From assembly GCA_003141715.1 (NCBI GenBank), contig PLNF01000098.1, forward strand, positions 1 through 52,337: a stretch of DNA of 52,337 nt, in the 5' to 3' direction. This document shows, one piece after another, positions 1-52,337 of this stretch. The notes beneath the pieces were generated by a model, which worked only from the letters and a program-made list of their open reading frames with translations, searched no databases and was not told the origin of the DNA. Origin of the DNA: Bacteroidales bacterium. Its GTDB lineage: Bacteria; Bacteroidota; Bacteroidia; Bacteroidales; VadinHA17. Every line of letters begins with the position of its first letter. Within the stretch, counting starts at the first letter, position 1. A program made the position numbers and the translations under genes.

Positions 1-128
1 ATTTGTGCCCTTAATTCCTTTTCAGAGAAATACTCTAGTTCCCTGCTGGTCTCAAAAACTTCCCTTGTTAATATTTTTTTGCTCCCGGAATTTTCTTCCT
101 GAGCAGAATTTTTATCTAATTTTTTCAT
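1..128 (-). CDS. N-terminus of a GHKL/topoisomerase VI B-like ATPase (partial)
   Basis: The gene starts at the ATG complementary to 126-128 and runs off the left edge, leaving 42 codons. After a charged lead it reads REVFETSRELEYFSEKELRAQ. From memory, this resembles the start of GHKL ATPases related to the topoisomerase VI B subunit, which open with a 'R-E-EYF-EKEL-AQ' helix before the ATP-binding N-box. The N-box itself lies outside the window, so no catalytic residue can be checked. The start overlaps the stop of the preceding 234-aa gene by an ATGA arrangement, which suggests translational coupling in the same minus-strand operon. The family call is tentative; that a coding start is present is more certain. 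Confidence 0.5.
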   Translation of the reverse strand, partial: MKKLDKNSAQEENSGSKKILTREVFETSRELEYFSEKELRAQ

Positions 129-829
129 ATATTTTGCTTAACTATTGAATTATTCTTCCATATCGCTAAATCACAATAATAATCACGATATGAATTATTA
201 TCTGCATCTCCGGGGAATCCTGCAATTTGCCAAATTTCATATTGCGGATAGATGCTACTATCGCCATATGGTTTAGTGCTGATCATTTTATTTACATCAT
301 CATAGTCTGGAGACGCTATTCCCTGATTGACACATAAACTGTAAGCATGATAATAAAGGCATCTTTCAAACTTTGAAAAGGAAAGAAGGTATTTTTTAAT
401 ATAGGAATTTCTGCCATGTTTTTTGAACTCTTCTGTAAATTTTATAAAAGCGTCTTTAGCATATTTTCGATAAAGGCCCAAAGCATATAAAAGATTATCA
501 TCTGTTATTAAATTTGATTTATAATTTTGATATTTTTCTATCGCATCTGATATGTACTGCTGATATTTTCTTTCAAATTCAGGAAAAGAATATAGATCTT
601 CTTTACAAATCTGAAGGTCGAAAAGATCTAATATCTCCTTACGGATCTGTTCTTCTTCCTCGGAGTTTTTATTTTCAGATAATTTGTCCTGAAGTTTTTG
701 AAATTTGGCTCTGAATTCTTTGGTTTTTTCCAATTTTAATTTAAGTTGGGTTTCCAGTTCGTGTGGAATTTTCTCTGCAATTGTGCCAGTGCTTATTTCG
801 CCGGCATCTGAATTTTTTAAATTATTCAT
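125..829 (-). CDS. Hypothetical 234-aa protein of the mobile-element operon
   Basis: I do not recognise the family. The first ~75 residues are rich in Lys, Glu and Gln and probably form an amphipathic helix or coiled coil. The rest is mixed and aromatic-rich, with many Tyr and a short Cys-containing segment (residues ~155-170). There is no signal peptide and no transmembrane helix, so it is probably cytoplasmic. It sits between the SSB-tailed protein upstream and the GHKL-like ATPase downstream, overlapping the latter by ATGA. If that neighbour is topoisomerase-like, this protein may be its partner or adaptor, but that is guesswork from position. Confidence 0.75.
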   Translation of the reverse strand: MNNLKNSDAGEISTGTIAEKIPHELETQLKLKLEKTKEFRAKFQKLQDKLSENKNSEEEEQIRKEILDLFDLQICKEDLYSFPEFERKYQQYISDAIEKYQNYKSNLITDDNLLYALGLYRKYAKDAFIKFTEEFKKHGRNSYIKKYLLSFSKFERCLYYHAYSLCVNQGIASPDYDDVNKMISTKPYGDSSIYPQYEIWQIAGFPGDADNNSYRDYYCDLAIWKNNSIVKQNI

Positions 830-849
830 TTTTATTAATTTTTAAAATT

Positions 850-881
850 GGGGTTAAATCCATGATTTTAAATTTAACCCC
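850..881. other. Stem-loop between two element genes
   Basis: The perfect 10-bp inverted repeat GGGGTTAAAT / ATTTAACCCC has a 12-nt loop. A run of T follows on the plus strand, but only a mixed A/T stretch on the minus strand, which is the strand transcribed here. It may be a weak terminator, an mRNA processing site, or a leftover from other orientations. Confidence 0.45.
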
Positions 882-920
882 GTTATTTTTTTGAGTAATC
901 GGAATCTCGATTGTGCTATT

Positions 921-1568
921 TCAAAATGGGAGATAGTCGTCATTCTCATTCTCCTTTGCAATCTCTTTATTTTTTAATAAGTTATTTTCATATCCTTTCA
1001 ATGTATTAATTTTTGGCTCCTTTTTTTCGCACGCAACTTCTATCATTGATAGACTCACTCTTTTTGCAGTCCATTTGTAAATATCGTTTTCGTAAGTAAT
1101 TGTTATGAAAGATCTATACCCATACTGATCCAGGCTTTCCCCTAGTGTATCAATATCGAATTTCCCATTTTTTGCTTTAACTATATCTAACCTCTTTAAA
1201 TATTCAAGCACGTGTTTTCGTAAAGCAGAATAATGCTCTTCATTGAACATTTCCCGCTCAGGACACATAAACAGATAGCCTGGTTCAATACCAAGTTGTC
1301 TGCATTTCCCATTTTTATACTCTAAAAAGTATATTATTCTATTATAATATTCTGAATCCCAATTGAATTCAGCAGTAAATGTTTCTCCTGAATGTTTCAG
1401 AGAAAGTTTAATGATTTCGTCATCCATTGTGGCTTTCCACGTTAAGAAATGAGCTTTACCTTCCTTAATTTTTAATAATTCCGAGTTTGATTCTTTAACG
1501 AAAGTGCTTCCGGAAGATAAAAGTTCCGGATTAGTACATTCTAAAACTGTATAAGAGTAATATGACAT
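921..1568 (-). CDS. Element protein with SSB-like acidic C-terminus (paralogue of 2323-2982)
   Basis: A 215-aa soluble protein with no transmembrane segment. Its layout matches the 219-aa protein at 2323-2982. Both begin with M-x-Y/N-Y-x-V/T-x-LEC. Both have a 'DDxIxxLSxKxxxExFxAxx' block at ~48-70, followed by aromatic-rich strands and a helix ending in YLxRLD. The block resembles the ferredoxin-like domain of plasmid YubB-type proteins, though I recall that only loosely. The last residues are NDDYLPF, close to the DDDIPF tip of single-stranded DNA-binding proteins, which recruits replication and repair partners. With a PrimPol-helicase in the same operon, a role in element replication or ssDNA handling is plausible but unproven. 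Confidence 0.7.
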   Translation of the reverse strand: MSYYSYTVLECTNPELLSSGSTFVKESNSELLKIKEGKAHFLTWKATMDDEIIKLSLKHSGETFTAEFNWDSEYYNRIIYFLEYKNGKCRQLGIEPGYLFMCPEREMFNEEHYSALRKHVLEYLKRLDIVKAKNGKFDIDTLGESLDQYGYRSFITITYENDIYKWTAKRVSLSMIEVACEKKEPKINTLKGYENNLLKNKEIAKENENDDYLPF

Positions 1569-1580
1569 AGTTTTTAGTTA

Positions 1581-2192
1581 TTAAATAAAATTATTTTTTG
1601 ATTCCTCCTGGTTGGAAGATATCTGCTCTATTAATTCAAGAGACTTAGCAAGTTTATCAATTGTTTTGTGTTCAATAACTGGACAGTATCCAATGATTTG
1701 ATAATCAAGTAAGATTTCAATTAATTCATGAAAAAGTACGGGATCAATGCTCTTAAGAAATTCAATGAATTCAGCTTTATTTGAGATACCAAATTTTTCG
1801 AGATAAGTACTTTGACTTATCTCTTTAATTATTTCCCATTTTCTATCAGAGGGTCTAACGTATTCTTCAGCGTCAAAACTAGTATGGTAAATAAGTGCAA
1901 ACAGCTGTTTTGATGTTAAGACGTTTTGAAAACTTTCTAAGAGATGTATTCTAAACTTCAATAAATCATAAAAAGCTTTTTCATGATGTACCGGCACAAA
2001 ATAGTATTGGCCTTCCTGCTCAAAATATTCATAGTCACCTTTGTAATTGAGTTCTTTTTTCAATTCAAGTATTAATTCACCTGCAACATCATCAATGTCG
2101 ATCATTCTATCGGGTATTATATCTTCATAAGAATAAAGTGTATCTGGATCAAAATCTGATTCAGTATAGGCAATTAAATTATTATTTTCCAT
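1581..2192 (-). CDS. Hypothetical acidic protein
   Basis: I prefer the ATG at 2192 (protein MENNNLIAY..., 203 aa) over the upstream start at 2231. The 13 extra residues are low-complexity, and a short overlapping ORF ends just inside the ATG at 2192. The protein is acidic near its N-terminus (ESDFDPDTLYSYEDI) and helical afterwards, with no membrane segment and no motif I recognise. It lies between the two SSB-tailed paralogues in the minus-strand element operon, 12 bp upstream of the next gene's start. Probably an accessory protein of the element. Confidence 0.65.
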   Translation of the reverse strand: MENNNLIAYTESDFDPDTLYSYEDIIPDRMIDIDDVAGELILELKKELNYKGDYEYFEQEGQYYFVPVHHEKAFYDLLKFRIHLLESFQNVLTSKQLFALIYHTSFDAEEYVRPSDRKWEIIKEISQSTYLEKFGISNKAEFIEFLKSIDPVLFHELIEILLDYQIIGYCPVIEHKTIDKLAKSLELIEQISSNQEESKNNFI

Positions 2193-2298
2193 AGTTCTGG
2201 TTATTATCATAATTGTTATTTTTAATTCCACTCGAGAGTAGATAAACAGGATTTTCTAATTCAGGATCCTGATTTGTTTTATTAAGTTTATTTTTCAT
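2182..2298 (-). CDS. Candidate 38-aa small protein
   Basis: A short ORF runs from the ATG complementary to 2296-2298 to a TAA at 2182-2184. It overlaps the start of the next gene by 11 bp, as coupled genes in this operon do. The peptide is polar and Asn/Tyr-rich toward its end (NNNYDNNQNYGK). There is no homology I can name. It may be a real small protein or a leader ORF that couples translation into the 203-aa gene. Confidence 0.35.
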   Translation of the reverse strand: MKNKLNKTNQDPELENPVYLLSSGIKNNNYDNNQNYGK

Positions 2299-2322
2299 TT
2301 GTTGATGGTTTAAATATTATTA

Positions 2323-2982
2323 TTATTCTTTGTCCTCATTTAGAAATGGGAGGTCATTATTTTTTTGGATTGTTGATTCAGGGAGTATTTCCTTCCAGTC
2401 TTCTGTCTCTGAATCTCTCTGATATCCATGAAAAATTAATTCTGAATTTCGAATCTTATCAACTGATAATTTGAAATTCTCGCACTCTGCATGGATTGTA
2501 ACACTTGATGTTACACAATCATCAAAGTGATGTTCAAGAATATCACAATGCAATTCTCCATCCAAAAGACTTTCTTTCGTTTGGTCAAGTCGGAATAGAT
2601 ATCTCCTTATTCTCTTCCATAGTTTATGGGTAACTTCTTCTCCTAATATATTAATGATATGATCATGATCATTGAAAGTATATTTTGGTTCGTACCCAAT
2701 AAATTCATGTTCGCCAGCTTCATATCTATAACATTCTGTGATAGATTCTTCATAATCCGGACAATCATAATACCTTGCCAAAAAAACTTCACTTGGGAAT
2801 TTTTCGGATAACCTCAGGATATCATCATGCATAGCATCGTTACAGGATTCAAAAACCAGTTCATCCAATAATGAATATGAGAGTTTTGAGTTTGTAGTTT
2901 TTATTATCTTTTTGGGATCAATGAATTTTAATAATTCATAATTTGTCAGGCATTCAAGCCTGGTAACGTAGTAATTTGCCAT
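2323..2982 (-). CDS. Element protein with SSB-like NDLPF motif (paralogue of 921-1568)
   Basis: A 219-aa acidic soluble protein that begins one base after the PrimPol-helicase gene ends, so it is almost certainly co-expressed with it. It shares with the 215-aa protein the LEC motif near the N-terminus, a 'DDILRLSEKFPSEVFLARY' block (~55-73), and a helix ending in YLFRLD near residue 135. Its C-terminus has NNDLPF followed by eight more residues, so its SSB-like motif is internal rather than terminal. The two probably arose by duplication, and one may have lost the exposed tip. Confidence 0.7.
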   Translation of the reverse strand: MANYYVTRLECLTNYELLKFIDPKKIIKTTNSKLSYSLLDELVFESCNDAMHDDILRLSEKFPSEVFLARYYDCPDYEESITECYRYEAGEHEFIGYEPKYTFNDHDHIINILGEEVTHKLWKRIRRYLFRLDQTKESLLDGELHCDILEHHFDDCVTSSVTIHAECENFKLSVDKIRNSELIFHGYQRDSETEDWKEILPESTIQKNNDLPFLNEDKE

Positions 2983-2983
2983 T

Positions 2984-5149
2984 TTAATTCTTTTTTATTT
3001 TAATATTATTTTTATAAACCTCATCTATAAAAGGTTCTACCATTAGATGCCAGGTAGGGGCATTATTATCAAGTAAGCCTAATATCTTGCTATGCTTACT
3101 TATTATATAGCATGAGATTCTATTTTTACCTTTTCGCACAGCTTCATAGCCACGCTCGGCCATTAGTTTACCAATCGTTGGAACATTGATACGCTTGCTG
3201 AATTGTGGGAACTTGCCGGCCAAACTGCTAACTAAATCCAGATTCGTAATGGGGAAGCGATCACCAATTGTTTCGGGTAGTTGCAGGTACTCATCAAGTA
3301 TCAGATCTACATCGGACTTCTGGACATAGTCCTCATACAGTTGCTTTAATAGATGCAGGTCTTCAAACTGAAAGGAGTACTTGAACCCATTTGCAAAAAG
3401 ATGGCATGCTTCCATGAATAGATCAGTCAAGTCAACTTGAGCAAGTTTTTCTCTATCAATACTCTCAATTTCGATTGGTAGGACTCGTCGGTTTTGTTGC
3501 TCACGAACGACTGCAAGGTTATTTCCGCTTCCAGCAAAAGAACATCTGCGCTTGATTGTTGAGATTCTTCGATCGTATTTTCTCCTTGTAGTAAGTTTTT
3601 TTGTGGAAAGTACGGTTTTAAAAGTTTTGTCCATCTCATAAGTTCGGCCATCCATCTCATCGTCCACTATTAGAAGTGCTTGAGCCATAAGTACCTTGAA
3701 GTCATCATCAAAACTCAATGAATGCTCTCTCAAGTAGCATTGCAATTCCTTGGGAAGAGTAAAATTTCTTAAAAATGTGGTCTTGCCAATACCCTGCTGG
3801 ACTGACAGAAGAGTTAGGAAAAATTCATTGGGATATTCCCCGTCAAGAGCCTGTGCAATCATTCCTACATACCATTTCTTGAGAAAATGGATCACAATAG
3901 ATTTGTCTATAGTTTTGTTTCTGAGCACAAGACAGTCGAGCCACTGTTCAAATGTTCCGGCAGGATGTCGGTCTTTGTTGGCTTCAATAAAGTCCTGAAT
4001 AGGGTTTATTCTCTGGATATAATGAGATTTGATGATCTCTTCAAAACGGGTTCTCGCAATCTCTTTTTCAAAATGCTTTTTCAAATTGATATAAAGGGTG
4101 TTATAGTCCAATTCTTCAATTACTTTACCATTTATTGTAATATCTTGAATAAAAGAATCGTACCTAACGCCCAACTCATTTAGATATTCAGCAATAGCAT
4201 CTGTTGTTACCTTATCGGAATTTATTTTCACTGGAAAGCCAAGTGCAGGAAGCAACCTCAAAGTAGTCTTGTAGTCATTTTTGCCTTCCAATACCTCTAA
4301 TATCTGAAAATGATTGTAAGGTTTCTCCGGCTTAAAGTCGGTTGAGGTTGAAAAACATGTAAATGTTTTGCTAACCTTATTATAGTACCCAGAATGTTGT
4401 GCGGAAGAACCGTCCCGAAGCAGATAAAACTTTTCATCATCTTCTTTAACAACTGTCCAACCATGCTTTGTAAATAATTCAATAATATCGTAATTATTAT
4501 TAAAGTCATTAATCGCAGTTTCGCTGTAAACAAATTGTTTGTCGTTCTTTGAAGCAGTATGGCTAGAAGGAAAATATCTGTTCAGGCTTCTCGCTGTCTC
4601 CAACAGGAAGTCACGTTCATTCGGGGTAATAATGGGTATTTCAACATCTAGATTAGCAAGATCGAATTTACCTTGCAAAATTTTATTATTGACTTTGCTT
4701 GTGCAGAAATATCCCGATTCCCCCCTGGTTTCGAGAATCACGGTTTTATCCGTATGAAGCGCAAGTTTCAGGTTTTTATCAATTATTCCCTCTGGACACC
4801 TATATATATAATGTTGTCCCCCGCTTGGAGTTGTTTGGATAATAAGTTTTGAGTATAGGTCTTTCGGTATGAGATCAGCGAACTCAGTTATAATAGTTTT
4901 CTGGGGATCGTTCTTGATATCAATATCAATGCACTCTAAATTTCCAGAGATTTTTCCAGTTATAATTCCGATTGTACCTTGATTTTGATAATGTGAGTGC
5001 CAGAGAGATATTGGAGCGATCTTTTTTTGGTATTCACCCCATGACTTGAAGGGTATCTTGTTTGATGCCACTGGGATGATCGATAAGCCTATGGCTTGGT
5101 CATCATTTTCTGTGTTACCACTTGTACTAAAGTTCCATATTAGTTCCAT
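2984..5149 (-). CDS. Bifunctional primase-polymerase / VirE-D5-type helicase
   Basis: A 721-aa protein typical of Bacteroidota mobile elements. Residues ~10-180 form a PrimPol domain: 'ECIDIDIKND' carries the metal-binding Asp pair, and 'TPSGGQHYIYR' is the SGG-x-H nucleotide-binding motif. The C-terminal half is a VirE/D5-like helicase with Walker A QQGIGKTTF (~residue 450), Walker B LLIVDDEMDG (~495), and a later Arg-rich stretch ending QNRRVLPIE. Primer synthesis plus unwinding would start replication of the element DNA. It ends one base before the next gene and its start overlaps the end of the small RHH-like gene by 23 bp, so it is operonic. The protein looks full-length, and all key motifs are visible. 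Confidence 0.88.
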   Translation of the reverse strand: MELIWNFSTSGNTENDDQAIGLSIIPVASNKIPFKSWGEYQKKIAPISLWHSHYQNQGTIGIITGKISGNLECIDIDIKNDPQKTIITEFADLIPKDLYSKLIIQTTPSGGQHYIYRCPEGIIDKNLKLALHTDKTVILETRGESGYFCTSKVNNKILQGKFDLANLDVEIPIITPNERDFLLETARSLNRYFPSSHTASKNDKQFVYSETAINDFNNNYDIIELFTKHGWTVVKEDDEKFYLLRDGSSAQHSGYYNKVSKTFTCFSTSTDFKPEKPYNHFQILEVLEGKNDYKTTLRLLPALGFPVKINSDKVTTDAIAEYLNELGVRYDSFIQDITINGKVIEELDYNTLYINLKKHFEKEIARTRFEEIIKSHYIQRINPIQDFIEANKDRHPAGTFEQWLDCLVLRNKTIDKSIVIHFLKKWYVGMIAQALDGEYPNEFFLTLLSVQQGIGKTTFLRNFTLPKELQCYLREHSLSFDDDFKVLMAQALLIVDDEMDGRTYEMDKTFKTVLSTKKLTTRRKYDRRISTIKRRCSFAGSGNNLAVVREQQNRRVLPIEIESIDREKLAQVDLTDLFMEACHLFANGFKYSFQFEDLHLLKQLYEDYVQKSDVDLILDEYLQLPETIGDRFPITNLDLVSSLAGKFPQFSKRINVPTIGKLMAERGYEAVRKGKNRISCYIISKHSKILGLLDNNAPTWHLMVEPFIDEVYKNNIKIKKN

Positions 5150-5330
5150 TTTGAGTTAAACATTTAGAATCATCATTATTTTTTTCAAGCAGACCCTTCA
5201 TAAGATACTGCTTGGTCCAGGTCGCTACCTTGACATAATCATTTTTTGCTCTCTCCTGAAGGAGTTCATAGAAGTCTCTTTCTAAAGAGAGGTTCATTTT
5301 AACGTTTTGTGTGTTTTTCATTCTTTTCAT
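5127..5330 (-). CDS. Small ribbon-helix-helix-like protein
   Basis: A 67-aa basic protein. The pattern 'VKMNLSLERDFYELLQERAKN', then helix, then 'TWTKQYLMKGLLE' fits a ribbon-helix-helix DNA-binding fold: one short strand and two helices. A second in-frame Met follows at residue 4, so the start could be 5321. It is the first gene of the replication operon and overlaps the PrimPol gene. The inverted repeats at 5475-5625 lie directly upstream and would be natural targets for it, as autoregulator or as initiator-accessory protein. That link is inference. Confidence 0.6.
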   Translation of the reverse strand: MKRMKNTQNVKMNLSLERDFYELLQERAKNDYVKVATWTKQYLMKGLLEKNNDDSKCLTQNGTNMEL

Positions 5331-5474
5331 TTTTTTAAAAGATTTAAATCAAGTTATTTTTTTGAAGGGCAAATTGCATCCCTCTGTAACTACCTACTCA
5401 AAAAAAAAGCAAAAGGAGTGTTTTATGGCAAAAAACTGAAAATAAATATTGTTTTTATTGTTTTTACTAAGTAG

Positions 5475-5625
5475 GGTAGACAAGGTGACAAGATAAAATA
5501 GACTTTTAAACAGTTATTCGTGGCAGTGACAGTGAGAATATAGATAATATTGTATATTCTGAGTATGACTGTCACTGTCTCAGTAATGTTTCAAAAAGGG
5601 TTTTCAGCCTGTCACCCTGTCTACC
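5475..5625. repeat. Nested inverted repeats: candidate replication origin or operator
   Basis: Three nested palindromes share one centre. The outer arms at 5475-5491 and 5609-5625 match at 15 of 17 positions (GGTAGACAAGGTGACAA against the complement of CTGTCACCCTGTCTACC). The middle arms at 5524-5533 and 5568-5577 are perfect (CAGTGACAGT / ACTGTCACTG). The inner arms at 5535-5542 and 5553-5560 are perfect (AGAATATA / TATATTCT). GTGACA/TGTCAC is common to the outer and middle arms, so they read like iterated binding sites. The block occupies most of the 428-bp gap upstream of the PrimPol operon, a usual place for an element origin or an autoregulatory operator. Confidence 0.6.
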
Positions 5626-5758
5626 TTGTTTGTCATTTTAGAGTTAACATCTTGATAATGGGTAAAAAAAAGAAAAGAATATCAGGATAAGGAGAATCGA
5701 TTCCAACAATTTGCTTCCTGTTAATCATCACTTATACCTCTAAAAATAAATCCTATGA

Positions 5759-5995
5759 TTATTCAATATCAAGAAATAAATCACTGAGGCTTATATCAAG
5801 AGTATCCGCCAGTTCGAATAGTGTCAGAAGAGTTATGTTATGATTATTTTCAGCTCGGATAATTGTGTTTCGATGCAGATTGTAATTGCTTAAATCCTGC
5901 TGAGTAAGATTATTGTTTAGGCGTAATTCACGCAAGAAAGTACTTAGTTCAAGAAGTCTCTTACGATTAATATTTGAAACTAATTTTCTGGGCAT
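5759..5995 (-). CDS. XRE-family HTH regulator
   Basis: A 78-aa single-domain helix-turn-helix protein. Residues ~18-72 follow the Cro/C1 pattern: 'LRELRLNNNLTQQDLSN', a recognition helix 'HRNTIIRAENNH', then 'TLFELADTLDISLSDLF'. It is the usual size for a stand-alone XRE repressor. It lies alone between the replication operon and the resolvase and is transcribed away from the resolvase. It probably represses element genes, perhaps through one of the palindromic blocks on either side. Confidence 0.85.
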   Translation of the reverse strand: MPRKLVSNINRKRLLELSTFLRELRLNNNLTQQDLSNYNLHRNTIIRAENNHNITLLTLFELADTLDISLSDLFLDIE

Positions 5996-6144
5996 ATAAT
6001 TATGGTTAATATCAATAAATACTTAAGCACCATATATTATATATTAGATAGTACCATAATTAACCATTAATGTCCCATTTCTGTACAAATAAACCTGTTT
6101 ATGTTCTCAGAAAATCAACATTAATTAGGTTAAATGGCATTTAA

Positions 6145-6252
6145 AACACTAAAACAATAAAATCTTTGACAAAAATGTGGGTTAAAGGGTACCCACGAAG
6201 GTGAGACTTCGTCTTGAAAACATTTTTGCTAAAATATTTCGGTTTTAGTATT
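6145..6252. other. Branched inverted-repeat structure (possible ncRNA or recombination/origin site)
   Basis: Nested arms enclose two adjacent hairpins. The outermost arms are 6145-6155 / 6242-6252 (AACACTAAAAC, 10 of 11 paired). The second pair is 6170-6178 / 6220-6228 (CAAAAATGT / ACATTTTTG, perfect). Inside are hairpin A at 6177-6182 / 6191-6196 (GTGGGT / ACCCAC) and hairpin B at 6195-6200 / 6207-6212 (ACGAAG / CTTCGT). A few bases are claimed by two stems, so not all can form at once. The layout is cloverleaf-like. It lies in the 543-bp gap between the XRE gene and the resolvase, which holds no ORF I can support. Confidence 0.5.
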
Positions 6253-6435
6253 AAAAATAGATTTTAAATTCTTGAAGGAGTCATTTGGATTATAATTATA
6301 ATGAAAAGTGAAAACACAATCTTTTTTTGTCCTAATTAATGACTTAATGTTAATTTAAATAATTCTTATAAGAACATGTAACATTCCCTTTTAATAAATT
6401 GCCAATAAAGAATTAGAATTACTTCAACGGATCGT

Positions 6436-6531
6436 CATATTTAGGGTATACTTGAAAATGATACATTATTCTTCCTTAGATTCACAGTAATTCCAATTAA
6501 ATGTATTAATATTGAGGCCAACCTAAATATG
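6436..6531. promoter_or_regulatory. Candidate resolvase-binding (res-like) or operator site
   Basis: The perfect 10-bp inverted repeat CATATTTAGG (6436-6445) / CCTAAATATG (6522-6531) brackets ~75 bp and ends 7 bp before the resolvase start. Between the arms, ATACATT and AATGTAT form a further dyad. Serine resolvases often act at sites just upstream of their own gene, where binding also represses it. The spacing fits, but no established res consensus is matched. Confidence 0.4.
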
Positions 6532-6538
6532 ATACAAT

Positions 6539-7162
6539 ATGAATGTAATAATTTATGGAAGGGTCTCATCTGAAAGCCAGGATTTTCATCGTCAAACAAA
6601 CAATCTCAAAGAAATCGCAGTTCAAAAGGGTTGGATCGTGAAGCGAACATTTGCTGAAAAGATCACAGGCACTACTGATGCAAGTCAGAGAGCAGAATTT
6701 AGAAAATTGTTGGAGTACGTCAAAACCAATAATATAGAAATAGTACTTGTATCCGAAGTTTCAAGGTTAGGCAGGAGAGTTGTTAATATACTACAAACTA
6801 TTGAAGAATTACACAAACTAAATGTAGCAGTATATGTCCAGCAATTCAATATGCTGAGTTATGAAAATGGGAAAGAAAACCCACTAGTGATGTTGTTGCT
6901 TCAAATGTTGAGTATTGGTGCCCAGCTAGAATATAGTCAACGGGCTGAGCGTCAGAAACAAGGAATTCAGATTGCGAAGCTTCAAGGCAAATATAATGGT
7001 CGAAAAAGGAATGCAATTGCTTCAAGAGAGAAGACTTTATCAAAATATAAGGACATTGTCGAAATGATAATGAAAAGTGATTTGTCCGTACGGAGGATCA
7101 GTCAAATTACAAATCATTCAATTAATACAGTTAGGCGGATAAAAGTCTTGACATCTTCCTAA
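6539..7162 (+). CDS. Serine recombinase (resolvase/invertase family)
   Basis: A 207-aa small serine recombinase. 'YGRVSSESQDFHRQ' near the N-terminus holds the catalytic Ser (residue 10 by family pattern) and the conserved Gln. 'VSEVSRLGRR' (~residues 75-84) supplies the active-site SRLGR motif. The long E helix runs 'QMLSIGAQLEYSQRAERQKQGI'. The C-terminal ~45 residues are a resolvase HTH ending 'RRISQITNHSINTVRRIKV'. Length and motifs are intact, so it should be active. Its last 11 codons are the first part of a ~315-bp repeat that recurs 9.4 kb downstream, which ties it to mobility of the intervening block. Confidence 0.9.
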   Translation: MNVIIYGRVSSESQDFHRQTNNLKEIAVQKGWIVKRTFAEKITGTTDASQRAEFRKLLEYVKTNNIEIVLVSEVSRLGRRVVNILQTIEELHKLNVAVYVQQFNMLSYENGKENPLVMLLLQMLSIGAQLEYSQRAERQKQGIQIAKLQGKYNGRKRNAIASREKTLSKYKDIVEMIMKSDLSVRRISQITNHSINTVRRIKVLTSS

Positions 7163-7444
7163 AGAAAGAAGTTTACTTAAGTTTTCTTTTTAACATGTCT
7201 CTATTATCCCATTAGTTGGCCATAATCTGTACAATGAGTTATATCACATTGAAATCAGAGGTATCCACCGCTATTCGGATACCCCCTCTCCACCTGCCCA
7301 TTTTCCTATGTGGGTACTACATGAATGAAATCTGGGGACACACTTGATATTTTAAAATTAGTAATGTCAAAAAAAATCTAGAAAATTTCCGAGTATCAGT
7401 AAAATGGAGGATCATAAAAAAAATTTAGGAATTTTTTGTGGCTC
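7129..7444 (+). repeat. Direct repeat copy 1 (resolvase 3' end plus conserved non-coding core)
   Basis: This stretch recurs at 16554-16869, always offset by 9425 bases until small indels near the end. It begins with the final codons of the resolvase, crosses its stop, and fills the gap before the first WYL gene. Positions 7227-7406 (180 bp) are identical in the two copies; the edges differ at scattered positions. Within the core is a hairpin, GGTATCC (7260-7266) / GGATACC (7277-7283). No ORF is evident. It could be an attachment or recombination site, a homologous-recombination scar, or a conserved structured RNA. Confidence 0.92.
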
Positions 7445-7492
7445 AGAAAGAATGATCATATATGGTTGTATCTTTTGGTCTTATCACGAATC

Positions 7493-8494
7493 ATGCCCAA
7501 AAACAAGAACGCCTATCTTAGGTATTTAATAATCCACTCCCAGTTGAAGAGGAATAAATATAGGGAAGGGTATCCAAATAAGGAAGACCTTCTCTGGGTT
7601 CTTAATGATCAAGGATATGACGTTTCAGGTTCAACACTTGAAAAGGATTTAAACTTTCTTAAAAATGAGCGCGGTGCACCTCTTGAATATAATAGGTATC
7701 AGAAATGTTATCGCTATACTGATGATTGGGAGTTTGATGTACCACTTTCTCCAGAAGATGTCAGAATCTTACATATGCTTATTCACAAACTGGAAATTTT
7801 CGGTGATGCTCAGGAATTCAAAATGGTGAAAGATTCAATTGATAGACTTAGTGACCATTTTAATTTGATGCAACAACATCCTGATTACAAAATTGACAAA
7901 TATATTCTCTTTGAATACACAAAAGGATTTTCCGGGAAACATCTTCTTTCTCCAATTTATGATGCCATCTTTGAGAAAAAGGAGATCAAATTTACACACT
8001 GCAGGTTTGAATCTGACCGACCTACAGAGCGTACTATCCAACCATATATTCTCAAAGAACACCGTAACAGGTGGTATGTTATAGGCAAGGAATATGAGGA
8101 ACCACGCATTTTCGGACTTGATAGAATATATAACCTCATCGTTTCAGATAGATACTTTATCCAGGACCCAGATTTTTATGACGAGATTTTTAAGGTTCTT
8201 AGGGATGCAGTTGGAGTCATGGCCTTCGGATTTGAGTCTGAGGATGTAATATTACATTTTGACAGTTCAGAAGCCAAGTATATCAAATCACTACTGCTTC
8301 ACCGCTCGCAAGAAGTAATTCAAGAAGATAAAGATGGAATTACTATTAGTCTTCATGTAAAGATCACTTGGGAATTCATTATGGATTGTATTCTCCGTTT
8401 TGGTGATACGGTAAAAGTACTAAAACCACAGAGTCTTGCTAATAAGGTAAGCGAGATCTATCAGAATGCTATTGATTCTTACAATAGAGAATAG
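7493..8494 (+). CDS. WYL-domain transcriptional regulator (copy 1)
   Basis: The start is placed at the ATG at 7493 (MPKNKNAYLRY), because the second WYL protein begins with the same M-P-x-x-K-N-A pattern; the open frame upstream to 7436 lacks support. The 333-aa product has an N-terminal winged HTH (~residues 5-70). Residues ~75-120 form a helical linker. A WYL domain follows, with 'NRWYVIGKEYEEPRIFGLDRI' (~190-212), the ligand-sensing signature. Its C-terminal extension (~240-333) is typical of the family. WYL proteins bind small ligands or nucleic acid and often regulate defence islands. It directly follows repeat copy 1 and precedes the AAA+ gene, so it probably controls this block. Confidence 0.85.
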   Translation: MPKNKNAYLRYLIIHSQLKRNKYREGYPNKEDLLWVLNDQGYDVSGSTLEKDLNFLKNERGAPLEYNRYQKCYRYTDDWEFDVPLSPEDVRILHMLIHKLEIFGDAQEFKMVKDSIDRLSDHFNLMQQHPDYKIDKYILFEYTKGFSGKHLLSPIYDAIFEKKEIKFTHCRFESDRPTERTIQPYILKEHRNRWYVIGKEYEEPRIFGLDRIYNLIVSDRYFIQDPDFYDEIFKVLRDAVGVMAFGFESEDVILHFDSSEAKYIKSLLLHRSQEVIQEDKDGITISLHVKITWEFIMDCILRFGDTVKVLKPQSLANKVSEIYQNAIDSYNRE

Positions 8495-8578
8495 ACTAGT
8501 TTTCAATAATATCCAGATTTAATTCAATCAATTTTTGCTATAATTTTTACTCCGCAAATAGGATGAGGAGTGATAATC

Positions 8579-8586
8579 TATGTTTG
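8579..8586 (+). promoter_or_regulatory. Possible Bacteroidota -7 box (TATGTTTG) before the AAA+ gene
   Basis: TATGTTTG matches TAnnTTTG and sits 20 bp before the AAA+ start codon. No convincing TTG lies 19-21 bp upstream, so the call is weak. Confidence 0.3.
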
Positions 8587-8606
8587 TATAAAATTTAAAT
8601 ATACGT

Positions 8607-10265
8607 ATGGATAATAGCTTAAATCAAAATCTTCTTAATAGGTTGGAGCGTATATCATCAACCGCTTCAACATGTGACCTCAATTTTCAGAAACTTACAG
8701 ATGTTAGCAATGACCTAAATGAGGTTTCTGCGTTTCTGGGTATTACAGCGGACCAATCTGTCTTTTTTTCATGTCTGGCAGAATTGAGTTTTCAAAAGAC
8801 AGTAACCCTTGAGCATCTTTCAAAACATTTCAATTGCAGCGTGCTTAAACTGATCACATTCATGCACGAGATTGAAGCGCTCGAAAAGAAGGGTTATATA
8901 CAGAAAACCATTAAAAAAAGAGGGAGAAAGTACTCATACAATGACATGGGTTTTTCAGTTCCTCATTATGTAATTGAATCGCTTAGGAAAGCAGATGCTT
9001 CCTTGCTGGTTTCTGCCATAAAATTTGATCTACCCGGCTTCCTTAAACAGGCATCAGCAATTGTTGATGAACGCCAGGGAAACATATTAGCTACCGCTCA
9101 GGTATTATCTGAAATGGAATTTCTTATATCTATGAATAGGGACCTCTCCTATGTCTCTTTCATTGACCAGACCCTTTCCCTTACTATAAGCAAGTGTACC
9201 ATATTTGCCCTGAGTTATGTTAGGTTGAAAGGCCAGTACAATGTTGGTATTGACAGATTTGCTAATGCCATTTTTGATGACCTTGGTGAGCAGCTTGAGT
9301 TTGTTCAGGAAGTTTCTGCAGGTAATCATGAGTTAATAAGGAAAAACCTAATAAAACTTGTAACATCTGAATTTGACGGGGAAAAGGTAGTCTCCCTTGC
9401 TCATAATGCCATGAAAATATTGTATAAGTCATATCCAGATCTTCTTATTGCTGATCCTGAAAAATCAGGGCTTATTTCTTACAAATTAATTACAGAAAAG
9501 AAGCTTTACTTCAATTCCGAAATCAAGGATCAAGTTAAGGTAATAGAGGATGTTTTAAGACCTTCAAAATTCAAAATTTATCGGAGAGAGTTACAGCGCA
9601 ATAAGATGAGTGGGGGAATCACTGCGATATTCTTCGGAACTCCCGGTACTGGGAAAACCGAGGTAGTTTACCAGCTAGCCCGAAAGACCCATAGGGACAT
9701 AATGATGGTCGACCTCAGCCAGACAAAGAGTAAATGGTTCGGTGAAAGCGAAAAACTAGTAAAAAGAATATTTGATGACTATTACGCACATCTAAAGAGC
9801 AGTATTAATGAACCTATCCTCTTTATAAATGAAGCCGATGGACTACTTTCAAAGCGCGTTGACCTTAACGGACGTAGCTCATCAACTGAACAGTCGCTTA
9901 ATACTATCCAGAATATTCTTTTGCAAGCACTTGAGAACTTCGAAGGTATACTTTTAGCAACTACTAATCTCACCGGCAATTTAGACAAAGCGTTTGAACG
10001 CAGGTTTGCTTTCAGGATAAATTTCCTAAAGCCTGATGCTAAGTCCCGACAGAGTATATGGAAGAGTAAGATACCTGAACTGTCCGACAGAAATGCCGCA
10101 GTTCTGGGTGAAAAATTTGAAATCACAGGCGGGGAAATTGAAATTCAGGTAAAACAGGTGATTTTAAAAAAGGTCCTCAATAAAAAGGTTGATTTATTTG
10201 ACACTTTGGTTGAAAGCTGTAACAAGAACCATGGATTCACATCAAGAAAGAGGATCGGATTTTAA
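8607..10265 (+). CDS. AAA+ ATPase with N-terminal winged-helix segment
   Basis: A 552-aa protein. Residues ~45-120 look like a winged helix ('LEHLSKHFNCSVLKLITFMHEIEALEKKGYI'), followed by a helical region to ~320. The AAA+ module has Walker A GTPGTGKT at 344-351, a pore-loop-like KSKWFGESEK, Walker B ILFINEADG near 404-412 (Asn-Glu instead of Asp-Glu, which I recall as usual in this subfamily), sensor 1 ATTN, and arginine finger 'FERRF'. Such ATPases remodel or unfold proteins in hexamers. It lies between a WYL regulator and a phosphatase-like gene, 24 bp before the latter. A substrate cannot be deduced. Confidence 0.85.
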   Translation: MDNSLNQNLLNRLERISSTASTCDLNFQKLTDVSNDLNEVSAFLGITADQSVFFSCLAELSFQKTVTLEHLSKHFNCSVLKLITFMHEIEALEKKGYIQKTIKKRGRKYSYNDMGFSVPHYVIESLRKADASLLVSAIKFDLPGFLKQASAIVDERQGNILATAQVLSEMEFLISMNRDLSYVSFIDQTLSLTISKCTIFALSYVRLKGQYNVGIDRFANAIFDDLGEQLEFVQEVSAGNHELIRKNLIKLVTSEFDGEKVVSLAHNAMKILYKSYPDLLIADPEKSGLISYKLITEKKLYFNSEIKDQVKVIEDVLRPSKFKIYRRELQRNKMSGGITAIFFGTPGTGKTEVVYQLARKTHRDIMMVDLSQTKSKWFGESEKLVKRIFDDYYAHLKSSINEPILFINEADGLLSKRVDLNGRSSSTEQSLNTIQNILLQALENFEGILLATTNLTGNLDKAFERRFAFRINFLKPDAKSRQSIWKSKIPELSDRNAAVLGEKFEITGGEIEIQVKQVILKKVLNKKVDLFDTLVESCNKNHGFTSRKRIGF

Positions 10266-10289
10266 ATAGTCTATAGAAATTAATATAAC

Positions 10290-10667
10290 ATGAAAGAAAA
10301 TAAAACTTCTGAAACATTAAATTTACTTTTTATCTGCCACTTTAATCAAATGCGCAGCCGAACTGCAGAATGTATATATTCTTCAGAACCACTTTATCAG
10401 GTCAGATCTGCCGGTACCGAATGTAATGGAAAAGGAAAAATAACCGGAGAACTCCTTCTATGGGCTGACTTAATTTTTGTAATGGAAGAAGAACATGAAA
10501 TAATTTTAAAAGAAGGATTTTCAGCGTATACATTAAATAAGAGAATAGTCAATCTGGATATACTTGATAATTATTATTTTATGGAGCAAGAACTTGTAGA
10601 TTTAATAAAAGAGAGAGTCTTCCCTTATCTCGTTTTTACAAGAGTTAATACTAAGGAAAATAATTAA
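10290..10667 (+). CDS. Low-molecular-weight protein-tyrosine-phosphatase-like protein
   Basis: A 125-aa protein with the CX5R loop CHFNQMRS right after the first strand (residues ~16-23), followed by RTAE and 'VRSAGT'. 'WADLIFVMEEEHE' and 'DILDNYYFMEQELVDLI' resemble the small predicted PTPases of the COG4551 type rather than arsenate reductases. The general-acid Asp may be in 'LDILDNYY'. It is 24 bp downstream of the AAA+ gene, so the pair is probably co-transcribed. Dephosphorylation of a protein or of a nucleotide/RNA end are both possible. Confidence 0.75.
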   Translation: MKENKTSETLNLLFICHFNQMRSRTAECIYSSEPLYQVRSAGTECNGKGKITGELLLWADLIFVMEEEHEIILKEGFSAYTLNKRIVNLDILDNYYFMEQELVDLIKERVFPYLVFTRVNTKENN

Positions 10668-10902
10668 ATAGTTCTTCTCATAGATGTGATACTGGATTAT
10701 AGACTCACGAGGATCATGTTACTCTGGAATGTTGTGAGTTAGTTTTCAGAACTTGCCCTTATTAACAATTAATAGCAAAGGAAAACGTAAGGTCTAGGCA
10801 TTTAATTTTGTCAATGATGCGGATATGATGTGATATTAATTATAATCATAAATTTAAAATATCTGTCTAAGACAATAAAAAATACAATAAAATCACCAGA
10901 AT

Positions 10903-11268
10903 ATGAACAAAGAAAGCGTTTTAAAAGAACTTGGTATTTATCTGTTTAACAGAGCAGGCGATATAAAAAACCTGGATAAAATAAGTAATAGTATTTACAA
11001 TGTATTAGCTTATAAAAAAGAAGTTCCAAAAAAAGCATATGAGTTGATTCCTGACAAAAGATATCATGATGGATATAAAATCGCTTTTGGATTTATGAGG
11101 TATTTGGATAAACTAAAGGAGCCTCCATTTCTTGCTTATTACTCAATAATTAAAAAAATGGCTGAAAAATTAAAACTTCCTATTATTGATTTGGATGTTC
11201 AAACCAAACTTATTTTATTTACTTTAATTATAGATTTTTTTGAAGAAAATCCTGGATATTTGGATTGA
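10903..11268 (+). CDS. Hypothetical helical protein
   Basis: A 121-aa basic protein, predicted mainly helical ('LGIYLFNRAGDIKNLDKISNSIYNVLAYKK', shown here only as its general pattern of alternating hydrophobic positions), with no signal peptide or membrane helix. I do not recognise the family. It has its own 235-bp upstream gap, which holds nothing I can name, and is followed by a broken small ORF. Probably accessory to the block. Confidence 0.6.
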   Translation: MNKESVLKELGIYLFNRAGDIKNLDKISNSIYNVLAYKKEVPKKAYELIPDKRYHDGYKIAFGFMRYLDKLKEPPFLAYYSIIKKMAEKLKLPIIDLDVQTKLILFTLIIDFFEENPGYLD

Positions 11269-11298
11269 TACAGAGCCAGGAACCAGTATACAACCAAA

Positions 11299-11458
11299 AT
11301 GTTAAAGAAAATTAAATGACCGGATTATTAGAGCTTCTATCTATTTAACTGGTTCTGATCAGAATTATTTGTTCTGTTTTTACTTTGGAACAAACAGGAA
11401 TGATAAAACAGCATGGGAATACATAAAAGAATTGTTGGACAGAAATCCATCCATGTAA
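11299..11458 (+). pseudogene. Frameshifted small ORF
   Basis: An ATG at 11299 opens six codons (MLKKIK) before a stop. One base shift would continue into a ~50-codon frame reading 'RASIYLTGSDQNYLFCFYF' and then 'TAWEYIKELLDRNPSM' to a TAA at 11456. The downstream frame has no start of its own. The composition looks protein-like, so this is probably a decayed small gene; chance is not excluded. Confidence 0.35.
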
Positions 11459-11524
11459 GCTATCATTATTTAACTTTGGGGTAATTCAACTTTGGATTTT
11501 TTAGATAATCTAAATTCAATTACC

Positions 11525-12511
11525 ATGCCAGTAAGCAAAAATGCATTCAAAAGGTACAGTCTTCTTGATAATGCTATTCGAAGAAAAAAATATCCCACAC
11601 TTGAAAACCTACTTGATATACTTGAAGACGAAGGATACCCTGTATCAGTTTCAACTGTTGAGAAAGATATCGAGACCTTACGTAGCAAATTTTCAATGCC
11701 AATTGCATATGACAGACTCGAAAAAGGATATTATTACACTGATAAAAATGCATATTTTGATATTCCTATTACTAATAATGATGTTGAGACAATCTGGCTT
11801 GCTCTTGATAAGCTGAGTTTATTTAGGCATACTGAGGCCTTCAGTAATGTCAGAGATTCACTTGAGCGCATAATGACGCGACTTGAAATTGATCTGAATA
11901 AACGTGATAAATTCACTGAAAAAATAATTTTTTATGAACCACTTCCCGCTTTTGCGGGAAGTGAGTGGCTCTCAGTACTTTATGATGCAATTTGCGAATG
12001 TCATTCTGTCTCCTTTACTTTTAATGCCTATGCTAACGTAACAAGTCACCTTATTGAACCGTATATATTAAAAGAGTATTCAGACCGGTGGTACGTTATT
12101 GGGAGAGAAAATAATGTACCGGTTGTCTTCGGGCTCGACAGGATCAATGAACTGGATGTGAAGAAAGAATTGTTTGTAAGGGATAAGAATTTTTATGATG
12201 ACATGCGGTCAAATATTGAGCACTCTATTGGCATGTTCAATTTTGAAAAAAGAAATCATCCGGTACAGATCGGATATGATATAACGCTTGCTGATGAAAT
12301 AAAAGCAAAAAAGTTTCATGACAGCCAGCATACCTCTTCTGAAGATTCTGAAGAGATCGTGATTAGCATGAATGTAAAAATGGATGAAGAACTTCTGAAA
12401 AAAGCTGTGCTACCCTATGGTTATAAAGCAAAAATTTATGGCCCTGGATTTGCAGTGAGTATGGTTAAGAGAACACTTATGAAAGCTCTGGATAACTATA
12501 AGAAGGATTGA
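11525..12511 (+). CDS. WYL-domain transcriptional regulator (copy 2)
   Basis: The start is taken at the ATG at 11525 (MPVSKNAFKRY), aligned with copy 1, rather than the TTG at 11492. The 328-aa product has an N-terminal wHTH ('SVSTVEKDIETLRSKF' is the recognition region). Its WYL domain carries 'DRWYVIGRENNVPVVFGLDR' and is followed by the usual C-terminal extension. It is clearly related to copy 1 along its length but diverged, so the duplication is old or they arrived separately. It heads the series of small genes from 12700 to 16221 and may control them. Confidence 0.85.
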   Translation: MPVSKNAFKRYSLLDNAIRRKKYPTLENLLDILEDEGYPVSVSTVEKDIETLRSKFSMPIAYDRLEKGYYYTDKNAYFDIPITNNDVETIWLALDKLSLFRHTEAFSNVRDSLERIMTRLEIDLNKRDKFTEKIIFYEPLPAFAGSEWLSVLYDAICECHSVSFTFNAYANVTSHLIEPYILKEYSDRWYVIGRENNVPVVFGLDRINELDVKKELFVRDKNFYDDMRSNIEHSIGMFNFEKRNHPVQIGYDITLADEIKAKKFHDSQHTSSEDSEEIVISMNVKMDEELLKKAVLPYGYKAKIYGPGFAVSMVKRTLMKALDNYKKD

Positions 12512-12570
12512 CCTGTTTGTGGACTGATACTAATTCGGTAACTCATTCAGAATTTCTTTTTGTCTTTTAG

Positions 12571-12650
12571 AAGGCGCCTATCGCCTTTACATAAATTGTT
12601 TTTCTCCAAAAGAAAACATTTTTTTTTTGCTCCATAAATCAGTTATGGAG
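12571..12650 (+). other. Two stem-loops after the second WYL gene
   Basis: The first is AAGGCG-CCTAT-CGCCTT at 12571-12587, a compact hairpin with only a weak T stretch after it, 60 bp past the WYL stop; it may be a terminator. The second is CTCCATAA-ATCAG-TTATGGAG at 12630-12650, a perfect 8-bp stem 50 bp before the next gene, preceded rather than followed by a T run. It is therefore more likely a leader structure or operator. Confidence 0.45.
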
Positions 12651-12699
12651 TCATTTACGACATTGCGCTCAGAAACGACAGAAACCAATACTATTATAT

Positions 12700-13017
12700 A
12701 TGAAAGAAGAAAAAAAAGAACCTCCGGAAAAAAAGAAAGAAAAACTCAATCTTGAGATAACTGAACTCTTCCTGGTCAAATCAAAATGGGACAGGACATT
12801 CTTTGCTGAAATAGTCAGGGACAAGACAGAAGACGGCAAAACAATTAACCGCGGCAGTGTGGTAGTCAATGAGGGAAAAATCTGGAGCGCAGGGGAAACA
12901 CAGGATGAATTGGGATATTATCTTGATGATATATGCACAATGAAACTTGATTTTGGATTGCATGACAATGAAGGAGTCTCATCAAAGATTGCGGAGGAAA
13001 AGTACTTTCATAATTAA
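12700..13017 (+). CDS. Hypothetical 105-aa protein
   Basis: The protein starts with a Lys/Glu/Pro-rich tail (~residues 1-18) and then a compact, strand-rich part with 'NRGSVVVNEGKIWSAGETQ' and 'LDDICTMKLDFGLHD'. There is no membrane segment and no family I recognise. It is the first of the small genes downstream of WYL copy 2. A GC-rich hairpin follows its stop. Confidence 0.55.
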   Translation: MKEEKKEPPEKKKEKLNLEITELFLVKSKWDRTFFAEIVRDKTEDGKTINRGSVVVNEGKIWSAGETQDELGYYLDDICTMKLDFGLHDNEGVSSKIAEEKYFHN

Positions 13018-13028
13018 CTCAGGTGCTG

Positions 13029-13099
13029 GCCCCCATACACCTGATGCGGGGGGCTATAAAACCTTTGTGTTCTTTGTGAAATCCTTTGTGCTCTTTGTG
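13029..13099 (+). repeat. GC-rich hairpin followed by four CTTTGTG repeats
   Basis: GCCCCC (13029-13034) pairs with GGGGGC (13049-13054). It is followed by CTTTGTG at 13063, 13072, 13084 and 13093, i.e. spacings of 9, 12 and 9. The unit is reminiscent of short intergenic repeats seen in many Bacteroidota genomes, but I cannot confirm that here. The hairpin may end transcription of the 105-aa gene, although no T run follows at once. Confidence 0.5.
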
Positions 13100-13160
13100 G
13101 TTAAAGGATTTAATTTATTTAAACATCAGTCTTAATATTAAACTTTTAAAACTAATTAAT

Positions 13161-13553
13161 TTGAAAAAAGAAAAGTACATTGATTTCAGCTGGAAGTTCG
13201 TTCCAGACAAGGAAAACAGGAAAACTCCCGACTGTAGGAAATATAATTGTGATGATCCATTCCAGCTTCTGAGATGGAGAAACGATGTAAGACTGTTTTT
13301 CCTGAACTGGAGATATGTTTGGTACACATACAAGTATCTCCTGAAATATTTTCCATTTATTGGCTTGGAGGTCTGGGCTTTAAGCGGCAGCTGGATTGCA
13401 GGACTTGCAACTCTTACAATTTATATACCGTTAAGAATTATAATAGACAAGAAAATAAGTTTCCTCGATCAGATTCAGATGCTGATGCCGGGTTTGATAG
13501 ATCCTCAGCTTACGCCGGTTTTCGGAAATCTCTTGCCGTTTAAAATTGACTGA
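13161..13553 (+). CDS. Hypothetical protein with one or two membrane helices
   Basis: I place the start at the TTG at 13161 (reading LKKEKYIDFSWKF as Met-KKEKY...), since the open frame back to 13086 runs through the CTTTGTG repeats and looks non-coding. The 130-aa product has a charged N-terminal third with Cys-Arg-x5-Cys. A strongly hydrophobic aromatic region follows (~residues 60-105: 'WRYVWYTYKYLLKYFPFIGLEVW' then 'GLATLTIYIPLRIII'), probably one or two membrane helices. No family is recognised. Both the start and the membrane state are uncertain. Confidence 0.5.
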   Translation: MKKEKYIDFSWKFVPDKENRKTPDCRKYNCDDPFQLLRWRNDVRLFFLNWRYVWYTYKYLLKYFPFIGLEVWALSGSWIAGLATLTIYIPLRIIIDKKISFLDQIQMLMPGLIDPQLTPVFGNLLPFKID

Positions 13554-13764
13554 TCATCTAATTGAAAAACAAATATTTCGCAGAAATGAAACAAGAAATT
13601 AATTTTAAACATACTAAGATTTAAAACGATCCATTTCAGAGATAAGCCAGGTCAGAAAAGGAAAGATTCTGCGAAGAAGATTTAAATTGCCTTACACTCT
13701 GACTGTGTGACATATATACTGCACTTATTGAAATAATTTATTAGTCCTTTAATATTTTAAAATT

Positions 13765-13968
13765 ATGACAGTTTATATTCCTTGCATGTGCTGTGGGACA
13801 CAATTTACAGAAACCTGGCTCTGGATGGTCTGCAATAAATGCGGTTACCACATATGTTTGTCCTGCCTCGGACGGCATAAAGGTCTCATGGGAACCAAGG
13901 GAAAAAATGCAGCCAGTGCACTTTCGGCTATCTTGATGGACCGAAAAGGCTTAAATAAAACAGATTAA
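13765..13968 (+). CDS. Small zinc-ribbon/treble-clef-like protein
   Basis: A 67-aa protein with a dense Cys set: 'CMCC' at ~7-10, 'CNKCGYHICLSCLGRH' at ~23-38. The CxxC pairs plus His fit one zinc site, perhaps two. The C-terminal half is Gly/Lys/Ala-rich and probably flexible. Such small zinc proteins bind nucleic acid or protein, or serve as chaperones; nothing here decides between these. Its neighbours are short unrecognised genes. Confidence 0.65.
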   Translation: MTVYIPCMCCGTQFTETWLWMVCNKCGYHICLSCLGRHKGLMGTKGKNAASALSAILMDRKGLNKTD

Positions 13969-13986
13969 TTTATAAATCAGAAAATT

Positions 13987-14310
13987 ATGCAGCAAATTCT
14001 AACCAGAATATTCAAGAAACATAACAGTTCAGCGATGAAGATCCAATATCTGCACTTTTTTGAGCTCTGGATACTTAAACTGTTGGGGAATAAAACTTTC
14101 AAAATTGACAGTTCATATATTTGTACCTCTAACAATGTCATCTCGGTTGGTAAAGAATTCCAGTACACGGAAGGGAGCATGCTGGAACGTGTTATCATTG
14201 AAGATATCAGTTGGGACAAGGATCACTACGATATTAAAGAATGCCCAAGAGAACACAGTTGTCCTATCGATCAGACCATCCTGGATAGCATTCCGGTAAT
14301 ATATCTTTAG
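13987..14310 (+). CDS. Hypothetical 107-aa protein
   Basis: The frame starts at 13987, 18 bp after the previous stop. An internal ATG at 14035 (MKIQYLHFF) is an alternative start giving 91 aa. The C-terminal part is acidic with two Cys and one His ('IKECPREHSCPIDQ'), a possible metal or disulfide site. There is no membrane segment and no recognised family. It looks like the middle of a run of small co-directional genes. Confidence 0.55.
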   Translation: MQQILTRIFKKHNSSAMKIQYLHFFELWILKLLGNKTFKIDSSYICTSNNVISVGKEFQYTEGSMLERVIIEDISWDKDHYDIKECPREHSCPIDQTILDSIPVIYL

Positions 14311-14345
14311 TAACTTAAGAGTAACAAAGTAGAAATAAATAAATA

Positions 14346-14693
14346 ATGAATTCATTGCAACTTCATCCGTTATTTACTATGTATGATCTCAATGTAGAAG
14401 ACATTGATTCTCTTGCCCATTTGTACGAAACAGGGATTGAAATTAAAAGACCCTATTACAATGATGGTTTTAGACATATTGAGATAGAGGTCTATTTTAA
14501 GAATGACCATAATGGTTCAATCAAACTCTTTGACAGAATTTTCTTAAAGCATGGACTTATAACTTCGTGCGGTCTTACTAGACGTTTTGTATTTGCAGAA
14601 GAGTCAAGTTACTATGCATTTACAAATGACCTTTCATCCCTAATGTTGCTGGGGTATTATACGTATAAGGAAAAGCTTAAAATGAACACGTAA
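14346..14693 (+). CDS. Hypothetical 115-aa protein
   Basis: A soluble alpha/beta-looking protein with alternating strands such as 'HIEIEVYFKND' and 'GSIKLFDRIFLKHGLI', and no membrane segment. I do not recognise it. It follows the 107-aa gene by 35 bp on the same strand and could be an immunity- or adaptor-like small protein, but nothing in the sequence shows that. Confidence 0.6.
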   Translation: MNSLQLHPLFTMYDLNVEDIDSLAHLYETGIEIKRPYYNDGFRHIEIEVYFKNDHNGSIKLFDRIFLKHGLITSCGLTRRFVFAEESSYYAFTNDLSSLMLLGYYTYKEKLKMNT

Positions 14694-14793
14694 ATAAGAA
14701 GCAACATCAGATAATATGCGTATCAGAATTCATTACCTTTATAAGGAGCAGCGATTAACATTGGATTTCTTTAGCTATTAACAGTCGATCAAT

Positions 14794-15729
14794 ATGGACA
14801 GTTTAGATAATTATTTGAAATATACTAGGGGACTGCCAACTGAATATTTTAAATATCACGGAGAAGGATTGCCATCGACTTACGCTATGATCTGGTGTAT
14901 GATGGCAACTGGTGTTTCCCGTATCTTCAATAAAGAAAATATGAAGGAATTCCTGTTCCGCTTACCCATAGCATTGAATTCGATGGCTCTGATTGAGACC
15001 TGGCTTATAAAGGACAGGCTTATGAATTATAAATTTAAAGAAAAGGAATATGTATTGAAACTCAAAGACGTCATCATGCATTTCGGATTGGAAGCGTACG
15101 ATCATTATAAAAATCATTCAGATCGTGATTCCTATCTTCAGTGCATCTCCACTGACATAACGGCTGCAATGGTTGTAGGATATTTTGGTGATTTTTCTGT
15201 TATAAAACCTGAAGAGAAAGTAGATTTCGGGGAGATGTTTTCCGGAAAGAAACATGCACCTGAATTGACACCTAAACTTATTGCAAATGCTGAATTCTTC
15301 GCAAATGACCTTATGAAATTTATTCCGGAAAAGACGTTTTCAAACTGTAACCAATCAATTAGGGAAAAAGAGAGAGAGCTTGAAATTAGAATAGAGCGGA
15401 TTAAGAACCTGCCTGTATTCGATATAAAAAAGATCCCTATAGATATAATTCTCAAATGTTTAAAAATAATGTATAAAGATGAGTATATAAAACACCTCCT
15501 TAATCATCCAGATGAATTTGAAAAGAAAGGGAAGCCACTTATATACCTTGCCTGGCTTATTGCAAACGATTTTATGATATTGGATGGTCTCAGCACTCAC
15601 GAGAAAGAGGGAATAACTCTTAATTATTTGGATTATGAACTTGAAAGTGGAGGATTTAATCTGGGTGAAACCGTTGTGATGTATAATCTTGAAGAGGTGG
15701 GACAATTGCTGATAAGACTAATGATTTGA
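14794..15729 (+). CDS. Hypothetical 311-aa helical protein
   Basis: The largest unknown gene of the repeat-bounded block. It appears all-helical and soluble, with a Cys-Met-Met and Gly/Ser-rich patch near residues 28-45, charged segments in the middle (~175-215), and an acidic C-terminus. No catalytic motif stands out. It lies 100 bp after the 115-aa gene and 24 bp before the 155-aa gene. It may be the main effector of this gene run, but that rests only on size. Confidence 0.65.
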   Translation: MDSLDNYLKYTRGLPTEYFKYHGEGLPSTYAMIWCMMATGVSRIFNKENMKEFLFRLPIALNSMALIETWLIKDRLMNYKFKEKEYVLKLKDVIMHFGLEAYDHYKNHSDRDSYLQCISTDITAAMVVGYFGDFSVIKPEEKVDFGEMFSGKKHAPELTPKLIANAEFFANDLMKFIPEKTFSNCNQSIREKERELEIRIERIKNLPVFDIKKIPIDIILKCLKIMYKDEYIKHLLNHPDEFEKKGKPLIYLAWLIANDFMILDGLSTHEKEGITLNYLDYELESGGFNLGETVVMYNLEEVGQLLIRLMI

Positions 15730-15753
15730 ATAAAGTATAAAAAAACTTATACC

Positions 15754-16221
15754 ATGAAGATAATAGAATATGCCCCTGGGTCAATAGAGAGAATGTATTG
15801 TCCCTCTACCGATGAAGTTATATTTTCTCCCAATCTAGATGAAATTAATGATAATGCAATAGCTTTTATTGGCTATTGGCATCATGAGTTCCTTGACGAA
15901 CCCCTTATAAAAGATGAGACTCTAGAAGCAGCCTGGAGTGAATACTTCAGCAAACATTTGAAAGATAAGTTTCCTTATAAGTATGACTGGGATGACATCA
16001 GGAAATTTTTCATGGAATATAACAACTCAGGGTGGATTGTTTATGAGTGCGATTTTCATGGAATGGCATGTGGACCTATGTCATATACTGTCATTTACGT
16101 TGTTAAGTCTGATACGGTGATTGAAGAAGAGCCAAATTATGAAGATCCTTTAGAAGGAATGTCAGAAAAGGAAATTGAAGATGAAATAATACGTAGACAA
16201 ATTAAGGGGCTACTGGGTTAA
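15754..16221 (+). CDS. Hypothetical acidic 155-aa protein
   Basis: An acidic soluble protein with aromatic-rich segments ('AFIGYWHHEFLDEP', 'WIVYECDFHGMACGPMSY') and a Glu/Asp-rich C-terminal helix ('EGMSEKEIEDEIIRRQIKGLL'). Cys and His in the middle (CDFHGMACG) might bind a metal. The family is not recognised. It directly precedes two short broken-looking ORFs and then repeat copy 2, so it is the last intact gene of the block. Confidence 0.6.
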   Translation: MKIIEYAPGSIERMYCPSTDEVIFSPNLDEINDNAIAFIGYWHHEFLDEPLIKDETLEAAWSEYFSKHLKDKFPYKYDWDDIRKFFMEYNNSGWIVYECDFHGMACGPMSYTVIYVVKSDTVIEEEPNYEDPLEGMSEKEIEDEIIRRQIKGLLG

Positions 16222-16230
16222 TTTATTTAT

Positions 16231-16392
16231 ATGAAAGAAGAAATTATTAATGGAGTTAAGTATAAACTCCCGAGTCCGCTGACTGACTTCCAAAAAGAAA
16301 TATATGTGCACTTAATTAACTGGAAATGGAAGAATATCACCAGGGAAGAAGGTGTGAATAAAAAGAAAGTAAATGACGGTAAGGATCTCTAA
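16231..16392 (+). pseudogene. Short ORF resembling the N-terminus of a larger gene
   Basis: A 53-codon ORF. Its 'KYKLPSPLTDFQKEIYVHLINWKWKNITREEG' (pattern noted in part) looks like the opening of a longer Bacteroidota accessory protein: an LPxPLTDFQ start followed by a WKW helix. From memory this resembles putative restriction-endonuclease families of the PGN_0703 kind, which are several hundred residues long. Here it stops after 53 residues. It is best read as a truncated remnant left next to the recombination boundary at 16554. Confidence 0.4.
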
Positions 16393-16516
16393 TAAAAACA
16401 GTCAACCTTTTGAGGAAGAAATTGTCAAAATACTAATTGAAAATAATTTCGAATTATCAGAATCAAGAATTAGTTTCTCAGATTTTTTAATAGAAGATGA
16501 AATTAAACTAAACTAA
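16373..16516 (+). pseudogene. Short overlapping ORF, possible shifted continuation
   Basis: A 47-aa ORF overlaps the end of the preceding fragment in another frame. It reads 'SNKNSQPFEEEIVKILIEN', 'FELSESRISFSDFLIEDEI'. The amphipathic pattern looks protein-like. It could be the frameshifted or deletion-joined rest of the same gene, or a small gene in its own right. It ends 38 bp before repeat copy 2. Confidence 0.35.
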
Positions 16517-16553
16517 GATCACTTTGTACCTCTTTTAAACAACTTACATTATA

Positions 16554-16869
16554 AGTTAGGCGGATTAAAGTTTTGACATCTTCCTAAAGAAAGAAGTTTA
16601 CTTAAGTTTTCTTTTTAACAGGTCTCTGTTCTTCTGTTAGTTGGCCATAACCTGTACAATGAGTTATATCACATTGAAATCAGAGGTATCCACCGCTATT
16701 CGGATACCCCCTCTCCACCTGCCCATTTTCCTATGTGGGTACTACATGAATGAAATCTGGGGACACACTTGATATTTTAAAATTAGTAATGTCAAAAAAA
16801 ATCTAGAAAATTTCCGAGTATCAGTAAAATGAGGGATCAGAAAAAATTTATAGGATTATTTTGTAGTTT
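16554..16869 (+). repeat. Direct repeat copy 2 (resolvase 3'-end scar plus conserved core)
   Basis: This matches 7129-7444. It starts at the same base of the resolvase gene (codons VRRIKVLTSS and stop), although no resolvase precedes it here. The two differences from copy 1 within those codons (ata/att for Ile, gtc/gtt for Val) are both silent, which suggests that this end came from another functional resolvase allele. The 180-bp core at 16652-16831 is identical to 7227-7406. Together with the broken ORFs just before it, this marks a recombination boundary. The gap to the next gene holds nothing else. Confidence 0.92.
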
Positions 16870-16912
16870 AGAAAAAAGAAGAGACAAAGTAAAAAACACA
16901 ATAACATATAAA

Positions 16913-17959
16913 TTAGTCGTTGCCGTGAAAAATGTCATATAAGGTTGTTGGGCTACTTATTTCAAGCGATTTAACTAAAGACATTATAAGCGATCTTGCT
17001 TTCTTTGTCTCTAAAGGTGTAAACTCATATTTTGCAATGATATATGTACTATCTGACTGGTCGAGTTTGGGATAGTGACTAAACGGATAATTAAGCGTAA
17101 GGATAACCGGCAATTGCTTTATCTTTTTTGAAATCTTCCCATTAAGCAGATCTTTAACAAACTTCCCCAAACTGCCTTCATATACATGAGTATTTAACAC
17201 ATATTCATCAGCATCTTCCAGTATCAGCAGTGGCCTTTTATATTCCAGATAATCCAGCATTTCCAAATCAAAGGTTGGAGCATCCCATTTACTTAGATAC
17301 AGAAAACGTCTTCTTAAAACTCTGGTAAGATGATGCAAATACGTTGATTGCCCATTGCCAGACTCTCCTGCAAGTATTATAAGCCCGGTTGTATTATCAG
17401 GCTCCAGAATTTCTGTGATCTTTCCCTCAAAATTCTTTATATCATCATTAAAGAGAATGTCAGTATCGATAATCTTGTCACTTAATCTGAGAATTTTTTG
17501 ATCCCCATTTAAAAAATTATCAATATAATAAATACAGTTATAAAACTCCTCCTTTTTAAAACGGGTTTCAATGGATTCAAAAAGATTCTGCATTTTTTTC
17601 CCCGGAATATGTCCGGAATAATAAACTGAAAGACCGTCACCCACAATTGAAATAAGAAGGTCTTTCTGCAGCCACGCATACCATCTGTAAATTTTTTTCT
17701 GGTCACTGAAAGGCAATACATGAGATCTTATGAAGATATTCTTTTTCTGCACTTTCAGTTCTAAAACCCACTTAAGAACCTCCTGTTCATTGCATTGGGA
17801 GTATGTGCGAACGAGATATGGTGCGTCATTCATACAGCAAAACAAAGTGGTAAGGTCATTCTCAATAGAAAATGGATATTGAACTATATTTATGTACGGA
17901 ATAAGATCAAATTCTTGATCAACAGGAAGTTCAAGAGTATCGTACAGTTTTGCAGCCAT
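16913..17959 (-). CDS. BCS1-like AAA+ paralogue with degenerate Walker A
   Basis: A 348-aa protein, third gene of a minus-strand operon and related to the two upstream. The N-terminal ~190 residues lack motifs. At ~196-203 the Walker A reads GESGNGQST, with Gln where the essential Lys should be. Walker B (LLILEDADEY) is kept. The 'LLRKGRL' arginine-finger segment of the paralogues is missing, although 'YEFTPLETKKARSL' survives. It probably cannot hydrolyse ATP well and may serve as a regulatory subunit in a mixed ring. It starts 6 bp after the previous gene. Confidence 0.8.
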   Translation of the reverse strand: MAAKLYDTLELPVDQEFDLIPYINIVQYPFSIENDLTTLFCCMNDAPYLVRTYSQCNEQEVLKWVLELKVQKKNIFIRSHVLPFSDQKKIYRWYAWLQKDLLISIVGDGLSVYYSGHIPGKKMQNLFESIETRFKKEEFYNCIYYIDNFLNGDQKILRLSDKIIDTDILFNDDIKNFEGKITEILEPDNTTGLIILAGESGNGQSTYLHHLTRVLRRRFLYLSKWDAPTFDLEMLDYLEYKRPLLILEDADEYVLNTHVYEGSLGKFVKDLLNGKISKKIKQLPVILTLNYPFSHYPKLDQSDSTYIIAKYEFTPLETKKARSLIMSLVKSLEISSPTTLYDIFHGND

Positions 17960-17965
17960 ATTTTT

Positions 17966-19075
17966 CTATTTCCTGAAACCTTTAATCTCTTTAGGAATGT
18001 AATCGAATGAATTGCTCGCATGACTATATATTTCTGCCAGAGTCATAGGTCCGGTAACAGGGATCTGAAGCTTAAGATTTGATGCCAGCTTTTTAGCCTT
18101 TTTCGTTTCCAGTTCCCTGAACTCATATAGCGCGATAAGTCTGCCCTTTCGAAGAAGAGCAGGATCAATCCGTGAAAGATTTGTGTTGAATGTGCAGATG
18201 ATCTGCAGTTTAAGACAGAAGGACAGCAATCCATCTGTAATATTAAGTAGTCCTGATATGGAAAGGTTCCTTCCCATATTCCGGTCTTCGATAATATTCT
18301 CTGCATCTTCAATAATAAGCACTGAATTAGGATGCTGAAGCATTAGCTCCATAAACCTGTCAGACGTAAGATCTAATGAAAACTGTGGCGGAATATATAT
18401 TATTTTTTTGTCAAGCGTACGGGCAAGGTAACGAATATAAGTTGTTTTCCCTGTACCCGGAGTACCGTGCAATAAGACAACACCTTTATTATCTCTGGTA
18501 TTTAAATGTTCAGTAATCCTGTTATGAACAGGTACGAAGTCATCATTGTAATTGTCTTCAATACTTATTTTAAAAGGCTTTAACTGGAACTGTTTCACTT
18601 TTAACTCAGTACCTGTACTTGTTTTTTTTATAAGGATCAGGTAAAAGTTATCTTCTCTTTTTTTCTTTACAGTTTCCAGCTTTTTTATCATTGCTGAGAC
18701 CGCGCTAATGAATTCAGAATAACTGCCATAGGGACAGATAATTTCCAGACTGGAAAAATATTCTTCTTCAATTATAACAAACAGGTCCCGAGAAAACAGA
18801 ATCAATATTATTTTCTGATCATGACCCCTATAATTGTTAAGAGTAATTATGTTCCCTTTAGGAATTTTATATTTAGATAAGATCCAATGAGTGATATGTA
18901 TTATTGATTCTCTGTCACAGGAGAACTTGATACTCGAAGGGAGGTGTTTATTTAAAGCAGCGAAAAATGAATCTTCCTCAAACATTATATCTTCGTGAGT
19001 ATCAAATACCTTGTTTTTTATAAAGAGAGATTTTACATCTTCAATATCCAAATCAGGCAGCTTTATTGGTTTCAT
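17966..19075 (-). CDS. BCS1-like AAA+ ATPase (paralogue B)
   Basis: A 369-aa protein. The N-terminal half is a variable domain with strands such as 'KIILILFSRDLFVIIEEEYF'. The AAA+ core has Walker A GTPGTGKTTYIRYLAR (~203), Walker B SVLIIEDAENII, sensor 1 CTFNTN, and 'DPALLRKGRL' with the putative arginine finger. The core resembles mitochondrial BCS1 and its bacterial relatives, which translocate or disassemble folded proteins; the N-terminal domain is different and there is no membrane helix. It is 2 bp downstream of paralogue A, so expression is linked. The catalytic residues look intact. Confidence 0.85.
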   Translation of the reverse strand: MKPIKLPDLDIEDVKSLFIKNKVFDTHEDIMFEEDSFFAALNKHLPSSIKFSCDRESIIHITHWILSKYKIPKGNIITLNNYRGHDQKIILILFSRDLFVIIEEEYFSSLEIICPYGSYSEFISAVSAMIKKLETVKKKREDNFYLILIKKTSTGTELKVKQFQLKPFKISIEDNYNDDFVPVHNRITEHLNTRDNKGVVLLHGTPGTGKTTYIRYLARTLDKKIIYIPPQFSLDLTSDRFMELMLQHPNSVLIIEDAENIIEDRNMGRNLSISGLLNITDGLLSFCLKLQIICTFNTNLSRIDPALLRKGRLIALYEFRELETKKAKKLASNLKLQIPVTGPMTLAEIYSHASNSFDYIPKEIKGFRK

Positions 19076-19077
19076 GG

Positions 19078-20184
19078 TTAACTTTTAAATCCAATCTTGT
19101 TTTTCTTTTCAAATCTAAAGTCAGGATCAGACATATTGAAGATATCAGCGAGAGTAGACGGACTTTCAGGCAGCTCATCAATTCCAAGACTTTTAGCAAG
19201 GATTTTTGTTCTATCCAATGAAAGTTTTTTAAACTCATACAAGGCGATGAGCCTTCCTTTCCTGAGCAAAGCCTTGTCAATCCTGCGTAGGTCAGTATTG
19301 AAAGTACAGATCACCTGAAGATTAAGACAGTCAGAAAGGAGACCGTCTGCAACATTGAGAAGGCTACTTACCTGGAATGTTCTTATGCCATCATCTACCA
19401 GAATATTCTCCGCATCTTCAATGATCAGGATGGAGTTTGGATAATCAATCATAAAAGTTACAAAGTTCAGGGAGGACAGGTTTGAAGCGATTGCAGGCGG
19501 TACATAGATCAGCTTTTTGTTCAGTATAAATGAAAGGTAACGCAGGTAAGTTGTTTTACCTGTTCCAGGGAGGCCATGCAAAAGAACAAGTCCCGTATCA
19601 TCAGGAGTTTGAAGTCGTTTTAATATGTATTCATGTACCAGCCTGAAATCTTCATTATAATGAAGATCTATATCGACGACCGGTTTGGGCACCGTAAAAC
19701 TCTTAAGACTCATATTGGAATACATATCCTGGGCAAGAATATTCATTTTGCCTTCCTCTTTCATTTCTCCATCGGGTGGCTTAACCAGAGACTGAAGAAG
19801 AGTAATCCATTCAAGTGCTTCAGGTTCGGGGGTTTCATTGTCGTAAAGCAGATTAACTCCCTCGTCAGAGTAACAAATCATCAGATCTTTTTTAAGAAAT
19901 ATCATCCATTTTTTAAGTTCCATTCCCCCCTTATTTTCATCATATTCTTCCTCAACCACAATGTTTGCCGGATTAGGTTTATAATGTTCTATAAGCTTTG
20001 AAAAAAGCTTCTTCTGATCTATATCCTGCATGATTGTAATGTCAGGTATTTTACTATTTAATTTTGTATACAAATGGAATCCTGAAAGGATCTTAGTACC
20101 GAGTTTTTTGTAATCAATGCCCCGGGTATGAACTTTATTCAGTTGTTCTGAAGAGATTAAAGGGAAATGAATATTTTGATCCAT
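19078..20184 (-). CDS. BCS1-like AAA+ ATPase (paralogue A)
   Basis: A 368-aa protein. Residues 1-~190 are a variable N-terminal domain ('MIFLKKDLMICYSDEG' matches the equivalent strand of paralogue B). The core has Walker A GLPGTGKTTYLRYLS (~203), Walker B SILIIEDAENIL, sensor 1 CTFNTD, and 'DKALLRKGRL'. It follows the 133-aa gene by 76 bp and is the first of the three ATPases. Close similarity to paralogue B over the core indicates tandem duplication. The target is unknown; the 133-aa protein is the obvious candidate partner. Confidence 0.85.
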   Translation of the reverse strand: MDQNIHFPLISSEQLNKVHTRGIDYKKLGTKILSGFHLYTKLNSKIPDITIMQDIDQKKLFSKLIEHYKPNPANIVVEEEYDENKGGMELKKWMIFLKKDLMICYSDEGVNLLYDNETPEPEALEWITLLQSLVKPPDGEMKEEGKMNILAQDMYSNMSLKSFTVPKPVVDIDLHYNEDFRLVHEYILKRLQTPDDTGLVLLHGLPGTGKTTYLRYLSFILNKKLIYVPPAIASNLSSLNFVTFMIDYPNSILIIEDAENILVDDGIRTFQVSSLLNVADGLLSDCLNLQVICTFNTDLRRIDKALLRKGRLIALYEFKKLSLDRTKILAKSLGIDELPESPSTLADIFNMSDPDFRFEKKNKIGFKS

Positions 20185-20260
20185 GGAGAGAAAGGTTATT
20201 ATTACAGGATAAATGTATAGATAATTATATTCAAGGAATAATCAGATCATTAACTGATTA

Positions 20261-20662
20261 CTAAAAAGTCTTTAAGAACTTCATCACTTCACTGCTATCA
20301 GGATTGCCTTTGCAATCTTCCGGTAATTCTGTGTAATAAAAATTACCATAAACAAGGTCCTCAATATACTCTGTTCTGAAATTATCACGAAAACTTTTTC
20401 TGGTGTTAATATTCCCTGTTTTCACAAAAAACTCCTCATCGCTTCTAATGAGGAAAAGTTCTTTTGTTCGAAGGCGTCCTTTAAAATACATTTCCAGTGT
20501 TTCCGTACTGATCTTACATATGATGGTTGCCTTATTCCTGTTACATCGGCATTCAATGTAAAGATCATTTTCCGGGAGTTCGACATCGGTTCTTTTAAGT
20601 AACCTTAGTATCGGACCCTCAGAATTTAAAAGGTCTCTTATTTCCTTTATTTCTTCAAACAT
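20261..20662 (-). CDS. 133-aa protein heading the AAA+ operon (paralogue of 25132-25533)
   Basis: A soluble 133-aa protein of unknown family. The most conserved part, shared with the copy at 25132-25533, is 'GRLRTKELFLIRSDEEFFVK' (~residues 80-99), and both have a Cys pair (CRC or CGC) near residue 38. Strands alternate with charged loops. It is the first gene of the minus-strand operon with three AAA+ ATPases. A small conserved protein next to BCS1-like ATPases could be their adaptor or substrate. That is inference; the paralogy is plain in the sequence. Confidence 0.75.
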   Translation of the reverse strand: MFEEIKEIRDLLNSEGPILRLLKRTDVELPENDLYIECRCNRNKATIICKISTETLEMYFKGRLRTKELFLIRSDEEFFVKTGNINTRKSFRDNFRTEYIEDLVYGNFYYTELPEDCKGNPDSSEVMKFLKTF

Positions 20663-20788
20663 TGCTTTGTTTATTTTATTTTTCTTCAGCTAACTGAAAG
20701 GTCTTTTAGCTCAATGACAACGATTAAAAATGGCAATTCTAAGGTTTTTTAAAAATTCTTCTCTATTAAATCTCAGATCAGAGTATCT

Positions 20789-20796
20789 CAAAAGTA
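20789..20796 (-). promoter_or_regulatory. Possible -7 box (TACTTTTG) for the AAA+ operon
   Basis: The minus strand reads TACTTTTG, matching TAnnTTTG, ~125 bp upstream of the 133-aa start. Similar boxes precede its paralogue (25571-25578) and the STAND gene (29196-29203). No clear TTG lies at the right distance. Confidence 0.35.
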
Positions 20797-20900
20797 CAGA
20801 TTTAAATTTACATATTTATTCTATCCAATTCTTCCTCTCTTTAAACTTTTCTTAACATGTAGAAAAGTTGTGCATTTGACAAAAGCACTCCTGTAAATGA

Positions 20901-21119
20901 ACAAAAAGTTTCTGTATATCTCTTGAAATTTTTGCAAATGGGGGGAAAAGATTATCTAAAAAGGATATAATTAAAACCGTTACACTAATTCAGGATAAAA
21001 TCGTAAAGGCAAATGTTGAATCTTTGCGAAAAGGAAGTTTTATAGTAAGACCGGGACATGGGTATGATAAGTTCTATTTGAATCCGATTGAAGGTTCATA
21101 CGATAAGAGTTTACTATAG
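20901..21119 (+). pseudogene. Gene remnant without start codon
   Basis: An open frame of ~72 codons follows a stop at 20898 and ends at TAG (21117-21119). It has no in-frame ATG. The end reads 'VESLRKGSFIVRPGHGYDKF' and looks protein-like. I read it as the tail of a decayed gene in a run of remnants between the AAA+ operon and the RiPP cassette. Confidence 0.35.
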
Positions 21120-21185
21120 ATGATCCACAATATTATGTTTGAAGAAAAAAATTCAAAAAAATTCCTTAATTAGGAACGTAATTGA

Positions 21186-21428
21186 TGTCCAAGATGTAAC
21201 GGAAAGGTATATAATTGGTGTAATTACAAAGGAAAGAGATGGCCAGAAGATCCGTATCACTATGAAATAATGGTATGCCCAATTTGCGAAGGAGTACAAT
21301 TGTTCAATAAGTATGCCAACAAAGGTCACATTGTATTGCAACCAGGGAATCGATTCATGCTTTGTCCAAAGCGTGACGGGAATTTATGTTATGTTTGTAA
21401 TGGACGTTTTATATGGGAGGGAGTATAA
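21186..21428 (+). pseudogene. Zinc-ribbon protein remnant
   Basis: An 80-codon frame begins right after an in-frame stop and encodes CPRCNGK, later CPICEG, then CPKRDGNLCYVCNG. These three Cys clusters are typical of a zinc ribbon of the DnaJ-like or GATA-like kind. The first in-frame ATG comes only after the first CxxC, so the 5' end is missing or frameshifted. It is a probable remnant, though a non-canonical start cannot be ruled out. Confidence 0.45.
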
Positions 21429-21913
21429 AGACAGAATCCTATAAGCGGAAATATTTCCTGGATAATCTCTTTTTGTAAGGACAGTAGATCCGGTTGAATT
21501 AAGTTATCTCATCTTTCTAGGGATCCATTACTGGAGTAAAATGATGAATCGGTTCTCTGCTTCAATTTCATTTTATGAAATGCTGATGACGTCCCTGATT
21601 ATAGGATCCTTATTACAATCTGATTCGAGCAGAGAAAATTTTTACACGGGTACTGCATTAAGAGTGGAGATGATAAATTTTATTCCTTAAATCAACTAAT
21701 GTTGGATAATATTTTAGATATTAATGATTCATCTATTAAAGGAATAATTCTTGTTCCATTTGGAGTAGGTAACGATCTTGGTTTTAAACAAAAGTGGTTT
21801 GATTTTTAAGTGTTTGTGAATATGAGATCTTTTAATATTATTGGACCCTCTAAGTAAAGTAGGATATATTCAAAAAAATTCTTGTAGCTAATCTTGTTGT
21901 GGTTATTTGTCAA
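21429..21913. other. Degraded intergenic stretch
   Basis: This holds only fragments. A closed 49-codon ORF at 21541-21690 has no recognisable features. Overlapping it, a frame ending at 21809 reads 'IKGIILVPFGVGNDLGFKQ' without a start. No transposase, inverted termini or RNA gene is seen. Together with the two preceding remnants it looks like a site of repeated insertion and decay. Confidence 0.4.
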
Positions 21914-21944
21914 TTGCTTTAGTGAGTTCTATTTGATACCTTTG
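21914..21944 (+). promoter_or_regulatory. Candidate promoter of the RiPP cassette
   Basis: TTG (21914-21916), 20 bp, then TACCTTTG (21937-21944) fit the Bacteroidota TTG/TAnnTTTG promoter pattern. The resulting leader would be ~160 nt before the precursor gene. Moderately weak, since such matches occur by chance in AT-rich DNA. Confidence 0.35.
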
Positions 21945-22111
21945 TTTTGTTCAGCCCCCTAATAGGGTAATCCGTACAACAAAGTAATTTGTAGAAACAT
22001 TTTTAAACAAATTGTGAATTTTTCGATTTTATTATTCTATTTTTATTAGCCCATTCTAATTAGTGTCACAGATATATTGCCTTAATGTACTTCAAAAAAA
22101 TATTTTTAGAA

Positions 22112-22309
22112 ATGGCGGAGCCCGAAAAGCCAAAACAGAGTAGGGGAATTTTCAAATTATTTAATACTGCTATGAAAAAGTACAAAAAAGCCAAGGTTGT
22201 AGCTAAAAACAACCCACAAGGCTCTTACGCTGCTGGTTGTCCAGCAAAAAACACTGGTAGTGGTACACTTGGACAAGGTGGGTGTAAAGACTGCGATAGA
22301 GCAATTTAA
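22112..22309 (+). CDS. Candidate RiPP precursor peptide (Cys/Gly-rich C-terminus)
   Basis: I choose the ATG at 22112 (MAEPEKPKQ..., 65 aa); an upstream ATG at 22085 would add nine residues. Residues 1-~36 form a Lys-rich leader. Residues ~37-65 are Gly-rich with three Cys (43, 58, 61): 'SYAAGCPAKN' and 'GTLGQGGCKDCDRAI'. It lies 54 bp upstream of a PqqD-rSAM-SPASM enzyme, the usual layout for a precursor and its maturase. Likely products are thioether-crosslinked (sactipeptide- or ranthipeptide-like) or otherwise C-C/C-S linked peptides. I do not recognise the precursor family. Confidence 0.7.
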   Translation: MAEPEKPKQSRGIFKLFNTAMKKYKKAKVVAKNNPQGSYAAGCPAKNTGSGTLGQGGCKDCDRAI

Positions 22310-22319
22310 TCTTTTTAAG

Positions 22320-22346
22320 CACCCTCATTTATGGGGGTGTTTTTTT
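22320..22346 (+). terminator. Terminator/attenuator hairpin between precursor and maturase
   Basis: CACCCTC (22320-22326), loop ATTTAT, GGGGGTG (22333-22339), then seven T. The stem pairs fully with one G-U. Placed between the precursor stop and the maturase start, it would stop part of the transcripts and keep the precursor mRNA in excess. Confidence 0.75.
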
Positions 22347-22363
22347 ACAATTTTAAATTAAAA

Positions 22364-23818
22364 ATGAAAATTCGACAAACCAAAGACACTTTTATTCGCC
22401 GTTATGGCAATATTGGGTACATTACAAATCAGCTTACCAAGCAAGACTGTAATTATAATGAAACAGGCGCTGACTTTTTAGAAAAGATTAACCGTTTACC
22501 AAAAGATATTGATTTAATAGTAAAGGAACTGTTACCTTTATATCAGGATATTACTTTTAAAGAGTTAAAAGCAGATTTCATTGAATTTACTGAGGATTTG
22601 GAAAAGTCAGGCTTTTTACTTTCAGGGAATAATGTTGACGAACTTAATACCAAAGAACCATCATTCAGTTATAAAATGGCTAATCCCAAAACAGCCTTAT
22701 ATGACTTTACTAATCCCGATAAAAAAGATGTATTAACAGAAAGTTCTGAATTTTTCTACGAAAAATTTCATAAAGAACCAACAATCTTTTGTCTGCAAAT
22801 AGAAGTGTCATCACGCTGCAACGAGCGCTGTATTCATTGCTATATACCTAATGCCAAAAAGGACGAAGGTATTGACATGGAACTTTCGCTTATTCTTCGT
22901 GTTCTCGATGAAGCGAAAGAAATGGGTACATTGCAAGTTACTCTTTCCGGCGGTGAACTTTTTATGCATAAAGAGATCTCTATAATTTTACGTCATGCCC
23001 GTAAAAACGATTTCTCTATTAGTATATTAAGCAATTTAACACTACTTACAGATGAACATATTGCTTTGCTAAAAGAGATTAATCCATCATTGGTTCAGGT
23101 ATCTCTATATTCAATGAAAGCGGTAGAACACGATGCAATTACTCTGGTAAAAGGGTCCTATGCTAAGACAAAAAATGCCATTGAGCGATTGGTTGCTGCT
23201 GATATTCCGGTACAAATTTCTTGTCCTGTAATGAAACTCAATCGCAAATCATATAAAGATGTATTGGTTTATGCAAATAAGCTACGCACTAAAGCATATA
23301 CAGATTTTATTATGATGGCACAGGCAGATCACAATACAAATAATCTGGCTCAGCGTATAAACCTAGAGGAAACAGAAGAGTTGCTCAAAGATATGCTGCA
23401 ATTCGACTATGATTATTTAGATTCTACATTGCAACAGGAACCCAAATCAAGGGATATAGAAAAATTCAAAAAAATGCCGGTATGCGGTGTGGGTGTCGAT
23501 AATATCTGTTTAACGGCTAACGGCGATTATTACCCATGTGCTGGCTGGCAGGGTATGGTGTTGGGGAATGCTTACAAACAATCATTAAAAGATATTTGGG
23601 GAAACTCTGAAGAATTAAAAAAACTCAGAACCATTACGAATGGGTCCTTTCCTGAATGTGTAGTATGCGAGGCTCGCGATTACTGTGCAATGTGTCTTGT
23701 TCGAAATTATAATGAAAACAATGGTGATATGTTTAAGATTACCAAGCATTTTTGTGACGTGGCGTTTTTGAATAAAAAAATGGTGGAGGATTATTTAGAA
23801 ACAAAAAAAATAAAATGA
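22364..23818 (+). CDS. Radical SAM/SPASM peptide maturase with N-terminal PqqD-like domain
   Basis: I set the start at the ATG at 22364 (MKIRQTKDTF), because the frame upstream runs into the terminator stem. The 484-aa product has a PqqD-like precursor-recognition domain (residues ~1-90). The radical-SAM core opens with SSRCNERCIHC: the CxxxCxxC cluster-binding cysteines are 152, 156 and 159, followed by 'TLSGGELFMHKE'. A SPASM domain follows from ~370, with CGVGVDNIC, 'YYPCAGW', 'CVVCEARDYCAMC' and a last FC, enough for two auxiliary Fe-S clusters. It most likely installs crosslinks on the peptide at 22112. Confidence 0.9.
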   Translation: MKIRQTKDTFIRRYGNIGYITNQLTKQDCNYNETGADFLEKINRLPKDIDLIVKELLPLYQDITFKELKADFIEFTEDLEKSGFLLSGNNVDELNTKEPSFSYKMANPKTALYDFTNPDKKDVLTESSEFFYEKFHKEPTIFCLQIEVSSRCNERCIHCYIPNAKKDEGIDMELSLILRVLDEAKEMGTLQVTLSGGELFMHKEISIILRHARKNDFSISILSNLTLLTDEHIALLKEINPSLVQVSLYSMKAVEHDAITLVKGSYAKTKNAIERLVAADIPVQISCPVMKLNRKSYKDVLVYANKLRTKAYTDFIMMAQADHNTNNLAQRINLEETEELLKDMLQFDYDYLDSTLQQEPKSRDIEKFKKMPVCGVGVDNICLTANGDYYPCAGWQGMVLGNAYKQSLKDIWGNSEELKKLRTITNGSFPECVVCEARDYCAMCLVRNYNENNGDMFKITKHFCDVAFLNKKMVEDYLETKKIK

Positions 23819-23994
23819 ATTCAATAGATGAAGCAGAAGTATTTGATTCTATGAAAAAGGTACTGAGAAGAATCAATTTAAAATTGGAAGACGAAGAAAT
23901 AATGGGTAATACAAAGGATCAGGAATATTTCAGGCGAAGGAAAACATTTGTTGAAGAAAAACTAAAGGATTGGGAAGAATTTATGAATCAATAA
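23815..23994 (+). CDS. Small charged protein coupled to the maturase
   Basis: The ATG overlaps the maturase stop (ATGA), a sign of translational coupling. The 59-aa peptide is highly charged and helical ('EEIMGNTKDQEYFRRRKTF'), with no Cys and no signal peptide. No family is recognised. It could be a partner of the maturase or an accessory to peptide handling. Confidence 0.6.
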   Translation: MNSIDEAEVFDSMKKVLRRINLKLEDEEIMGNTKDQEYFRRRKTFVEEKLKDWEEFMNQ

Positions 23995-24049
23995 ATTGTC
24001 ATGAATGAGTCCCTTCCATGGATATCCTTTTGTTAAACAATAATTTATA

Positions 24050-24274
24050 ATGGAAATAGAAATTTACAGGAATCAAACAAAAATGGAAATAGCTGAAAAA
24101 CTAAAGGGATTAGGTATTATAGATACTCAAATTAGAAGTGTTATTGATCGAATGGAAGACCAATCAAGGCAGATAAAAGGGAGTACAACTGGTAATTTGG
24201 AAAATTATTCATTTGAGGTGGTATTTTCAAAAACAAAAAGTGGGTTGAGTTTAGATGATGTTAGGGTACTTTAA
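24050..24274 (+). CDS. Hypothetical 74-aa protein of the RiPP cassette
   Basis: A short alpha/beta protein ('IAEKLKGLGIIDTQIRSVID', then 'NYSFEVVFSKTKSG'), soluble, without Cys. It lies 55 bp after the 59-aa gene and 49 bp before the amidohydrolase, all on the same strand. A second precursor is unlikely, as there is no residue-biased core. Unknown function. Confidence 0.55.
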   Translation: MEIEIYRNQTKMEIAEKLKGLGIIDTQIRSVIDRMEDQSRQIKGSTTGNLENYSFEVVFSKTKSGLSLDDVRVL

Positions 24275-24323
24275 TTTTTTCTGAAAAGTTGAATTCCAAA
24301 TTTAACAATTGTTATTGATTAAC

Positions 24324-25094
24324 ATGGAAATTTCATATGATAAAATTGCTCCCAAGATTTGCGACTGCCATGTCCATTATGGTCAATTCAGAGAGGATAA
24401 TTATGAACCTAAACAAATCATAAAATGGTTTGACGAATTAGGTATTGGCAAAGTTGGTATTATGCCTGTTGGAACCACCTGGGCAAGCGATTTTAACCGA
24501 GATCAAAAAATCATGGCATCCTTACCGACTGCTAGGTTTGTACCTTACCTTTGGGTATCGCCCGAAATGGTTGATACAGACCCAACCCTTAAACTTTATG
24601 ATACGCTGAATTACAAGGTCATGAAAATTCACGCCTATGCTATAAAAGAATGGGATAAACTGCCAGATAAAATAAGTACAGTTATTGAGGTTGCCAGAAA
24701 TAAAAAAGTTCCGGTAATGTTTCATACCGGTGGCTGGCGCGGATCAAATGCCATTCAATTCTACAAGTTTTGCCGGGAATACCCGGAGGTTACCTTTATT
24801 TTAGCACACGGCAAACCAATTTCCCAAACTCTCACCGTTTTAAAAGGAGCCAAAAATGCCTATGCAGACAGTTCTTTTATGTCAAATGAAAGTATTAAGC
24901 TTATTTGCGATGCCGGTTTGTCGCACAGAATTCTATTTGGTACCGACTTCCCGATAATGAAAACCTTTTGGCCGGAAATAAATTTATTGGATTGGTATAG
25001 AAATAATGTTATAGAGCTTATTGAAAAATTTAGCGAAAGGGATTTTATGGTTTGGGCCAATGAGAATTTTTATAAATTGATCCTCAGAAGTTGA
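24324..25094 (+). CDS. Amidohydrolase-superfamily (amidohydrolase_2-like) protein
   Basis: The start is at ATG 24324 (MEISYDKIAP), in preference to the upstream frame at 24309. The 256-aa TIM-barrel protein has the metal-binding HxH in 'CDCHVHYG' (His 16 and 18), 'MFHTGGW', 'LAHGKP' and the Asp of 'FGTDFPIMK'. These match metal-dependent hydrolases and decarboxylases of the amidohydrolase_2 group. It is the last gene of the cassette. It may modify or release the peptide, or simply be hitch-hiking; the substrate is unknown. Confidence 0.85.
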   Translation: MEISYDKIAPKICDCHVHYGQFREDNYEPKQIIKWFDELGIGKVGIMPVGTTWASDFNRDQKIMASLPTARFVPYLWVSPEMVDTDPTLKLYDTLNYKVMKIHAYAIKEWDKLPDKISTVIEVARNKKVPVMFHTGGWRGSNAIQFYKFCREYPEVTFILAHGKPISQTLTVLKGAKNAYADSSFMSNESIKLICDAGLSHRILFGTDFPIMKTFWPEINLLDWYRNNVIELIEKFSERDFMVWANENFYKLILRS

Positions 25095-25131
25095 TTACCA
25101 TTTATTGTTTACTGAAAGTATTCAAATGCAA

Positions 25132-25533
25132 TTAAAATCTTTCCAGAATTCTGAGTACAGTAAGAATATCCTGTCTGCTTTTTAAATCAGCACTCAGTTC
25201 TGTATAAAAAAAGTCGCCATATTTAAGATCATCTATATAATTACTTTTAAAGTCAGGAGAATACATTCTTTTTTCATAGCCATTTTCTGATTTCACAAGA
25301 AATTCCTCATCGCTTCTGATGAGGAACAGCTCTTCGGTCCTCAACCGGCCATTAAGATAAAGCATAACAATTTCCGGATTCGTTTTGCAAATGACACTTT
25401 CATGCTTTTCCCTGCACCCGCATTCTAAATATAGTTTGTATTCATCCGGTTCGGACTCTATTTTTTTAAGAAGTCGGAGTACCAGGCCTTCGGAATTTAA
25501 AATTTCTTCTAAACCATCAATAGTCTGAAACAT
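25132..25533 (-). CDS. 133-aa protein, second copy (paralogue of 20261-20662)
   Basis: Same length and plan as the protein heading the AAA+ operon: 'LNSEGLVLRLLKK' near the start, CGC at ~38, and the block 'GRLRTEELFLIRSDEEFLVK'. Unlike the first copy it has no ATPase genes behind it; it is convergent with the amidohydrolase, with no clear terminator between. The two copies lie on either side of the RiPP cassette and the remnants, as if one locus had been split by insertions or duplicated. Confidence 0.75.
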   Translation of the reverse strand: MFQTIDGLEEILNSEGLVLRLLKKIESEPDEYKLYLECGCREKHESVICKTNPEIVMLYLNGRLRTEELFLIRSDEEFLVKSENGYEKRMYSPDFKSNYIDDLKYGDFFYTELSADLKSRQDILTVLRILERF

Positions 25534-25570
25534 AGAATTCTTTTAAAATGATATTATCTTTATACATTCT

Positions 25571-25578
25571 CAAATGTA
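25571..25578 (-). promoter_or_regulatory. Possible -7 box (TACATTTG) for the second 133-aa gene
   Basis: Minus-strand TACATTTG lies 38 bp upstream of the start codon, matching TAnnTTTG. It resembles the box upstream of the first copy (TACTTTTG), but has no clear -33 element. Confidence 0.4.
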
Positions 25579-26010
25579 CAGAAATTAAGATAAACGTACA
25601 TACTTTTAGTCATCATCGATGGGAAATAGCTATGATGAAGCATTTGCGCTATGGATGAATGGATATATTAGAGGTTCAAATCTTGCCAGCTTGGGAAAAG
25701 ATAACGGCTACTCGATTCTTTGTATAAGGAACTAATTGATTGTCGAAGTTTTTTAACTCGGAATTCAGCACTAGTCTAAATGATTTATTCACTAAGTTAA
25801 TCTGAGCATTAATTGCCATAAGATGTTATAACCATTTTCCTCCTGATAAATAGATTTTTTGGCAATACACAGGACAATAACACTCCTAATGATATACAGT
25901 CAATTTAACATGAAAATGGTTCGCGACATTATGCTATGCGATGTTAGTTTGATGTATCTGAGTACCCAGCAATTATAGGTTATCATAAAAAACTCTTTCA
26001 AGCTACAATT
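25579..26010. other. Gap with one doubtful 38-aa ORF
   Basis: A plus-strand ORF at 25619-25735 reads 'DEAFALWMNGYIRGSNLASL' and could be a fragment of a DNA-binding protein, but there is no supporting context. Nothing else is visible: no repeats, no RNA gene. Confidence 0.3.
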
Positions 26011-29000
26011 TTAATTCATCATTTTTTTCAAACGTTCAATATCTTTCTTTGTATTATTGATTTCTTCGGTTCTGCCTAAGTTTTCAGACATTAGAAGTGC
26101 TTTTTCAAAGAATAATAGTGCAGTACGAAATTCTTTTTTCAATTCGTATGCAGAACCAATTGTATTATAATAGATGGCAATACTTTTTTCCCCATTGTTG
26201 CTTTCTGCAATTTTGATCGCTTTTTGACACCAGAGAATAGCTTCATCGTAATTTTCTTTTGAGATCATAATATCGCCTAAATTGTTATATATCATTGCAG
26301 TCATTTCCATATCCGCATTGCCTTCAGCAATTTCAAGCGCTTTAAGATAAGATGAAGTAGCCAAGGTATAATCGCATTTTAATTGCTGAACCCAGCCAAT
26401 GTTATCGTATGTTTCGAATATACCTGACCTATTATTGTCCTTTTCATAAATCTCAAGTGCTTTTTGATAATTGGAAATAGCCATGTCATAATCTTCTTTT
26501 GATATCAGCACCCAGCCGATTTTATTGTATGACTTCGCCATCATTTCTTTGTCATTGTTGCCCTTCGCAATCATAATAGTTTTTTCGTACCAGAGAATGG
26601 CATTGTCATAATCTTCAGTTAAAGCAAGAGCTCTCCCGATATTATCGTAAACCTCTGTAACCTTATCATTACTGCTCTCATAAAATTCAAGCGATTTTTT
26701 GTACATCGGAATAGCCTCTTTATAATCGCATTCTAAATCAAATGCCACACCTATATGCAAATAAGCTTTAGCTATTCCAACCATATCATTATTGCCTTCA
26801 TATATCGTAAGTGCCTTTTGGTGCCATGGAATAGCCTCAGAATAATTCCCTTTTGATTGCAAGGCCCAACCAATGTTGTTGAAAGTTGACGCCATTTGAA
26901 CTCTGTCTTTGTTATTTTCATCGATCTCAAGTGCTTTCTGATACCAAGATACAGCCTTATCATAATCCTTTTTTAAACCATATAATGAACCAATATTGGA
27001 GTAAACCTTTGCTAAGTTTGCTGTTTGGTTATTTTTCTCATAAATATCTTGCGCTTTTTGGAAACATAAAATTGCCCTGTCATAATTCCCTAAGTCTTCT
27101 AAAACTATACCAATATTGTTGTAACCTTTTGCCATTCCTTTTTTGTCGTTATTGCTTTCGTATATTTCTATTGATTTTTCATACCAGGTTATAGCCTCTT
27201 CATAATTGTATATCTTAGTAGTTGCATTACCAATGTAGTTATAGGATGTAGCCATTCCTTCTCTGTTGTTATTATACTCATAAATCTCAAGTGCCTTTTT
27301 GTGCCAAAGAAGAGCCCCGTCATTATCTCCTTCCGATCGTAGTGCTTGTCCAATTTTGTTGTAAGCGATTGAAGTGTTTTCTGAATTTTGCTGTTTCTCT
27401 GAAATACTTGCCATTTGATTAGCTACTTCTTCTACTTGAAGATAATGCCCCAACCATAAGAGTGCATCAAAGATCTTCCATAATGCATTGAAACGGACTT
27501 CTAATATTTCAGGATTACATTCACCAGCATTTATAAGCATATCCATTGCCTTTTGGGCATGCTCCAGGCATTCTTCCATAGAATAAGTTTTGTAGGCTTG
27601 ATCTGCCTGGTCAACCTCAGCCTTTGAGGCCTCAAGCAAGAAGTCTAAGTCTTCCTGTCTTTCGTAATGTTGACCTGTCAATTTGTAGGTTATCGGGTCA
27701 ATTAACCCCATTGAAATCTGCATATGCCTGTTGTAGTCAGCTTTTATCTCCGGCATTTTTTCAAGTTCTTCTCCAAAAATGGATTTTATCACATCAGCTG
27801 CCTGATTGTGGTAGATCCGGCGGGTGTTCTCATCAAGTGTTTCGTAAACATATTTATAAATAAGTGAATGAGTAAAACTGTAAATGTAAAGGAGGATTTC
27901 TTCAATATTTCGCATCTGAAGCGATTCTATTAAGCCATGCTTAGAAGAAAGTTCATTCAATCCTTTAGAAAGTTTTATTTTGTTTTCGCCTGTTATTCCG
28001 GCAATCATTTGCAGCGAGAATTGCTCTCCACCTATGCTGGCACAATTCAGTATATCCCTAAGGTCATCATTTAGTAGCCTTACCCGTTCAGCAATAATAC
28101 CCTTGGCTGTTTCCGGCATATAAGATAGACTTATCGGTCTTACGTGATAAACATTTTGTGCATCAGCATATATATCTTCGTTTAATAACAAATAATCAAC
28201 GATTGATGTGGCAAACAGAACATTGCTGTTTGCAATACGGTGCAGGTTATCAGTGAGATCGGATGGAAAGTCATTTGCAGGAAATCTATTTCGGATAAGA
28301 CAATCAATTTCTTCTAACCCGAAAGGTGGCACGGTCATTTCGTGAAGCCATTGGTCAGTCCTTTTAATATGTAATTCGGGTCGCATATAGCTTCTCAGAT
28401 TATTGAGGAGGCCTTCAAGGTTTGGGTTGGTTTTTAATTCATTACTTCGGTAGCAGGCAATCAGCATGAGAGGGAAAGGGGTGATACGTTGTGACAGGTA
28501 TAATGCAAAAATCAAATCGAGAGTTGAAGCGTCAGCCCATTGAATATCATCGATAAATATAATCACAGGCTGTTTCGCAGCCAGTTTACGAAGTTCATTG
28601 TCAAAAAGTCGTTGTATGTCCTCTTTGCCATTAATGATGTTGGATTCAACCTGCTTACTAAAGTGTTCCCTTGCAGCTTGCATTGTTCTAATGCCCGCAG
28701 TTACAAAACTGCCAACCACAGGTATTACAGAAATCCAGTCAGGCCCGGCTTGCCCTATTATCCCTGATAAACGATCATAAACCGTTTTCTTATCTTCAGT
28801 ACCCGAAAAGGCATCAGCATTAAGTTGCAGAAGAATATCTTTAGCAGGCAGATAGGCATCTGACATGTTTTTACTGAAACATTGTTTCTCGGCTATATAG
28901 CAGCCAGCATCATTCCTGCTTAAAAAATGGTGAACGAGCTCTGATTTTCCATAACCTGGTTCGGCACTTATCATAATCACTTTACCCAAGTTTTTCCTGG

Positions 29001-29064
29001 TCTCTTCCAGAAGTTTCTCTAAAAGAGCAATTTCCTTTTCACGTCCCACAAACTGGATTGGCAT
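26011..29064 (-). CDS. STAND-like ATPase with eleven TPR units
   Basis: A 1017-aa protein. Residues ~1-300 form an AAA_16/STAND NTPase starting 'FVGREKEIALLEKLLEE', with Walker A AEPGYGKSEL (~34-43) and Walker B 'VIIFIDDIQWAD'. A helical middle (~300-560) follows, as in adenylate-cyclase/LuxR-type regulators. The rest is a superhelix of eleven ~40-aa TPR units. There is no DNA-binding, protease or nuclease effector domain, so its output must be through a partner. It is monocistronic. It could be a sensor for signals or phage proteins, or a scaffold. Confidence 0.85.
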   Translation of the reverse strand: MPIQFVGREKEIALLEKLLEETRKNLGKVIMISAEPGYGKSELVHHFLSRNDAGCYIAEKQCFSKNMSDAYLPAKDILLQLNADAFSGTEDKKTVYDRLSGIIGQAGPDWISVIPVVGSFVTAGIRTMQAAREHFSKQVESNIINGKEDIQRLFDNELRKLAAKQPVIIFIDDIQWADASTLDLIFALYLSQRITPFPLMLIACYRSNELKTNPNLEGLLNNLRSYMRPELHIKRTDQWLHEMTVPPFGLEEIDCLIRNRFPANDFPSDLTDNLHRIANSNVLFATSIVDYLLLNEDIYADAQNVYHVRPISLSYMPETAKGIIAERVRLLNDDLRDILNCASIGGEQFSLQMIAGITGENKIKLSKGLNELSSKHGLIESLQMRNIEEILLYIYSFTHSLIYKYVYETLDENTRRIYHNQAADVIKSIFGEELEKMPEIKADYNRHMQISMGLIDPITYKLTGQHYERQEDLDFLLEASKAEVDQADQAYKTYSMEECLEHAQKAMDMLINAGECNPEILEVRFNALWKIFDALLWLGHYLQVEEVANQMASISEKQQNSENTSIAYNKIGQALRSEGDNDGALLWHKKALEIYEYNNNREGMATSYNYIGNATTKIYNYEEAITWYEKSIEIYESNNDKKGMAKGYNNIGIVLEDLGNYDRAILCFQKAQDIYEKNNQTANLAKVYSNIGSLYGLKKDYDKAVSWYQKALEIDENNKDRVQMASTFNNIGWALQSKGNYSEAIPWHQKALTIYEGNNDMVGIAKAYLHIGVAFDLECDYKEAIPMYKKSLEFYESSNDKVTEVYDNIGRALALTEDYDNAILWYEKTIMIAKGNNDKEMMAKSYNKIGWVLISKEDYDMAISNYQKALEIYEKDNNRSGIFETYDNIGWVQQLKCDYTLATSSYLKALEIAEGNADMEMTAMIYNNLGDIMISKENYDEAILWCQKAIKIAESNNGEKSIAIYYNTIGSAYELKKEFRTALLFFEKALLMSENLGRTEEINNTKKDIERLKKMMN
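26074..27378 (-). repeat. Eleven tandem TPR-coding units
   Basis: The units are 40 codons each except the seventh, which is 38. Each follows the pattern A-x-x-Y-N-x-I-G-x-x-x-x-x-x-x-x-Y-x-x-A-I-x-W-Y-x-K-A-L-E-I-Y-E, and most carry an Asn-Asn-Asp/Lys turn. The strong similarity between units, also seen in the DNA, points to recent expansion or gene conversion. Confidence 0.85.
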
Positions 29065-29130
29065 ATTGCTGCGATTTTGTTATATTAATTTTGATTTGAC
29101 AGATAAACAGAATGTCTATGTTATGTACAT

Positions 29131-29203
29131 ATGATTATAATCATAATGCAATTAAAACAAAGGTCTACCTAACAGTGTTAATTTCTGACAAAGATCAAAA
29201 GTA
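29131..29203 (-). promoter_or_regulatory. Palindrome and -7 box upstream of the STAND gene
   Basis: ATGATTATAATCAT (29131-29144) is a perfect 14-bp palindrome 67 bp upstream of the STAND start. On the minus strand TACTTTTG (29196-29203) fits a -7 box. The palindrome would lie in the leader, a place for a repressor. The remaining gap up to 29850 shows no gene, repeat or RNA that I can support. Confidence 0.35.
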
Positions 29204-29850
29204 CAAAAAAAGAAAACTCTTCCTTCCACTAATCATGATTGAAAAGCACAGTTAAGATAATCAGTATAGTTCTAAAATCAGCATATAGATATAGTTTGTT
29301 CAATTCTTTATGATAAATGGCCATGCAAACCTGCTGGTCCATCCGGAGTAAAAATTTTCAAAATTATGAACCAGACAACATGAACTCTGTACAGCTTTCT
29401 TTTTTAGAATTCATCCTGATAAATTTGGTATATCTTCCCTCCTCCAATTGCTTTTTGTTCCATGCTTTGATTCTTCAGTTTTCGTTGGTTTAGTTTTTTA
29501 TCTAAAATTGAGAAATTAATACCTTTAGAAACATAAGCCTATTAGCTGAAAATAATATTTCAACTGACACTTAAAATCTGTTAAAAATTTTATATTTTTA
29601 TGTGCAACACTACTTGGTTTAAAAACCTAAGATGAACTGATTTAGATAAAGTATTAAAGCTCATATTTTGTATTCTGACATAATCTATTGCTTTAGTTTG
29701 GATTATTTAGACGGATAGACGATTACAAAAGCTTAAATTAATCATAGAATTAAAAGTGTTTTAAAATAACATAATGATTGACAAGGAAGTATACTCTAAA
29801 CTTGCTTTTCATTAAGTCAATATTCTTTTTAGAATTTAAAAGGTCTGTTT

Positions 29851-30726
29851 ATGGAATATGTAAATATGTTATTGAAATATCTGGGCAAAGTATTATCATC
29901 TGCTTTTTTCCAGATTATGGCAGTTTTCGGATTTTTCTTCATTTTTGGTATCCTTCTTTATTTCATTTCTCGTTCCACAAGGGGTACTTTCGCCAATTCC
30001 GGTAATCAAAAACTGGATATTTACTTTACCGGATGGATAGGAACCCCTGTTCATGAACTTGGGCATGCATTCTTCTGTCTTGTATTTGGTCACAGAATTG
30101 AAAATATCAAATTGTTTTCTCCGAATAGCACGGATGGTTCACTCGGTTATGTCAATCATTCATATAACCCTGATAGTTTTTATCAGAATGTCGGCAAATT
30201 TTTTATCGGATTGGGGCCAATTATATTTGGATCATTCATATTGTATGCATTGATGTATTTTATGCTGCCTAATTTCAATGAAATCACTTTAATTCTTTCC
30301 TCAAGCAAAATACAAAACACCGGATTCTTTGACCTGATGCGTAATTTTGGATCATTGTTCCAGTATGGGCTGAAGATCTTAGCTACTATTTTTACTTTTT
30401 CAAACTTTGGTTCATTGTTATTCTGGTTGTTTCTTTACCTCTCTTTTTCAATTTCATCTCATATGCAGCTTAGCCCTCCTGATCTTAAGGGAATGTTTGA
30501 AGGTCTGGGCACCATAATTGGGATCTTTCTTCTGATAAATATGGTTACAGTGCTTCTGAAGTTTGATCTTACGGGTTACATACTAAAATACAGCCATTTC
30601 ACCGGAATACTTTTTGGAATATTTTTATTTTCTCTATTCATTTCACTTATTAATTTTATACTCACTTATATCATAATTACAACGATACATTTTATTAAGT
30701 ACAGAAGGCTTGTATCAATTATTTAG
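29851..30726 (+). CDS. Membrane metalloprotease-like protein (HELGH, M50-like)
   Basis: A 291-aa protein with six or so hydrophobic segments. HELGH (68-72) follows 'GWIGTPV' in a membrane-proximal helix, as in site-2 proteases, and 'FIGLGPIIFGSFILYAL' comes next. A second conserved NPDG-type motif for the third metal ligand is not evident, so family and activity are uncertain. If active it would cut a membrane-bound substrate. It stands alone, ~785 bp downstream in map order of the divergently transcribed STAND gene. Confidence 0.65.
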   Translation: MEYVNMLLKYLGKVLSSAFFQIMAVFGFFFIFGILLYFISRSTRGTFANSGNQKLDIYFTGWIGTPVHELGHAFFCLVFGHRIENIKLFSPNSTDGSLGYVNHSYNPDSFYQNVGKFFIGLGPIIFGSFILYALMYFMLPNFNEITLILSSSKIQNTGFFDLMRNFGSLFQYGLKILATIFTFSNFGSLLFWLFLYLSFSISSHMQLSPPDLKGMFEGLGTIIGIFLLINMVTVLLKFDLTGYILKYSHFTGILFGIFLFSLFISLINFILTYIIITTIHFIKYRRLVSII

Positions 30727-30793
30727 TACAAACTACAAGAAAGGCTTTTCCAAACCATTTAGTCCGTGAAAGTGTAAGCGGATGAATAGTTTT

Positions 30794-30966
30794 TTAGCCC
30801 CAAAGTAATTTTGCATCAAACAGATACGGAAATTTTTTGAAAGGAATATGCATAAACTTGCCATCAGATATTCTAATAGGTTTTATATTAGACAGGTCAA
30901 TACAACGGGATGTCAGATTATTTGAATATTCAGTGTAATAAAAACAGGTACTGTCGCGTTTATTTC
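30794..30966 (-). pseudogene. C-terminal gene fragment
   Basis: A minus-strand frame of ~57 codons begins just after a stop and has no usable start codon. It reads 'TSRCIDLSNIKPIRISDGKF' and ends 'KFPYLFDAKLLWG'. It looks like the end of a lost gene, in the gap between the protease-like gene and the next minus-strand gene. Confidence 0.35.
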
Positions 30967-30999
30967 ATATTGAAAGTAAGGATTTTTTGTGATTTACTC

Positions 31000-31485
31000 T
31001 TAAGGTTTGATGGCTTTTACGGCATCCCTGAATTTATCACCAAATTTTAACGATTTTACATCTACAATAAATTCATTCCAGGCATGTTCTGCATTTTTCC
31101 CCTTAAGGCAGGCCTTAATATCCGTTCTGTTTTCACTTAATAATTTTACTAGTACATCAGCTGTTTTTATCGGATCTTTTGATATTTCTGCGATCTCTTC
31201 AGATTTATATTTCCCTCTAAGATCGTTAAGAAGAGGATTAATAATGCATTCACATTTGACAGAATCCATTTTCCCGGTACAATATTTTTCCTGCAAAGAA
31301 TAAAGCATAAATGTCTTTTCACCGGAATTTTTATTTCCCCCGGTATAGAAGAATATGAGATAACAAATTACCCCGGCAACAGCAAGGAATATAAGTACTT
31401 TAAAGAAAACTTTAGTTACAAACTTGATCAATAGTATGCCAATAATAACAGCAATTGCTAAGAGAATAATACTGTGTGTGCCCAT
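31000..31485 (-). CDS. Small membrane protein with soluble Cys-containing domain
   Basis: A 161-aa protein. Residues ~5-50 form two membrane helices separated by 'KFVTKVFFK'. The remaining ~110 residues are helical and charged with 'YCTGK' and 'KCECI', suggesting a disulfide-bonded periplasmic part. The family is not recognised. It stands alone and is divergent from the large cluster that starts at 31920. Confidence 0.65.
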   Translation of the reverse strand: MGTHSIILLAIAVIIGILLIKFVTKVFFKVLIFLAVAGVICYLIFFYTGGNKNSGEKTFMLYSLQEKYCTGKMDSVKCECIINPLLNDLRGKYKSEEIAEISKDPIKTADVLVKLLSENRTDIKACLKGKNAEHAWNEFIVDVKSLKFGDKFRDAVKAIKP

Positions 31486-31919
31486 ACGATTAATTATTAT
31501 TATGCAGTTGATGCACTGCTGTATAAAGAATTATGACTAATTTACTGTTTTCTATTGAATTCTGTAATATATTTCAGGATATTTTCAAATTCTCCCGGAT
31601 AATAAATCCTTGTCAAGAAAATTCATGAATTTATTGTATTTCAATGGTCAGGTAAAGATCAGATTGTCATTGGATTCATTTTTTTATTGTGGATTTTTTA
31701 AATCTGCAGACCTGAACTTCCTTTTTTAATAAAAAATGCCAGAAATATGAATCATGCTTGATAAATTTTTATAATTTTAAGTTTTTGTAAACTTGATCAT
31801 TGATTTATAATTCGTTTTTAAAAGTACGTTTACCTTGGAATCTACATTTAGGCTTGGAGACATAAATTTTTAAAGTTGAATCTAAAAATACTTAATTTAT
31901 ATTGAAATTGTCAAAAAGC
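31486..31919. other. Intergenic control region before the kinase/tubulin cluster
   Basis: 434 bp between divergent genes. It must hold the promoter of the plus-strand operon, but I find no convincing TTTG-N19-TAnnTTTG match. TACGTTTA near 31825, with a TTG 22 bp upstream, is the nearest. No ORF or hairpin stands out. Confidence 0.4.
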
Positions 31920-32321
31920 ATGAAAAAACTGGCGTTGCTTTCTCTAATCTTGATTTCATGTAATCCTGCAAATCGTGCGATTGTTAATCTTAATGGATTT
32001 GAGCAGTTTGTTAACACTACTATCTCAGAAAATTCTGCTTATTCTTCGAAAAATTGGGCTGACGCTGATTCTACTTTCAAATATTTCAAAAACTATTTCT
32101 CGAAAGAGAAGCTAAATCTTTTATCTGAAGATGACAGGGATAAATTTATTCAACTTGAGGGAAAATATGAGGGAGCAAGAGCAGTTTATAGTACTCAAAA
32201 ATTAATAAATGATGTGGAAGAAGGTGCAAAAGATTTTAGCAACCGGGCAAAAGGATTTATCGAAGGAGTGAGTAAGAGCATTGATTCCAATGTAATAAAA
32301 AAAGTGTTAAACAATCAATAA
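31920..32321 (+). CDS. Small lipoprotein, first gene of the tubulin/kinase operon
   Basis: The start is at the ATG at 31920 (MKKLALLSLILISC|N), giving a classic lipoprotein signal with lipobox LISC at residues 11-14; the frame upstream begins with TTG and adds six residues. The mature part of ~119 aa is helical and charged, with no motif I recognise. It would be anchored on the outer or inner membrane facing the periplasm. It is 9 bp before the next lipoprotein gene, so they are co-expressed and possibly a pair. Confidence 0.7.
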   Translation: MKKLALLSLILISCNPANRAIVNLNGFEQFVNTTISENSAYSSKNWADADSTFKYFKNYFSKEKLNLLSEDDRDKFIQLEGKYEGARAVYSTQKLINDVEEGAKDFSNRAKGFIEGVSKSIDSNVIKKVLNNQ

Positions 32322-32330
32322 TCTAATATT

Positions 32331-33860
32331 ATGAGGTATAGGTTTTTCTTTTTTTCATTGGTTTTACTTATTCTTGGTACCATAAGTTGCCATAGGTCAT
32401 CCTTAGTATTGCAATGGGACAAGATTCGTGAATATCACCAGCTCTTAAGTGGAACTAGCCATGCAGGTGAAGAAACAAGAAACGTTGACTTTTATTTGGA
32501 TTTTACAGTAGGCCTAAATGTCGCTTTTCGGGATGCCAATAGCAGAAATTTTTTTGATGCTGTAATTAATTCTATGAAAATAAGTTCAATAGACTTTTAT
32601 AAACTGGCGAATGATTCTATTGCTCTATTCGAGAACACCTCTAAGGAATCACTTTTTACTTTATTGAAAGACCCTAATAATTATCTGAAAGCCGATGCCC
32701 CTATTGATAAGGCCTTAGACATGATTGTCAGAAATAATACATTTTCTATTCTTGTAACTGATGGTGAACTCTGGAAAAAAAATGAAGAAGAAAATGCATC
32801 TTCTAACCCATGGGCCAGAAAAACATTTGCTGACTGGCTGGACAAAGGTAACCGTATAGATTTTTATATAACTGATCATTTAGATGCTGGAAAAACCAAA
32901 CATCTATATTATATGATATTTATCCCTAAAGTTTCCTCATCTGAAAAACTTCCTTCAGATGATATCTCATATTTTTTGAAGACGGATATTAATGCAAAAA
33001 CGCTTGTCTTTGATAACTTCTCATTCAGGAATGACTTTTATAAATTAAAACAGGATTATGCTTCGATTCAATCTTCTGGAGCTGCTGAAGAACTAGCAAC
33101 TGACAAGCAATCCTACATTAACGATTTTAATAACGCATATGAATATATGGATTGGGCTCTCGATTGGAAAAGTATAATTAAATATATTAGGAATGCTAAG
33201 GACGAGAGTACGGGTAATCTGGTTCCAGGAGGAAAGGACCTCATCGGGAAAATATATCTCGATGCTAAAAATAGTGAATTATATCATCTGGAAAGTATTG
33301 GGTTAAAGGTTTACGATCTGTTTGATGATTACTCCCAGTTTGAATTTTGTAAACAATGTCAGGCAAAACCACCTGTTTTTAAACTTGATACGAAAGGAAA
33401 CAAAGAACTTGATTTGAACAACAATAGTATGCCCATTATTCTTGAACGAGGCCTTGAAAGTTGCTATGATGAAAACGGAAACCTTCTATCTGAAAGAAAA
33501 TATAATGGTCCTAAACTGAAGACTATTGAGGAGTTATTTGTACTTGACCAGAAGTTATTTAATTATTCATTTGGTAAGGATACTGTGGGTGAAATAGATA
33601 TAAAAATTCATCCTAATTTTAATGGTACACAACTTTCTGCTGACCGAGAGAACTTTGTTCGTATCGATGTGATAATGACAAAATGCACTCCAAACACTGA
33701 TAATCCAAAGTTGAAAAAATTCATGTGGGAAGGCAAAAGAATTCCTTTTAACAAAGGACTTTACGAGAGTATTATTCTTGCAATGAAGGATGCAAATCCA
33801 GAAGGTAAAGTAATTTATTCCTATTATATAAAAACCTTACCAAACAACTATTTTGAATAA
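32331..33860 (+). CDS. Lipoprotein with vWA-like segment
   Basis: A 509-aa protein. Signal MRYRFFFFSLVLLILGTISC places the lipid Cys at residue 20. From ~50, 'VDFYLDFTVGLNVAFR' followed later by 'TFSILVTDGEL' (~residues 139-149) recalls the first and fourth strands of a von Willebrand A fold, though a full DxSxS MIDAS is not present. The C-terminal half is mixed, with one CKQC. Tubulin-like genes in bacteria are often linked with vWA proteins, which makes the reading sensible. It is likely the envelope-side sensor or anchor of the system. Confidence 0.6.
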   Translation: MRYRFFFFSLVLLILGTISCHRSSLVLQWDKIREYHQLLSGTSHAGEETRNVDFYLDFTVGLNVAFRDANSRNFFDAVINSMKISSIDFYKLANDSIALFENTSKESLFTLLKDPNNYLKADAPIDKALDMIVRNNTFSILVTDGELWKKNEEENASSNPWARKTFADWLDKGNRIDFYITDHLDAGKTKHLYYMIFIPKVSSSEKLPSDDISYFLKTDINAKTLVFDNFSFRNDFYKLKQDYASIQSSGAAEELATDKQSYINDFNNAYEYMDWALDWKSIIKYIRNAKDESTGNLVPGGKDLIGKIYLDAKNSELYHLESIGLKVYDLFDDYSQFEFCKQCQAKPPVFKLDTKGNKELDLNNNSMPIILERGLESCYDENGNLLSERKYNGPKLKTIEELFVLDQKLFNYSFGKDTVGEIDIKIHPNFNGTQLSADRENFVRIDVIMTKCTPNTDNPKLKKFMWEGKRIPFNKGLYESIILAMKDANPEGKVIYSYYIKTLPNNYFE

Positions 33861-33907
33861 TTTTTACAGACCCAAGCTTATATAAATAAACCTTTAAACT
33901 TTTCATT

Positions 33908-34297
33908 ATGTATAATCATTCGTATTCTCTTACTAATGTAGGCGGCTTAATAAGTTCAACCTATATACTAGCTATTGCATGGGCAATTGGTTTTGTTTTT
34001 ATCTTTTGGTTAATAGCAAATATTGTTCGATTTGATGGGGGGAAAAATCCAAGAGATCCCTTCAGACGCAGGGTCTGGTTTTACATTTTACTGGTTATCT
34101 GTGGCATAAGCTTTTTCTTATGGAATTTCCTGTATGTCGTTGGCCTAATAAAGGGTGCTCCAGCTCAGGACAAATTTACCGGACATATTGCCATAACAAC
34201 AGGAATTGTATTTATCCTTTATTTTGTATTAGTTTTTATAATCTCAAAATTTTTTCCAAGATCTAAAATTGGAACTGTATTTCCATCTAAAAAATAA
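33908..34297 (+). CDS. Three-helix membrane protein
   Basis: A 129-aa protein with three membrane helices (~residues 20-43, 58-80, 98-118) and a basic loop 'FDGGKNPRDPFRRRV' between the first two. It starts 47 bp after the lipoprotein gene and ends 6 bp before the tubulin-like gene. It has no known domain. It may link the periplasmic lipoproteins to the cytoplasmic GTPase. Confidence 0.7.
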   Translation: MYNHSYSLTNVGGLISSTYILAIAWAIGFVFIFWLIANIVRFDGGKNPRDPFRRRVWFYILLVICGISFFLWNFLYVVGLIKGAPAQDKFTGHIAITTGIVFILYFVLVFIISKFFPRSKIGTVFPSKK

Positions 34298-34303
34298 ACT
34301 CTT

Positions 34304-35881
34304 ATGGAAGAAAAATATTTTGTAATCGCTATTGGCGGAACTGGAATGCGTTGTCTTGAGGCCTTCATTCATACCTGTGCAATGGGGATGTATGATGATA
34401 AAGAGATAACTATCTTGGCTTTGGATACAGACCAGGAAAACGGCAATTTTTTAAGAGTAATAGAATTAATCAAGAATTATAATAACATTAAGGACTTGAA
34501 TGATCAAAGGCGGATTTCGCGCAAGGATACTGTCTTTTCTGCTAAGCTTAATTTCTTTAAGTATAGTCCTGATTATCATGATCCGAATAAGAATGGCAGA
34601 TTTACAAGCCTTTTTGATTATTCCAAACAGGATGATAGGGATATTGCAAACCTGCTACTTAGCAAAAATGTCAGAGAATTTGATCTTAAGCATGGCTATA
34701 GGGCACAAACTCATCTTGGTTCATTGCTTATGTATCATTCCATGCTTGCAGATATTAGGAGATTTCATGACGGTGATCTTTCAAGATTTATCAAACTTAT
34801 TTTCGATGCAACAAATACCAGTAAACCGAAGGTATTCGTTTTTGGATCTGTATTTGGAGGTACGGGTGCTTCTAGCATTCCAGTTATTCCAAAAGCTTTC
34901 GAAGCAGGCATTGATATCCTTGATCCTGGGAAATCAATAAAAAATGTATTGTTTGGAGCTATTTTGCTGACGTCATATTTTAAGTTTCCAACACCTGATC
35001 CAATGCAAAGAACACAAGAAAAAATAGTTGCCACACACAATAATTTTTCGATTAATTCCCAGGCAGCAATGATGTTTTATGACAGAGATGAAACCGTTAA
35101 ATCGACATACAGAAAATTTTATGTTATAGGTACAGAGTCTCTTGATTATGAAACACAACAGGATGGTAACAAGCCGGTTACAGGAGGAAAAGATCAGGAA
35201 AACGACTGTCATTTTATCGAACTAATTGCTGCATTTGCCGCATATGATTTTTTCAAAACATCGGTAGATAATCTAAGGGAAGAAACAGATAAATATTACT
35301 TCAGAGCAATTAACAGCAATGGGAAACTTGAGCTTAATGATTTTGTCGATATCAGTGAACAGGAAAAACTGGCCACCAGATTCGCTGCCCTGGTTATTAT
35401 GTCATTTCTCGCGAATCATCCCAAAGTTGAATTCTTTTCACAGGCCAAAGCTGGAGGAATAGAGAATTTCCAGGGTTATACTGATATTGACCTGCAGCAG
35501 ATCAATGCTCTAATGGATTATATGAAGCTATTCCATTATAGTGTTGATGAAAATAAGAATATTAAAGATGGGTGGCTCAGGCAGGTTCATCGTTCGGCGG
35601 GAAGCAGTGATAAATTTCTATTTCACCCTGAGTTGTTTGGAATATCCAAATATAAGGAATTGGAGAAATTCGACTGGGGCAGATATCTTTACTGTGAGGA
35701 TAATGAATATTCAAAATGCACTTACTATAAAACCCTTGGTAAAGGTCCATTTGAAAAATTTAAATCAGGTTTCTTGGGAGAATCCGATCCTAAGGAGTAC
35801 GCTAATAAGATGGAAATGCTTCTTAAGCGTTCTTTTGATACTATACTTAAGATGTACCAATTACCCGGCAAAAAAGCATGA
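34304..35881 (+). CDS. Tubulin/FtsZ-like GTPase (Tubulin_2-type)
   Basis: A 525-aa cytoplasmic protein. 'IAIGGTGMRCLEAF' at residues ~8-21 is the first nucleotide loop, and 'FGGTGASSIPVIPKAF' at ~184-199 is the tubulin signature (GGTGxx, loop T4 that binds GTP phosphates). 'LALDTDQEN' at ~38-46 follows the pattern of a strand ending in acidic ligands. It is longer than FtsZ (~400 aa), as the divergent bacterial tubulin_2 proteins are. Tubulin-family GTPases form filaments; polymerisation here is expected, not shown. It is the fourth gene of the operon, directly before the actin-like ATPase. Confidence 0.85.
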   Translation: MEEKYFVIAIGGTGMRCLEAFIHTCAMGMYDDKEITILALDTDQENGNFLRVIELIKNYNNIKDLNDQRRISRKDTVFSAKLNFFKYSPDYHDPNKNGRFTSLFDYSKQDDRDIANLLLSKNVREFDLKHGYRAQTHLGSLLMYHSMLADIRRFHDGDLSRFIKLIFDATNTSKPKVFVFGSVFGGTGASSIPVIPKAFEAGIDILDPGKSIKNVLFGAILLTSYFKFPTPDPMQRTQEKIVATHNNFSINSQAAMMFYDRDETVKSTYRKFYVIGTESLDYETQQDGNKPVTGGKDQENDCHFIELIAAFAAYDFFKTSVDNLREETDKYYFRAINSNGKLELNDFVDISEQEKLATRFAALVIMSFLANHPKVEFFSQAKAGGIENFQGYTDIDLQQINALMDYMKLFHYSVDENKNIKDGWLRQVHRSAGSSDKFLFHPELFGISKYKELEKFDWGRYLYCEDNEYSKCTYYKTLGKGPFEKFKSGFLGESDPKEYANKMEMLLKRSFDTILKMYQLPGKKA

Positions 35882-35958
35882 TGCTTACTGTTGTAATGGG
35901 AGGCTAATTCAAAATCAAAAACAGGACCAGAGAAAGGAATAATTTAAATTATAATACT

Positions 35959-38900
35959 ATGAGCGATTCTAAATCACTGCTGATAAAAAGTAAAGATACA
36001 AAGACGACCACAAGAGGTAGTTGGGGTAAACTTAAACCAGCCAGCTCTTTCATCGCAGGAATTGAAACCGGAGAGACTACGGATACCAGTGCAGAGATAC
36101 TTAATTCAATGGTTACAGGTATTCCTTCCATTTGGGCGCGCACCAGACTGTTCCAGTATGCATTTGAGCATTCCGAGGTTAGTGATAAAGGGATGTCTTC
36201 GTTGCTAAAGGTTTATCGCGATATTATTGATGAATGGAAAGGTCTGATTGGATTGATGGCTATCTTTCCAGACAGGATCACAATTAAAAACAATCTTGCT
36301 CTTGATTATAAGAATGATGATCTGTTTACAATCCCAGGAGCTTTTGGCCGTCTTCTTTTTGATGATATTGACTTATGGTGCAACCCAGAACAGCTCGCAA
36401 AAAATAACAAGAAAGATCCTAAACCATTTATTCAATTGATCTATTATAATGATGTACTAATTGGCGCCACCTCTCCATATACACTCGTTTTTACTGCTGT
36501 TGATTATACCAATCTATCTGCAGGAGATATACCGTGGTATCGTAATGGAAAATTCGAAGATCCGTTAAAGTTTGATCCAAGTCCTGATAACTTACAGAGG
36601 ATTCTTATATTTACTCAAAATATAAAGGATTGTCTTATTGATTTTTATAAGAATCTAAATCAAAACAGGGAACAAAAAGAGCCTCTTGTTCACAAAAGTC
36701 TTCAATACGTCTGTGAACAAATGATTAATGGTATATCAAAGAAGGGAATTGTGCCCGAAGGCTCATTAGGTGAAATAAATTTTGCACCCCCTTTTTATAA
36801 AATCTTCAACTATAAACAGACTTTTTATTTTGGGGAGGGCAGGTTTTCTATGTCTCAAGTAACCGACTCTTTCTCTCCGATAGATCCTCAAAAACTTTTA
36901 ATGGATTGTGAGTCTATTTATCTTTTTTCAGATGTTGATGCTCTTAATCCACTTTCAAAAATTTCAGCTTATCTGCTCAAGGTTGAATCCAAAAGTCAGA
37001 CTTTCTATACTCCGCTACCCCTGAGTTTACACGGACTACGTGTATTTTTCCATCATATCAATGATTTGATAATGGCAGATTCAACTCATGACAGCGATAT
37101 TTCTACTTTAAGCGGATCTATACAAAAAGATAAGCTCAAGGTTGAGCTACGGTTGAAAGTTGATGGTAAGTCAATAAATCCAATCACCAGGGAATATGCC
37201 CTTAATACTTTAAATGAACCACTCAGGAACATAATAATGTGGCCAGGCTTTGTCTCCAGAGAATGGGGCCAGTATTATATCTATTCAGAATATCCTTCAA
37301 ATCAAAGTACTTTAAGAGCAATTCCTTTTTATAAGAAATACGAAAATTATAAGTATGAATTAATATTTAATGATCAACAAAATCAGCTGGTTACATTAGA
37401 GAGTCAGACTAATCAAAATGATATAAAAATTGACCAGTTAATTAAATTTCCTATTGATACTGCATCTACTATTGATGATTGGCCTTATGAGATTATAAGA
37501 TCAAATCAACCTATAGCTGGAGTTGAACTAAGAAAAAAGATAGGCAGCAATCATGTTAATTGCGGATATATTATTGTTAAAAAACCTGATGAACAGGATA
37601 TGTACCTACCTATAAAAGATCTGAATTCACGGAGTAATCCGGATAAAGTCACTCTAGGCATTGATTTTGGGAGCAATAATACTGCAATTAGTTATAGTAA
37701 GCAGGGTCAGGCGGCTGAACCGCTTGCTTTTATGAATCAGAGAAGGTTTCTCCTTGGAATGGAAATAACTGATACAAATCATGAAAAACCAGCTCAAAAG
37801 AATGAGTTATTATTTTTCCAGAATGAAGAACCGCAGAATGGCCAGATAAAGTCATGGATTCATGATCATAAGAATATTTATGTTCAAAGTAATGAACGTG
37901 AAGAGATATCAGGGGGAGTTCCTGTTTTTGAACCAAATATTTTGGTCCATGATATGGATCAAAGAACGATTAAGACAAATGCAGGAATTATGCATTATAA
38001 TACAAAATGGTTAACAGACAGTGAGGGAATGGGTAAAAAGGAAGCATTTTTGAGATCAGTGGTTCTTATGGCGGCAGCTTCTCTTTTTGCTGATAATAAG
38101 AAAATTAATAAAATAAGATGGTCTTATCCGGGTTCTTTTTCTGATTTTGATATCACTCAGTATGGTATGATTTTTTCCGGCTTGCATTCTCCTTATAAAG
38201 GAGATGTTAGTTCAGAATCATTTGGTGATACAGGATCTGCCACTGAAGCTGAATCTGTTGCCAATTTTGTTTTAAACGCTAGAGAGTCTGCAGGTGATAA
38301 TCTTTTACTAGGTATTGATGTCGGTGGAAGCACAAGTGACCTAATCATAATTGCAAAAGACTTGGAACTAGGGAAATATGTTTTTAAAAAACAAAGTTCA
38401 CTTCGACTGGCTTCCGGTATTCTGTCTGATGTAATTCTTAAATCAGGCAGGATGCGTGAGACTTTATTATCCTTCCATAAGTCTGCTGATTGTCCATTCA
38501 AAATAGTTGGTATTGAGACAATGGCTTCAAAGCCTCAAACATCACCATTTTATCTGAATGCTATCCTTGACAGGCTGCAGAGCGATGATGATTTTAAAAA
38601 GTTCTACTGGTACATGGCTGGGAAAAATCCGGAAATTTTTACGATTCCATTATTTCTTTGCGGACTACTTCTTTTCTACGCAGGTAAACTTATTGCAAGT
38701 GTAGTTAGAGAGATGCCTCCTGAAGCAGCCAAAGCAATTGAGCGTGTCGACTTTTTCAGTTTTGGGAAAGGAGGTAAGATATTCGAATGGCTTTACGTCT
38801 ATCCAGGAGCACCTGATGCAGAGAAATATTATAAAACATGTTTTAGGGAAGGGCTTGGAGATCAGTTCAATATTGAACTTGATCTTAGTACAAGAAAAGA

Positions 38901-39393
38901 CATGCTAAAGGATAATAAGTTGGAGGTGGCCAAAGGATTGACCGCTGAATCAAGAATAACCCTTAGTAAAGAGGAACTAGCTACTATAAGGGAAAATTCT
39001 GATATTATAGGTGAACAAGGATATAAGTTCCGTGCTACTGGAGGAAATCCTGTAGAGCTTTCTTGGTATACAACGGCATTGGATGAACATTTTGATAACA
39101 TATCTTTTGCGCTTGAACTTCCGAAAGATTTTGTTGAGCTTAATAAATTTCTGGATTTATTCTTGAAATATGTTACTAAACTGACTGATTCAGTAAACAC
39201 AAAACAGCTTGATGGTTTTAAGAAAGATGTTTATAAAGACCTTCTGACTTATATTACGTCAGATCCTGAGTACATAAAGGCTATGAAAAATAAGGAAGTT
39301 AAAAGTGTCAGCACAGGGTTTCGCCATTCACTCCTGGTTTATGAAGGTATATGTTATCTTAAAAAGTACTTTATTCCAAATCTATTTAAATAG
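35959..39393 (+). CDS. Giant protein with C-terminal actin/Hsp70-type ATPase domain
   Basis: A 1144-aa cytoplasmic protein. Residues 1-~560 match nothing I recognise and seem globular. From ~563 an actin/Hsp70-fold ATPase begins: phosphate-1 loop LGIDFGSNNTA (566-576), phosphate-2 loop LGIDVGGSTSDL (784-795), and an adenosine-like 'SFGKGGKIFEW' (~934-944). The C-terminal ~150 residues are helical. The layout recalls SrfB-like or Hsp70-like proteins, but I cannot confirm a family. With a tubulin-like GTPase just upstream it pairs two cytomotive folds in one operon. Confidence 0.8.
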   Translation: MSDSKSLLIKSKDTKTTTRGSWGKLKPASSFIAGIETGETTDTSAEILNSMVTGIPSIWARTRLFQYAFEHSEVSDKGMSSLLKVYRDIIDEWKGLIGLMAIFPDRITIKNNLALDYKNDDLFTIPGAFGRLLFDDIDLWCNPEQLAKNNKKDPKPFIQLIYYNDVLIGATSPYTLVFTAVDYTNLSAGDIPWYRNGKFEDPLKFDPSPDNLQRILIFTQNIKDCLIDFYKNLNQNREQKEPLVHKSLQYVCEQMINGISKKGIVPEGSLGEINFAPPFYKIFNYKQTFYFGEGRFSMSQVTDSFSPIDPQKLLMDCESIYLFSDVDALNPLSKISAYLLKVESKSQTFYTPLPLSLHGLRVFFHHINDLIMADSTHDSDISTLSGSIQKDKLKVELRLKVDGKSINPITREYALNTLNEPLRNIIMWPGFVSREWGQYYIYSEYPSNQSTLRAIPFYKKYENYKYELIFNDQQNQLVTLESQTNQNDIKIDQLIKFPIDTASTIDDWPYEIIRSNQPIAGVELRKKIGSNHVNCGYIIVKKPDEQDMYLPIKDLNSRSNPDKVTLGIDFGSNNTAISYSKQGQAAEPLAFMNQRRFLLGMEITDTNHEKPAQKNELLFFQNEEPQNGQIKSWIHDHKNIYVQSNEREEISGGVPVFEPNILVHDMDQRTIKTNAGIMHYNTKWLTDSEGMGKKEAFLRSVVLMAAASLFADNKKINKIRWSYPGSFSDFDITQYGMIFSGLHSPYKGDVSSESFGDTGSATEAESVANFVLNARESAGDNLLLGIDVGGSTSDLIIIAKDLELGKYVFKKQSSLRLASGILSDVILKSGRMRETLLSFHKSADCPFKIVGIETMASKPQTSPFYLNAILDRLQSDDDFKKFYWYMAGKNPEIFTIPLFLCGLLLFYAGKLIASVVREMPPEAAKAIERVDFFSFGKGGKIFEWLYVYPGAPDAEKYYKTCFREGLGDQFNIELDLSTRKDMLKDNKLEVAKGLTAESRITLSKEELATIRENSDIIGEQGYKFRATGGNPVELSWYTTALDEHFDNISFALELPKDFVELNKFLDLFLKYVTKLTDSVNTKQLDGFKKDVYKDLLTYITSDPEYIKAMKNKEVKSVSTGFRHSLLVYEGICYLKKYFIPNLFK

Positions 39394-39395
39394 GC

Positions 39396-40154
39396 ATGCT
39401 TCAATGGATAGGATTTTTACTAAAGAAAGATCGGAGCATTATCTCCTGCAGGAGCGAAAAAGGTCTTAAAAATAAGCAGGAAGATGCATTTTACATCTCC
39501 CCTTTCATTCATGCTCGACGATTGATCATTGTAGCTGATGGAGTAGGAGGTCATGCTAAAGGTGATTTCGCAAGTAATTTATGTATAGATGTATTCAGAG
39601 AAGAATTTTTAGGTCTTGATCTTAATTTTGATCCTGCTGCCTTTCTTGAAGCGACTTCAATATTAACAGCGGAAAAGATACTCGATAAATCCACCTCAGA
39701 CCCTGAATTTATTAATTGTGGGACAACTGTTTCAGGTTTTCTGATTTACCATGATAATATTTTTACTCTTAATATCGGCGACAGCAGAGTATATATTTTT
39801 CGCGAGGGCATATTGTCTCAAATTACAGAAGACCATTCTCTTGTAAAACAAATGGTTGCGCAGGGAAGAATAACTGAAGCTGAAGCTTTGGTCCATCCTA
39901 AACGTAATATCATGACATCTGCAATTGGGCAACCACTTGAAAAGATGACCATTTCCATTGCAGGTCCAACCCAATGTTATAAAAATGATATTTTGCTGGC
40001 CTGTACTGATGGCGTGCATGGATTTTTAAATGATCAGAATATAAGTCAGATAATACAAGAATCCCAACCTCGAATTCTTGCAGATATTATTGTAGAGAGT
40101 GCACTTAAATCAGGAAGTACAGATAATATAACCTGCTGTTGTATCAAATTATAG
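39396..40154 (+). CDS. PP2C-type Ser/Thr phosphatase
   Basis: A 252-aa protein with all PP2C/PPM landmarks: 'NKQEDAFY', 'VADGVGGHAKGD' (Asp 48), 'LNIGDSRVYIF', 'TEDHSLVKQM', 'LACTDGVHGF', 'STDNITCCCI'. The metal-binding aspartates are present, so it should be an active Mn/Mg-dependent phosphatase. It starts 2 bp after the actin-like gene and ends 4 bp before the next one. It almost certainly reverses the work of the three Ser/Thr kinases in this cluster. Confidence 0.92.
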   Translation: MLQWIGFLLKKDRSIISCRSEKGLKNKQEDAFYISPFIHARRLIIVADGVGGHAKGDFASNLCIDVFREEFLGLDLNFDPAAFLEATSILTAEKILDKSTSDPEFINCGTTVSGFLIYHDNIFTLNIGDSRVYIFREGILSQITEDHSLVKQMVAQGRITEAEALVHPKRNIMTSAIGQPLEKMTISIAGPTQCYKNDILLACTDGVHGFLNDQNISQIIQESQPRILADIIVESALKSGSTDNITCCCIKL

Positions 40155-40158
40155 ACCT

Positions 40159-41583
40159 ATGGAAAAAAAAATTTCAGTTGTTTTTATGCCCGATTTTCTG
40201 ATGGCAGCTATGGAGCCAAATAGAAATAGATTTATAAAATTGTTGAATGCTGAAAACAAGGATAAATTTGGTCTTTACTTTTTTGTGGACCCTTCACAGG
40301 AATCAGTTGATTACAGCTTGTCCCACAAGGAAGCTTTTCTTGAGGGGAAAGCTGATTATTACGGGGATATTTATAAATTGTTGCTTTCAAATAGTACTTA
40401 CGGTTCAAATAACACAGGGGTGGAATTTCTCCTGGATACTATATGCAATAGGTTGAAGAAACAATATTACGATCAAATTTCACGACTTTCAAATTCAGAT
40501 GGGGATAAAGGGTCCCCTATAGACATTACAGCTATTTCTCATTCTTCACTTGTAGAAAAGGATTCATTTGAAAACCTTAAACGGTTGTTGATTAATTGTT
40601 TCGGTAGAAACAATTTTACATTTTCATTTTCCTCTTTTACAATACCGCAATTATTACTGAAATACCTGAGAGGGAATGGGCAAATCTCAAATAATGATTC
40701 AAACTTTATCTTAATTGATGGATTGACAGATAATTTGCAATTAACAGCTCTGGCCTACAGTGAAAATGGGACATGTGAGAATATCGGAGAGGAGAAATTT
40801 AAAAATGACGGATTGGATCCCCGGGTAAATATTATTTCTTCTTCAGTTGTCAGACATTTTGATACTTATTATGGTTGGTCGCTTACTGAAGAAGTTAAAA
40901 ATGAGTTTATTAGAAAATTTTCCAGCCAGGCAGAAATGATAATAGAGAAGCTAAAACAAGAGGAAATCCTTAGTTTCCAATGTACACTTCATTATTATGA
41001 TTCTGAGAATAATCTTCAAATTCCGTTTGATAAAAGGATTATAGAGGAGCTAGTTATGAAATATGTTGATAGGATCGACAGGAATCTTAAGAAGTTTATG
41101 TCAGACAACAACCTTCCTTATCAATCAGTTGAGAAGGTTATTATTCTGGGAGATAACCTAAATATAAGCGAGTTTCAGAAGCATATAGGATTTGAACACC
41201 GGAAAATATTGTATTTAGGTAGTGATGAAGTTTTTACTGGAGTATTAAAGGAACTTTTGGTAAGCCCTGGAGCCGGAAAAATAGCTGTTACAGAAGTCGG
41301 TAAAGGCCAATCTGAAAAAAAGACAATTGAGAGTACTATATTAAAAACCGGTGATGAGGTTCAGTTTGGATGGATAGCAGGGGATGGAAGTTATAGGGAA
41401 TATAAAGCGGTTTATGTTGGTAACAATATTTATACAATAAAAGATTGTATTAATCCTAAAGGGCTTTTAACTGGTATGACATTTACTGCAAGCAGGCTGG
41501 AATTAAATAAAACCAACGCATTGATTGTTTCCAAACGTGATTTTCATACAGGCATTTTAACAATATTGAAGCTCCTTAATTAA
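40159..41583 (+). CDS. Degenerate actin/Hsp70-like protein
   Basis: A 474-aa soluble protein. 'NFILIDGLTDNLQLTALAYSE' (~185-205), followed by 'RVNIISSSVVRHFDTYYG', sits where Hsp70/ParM proteins have their second phosphate loop and 'GG-dFD' region, and 'VEKVIILGDNLNISEFQKHI' (~325-345) corresponds to the late adenosine strand. The glycines and Asp that hold ATP are mostly absent, so it may be a non-catalytic partner. The last ~80 residues are strand-rich. It is joined to the PP2C and kinase genes by gaps of 4 and 8 bp. Confidence 0.6.
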   Translation: MEKKISVVFMPDFLMAAMEPNRNRFIKLLNAENKDKFGLYFFVDPSQESVDYSLSHKEAFLEGKADYYGDIYKLLLSNSTYGSNNTGVEFLLDTICNRLKKQYYDQISRLSNSDGDKGSPIDITAISHSSLVEKDSFENLKRLLINCFGRNNFTFSFSSFTIPQLLLKYLRGNGQISNNDSNFILIDGLTDNLQLTALAYSENGTCENIGEEKFKNDGLDPRVNIISSSVVRHFDTYYGWSLTEEVKNEFIRKFSSQAEMIIEKLKQEEILSFQCTLHYYDSENNLQIPFDKRIIEELVMKYVDRIDRNLKKFMSDNNLPYQSVEKVIILGDNLNISEFQKHIGFEHRKILYLGSDEVFTGVLKELLVSPGAGKIAVTEVGKGQSEKKTIESTILKTGDEVQFGWIAGDGSYREYKAVYVGNNIYTIKDCINPKGLLTGMTFTASRLELNKTNALIVSKRDFHTGILTILKLLN

Positions 41584-41591
41584 TTACTACA

Positions 41592-43391
41592 ATGTCACTT
41601 GAAACTTTTAAAATGATCCTAGAAACCCTTTGTAAAACGGGTGAAATATCTGAAGAAGACAGGCAGCATCTTTATGCTGAGGGTAGGAAGATAAAGCTGT
41701 CCAAAACATCAGTTGATCATATGATCGGCAGTCAGTTGAAATTTGCTAAAGGCTCCAGATCAGTACAGAACCAAATTGAAGGGTCAGGATTTCTTTTAGG
41801 CAATGAAGAATCCAAGTCAGGATCAGGATTTGTAATAGGCTCCAGCGACGAAACTGCAAACTCGGGTTTTACAATGGATAATGACATACGCTCTGGATTT
41901 ACACACTACGAATCTTTTTCATCATCAAAATTTACCAATGAGAGGATTCTGAGTGAATCAGACCAGGGTGCGATGAGCATTGTATCTGAAGCAAGGCAAG
42001 GAGCACGATATGTAATTATAAAAAGACTTAAGACGGAACATAAAAATGATCCTCAAAGGAGAGATCTCTTTTTCAAGGAAAGCGAGTTTTGTCGCGGCCT
42101 TCAGCATGAAAACATCGTCAGTTTTATTGAGAGCGATGAAGATGATCGGGGACCATATTTTTATATGGAAAACATAAATGGGGAGACCCTGGAAAAGAAA
42201 ATTGCCAGTAAAAAACTAACACCGGAAGAGATAAAAAGTATTGCTAGAAAAATACTGTCAGGATTAGATTATCTTCATGATAAAGGCTTCATTCACAGGG
42301 ATCTTAAGCCAGGTAACATAATGATCGGGTTCAAAACACAACAGGTAAAACTTATCGACCTTGGATTAGCCTATTCTGAAGGTTACGTTGATTCACTTCT
42401 CGTTGCCGGTACGCCAAAATATATGGCACCTGAAATGTCGGGAAGTAAGAGTACTTTCAATAAGACAACTGATATTTATTCTTTCGGATTGATCCTTCTG
42501 GAAATGTTCACCAAAAGTGTCGATCCTAAAAAAATTGACAAGATAAAACCTTTAGAGTGGCAGAGTATAATCAGCAAATGCATTCAGAAAGAGTACAAGA
42601 TGCGATACCAGACATGTGATGCTCTTATAACTGATATAGAAAAGATAGGGATCTCTCCTGGTGGGCAGGCTCCATTAGATAAAGATAAATTCATTAATAA
42701 AAAGCTGGATGAATATTTTGAAGACGGGATTTTTCTTGAGCAGGAGGAGAAGCTGTTATATTTTGAAGCAAAGGAGATTGATTACCCGCTTGACAAATTA
42801 AAATTACTCATTGAAAAACGACTGGCTGAGGAAGATATCAAACTCAAAAAGAATGAGGAAACAAAAATTCAAAAACAAAAAGAAGAAGAAAGCAAACTGA
42901 AACTAAAAGAAGAATCAATCAGGCTGACGCAGATCGAAGAGGTTAATAAGCAAAAGGGGAAAAAGGAAGAACTACAATTGAAGCTGGTAAAAGAGAAGGA
43001 AATTACTAGACAAAAAAGAATTCAAGAGATAAAAACAATAAGGGGGAAGAAAAAAAAGGAAGCCATTGATAATTTTGATAAAGAAAATGGGGCTGGATGG
43101 ATAGTTTTTTTCTTTTTCTTAGGAGTGGTTCCCGGGATAATATTTTGTATTTTACATCACCGGGGATTCTTTGCATATATCCTTATCCCAATTTTTTCTG
43201 CATTAGTTTCAACATCATTTACACTGTTAATTAGTGCTGTTATTCATTTAACATCTTACAGATTTCAACCTGTTTTTAAAATTATAGTTGTGTTTTTATA
43301 CCTGATTCTGGCATACTCTTTTTGCAGAGGATTTTCAGGATCTTACAGAGACTTGTCATCCTTGTGGATTTGGATTAAATCATTCATCTGA
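41592..43391 (+). CDS. Membrane Ser/Thr kinase with (G)SGF repeats
   Basis: A 599-aa protein. Residues 1-~50 are a helical domain ('TGEISEEDRQHLYAEG') that is echoed again after the kinase domain (~375-415). Residues ~57-105 hold four (G)SGF motifs in a Ser/Gly-rich linker. The kinase domain (~118-355) has VIIK (~143), HRD (~234-236), DLG instead of DFG (~254), and MAPE (~277-280). The Gly-rich loop is poor (QGAMSIV). A Lys/Glu-rich coiled coil (~415-500) and three or four membrane helices (~500-595) follow. It is probably active, with the kinase in the cytoplasm. Confidence 0.85.
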   Translation: MSLETFKMILETLCKTGEISEEDRQHLYAEGRKIKLSKTSVDHMIGSQLKFAKGSRSVQNQIEGSGFLLGNEESKSGSGFVIGSSDETANSGFTMDNDIRSGFTHYESFSSSKFTNERILSESDQGAMSIVSEARQGARYVIIKRLKTEHKNDPQRRDLFFKESEFCRGLQHENIVSFIESDEDDRGPYFYMENINGETLEKKIASKKLTPEEIKSIARKILSGLDYLHDKGFIHRDLKPGNIMIGFKTQQVKLIDLGLAYSEGYVDSLLVAGTPKYMAPEMSGSKSTFNKTTDIYSFGLILLEMFTKSVDPKKIDKIKPLEWQSIISKCIQKEYKMRYQTCDALITDIEKIGISPGGQAPLDKDKFINKKLDEYFEDGIFLEQEEKLLYFEAKEIDYPLDKLKLLIEKRLAEEDIKLKKNEETKIQKQKEEESKLKLKEESIRLTQIEEVNKQKGKKEELQLKLVKEKEITRQKRIQEIKTIRGKKKKEAIDNFDKENGAGWIVFFFFLGVVPGIIFCILHHRGFFAYILIPIFSALVSTSFTLLISAVIHLTSYRFQPVFKIIVVFLYLILAYSFCRGFSGSYRDLSSLWIWIKSFI

Positions 43392-43442
43392 CTGTAATGT
43401 GAACAGCATTCAGATATAATAATTAAATAAAATACGAAATAT

Positions 43443-46400
43443 ATGTCTCTTGAGAAATTCAAATTAGCCCTGGAAACATTCAGCAAGAGTGGCGAAATTT
43501 CTGAAAAGGAACGTAAGCATCTGTATAAGATCGGATTAAGTGCTGATCTCGATCCTGACACTATCGATATGATGATTGACAGCCAGATGAAGTTCGTTAG
43601 AAGCTCAGGATCCGGAGCGAAAATAAGTTCAGGAGGCTCGGGTTTCGACACAGAAAATGTTGTTAAAGAACCAGGATCGGGTTTTGCAACAGGGCAATCC
43701 TCAGGATCAGGTTTCGAATCAGGGAATTCCATGGGTATGTCCGGGGATGGTACTTTTTCATCAGCCAAATTTTCGAATGAAAAAGTTTTAGCTTCTCAGG
43801 GCAATATGAGTACAGTGTCGGAAGCTATGAAAGGTTCTCGCCATGTGATTATAAAACGCTTGCTTCCTAATGCTGATAATTTTGAGAAAAAACTTGAGTT
43901 GCTTTATAAAGAGTTTGAGTTTCTCTCAGCGCTGCAGCACGATAATATAGTTAGCGTTTATGATAAGGGAGAAGACGAAAAGAGTCCTTTTTATTACATG
44001 GAGAAAGTAAACGGAAATACACTTGAGAAAAAACTATCTGGAAGGAAAATGAATGGGGAGGAGATAAGAGATATATCTCTTAAAGTCCTCGATGCCCTAA
44101 AATATCTGCATGACAGGGGCATAATTCACCGGGACCTTAAACCAGCTAATATAATGGTAAATGATAAAACAAGCAGAGTAAAGCTGATTGACCTCGGGCT
44201 TGCATATTCTGATGAGTTTACAGATAACTTGTCCAAACCAGGGACCCCAAAGTATATGGCTCCTGAAATGAAAGGAGAGAACGACTTTGACAAAACAACA
44301 GATATCTATGCCTTTGGATTAATATTGCTGGAGATGTTTACCAAGGATATCAATCAGGATAATATTCCCAAGGTTAAACCCGTTGCATGGCAGAATGTAA
44401 TAAATAAATGCCTTAAACCTGAACCAAAAGCCCGTTATCAGTTTTGTCAGGAGATAATCGATGATATCAAGAAGCTGGGGGAACCTAAAGCTTCATCTGC
44501 CATTATTGATCAGAAGGAAAAAGCAATGACCCAGCTGCTCGATAAATATTTTGCAGATGGTATATTGAATAAGGAAGAGAAACAACTTCTGTTCACTAAA
44601 GCGGAAGAGATTGATTACCCGGCAGAAAAGCTTCAAATGGAAATTACTCGCCGAAAAAAAGAAGTAGCTATCAATCAGTGGGATGAGAAGCGCTGGCAGT
44701 GGGTTATCTTATTGATTGCTTTAGGATTGATCGCAGGTATAATGTTTTGTATATTTAAAGGTAAAGAATTCTGGTCATATTTATATATTCCGATTATATG
44801 GGCTCTTGTGTCTGCCTCGTTTGCGGTGGTGTTGAACCTTATAACAAAAAAGATACAAAAGCTTCCTTCAAATTACTCACCTGTTCTAATTATTATTCTC
44901 GTTTTACTGTACACAGGTTTAAATTCAGTTCCGTTTATCCCTGCACCTGTCCCGACTAAACTTTGTTCTAGCCCAGAAGATTGCCTTTCCAAAAACCTTT
45001 TTACCGAAGCAATACTTTATGCTGAACGCTACCCTAAAAAGAAGAAAACCGAAACACTTAAAAAAATTATAAAAACTGAATCTGCCACTTTGATCGAAGG
45101 GGACCAGTATGATGATGCTTTTAATTCTTTAAGCGTATTAAATCAAAAGGATAAGGAATATCCTGGTTACAAAATCAAGATTGCGTCTGACATCGTAAAT
45201 GCCCTGTTATGCAAGGAAGCACTTAATTCAAATATGATAATTAGGTATTTGTCAGAACTTAATATGAAAAGCAAGGATCCGATCCTGGAGAATTCAAGGG
45301 TGAATACTGTTAGAAATGCATTATTAATATTATTGAGTTATGCAAGCTATAACAAAGCTGCTTTGGAGTTTATAAAAACATTACCGGCTGATCAGAAGTT
45401 CAGTACAATTTTAACTCTAATAGAATATCAGGATGATAAAAGTTTTCAATCAATTAATTCGGAACTGGCTGGACTTTATACTAGCTCATTATCTGAAATT
45501 GACGAGAAATTAAGAATTGAAGATATCCAGATGCTGGCAGACTTTTGTACCAAAATCTACAAGCAGAGGAATAATGATTCAAATATTCTGATGAAGGAAG
45601 TCATAAATGGAATTCAACTTCTTGATAAATCTGACAGGTTAAAAATGTATGTGCTGATTCTTAAGACCCCTGATGTCATTACCCCCTTTATGAGCCAGAT
45701 TGCTGGGGATATTGCCCAGGAAGTAGTAAATACTCCTTCGGAATGTCCTGCTGTAATTGATGAAGTTATTGCCTTAAGCGACAAAGTATTTTCTGAATAT
45801 AAAGACTCTCAGTCTAAATTTCTCATTGACCAAGCGATTGGATTAAGCTTGTATCTGGACCCAAAATTAAAGGTTGAAAAGATGAATATGATACTCGATA
45901 AATGCCTTATGAAAAATTATATTGATTTGGCAAATAAATGCGCAATGAATTTGCCTGAGAAATTTGCAATAGATAACAGGACAATTGAAATTAAAAAAGG
46001 GTTATTCAGATCAGCAAAAACCAGATACGATGACGCAGTGAAACAATTATTACCCGGTGAAGAAATTGAACCATTTAAGGGGGGAAACGAAGACTACACT
46101 ATTACCAAGTACCAGAATATAAGGGCAGAAGCAAAGCGTCGCATTAGGAATTATTCTTATTCTGGTTCTCAAAGATCAAGGTTGGCAGAAACCGGTAATA
46201 ACAATATGCTTATTTCTAAAAAAGTATTAATTCTTAGTAATGCAAGATATATAGGGGAAACAAACTCTGGCAAGGCTGAAGGACTGGGAACAGTTTACTA
46301 TTTTGATGGCACATGGTTCTATGGGACATTTAAAGATCAAAAAAAGAACGGAAAGGGAACTCTTTATATGAAAGATGTCTCAAAATTAGAAGGAGAATGG

Positions 46401-46493
46401 ACTAATGACCTATTGAATGGATTAGCAATAAGATCCAAAGCCAACGGAGAAACAGAAGCTGTTAATTACCATATCGGGGAAGCCGTTAAATGA
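43443..46493 (+). CDS. Membrane Ser/Thr kinase with (G)SGF linker and C-terminal MORN repeats
   Basis: A 1016-aa protein and clear paralogue of the preceding kinase. N-terminal helical domain with 'SGEISEKERKHLYKIG'; three GSGF motifs in ~55-100; kinase with VIIK (~136), HRDLKPAN (~227), DLG and MAPE; a second helical copy ('FADGILNKEEKQLLFTKAEE'); and membrane helices at ~418-505. A long helical region then leads to two or three MORN repeats (~934-998, 'GTVYYFDGTWFYGTFKDQ'), usual as membrane- or protein-binding strips. It is the last gene of the plus-strand operon, just before a bidirectional terminator. Confidence 0.87.
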   Translation: MSLEKFKLALETFSKSGEISEKERKHLYKIGLSADLDPDTIDMMIDSQMKFVRSSGSGAKISSGGSGFDTENVVKEPGSGFATGQSSGSGFESGNSMGMSGDGTFSSAKFSNEKVLASQGNMSTVSEAMKGSRHVIIKRLLPNADNFEKKLELLYKEFEFLSALQHDNIVSVYDKGEDEKSPFYYMEKVNGNTLEKKLSGRKMNGEEIRDISLKVLDALKYLHDRGIIHRDLKPANIMVNDKTSRVKLIDLGLAYSDEFTDNLSKPGTPKYMAPEMKGENDFDKTTDIYAFGLILLEMFTKDINQDNIPKVKPVAWQNVINKCLKPEPKARYQFCQEIIDDIKKLGEPKASSAIIDQKEKAMTQLLDKYFADGILNKEEKQLLFTKAEEIDYPAEKLQMEITRRKKEVAINQWDEKRWQWVILLIALGLIAGIMFCIFKGKEFWSYLYIPIIWALVSASFAVVLNLITKKIQKLPSNYSPVLIIILVLLYTGLNSVPFIPAPVPTKLCSSPEDCLSKNLFTEAILYAERYPKKKKTETLKKIIKTESATLIEGDQYDDAFNSLSVLNQKDKEYPGYKIKIASDIVNALLCKEALNSNMIIRYLSELNMKSKDPILENSRVNTVRNALLILLSYASYNKAALEFIKTLPADQKFSTILTLIEYQDDKSFQSINSELAGLYTSSLSEIDEKLRIEDIQMLADFCTKIYKQRNNDSNILMKEVINGIQLLDKSDRLKMYVLILKTPDVITPFMSQIAGDIAQEVVNTPSECPAVIDEVIALSDKVFSEYKDSQSKFLIDQAIGLSLYLDPKLKVEKMNMILDKCLMKNYIDLANKCAMNLPEKFAIDNRTIEIKKGLFRSAKTRYDDAVKQLLPGEEIEPFKGGNEDYTITKYQNIRAEAKRRIRNYSYSGSQRSRLAETGNNNMLISKKVLILSNARYIGETNSGKAEGLGTVYYFDGTWFYGTFKDQKKNGKGTLYMKDVSKLEGEWTNDLLNGLAIRSKANGETEAVNYHIGEAVK

Positions 46494-46554
46494 AATGTTG
46501 ATCTCTTTGTCAAAAGAATTAATGATCTGAAAGTCATGAGATTATAAGGAAAAC

Positions 46555-46585
46555 AAAATGCATTGATCACAAATCAATGCATTTT
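46555..46585. terminator. Bidirectional terminator between the convergent operons
   Basis: AAAATGCATTGAT (46555-46567), loop CACAA, ATCAATGCATTTT (46573-46585), followed by T/C-rich DNA. The stem is a perfect 13 bp with A runs on one side and T runs on the other, so it works in both directions. It lies 61 bp past the MORN-kinase stop and 27 bp past the end of the bactofilin-like gene. Confidence 0.9.
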
Positions 46586-46612
46586 TCTAATTATACATGG
46601 TAATAATTAACA

Positions 46613-47542
46613 TCAATTAGGAAAAGCAATATCCAGGAGTATCCTTTCAACTCCAAGTTCTTTATCCCATACTTTTTGAGATTCTTCTTTTGAGCTAGAG
46701 TCAAGATGCTCATACTTAGATAACTCGGTTAAAAGAATTTTGACTTTTTGAATATCACTTTCTATAGAGTGGAAATTCAAAGCCCTTTTTGCCAAGTTAA
46801 GAAGATAATAAACTTCTCCGTTAACTGTTGAATCCTGGAAAACATCGCTGGGAAATATTCTGGCTTTTGATTTTAAAAGTTTCCTGTAATAATTGATAAC
46901 GCCATTTTCTTCAACACTCTCCGATATAAGAGGAAGATAGTGTACTTCAGCAGTTTTCCCATCATCGGAAGTTTCAAATTCAAATGGTGAACTCGAAATC
47001 GCGAATGGGAGCCACCAGCCATTTATCCCGACTATTTTTGCCTTTCCGGCCTGGAATGAACCGAATATTGAATTCTCTATTCTAAGCATTTCATCAACAA
47101 AAATAGCTCCAAGAACAATAGAATTTACTATTGATACTTGTTTCGCCCTGATATTCCCAAAAACCAGTGCATTTTCCAGTTTAATATAATTACTGATAAT
47201 ATCTCCTTTTACCACAACTCCCGCTTTATTCAAATCTCCTATAACGCTCTCTTCAGGAGGTTTATTGGTTTCCATTATAGCAATTGACATAGTAGCATTG
47301 ATTCCGGACATGAACCTTATTGGATTGCCCGGAATAGATCCTGCTTCAAGAGTTATCTCTTCGGTAGCTAATACTGGTCCATTAACGGTACCAACCCCTA
47401 TATTTTTAATATTCTGAGCAAATATGCCACCATTGACAGTAAATGGGCCTCTCAAAATAAGATTTCGTAACAATTCAGATTGCGTCGAAGGATAAAAATT
47501 CCCGTTTACTTCGTTTTGTAGTTCTACGTTATTAGGATCCAT
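46613..47542 (-). CDS. Bactofilin-like beta-solenoid protein
   Basis: A 309-aa protein with repeating short strands and hydrophobic spacing in residues ~25-170: 'GPFTVNGGIFAQNIKNIG', 'GDIISNYIKLENALVFGNI', 'GAIFVDEMLRIENSIFGS'. This is the pattern of a right-handed beta-helix as in bactofilins (polymer-forming cytoskeletal proteins), though longer than the usual ~150-200 aa. The C-terminal ~100 residues are helical. No signal peptide is seen, so it should be cytoplasmic. It is the last gene of the minus-strand operon, 5 bp after the coiled-coil gene. The family call is moderate. Confidence 0.65.
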   Translation of the reverse strand: MDPNNVELQNEVNGNFYPSTQSELLRNLILRGPFTVNGGIFAQNIKNIGVGTVNGPVLATEEITLEAGSIPGNPIRFMSGINATMSIAIMETNKPPEESVIGDLNKAGVVVKGDIISNYIKLENALVFGNIRAKQVSIVNSIVLGAIFVDEMLRIENSIFGSFQAGKAKIVGINGWWLPFAISSSPFEFETSDDGKTAEVHYLPLISESVEENGVINYYRKLLKSKARIFPSDVFQDSTVNGEVYYLLNLAKRALNFHSIESDIQKVKILLTELSKYEHLDSSSKEESQKVWDKELGVERILLDIAFPN

Positions 47543-47547
47543 AATTT

Positions 47548-48564
47548 TTATTTTTTAGCAGATTCAATGGTTAAAGGAGGATTATTCTTAAGCGAAACTA
47601 TGAGGAATTTCATATATTCCTCACTAATGAAACCTTGCTTTGCACATTCATTAAGATTATTTTCCATATTGCTAATCTCATTTTCAGACATATTTCTCCA
47701 GGTAACCCTGGAGGCCATCTTACTCATATCAACATTTGTTCTTTGAGTAAGCTGAACTTTAACTCTATCATTATCCTTCGTGCCAGAATAAATATCGCAA
47801 TTAAAGAATACCTTATCATTATCTGATTCCAATATAGTTACAGGCAATTCAATAGGACCACTGAATCTGAATGAGTCAGACTTTATATTTTGAACGGCAA
47901 AATCAAATGCAGCCCTGTTAGATTCAAATTCAGCGATTTTGACATCAACTGCCTTTAATAGATTTGTTAAGATCTCTTCACGCTTTGATTTTATCTTATC
48001 AATTGTGGCGGTTGAATTATTGAATAATTCAATATGCTGGCTTTTTAATCTCAGGTAGATGGTTTTAAGATAGTGCAATTCCCACACCTCAAATATGTAT
48101 TTCCCTAGGCGAGTAATGTCTTTTACGTAGCTGTCCTTCACCTGCTCATTGGCTGTGTCGAATTTGTTATTGATTTTCGCCAGGCGTGTAAAGGTTTTTG
48201 TGTGTTCTTTCTTTATTCTCTGGAAAGCAGTATGAATCAAGGAAATATCTTCTGATAGGTTGGATATATGTTCCAGGATGTTTGTCTGTGCATCTACCTC
48301 AATTGTCCTCGTAATTTCATTTTTTACAGATGTAAGACGCTCAAGCTCGATAACCATCTGAGCCATTAGATCTCTGTTCAGAGCTGAAATGCCACCGCTG
48401 ACACTGCTTAATCCACTATTAACATTGCCTAGGCCATTGCTTGTGGTAGTGTTAAGAGTTCGAATATCATTTTTAAGTTGACCAATGATCTCTGAAATTC
48501 CATCAACCATTATTTTCATTGATCTTGTATCAATTACTGCTGATAGTGTAGTACCTTCTGCCAT
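47548..48564 (-). CDS. Soluble coiled-coil protein
   Basis: A 338-aa protein without a signal or membrane helix. The first ~60 residues contain a Ser/Gly/Asn-rich spacer ('NTTTSNGLGNVNSGLSSVSG'). Residues ~65-235 are long amphipathic helices with heptad character. The last ~100 residues form a compact, mixed domain. It shows no recognised family. Lying between the membrane coiled-coil protein and the bactofilin-like protein, with gaps of 27 and 5 bp, it is probably a structural adaptor. Confidence 0.65.
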   Translation of the reverse strand: MAEGTTLSAVIDTRSMKIMVDGISEIIGQLKNDIRTLNTTTSNGLGNVNSGLSSVSGGISALNRDLMAQMVIELERLTSVKNEITRTIEVDAQTNILEHISNLSEDISLIHTAFQRIKKEHTKTFTRLAKINNKFDTANEQVKDSYVKDITRLGKYIFEVWELHYLKTIYLRLKSQHIELFNNSTATIDKIKSKREEILTNLLKAVDVKIAEFESNRAAFDFAVQNIKSDSFRFSGPIELPVTILESDNDKVFFNCDIYSGTKDNDRVKVQLTQRTNVDMSKMASRVTWRNMSENEISNMENNLNECAKQGFISEEYMKFLIVSLKNNPPLTIESAKK

Positions 48565-48591
48565 AGATATAGTATTTTCAGATTTTAAAAT

Positions 48592-50481
48592 TTACTTCTG
48601 TGTTAAATAAAACTTTTCCTTGTTCCTGACCTGGAGAGTATAATCTTTGAGATCACCCCTGACAAGCATTACGCTTTCTGGTTCTTTTTCCAGATTAGCC
48701 TCCATTGTGTCGGCTTCTTGGAAAACTGTTTCAACTTTGACTTCATCAGAGGCAAGATAGGATTTCATCCTGCTGATAGTACTACTATTGAGAATATCCT
48801 GGGAAGTGTAAAAGTCCATTGATAATTTAAGTTTTTGCTCACCAACTCTGGCTTTTACTGCACTCTCTTCAAGCCTGTTCCTAATAGGTCTGAGCTCTTC
48901 GGTAAAGATCTTTACCTCTTCACGTAATTCTGAATTCTCCTGTTTTTTATTTTCTCTGAGTTCCAGCTCTTTTTCCCTTATTATTCTTACTTTCTCATCA
49001 TGTTTTTCAAGCCACAATTTATCCCAGATTGGATTAATAAGGTCTTCCTTGATTTTCAGGATCCGTGATTTTAAAGCTTCCACATCAGTAAACTCTTCTC
49101 CTGTAAGCTGACAAATCCATTTCTTCTTAAATGTATTATAAAACAATATAGCATTCTTGTAATGTTTTGAATTCTCTTCCTCTTCATCTGGTGCTATCTC
49201 AAGAGACATATCCTTAATCAGATCTGCATATTTATCATATCTTTTCTGCAGGTAAGAATTCAGTTCTGAATTTGTTATCTTTTCATTTTCCGGCATATTC
49301 TTGAGTATACCCTTAACTTTTGCCTGAATATCCCTTAATTTGATCATGTCGTCTTTCTTATAAAAGGATTCAAATTCAGCGACTTCAATTTTATCAAAAT
49401 CATTACCATCGTACTTTCTGATAGAATTTTCAAGTAGTTTTGATCCGCTTAACTTCGGATTATAAAATCTGGTAAGCGGGAAATCATATATATCTTCTAT
49501 TTCTTCCACACTTTTCAGGAGGACATCATTTATAGAATAATTCCGATTATCAGTCAGGCTAAAGGATAGATCATCCATCTCTTTATAAACGCTTCTTATA
49601 AGCATCTCAATTTTTTGGTAGCCGAATGACTTAACTATTTCAACCTCAGAATTTGTCATCCTTAATTTGTCAGTGAATGTGCTTCTGTCTCTTGAAGTCA
49701 TCACGGATATTAAATCATTAGAGACATCGCGGAACTTAGGTTCAAGGTCTTTTATGATTGTAGGAATTTTGTCATCTTTCTCATAAATAGGCAGGTTAAT
49801 GTTAATTACTGAGCAATCAGTAACAAGCTCATCAAGAAGATTCAATATATCTTCAACATCTTTTTCAATCCCGGTTAAATAAATAGTATCTGAAAATTCA
49901 CTTTCTTGTCCCGGAGGAAGCAGAACTGGAAAATCTTTGTTTAATTTTGATCTCCGGTCCATTAGTTCTGTAAGCTTGTTTTCGCAATTTTCTATCAAAG
50001 AGCAATTAATGCTCGAATTGTCTATGATTTCTGAAACATCTGTAATCAATGAACCATCTCCGAATGGCAAAATTTCAGCGCAATAGTTTACGGTTCCGAT
50101 TTTCTTAACCAATTGAGGCATTTTTGCATTCAGCTCTTTAACAAGCCGATCTCTGTCTGCCTTTAAGCCATCCAGCTTCTCTTTATTTGTTTTATAACTA
50201 AAGTAAAGCCAGATGGCACCTGCTAAAAGTACCACCAGCAGGAAGTAACTTACCACAAAAGCAAGAATAATCCCTGCTAAACAAACAATTGAAGGTAATA
50301 TCCAGTATTTATTATTTTTAATCTCTTCTTCCTGTTTTTTAACAGAAAGCAAGCTTTTTTGCAGTTTTGCATAATGTTCAGTTATGGCATTATGATTTTC
50401 AAGTGCAAAAAGAAGTGCAACATCCATCCCCTTTTCAAGGGGTTGTTCTTTGTAAAAAATTGAGGAGGGAATTGATTTCAT
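48592..50481 (-). CDS. Membrane-anchored coiled-coil protein
   Basis: A 629-aa protein with a short N-terminal cytoplasmic part. Two adjacent membrane helices at ~59-97 come next ('VCLAGIILAFVVSYFLLVVL'). Long, charged helices with coiled-coil character then fill most of the rest (~100-600), interrupted by a Pro/Asp-rich region around 190-250. Together with the kinase upstream (23 bp gap) it looks like a scaffold that tethers a complex to the inner membrane. No known domain. Confidence 0.65.
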   Translation of the reverse strand: MKSIPSSIFYKEQPLEKGMDVALLFALENHNAITEHYAKLQKSLLSVKKQEEEIKNNKYWILPSIVCLAGIILAFVVSYFLLVVLLAGAIWLYFSYKTNKEKLDGLKADRDRLVKELNAKMPQLVKKIGTVNYCAEILPFGDGSLITDVSEIIDNSSINCSLIENCENKLTELMDRRSKLNKDFPVLLPPGQESEFSDTIYLTGIEKDVEDILNLLDELVTDCSVININLPIYEKDDKIPTIIKDLEPKFRDVSNDLISVMTSRDRSTFTDKLRMTNSEVEIVKSFGYQKIEMLIRSVYKEMDDLSFSLTDNRNYSINDVLLKSVEEIEDIYDFPLTRFYNPKLSGSKLLENSIRKYDGNDFDKIEVAEFESFYKKDDMIKLRDIQAKVKGILKNMPENEKITNSELNSYLQKRYDKYADLIKDMSLEIAPDEEEENSKHYKNAILFYNTFKKKWICQLTGEEFTDVEALKSRILKIKEDLINPIWDKLWLEKHDEKVRIIREKELELRENKKQENSELREEVKIFTEELRPIRNRLEESAVKARVGEQKLKLSMDFYTSQDILNSSTISRMKSYLASDEVKVETVFQEADTMEANLEKEPESVMLVRGDLKDYTLQVRNKEKFYLTQK

Positions 50482-50504
50482 ATCTATAGGAGGTAATTAT
50501 TGAT

Positions 50505-51884
50505 TTATTGCAAGTAAAATGAATCAGTAAAATTTTTGGCAATCCTGGAATACTCTAATGTTATTTTATAGTTCTTGCTGGTATCGGAAATGAGTATGTT
50601 AAACTCTTTCCTGAAAGAAGTACCCTGAAAAAGAAGTTTATTATTTCCGTTAGCAGCATCGACTGATACATTAAAGCCCCTTTTAATGGAGACTTTTTCT
50701 ATTAATCGATTGTTAAAGAAAAGATCAACCAGAAGGTCCCCCGGTAAACTAGCTCCGAAAAATTGAATCGAGATCTTACCATAATCCCTTTTAGTCATAT
50801 TGGGCCGAGGATTGAAATTAGTTCCCGGAGATATTAATGTTGCTTCAGATTGATAGTTCTGGAATGCTGATTTATTTATTACTATCTCTTTTAAACTGTT
50901 TAATCGCTCAATATTTTCAATATCCTTAATTATTTCTGAACAATAGTTGTAACGATCATTTTTAATATTTTCAATACATTTGGAGATAATCACTTTCCAT
51001 TCCTCGTTTTTTATTTCATTTGCCTTTACCCTATCTGTGGAGCGAGTGAACATTTCGAGTAGGATAATACCAAATGAATAAATATCTGCTCTTCGATCTA
51101 TTTCAGACTGTCCAGTTTTCATCTCAGGAGCCATATATTTAGGAGTACCTGCATTCGCAATATTATCGACCATTGAATCTGAATAAGCAAGTCCCAAATC
51201 AATCAGTTTAACATTATCTCCAATTGTGGTGATCAAAATATTGTCTGGTTTTAGATCACGGTGAACTACCTGGCTTTTATGCAGATAGCCAATTACATCT
51301 AATAATTCCAGTGATATTCTGGTAATATCCTTCTCATTAATACCCGAAGATATTAATATCGATAGAGGAGTTCCATCAACATAATCCATCACAATATAGG
51401 GACCATTTTCATCGCTCCCTTTCTCGTTCATCACTACCAGATTAGGATGATCGAGTTTTATTCCATTTGTATATTCTTTAAAGAACAGTTCTATTCTCTT
51501 CTCATCATGTAAAAATTCTTTCTTTAATCGTTTGATTATTACTTTTTTAATTTTATCCTGACGAGCGAAATATACATCGCTCATTGCACCCTGGAATATA
51601 GTTTTAGTAATATCGGTATATTTTTCTCCTGCTTTATTACTATTGTTGAAGAGATTTCCTGCAGATTGATTCTGGAAATTTGTAAAACCAGAACCTCCTA
51701 AATATTCTGATTTTTCTAATTCTTTCAAATCTTCATTCAGAGAAGGTTCGTTTTGTACAAAACCGGAACTTTCTTCTGGTTTATCTGGTTCAGATTTTAA
51801 AACAAAACCCGATCCGCTTTCCTCGGGTGTAATCGGTGAAAGTAATTTTGAAAGATTTGGATAATATATATTCACAAAAACCAT
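50505..51884 (-). CDS. Soluble Ser/Thr kinase with (G)SGF repeats and C-terminal beta domain
   Basis: A 459-aa protein, first gene of the minus-strand operon. Residues ~20-70 carry three SGF motifs (GSGFVLK, SSGFVQN, GSGFTNF), like the two plus-strand kinases, but the helical GEIS-type domain is missing. The kinase domain has VIIKRL (~117), HRDLKPDN (~203), DLG, and MAPE. It has no membrane helix. The last ~100 residues are strand-rich ('LLVDLFFNNRLIEKVSIKRG'), perhaps a ligand- or filament-binding domain. The promoter at 52029-52059 gives it a 5' leader of about 140 nt. Confidence 0.85.
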   Translation of the reverse strand: MVFVNIYYPNLSKLLSPITPEESGSGFVLKSEPDKPEESSGFVQNEPSLNEDLKELEKSEYLGGSGFTNFQNQSAGNLFNNSNKAGEKYTDITKTIFQGAMSDVYFARQDKIKKVIIKRLKKEFLHDEKRIELFFKEYTNGIKLDHPNLVVMNEKGSDENGPYIVMDYVDGTPLSILISSGINEKDITRISLELLDVIGYLHKSQVVHRDLKPDNILITTIGDNVKLIDLGLAYSDSMVDNIANAGTPKYMAPEMKTGQSEIDRRADIYSFGIILLEMFTRSTDRVKANEIKNEEWKVIISKCIENIKNDRYNYCSEIIKDIENIERLNSLKEIVINKSAFQNYQSEATLISPGTNFNPRPNMTKRDYGKISIQFFGASLPGDLLVDLFFNNRLIEKVSIKRGFNVSVDAANGNNKLLFQGTSFRKEFNILISDTSKNYKITLEYSRIAKNFTDSFYLQ

Positions 51885-52028
51885 AGTTCTCGTGATACTA
51901 ATTCTTAAAGAAATATAAACAAAAAATTACCTGAATACATTGCTTTAAGAATTTATTGATCTGAGATTCAAGAATGTTTGTAACAGTTAAAAGGGGTATC
52001 AAATAATTTTTAAAACAAGTAAGTTAAC

Positions 52029-52059
52029 CAAATATAGAAAAAATATTTTGTTAATCAAA
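52029..52059 (-). promoter_or_regulatory. Bacteroidota promoter of the minus-strand kinase operon
   Basis: On the minus strand TTTG (52059-52056), a 19-bp spacer, then TATATTTG (52036-52029). This is a textbook match to the -33/-7 promoter described for Bacteroides. Transcription would start near 52022, ~140 nt before the kinase start. The rest of the end of the window, 52060-52337, shows no gene, repeat or other signal that I can support. Confidence 0.7.
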
Positions 52060-52337
52060 TTTGTTTATAAAGGTTTTTATATAATGTAAATAAAATTTTC
52101 CAGAATGATTGTGGTATCTACGTTATAGATTCAAACTAATAAATAGCTTAAAGTTACTTATTGTCAGGATAGGTGTTTAAACTAAGGATTATGCTTTAAT
52201 TCTAATCGACTAATATCGAAAAAGCTGGATGTGCTACTTTTGCCAAGAGAGTAAGTCTAAACTACTCCCCATTTTTAGGACCACTATTCCTCTTTTCTTA
52301 ATTGATAATAATACTTCTTATGATGATGTAAATACGT

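Follow-up and report, generated by a model that had tools for sequence, protein, structure and literature searches.

What brings a tubulin-like protein, an actin/Hsp70-like protein, Ser/Thr kinases and a PP2C phosphatase together in one bacterial locus? In the window, by which we mean the whole stretch of 52,337 nucleotides that was analysed, a sequence-only reading had placed two convergent gene runs between positions 31920 and 51884. All 13 open reading frames were present (Table 1), with gaps of 2-77 bp within each run and 119 bp separating the two.

Table 1. Genes of the two convergent runs and extent of the diverged cassette.
Feature	Position	Strand	Support
g01, small lipoprotein, DUF6565	31920..32321	+	Pfam DUF6565 3.8e-7; lipobox
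g02, vWA-like lipoprotein, core	32331..33860	+	conserved residues; hhalign 85%; no Pfam vWA match
g03, small membrane protein, three TM segments, core	33908..34297	+	hydropathy
g04, tubulin/FtsZ-like GTPase-fold protein, core	34304..35881	+	fold
g05, large protein, actin/Hsp70 ATPase domain at residues 561-1009, core	35959..39393	+	
g06, PP2C phosphatase, kinase-type module	39396..40154	+	Pfam PP2C 4.7e-11
g07, act2, degenerate Hsp70-like, core, proposed adaptor	40159..41583	+	family profile
g08, Ser/Thr kinase 1, SGF-repeat linker, three C-terminal TM segments	41592..43391	+	Pkinase 2.2e-41; hydropathy
g09, Ser/Thr kinase 2, SGF-repeat linker, three TM segments, then ~500 residues	43443..46493	+	Pkinase 1.2e-40
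g10, repeat-like beta-rich protein by eye	46613..47542	-	no Pfam match
g11, no accepted family, putative coiled-coil from the sequence-only reading	47548..48564	-	Pfam matches all below cut-off
g12, one TM segment, no known family	48592..50481	-	hydropathy
g13, Ser/Thr kinase 3, SGF-repeat linker, no TM segment	50505..51884	-	Pkinase 9.3e-38
Diverged core cassette g02-g07 versus same-genus twin	32322..41600	.	dS; identity edges

Both of the cytoskeletal folds anticipated by that reading were obtained. For g04, the predicted structure and the family comparison gave an FtsZ/tubulin GTPase-domain fold, and the T1 and T4 nucleotide loops are kept in its family, GGTG (11-14) and FGGTGA (184-189) being invariant over 51 rows. 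The Pfam Tubulin_2 profile matched 50 of 51 g04 relatives at E<=0.1 and had no match in the window's own genome. Since the score of g04 itself (14.6 bits) lies under the curated cut-off of 27 bits, we call it FtsZl1-like, without formal Tubulin_2 membership. For g05 (1144 aa), which has no relevant Pfam match, the predicted structure gave an actin/Hsp70 fold. The two phosphate loops noticed earlier, LGIDFGSNN and LGIDVGGSTSD, proved to be such, and both belong to one protein, g05, as the phosphate-1 and phosphate-2 motifs of its ATPase fold. Structural matches of g05 centre on residues 561-1009 and barely cover the remainder, including any Hsp70 peptide-binding domain, and the domain scored equally against Hsp70 chaperones and MreB. 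Other folds in the unmatched parts were not seen in the structure-match lists of the g04 and g05 models. An SrfB-like identity of g05 was rejected, as no such Pfam model was among its matches and there was no NCBIfam model.

The degenerate second actin/Hsp70-like protein was also recovered. The family profile of g07 (474 aa; hereafter act2) gave a partial match to PDB Hsp70 at E 6.9e-5, and the Pfam HSP70 match of g07 itself remained below the cut-off (0.0011; 17.7 versus 20.6 bits). The positions of intact ATPase motifs are not conserved in a 15-row alignment of act2. A comparison of act2 with g05 by hhalign gave no match, so that a status as nearest kin is unsupported. Alignments A3 (51 rows) and A4 (43 rows) were hand-picked for spread out of longer lists; the broken tubulin of G390 (L033) was excluded from A1 and A2, and the truncated actin of L032 from A2.

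The membrane proteins that had been claimed were supported by a hydropathy script. As to the two lipoproteins, the lipobox of g01 was confirmed by script, while g02 falls outside the script's strict pattern; in the g02 family alignment, a Cys recurs after a hydrophobic stretch. A resemblance of g02 to vWA proteins had escaped the sequence-only reading. Residues D57, T143, D144 and E146 are invariant over 17 rows, and g02 and the matching vWA-like gene of distant loci were linked by hhalign with a probability of 85%, a weak profile match. Pfam vWA matched neither g02 nor any of 17 relatives; by eye and from the profile-profile match, g02 looks like a vWA protein. An envelope-linked regulated assembly can be considered a reasonable inference.

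The three Ser/Thr kinases and the PP2C were confirmed by Pfam (Table 1), and a fourth related kinase, absent from the earlier reading, lies just beyond the window, at 54573-56936 of the contig. Each of the four kinases carries 3-4 SGF motifs in its first 130 residues, compared with means of 0.06-0.20 and maxima of 2 in shuffled controls. The repeat may serve in docking or be a target of phosphorylation. The hydrophobic segments of kinases 1 and 2 lie beyond the kinase domain. By contrast with these claims, a bactofilin identity of g10 found no support in Pfam (no match at E<=1) or in PDB sequence profiles, where the best match had E 0.32 and none was a bactofilin. Among the loci fetched (the best 80 of at least 537, see below), g10 and g11 (46613-48564) were seen in the window and its same-genus twin only, most loci being too short to show them elsewhere.

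Next to be considered is how constantly these genes are found together. Of 395 genomes sampled evenly across the phylum Bacteroidota, 13 contained the tubulin-like gene and 11 the actin-like gene; every one of these 11 actin-like genes adjoins a tubulin-like gene, so that homologues of the core are not scattered. In one of the two genomes with the tubulin-like gene only, the contig ends there and still shows part of the actin-like gene; in the other, the tubulin-like gene is broken by stops. A scan of GTDB species contigs gave at least 537 relatives of g04, of which the best 80 loci were fetched. Among these best 80, counting in each case loci with enough DNA, the vWA-like gene was found in 56/65, the small membrane protein in 56/65, the actin-like gene in 70/76 and act2 in 54/58. 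The actin-like gene was not found even at E<=1 in 6 of the 76, and 4 of the 58 were without act2. More distant Bacteroidota loci (L027-L036) again contain the vWA-like gene, the membrane protein gene and the tubulin-like and actin-like genes, and several of these loci have MotA/ExbB-like and MotB- or OmpA-like genes adjoining the core, the MotA and MotB matches being below the Pfam cut-off. The core recurs linked, although the full set of the earlier reading does not recur as such. A phage origin was rejected, since g05, the one protein compared with viral contigs, found no relative there and none of g04, g05, g07, g10 and g12 had one among PHROGs, as was plasmid carriage of g04, whose relatives on plasmids amount to five cyanobacterial records, distant at 25-29% identity. 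It is well supported that the core is a Bacteroidota form of a known, uncharacterised kind, of which the kinase/phosphatase version is an uncommon branch among the loci read.

What follows act2 differs between loci. Tail classes were scored in 52 loci (from the best 80 of at least 537) that contain act2 and more than 1.5 kb past it. Thirty-eight tails were of the TerD class (33 TerD and 5 TerD-like), 11 contained DO-GTPase/GAP1, two were kinase tails and one locus (L099) had none; no mixed tails were found in these 52. Within the 38 TerD-class tails of this same set, an OmpA- or CW_7-type envelope protein was present in 37 and a P-type cation ATPase in 11. Pfam confirmed TerD in 7/7 genes sampled, and likewise OmpA, DO-GTPase, GAP1-N2, GAP1-M, cation ATPase, PP2C and kinase wherever these were sampled. 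The label TerD-like (TerDd) was given to five tails by eye; the three genes sampled from them had no Pfam match, and profile similarity to TerD was weak (probability 24%). The two kinase tails were those of the same-genus twin (L037, G400) and of L050, another Bacteroidales MAG. PP2C lies between the actin-like gene and act2 in L050 too, with a kinase at the same place, so that window, twin and L050 carry the kinase/PP2C tail among the loci examined from the best 80 of at least 537.

The tubulin tree (built from rows of 480 aa or more, with tail labels on 53 of 81) required seven tail changes, and the actin tree (1050 aa or more, labels on 54 of 66) seven as well, both trees being quick ones with some long branches. 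A single clade of GTPase tails was rejected (p-AU 1.5e-31). In loci L053 and L054, the tubulin-like proteins are 95% and the actin-like proteins 91% identical, but the vWA-like gene only 47%; DNA similarity stops inside act2, beyond which one locus has a TerD-like gene pair and the other TerD. Within the TerD class, these two loci record a recent switch. Since similarity ends within act2 and the tails differ, act2 would join the core to its tail.

Comparison of the window with its same-genus twin points to exchange of the core as well. The DNA is 97% identical over 41542-52257, and protein identity is 90-99% for g08-g13 but 40-71% for the core. Values of dS were 1.5-2.5 for g02, g03, g05, g06 and g07, with g04 saturated, versus 0.003-0.35 for g01, g08-g13 and two upstream genes (29851-31485); a TPR gene at 26011-29064 gave 0.62. 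Because rpoB had no match in either assembly, translational-GTPase family loci were used as the clock, and 17 gene pairs around them gave a median dS of 0.56 (range 0.43-1.29). The cassette has its edges near 32300-32400 and 41600-41700. Its left edge is sharp, identity falling from 98% to 64% between adjacent 100-bp blocks at 32300, and the right one coincides with the start of g08, within whose kinase domain there is a second dip. The simplest account is a recently shared island in which, at least in one of the lineages, a divergent allele took the place of the core, the excess core divergence resting on one genome pair. That the core is generally more variable than its surroundings was rejected, as Pedobacter pairs do not show the excess. 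In these Pedobacter pairs too, variation is greatest in the vWA-like gene, in act2 and in the OmpA gene.

We hold with moderate confidence that the locus encodes an envelope-linked, nucleotide-driven assembly with an interchangeable control module, here of the kinase/PP2C type. In such an assembly, whose folds and membrane segments are predictions, the vWA-like lipoprotein and the small membrane protein would anchor the tubulin-like GTPase and the actin/Hsp70-like ATPase to the envelope as a complex, and filaments of either the tubulin- or the actin-like protein are possible. From its constant place and the one natural recombination-like junction inside it, act2 would connect the core to the module. 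The module here would consist of PP2C and the Ser/Thr kinases, of which two carry membrane segments; the kinases would sense the state of the envelope and phosphorylate core parts, and PP2C would reset them. In relatives, TerD and an envelope protein, or DO-GTPase and GAP1, stand in the position of this module. That the core is able to act as an exchangeable cassette is more in keeping with a stress or conflict response than with housekeeping. More tentatively, the tubulin and actin/Hsp70 pair could be a plug-in engine served by three unlike controllers (kinase/phosphatase, double GTPase/GAP1 and TerD/OmpA), with act2 as adaptor and the vWA lipoprotein as its changing outward face; from one species to another, the engine itself would be exchanged in the form of a divergent cassette, in the manner of conflict or recognition systems.

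Other explanations have to be weighed against this assembly. A membrane-remodelling cytoskeleton, in which tubulin-like and perhaps actin-like filaments shape the inner membrane under control of the kinases, would agree with the FtsZ/tubulin and MreB/Hsp70 folds and with the membrane and envelope partners, and remodelling is proposed for FtsZl1 operons in the available text of PMC2875224. We consider it unlikely, since the actin-fold domain of g05 is as Hsp70-chaperone-like as it is MreB-like and the sparse presence of the core (13/395) and the tail exchange are unlike basic cell biology; the same text also reports that T6-H7 was not found in FtsZl1 and carries a reviewer's objection about compartments. 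The exchangeable tails, DO-GTPase/GAP1 among them, the diverged cassette within a recently shared island and the patchy presence of the actin-like gene (4 of 60 relatives, own genome included) would suit a dedicated conflict or anti-phage system with the core as an NTP-driven threshold device and the tails as sensing or effector modules, in line with the arguments made for tubulin/HSP70 GTPase systems in the accessible part of PMC7159879 (Kaur et al.). Nevertheless, such a dedicated system seems doubtful to us: PADLOC had no defence model for the core proteins beyond weak marginal matches, the kinase matches being generic, the window's module showed neither a toxin nor a nuclease nor any other killing effector, and tails with TerD, OmpA and cation ATPase suit stress handling equally.

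The sharp difference in identity to the twin between g08-g13 and the core could also mean that the kinases and the second run form a separate mobile signalling cluster, lying beside the core by chance. Kinase 2 (at E<=1e-60) and g12 were indeed each found in only 2 of 60 relatives, namely the own genome and the twin. However, PP2C is part of the core gene run in window, twin and L050, the L050 kinase occupies the same place, and the three loci group on both trees, together with other unclassified rows, which makes a chance neighbourhood improbable.

More widely, many Bacteroidota, gut and soil species among them, have a tubulin-like and an actin/Hsp70-like protein as close partners in one operon. 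The exchange of control modules on one core amounts to a natural experiment, and the role of FtsZl1-type proteins becomes testable in culturable carriers of the core such as Pedobacter and Chitinophaga.

Among known systems, the Ter (TerD) stress systems are reportedly those of Anantharaman et al. 2012. The likeness lies in TerD, found in the tail of 33/52 relatives, and in a nearby cation ATPase in 11/52 (from the best 80 of at least 537); the difference is that none of the 13 genes of the locus is a TerD and that the relatives' TerD tail sits on a tubulin/Hsp70 core. In the literature covered, mainly titles and the openings of abstracts with subscription papers outside, no Bacteroidota tubulin-actin/Hsp70 core with exchangeable tails was described. 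Tubulin_2 proteins are a divergent, sparsely spread group according to the available part of PMC9871819. The portion of PMC2875224 at hand (Makarova and Koonin 2010) describes FtsZl1 (Tubulin_2) operons with vWA proteins, kinases, a P-loop GTPase and OmpA proteins; membrane remodelling is the authors' proposal, while a reviewer favoured transport or signalling and pointed out that envelope partners and a cytoplasmic FtsZ-like protein belong to different compartments, and T6-H7 elements could not be found. The FtsZ-like protein and the kinases (three Pkinase proteins in the window) are common to both, and g02 may be the counterpart of the vWA protein; neither the P-loop GTPase frequent in those operons nor an OmpA partner is among the 13 genes of the locus, but both occur in relatives. 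In that portion, a Bacteroides caccae sequence stands in the FtsZl1 alignment and the founding locus has three kinase genes, whereas an actin/Hsp70-like partner and act2 are unnamed and may sit in the supplementary lists of lineage-specific families.

The DO-GTPase/GAP1-N2 conflict systems presented in the accessible text of PMC7159879 (Kaur et al. 2020), with their tubulin, HSP70 or kinase-PP2C-vWA themes, contain every one of tubulin, HSP70, vWA, kinase and PP2C. No DO-GTPase or GAP1 gene is among the 13 genes of the locus, but both stand beside the same core in 11/52 of its relatives (from the best 80 of at least 537). In that text, the tubulin, HSP70 and kinase themes are non-overlapping and mainly from Actinobacteria and Firmicutes; their constant part is the GTPase-GAP1 pair, which is said not to be exchanged among the systems treated in that text. 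The tail exchange seen here qualifies this statement, for in these Bacteroidota it is the tubulin-like and Hsp70-like proteins that stay together as the constant part, with the GTPase-GAP1 pair as one tail among several.

The three Ser/Thr kinases of the window have a fourth companion further along the contig (C13), beyond the window's end. It matches them in N-terminal layout and likewise carries SGF repeats, and its counterpart in the same-genus twin genome shares 75% identity across 406 residues. Between it and the third kinase of the window lies a stretch of about 1.3 kb with transposase-like ORFs, judged by eye to be IS3-like; the corresponding place in the twin lacks this stretch.

Coordinates of the features described
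Feature	Position	Strand	Locus position
VapE/Prim-Pol protein, resolvase, WYL regulator, AAA ATPase	window 2984-10265
Three tandem AAA-type ATPases	window 16913-20184	minus
Stretch with transposase-like ORFs	C13 about 52258-53593		L018:6416-7527 (ORFs)
Fourth kinase	C13 54573-56936		L018:8574-10937
Stop-interrupted tubulin-like gene (genome G390)			L033:9250-10488

Left of the tubulin/actin locus, the first group of genes listed resembles mobile-element or island content. The three AAA-type ATPases are related to one another; one of the three was checked against Pfam.

Among the relatives, loci L053 and L054 have a near-identical tubulin/actin core but differ in their vWA-like genes and in their TerD-class tails, the putative control modules beyond the degenerate Hsp70-like gene act2, and their DNA similarity stops inside act2. 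No actin-like gene adjoins the broken tubulin-like gene in L033. In more distant Bacteroidota (L027-L036), genes resembling MotA/ExbB and MotB/OmpA adjoin versions of the core, which may connect the core with ion-driven envelope motors.
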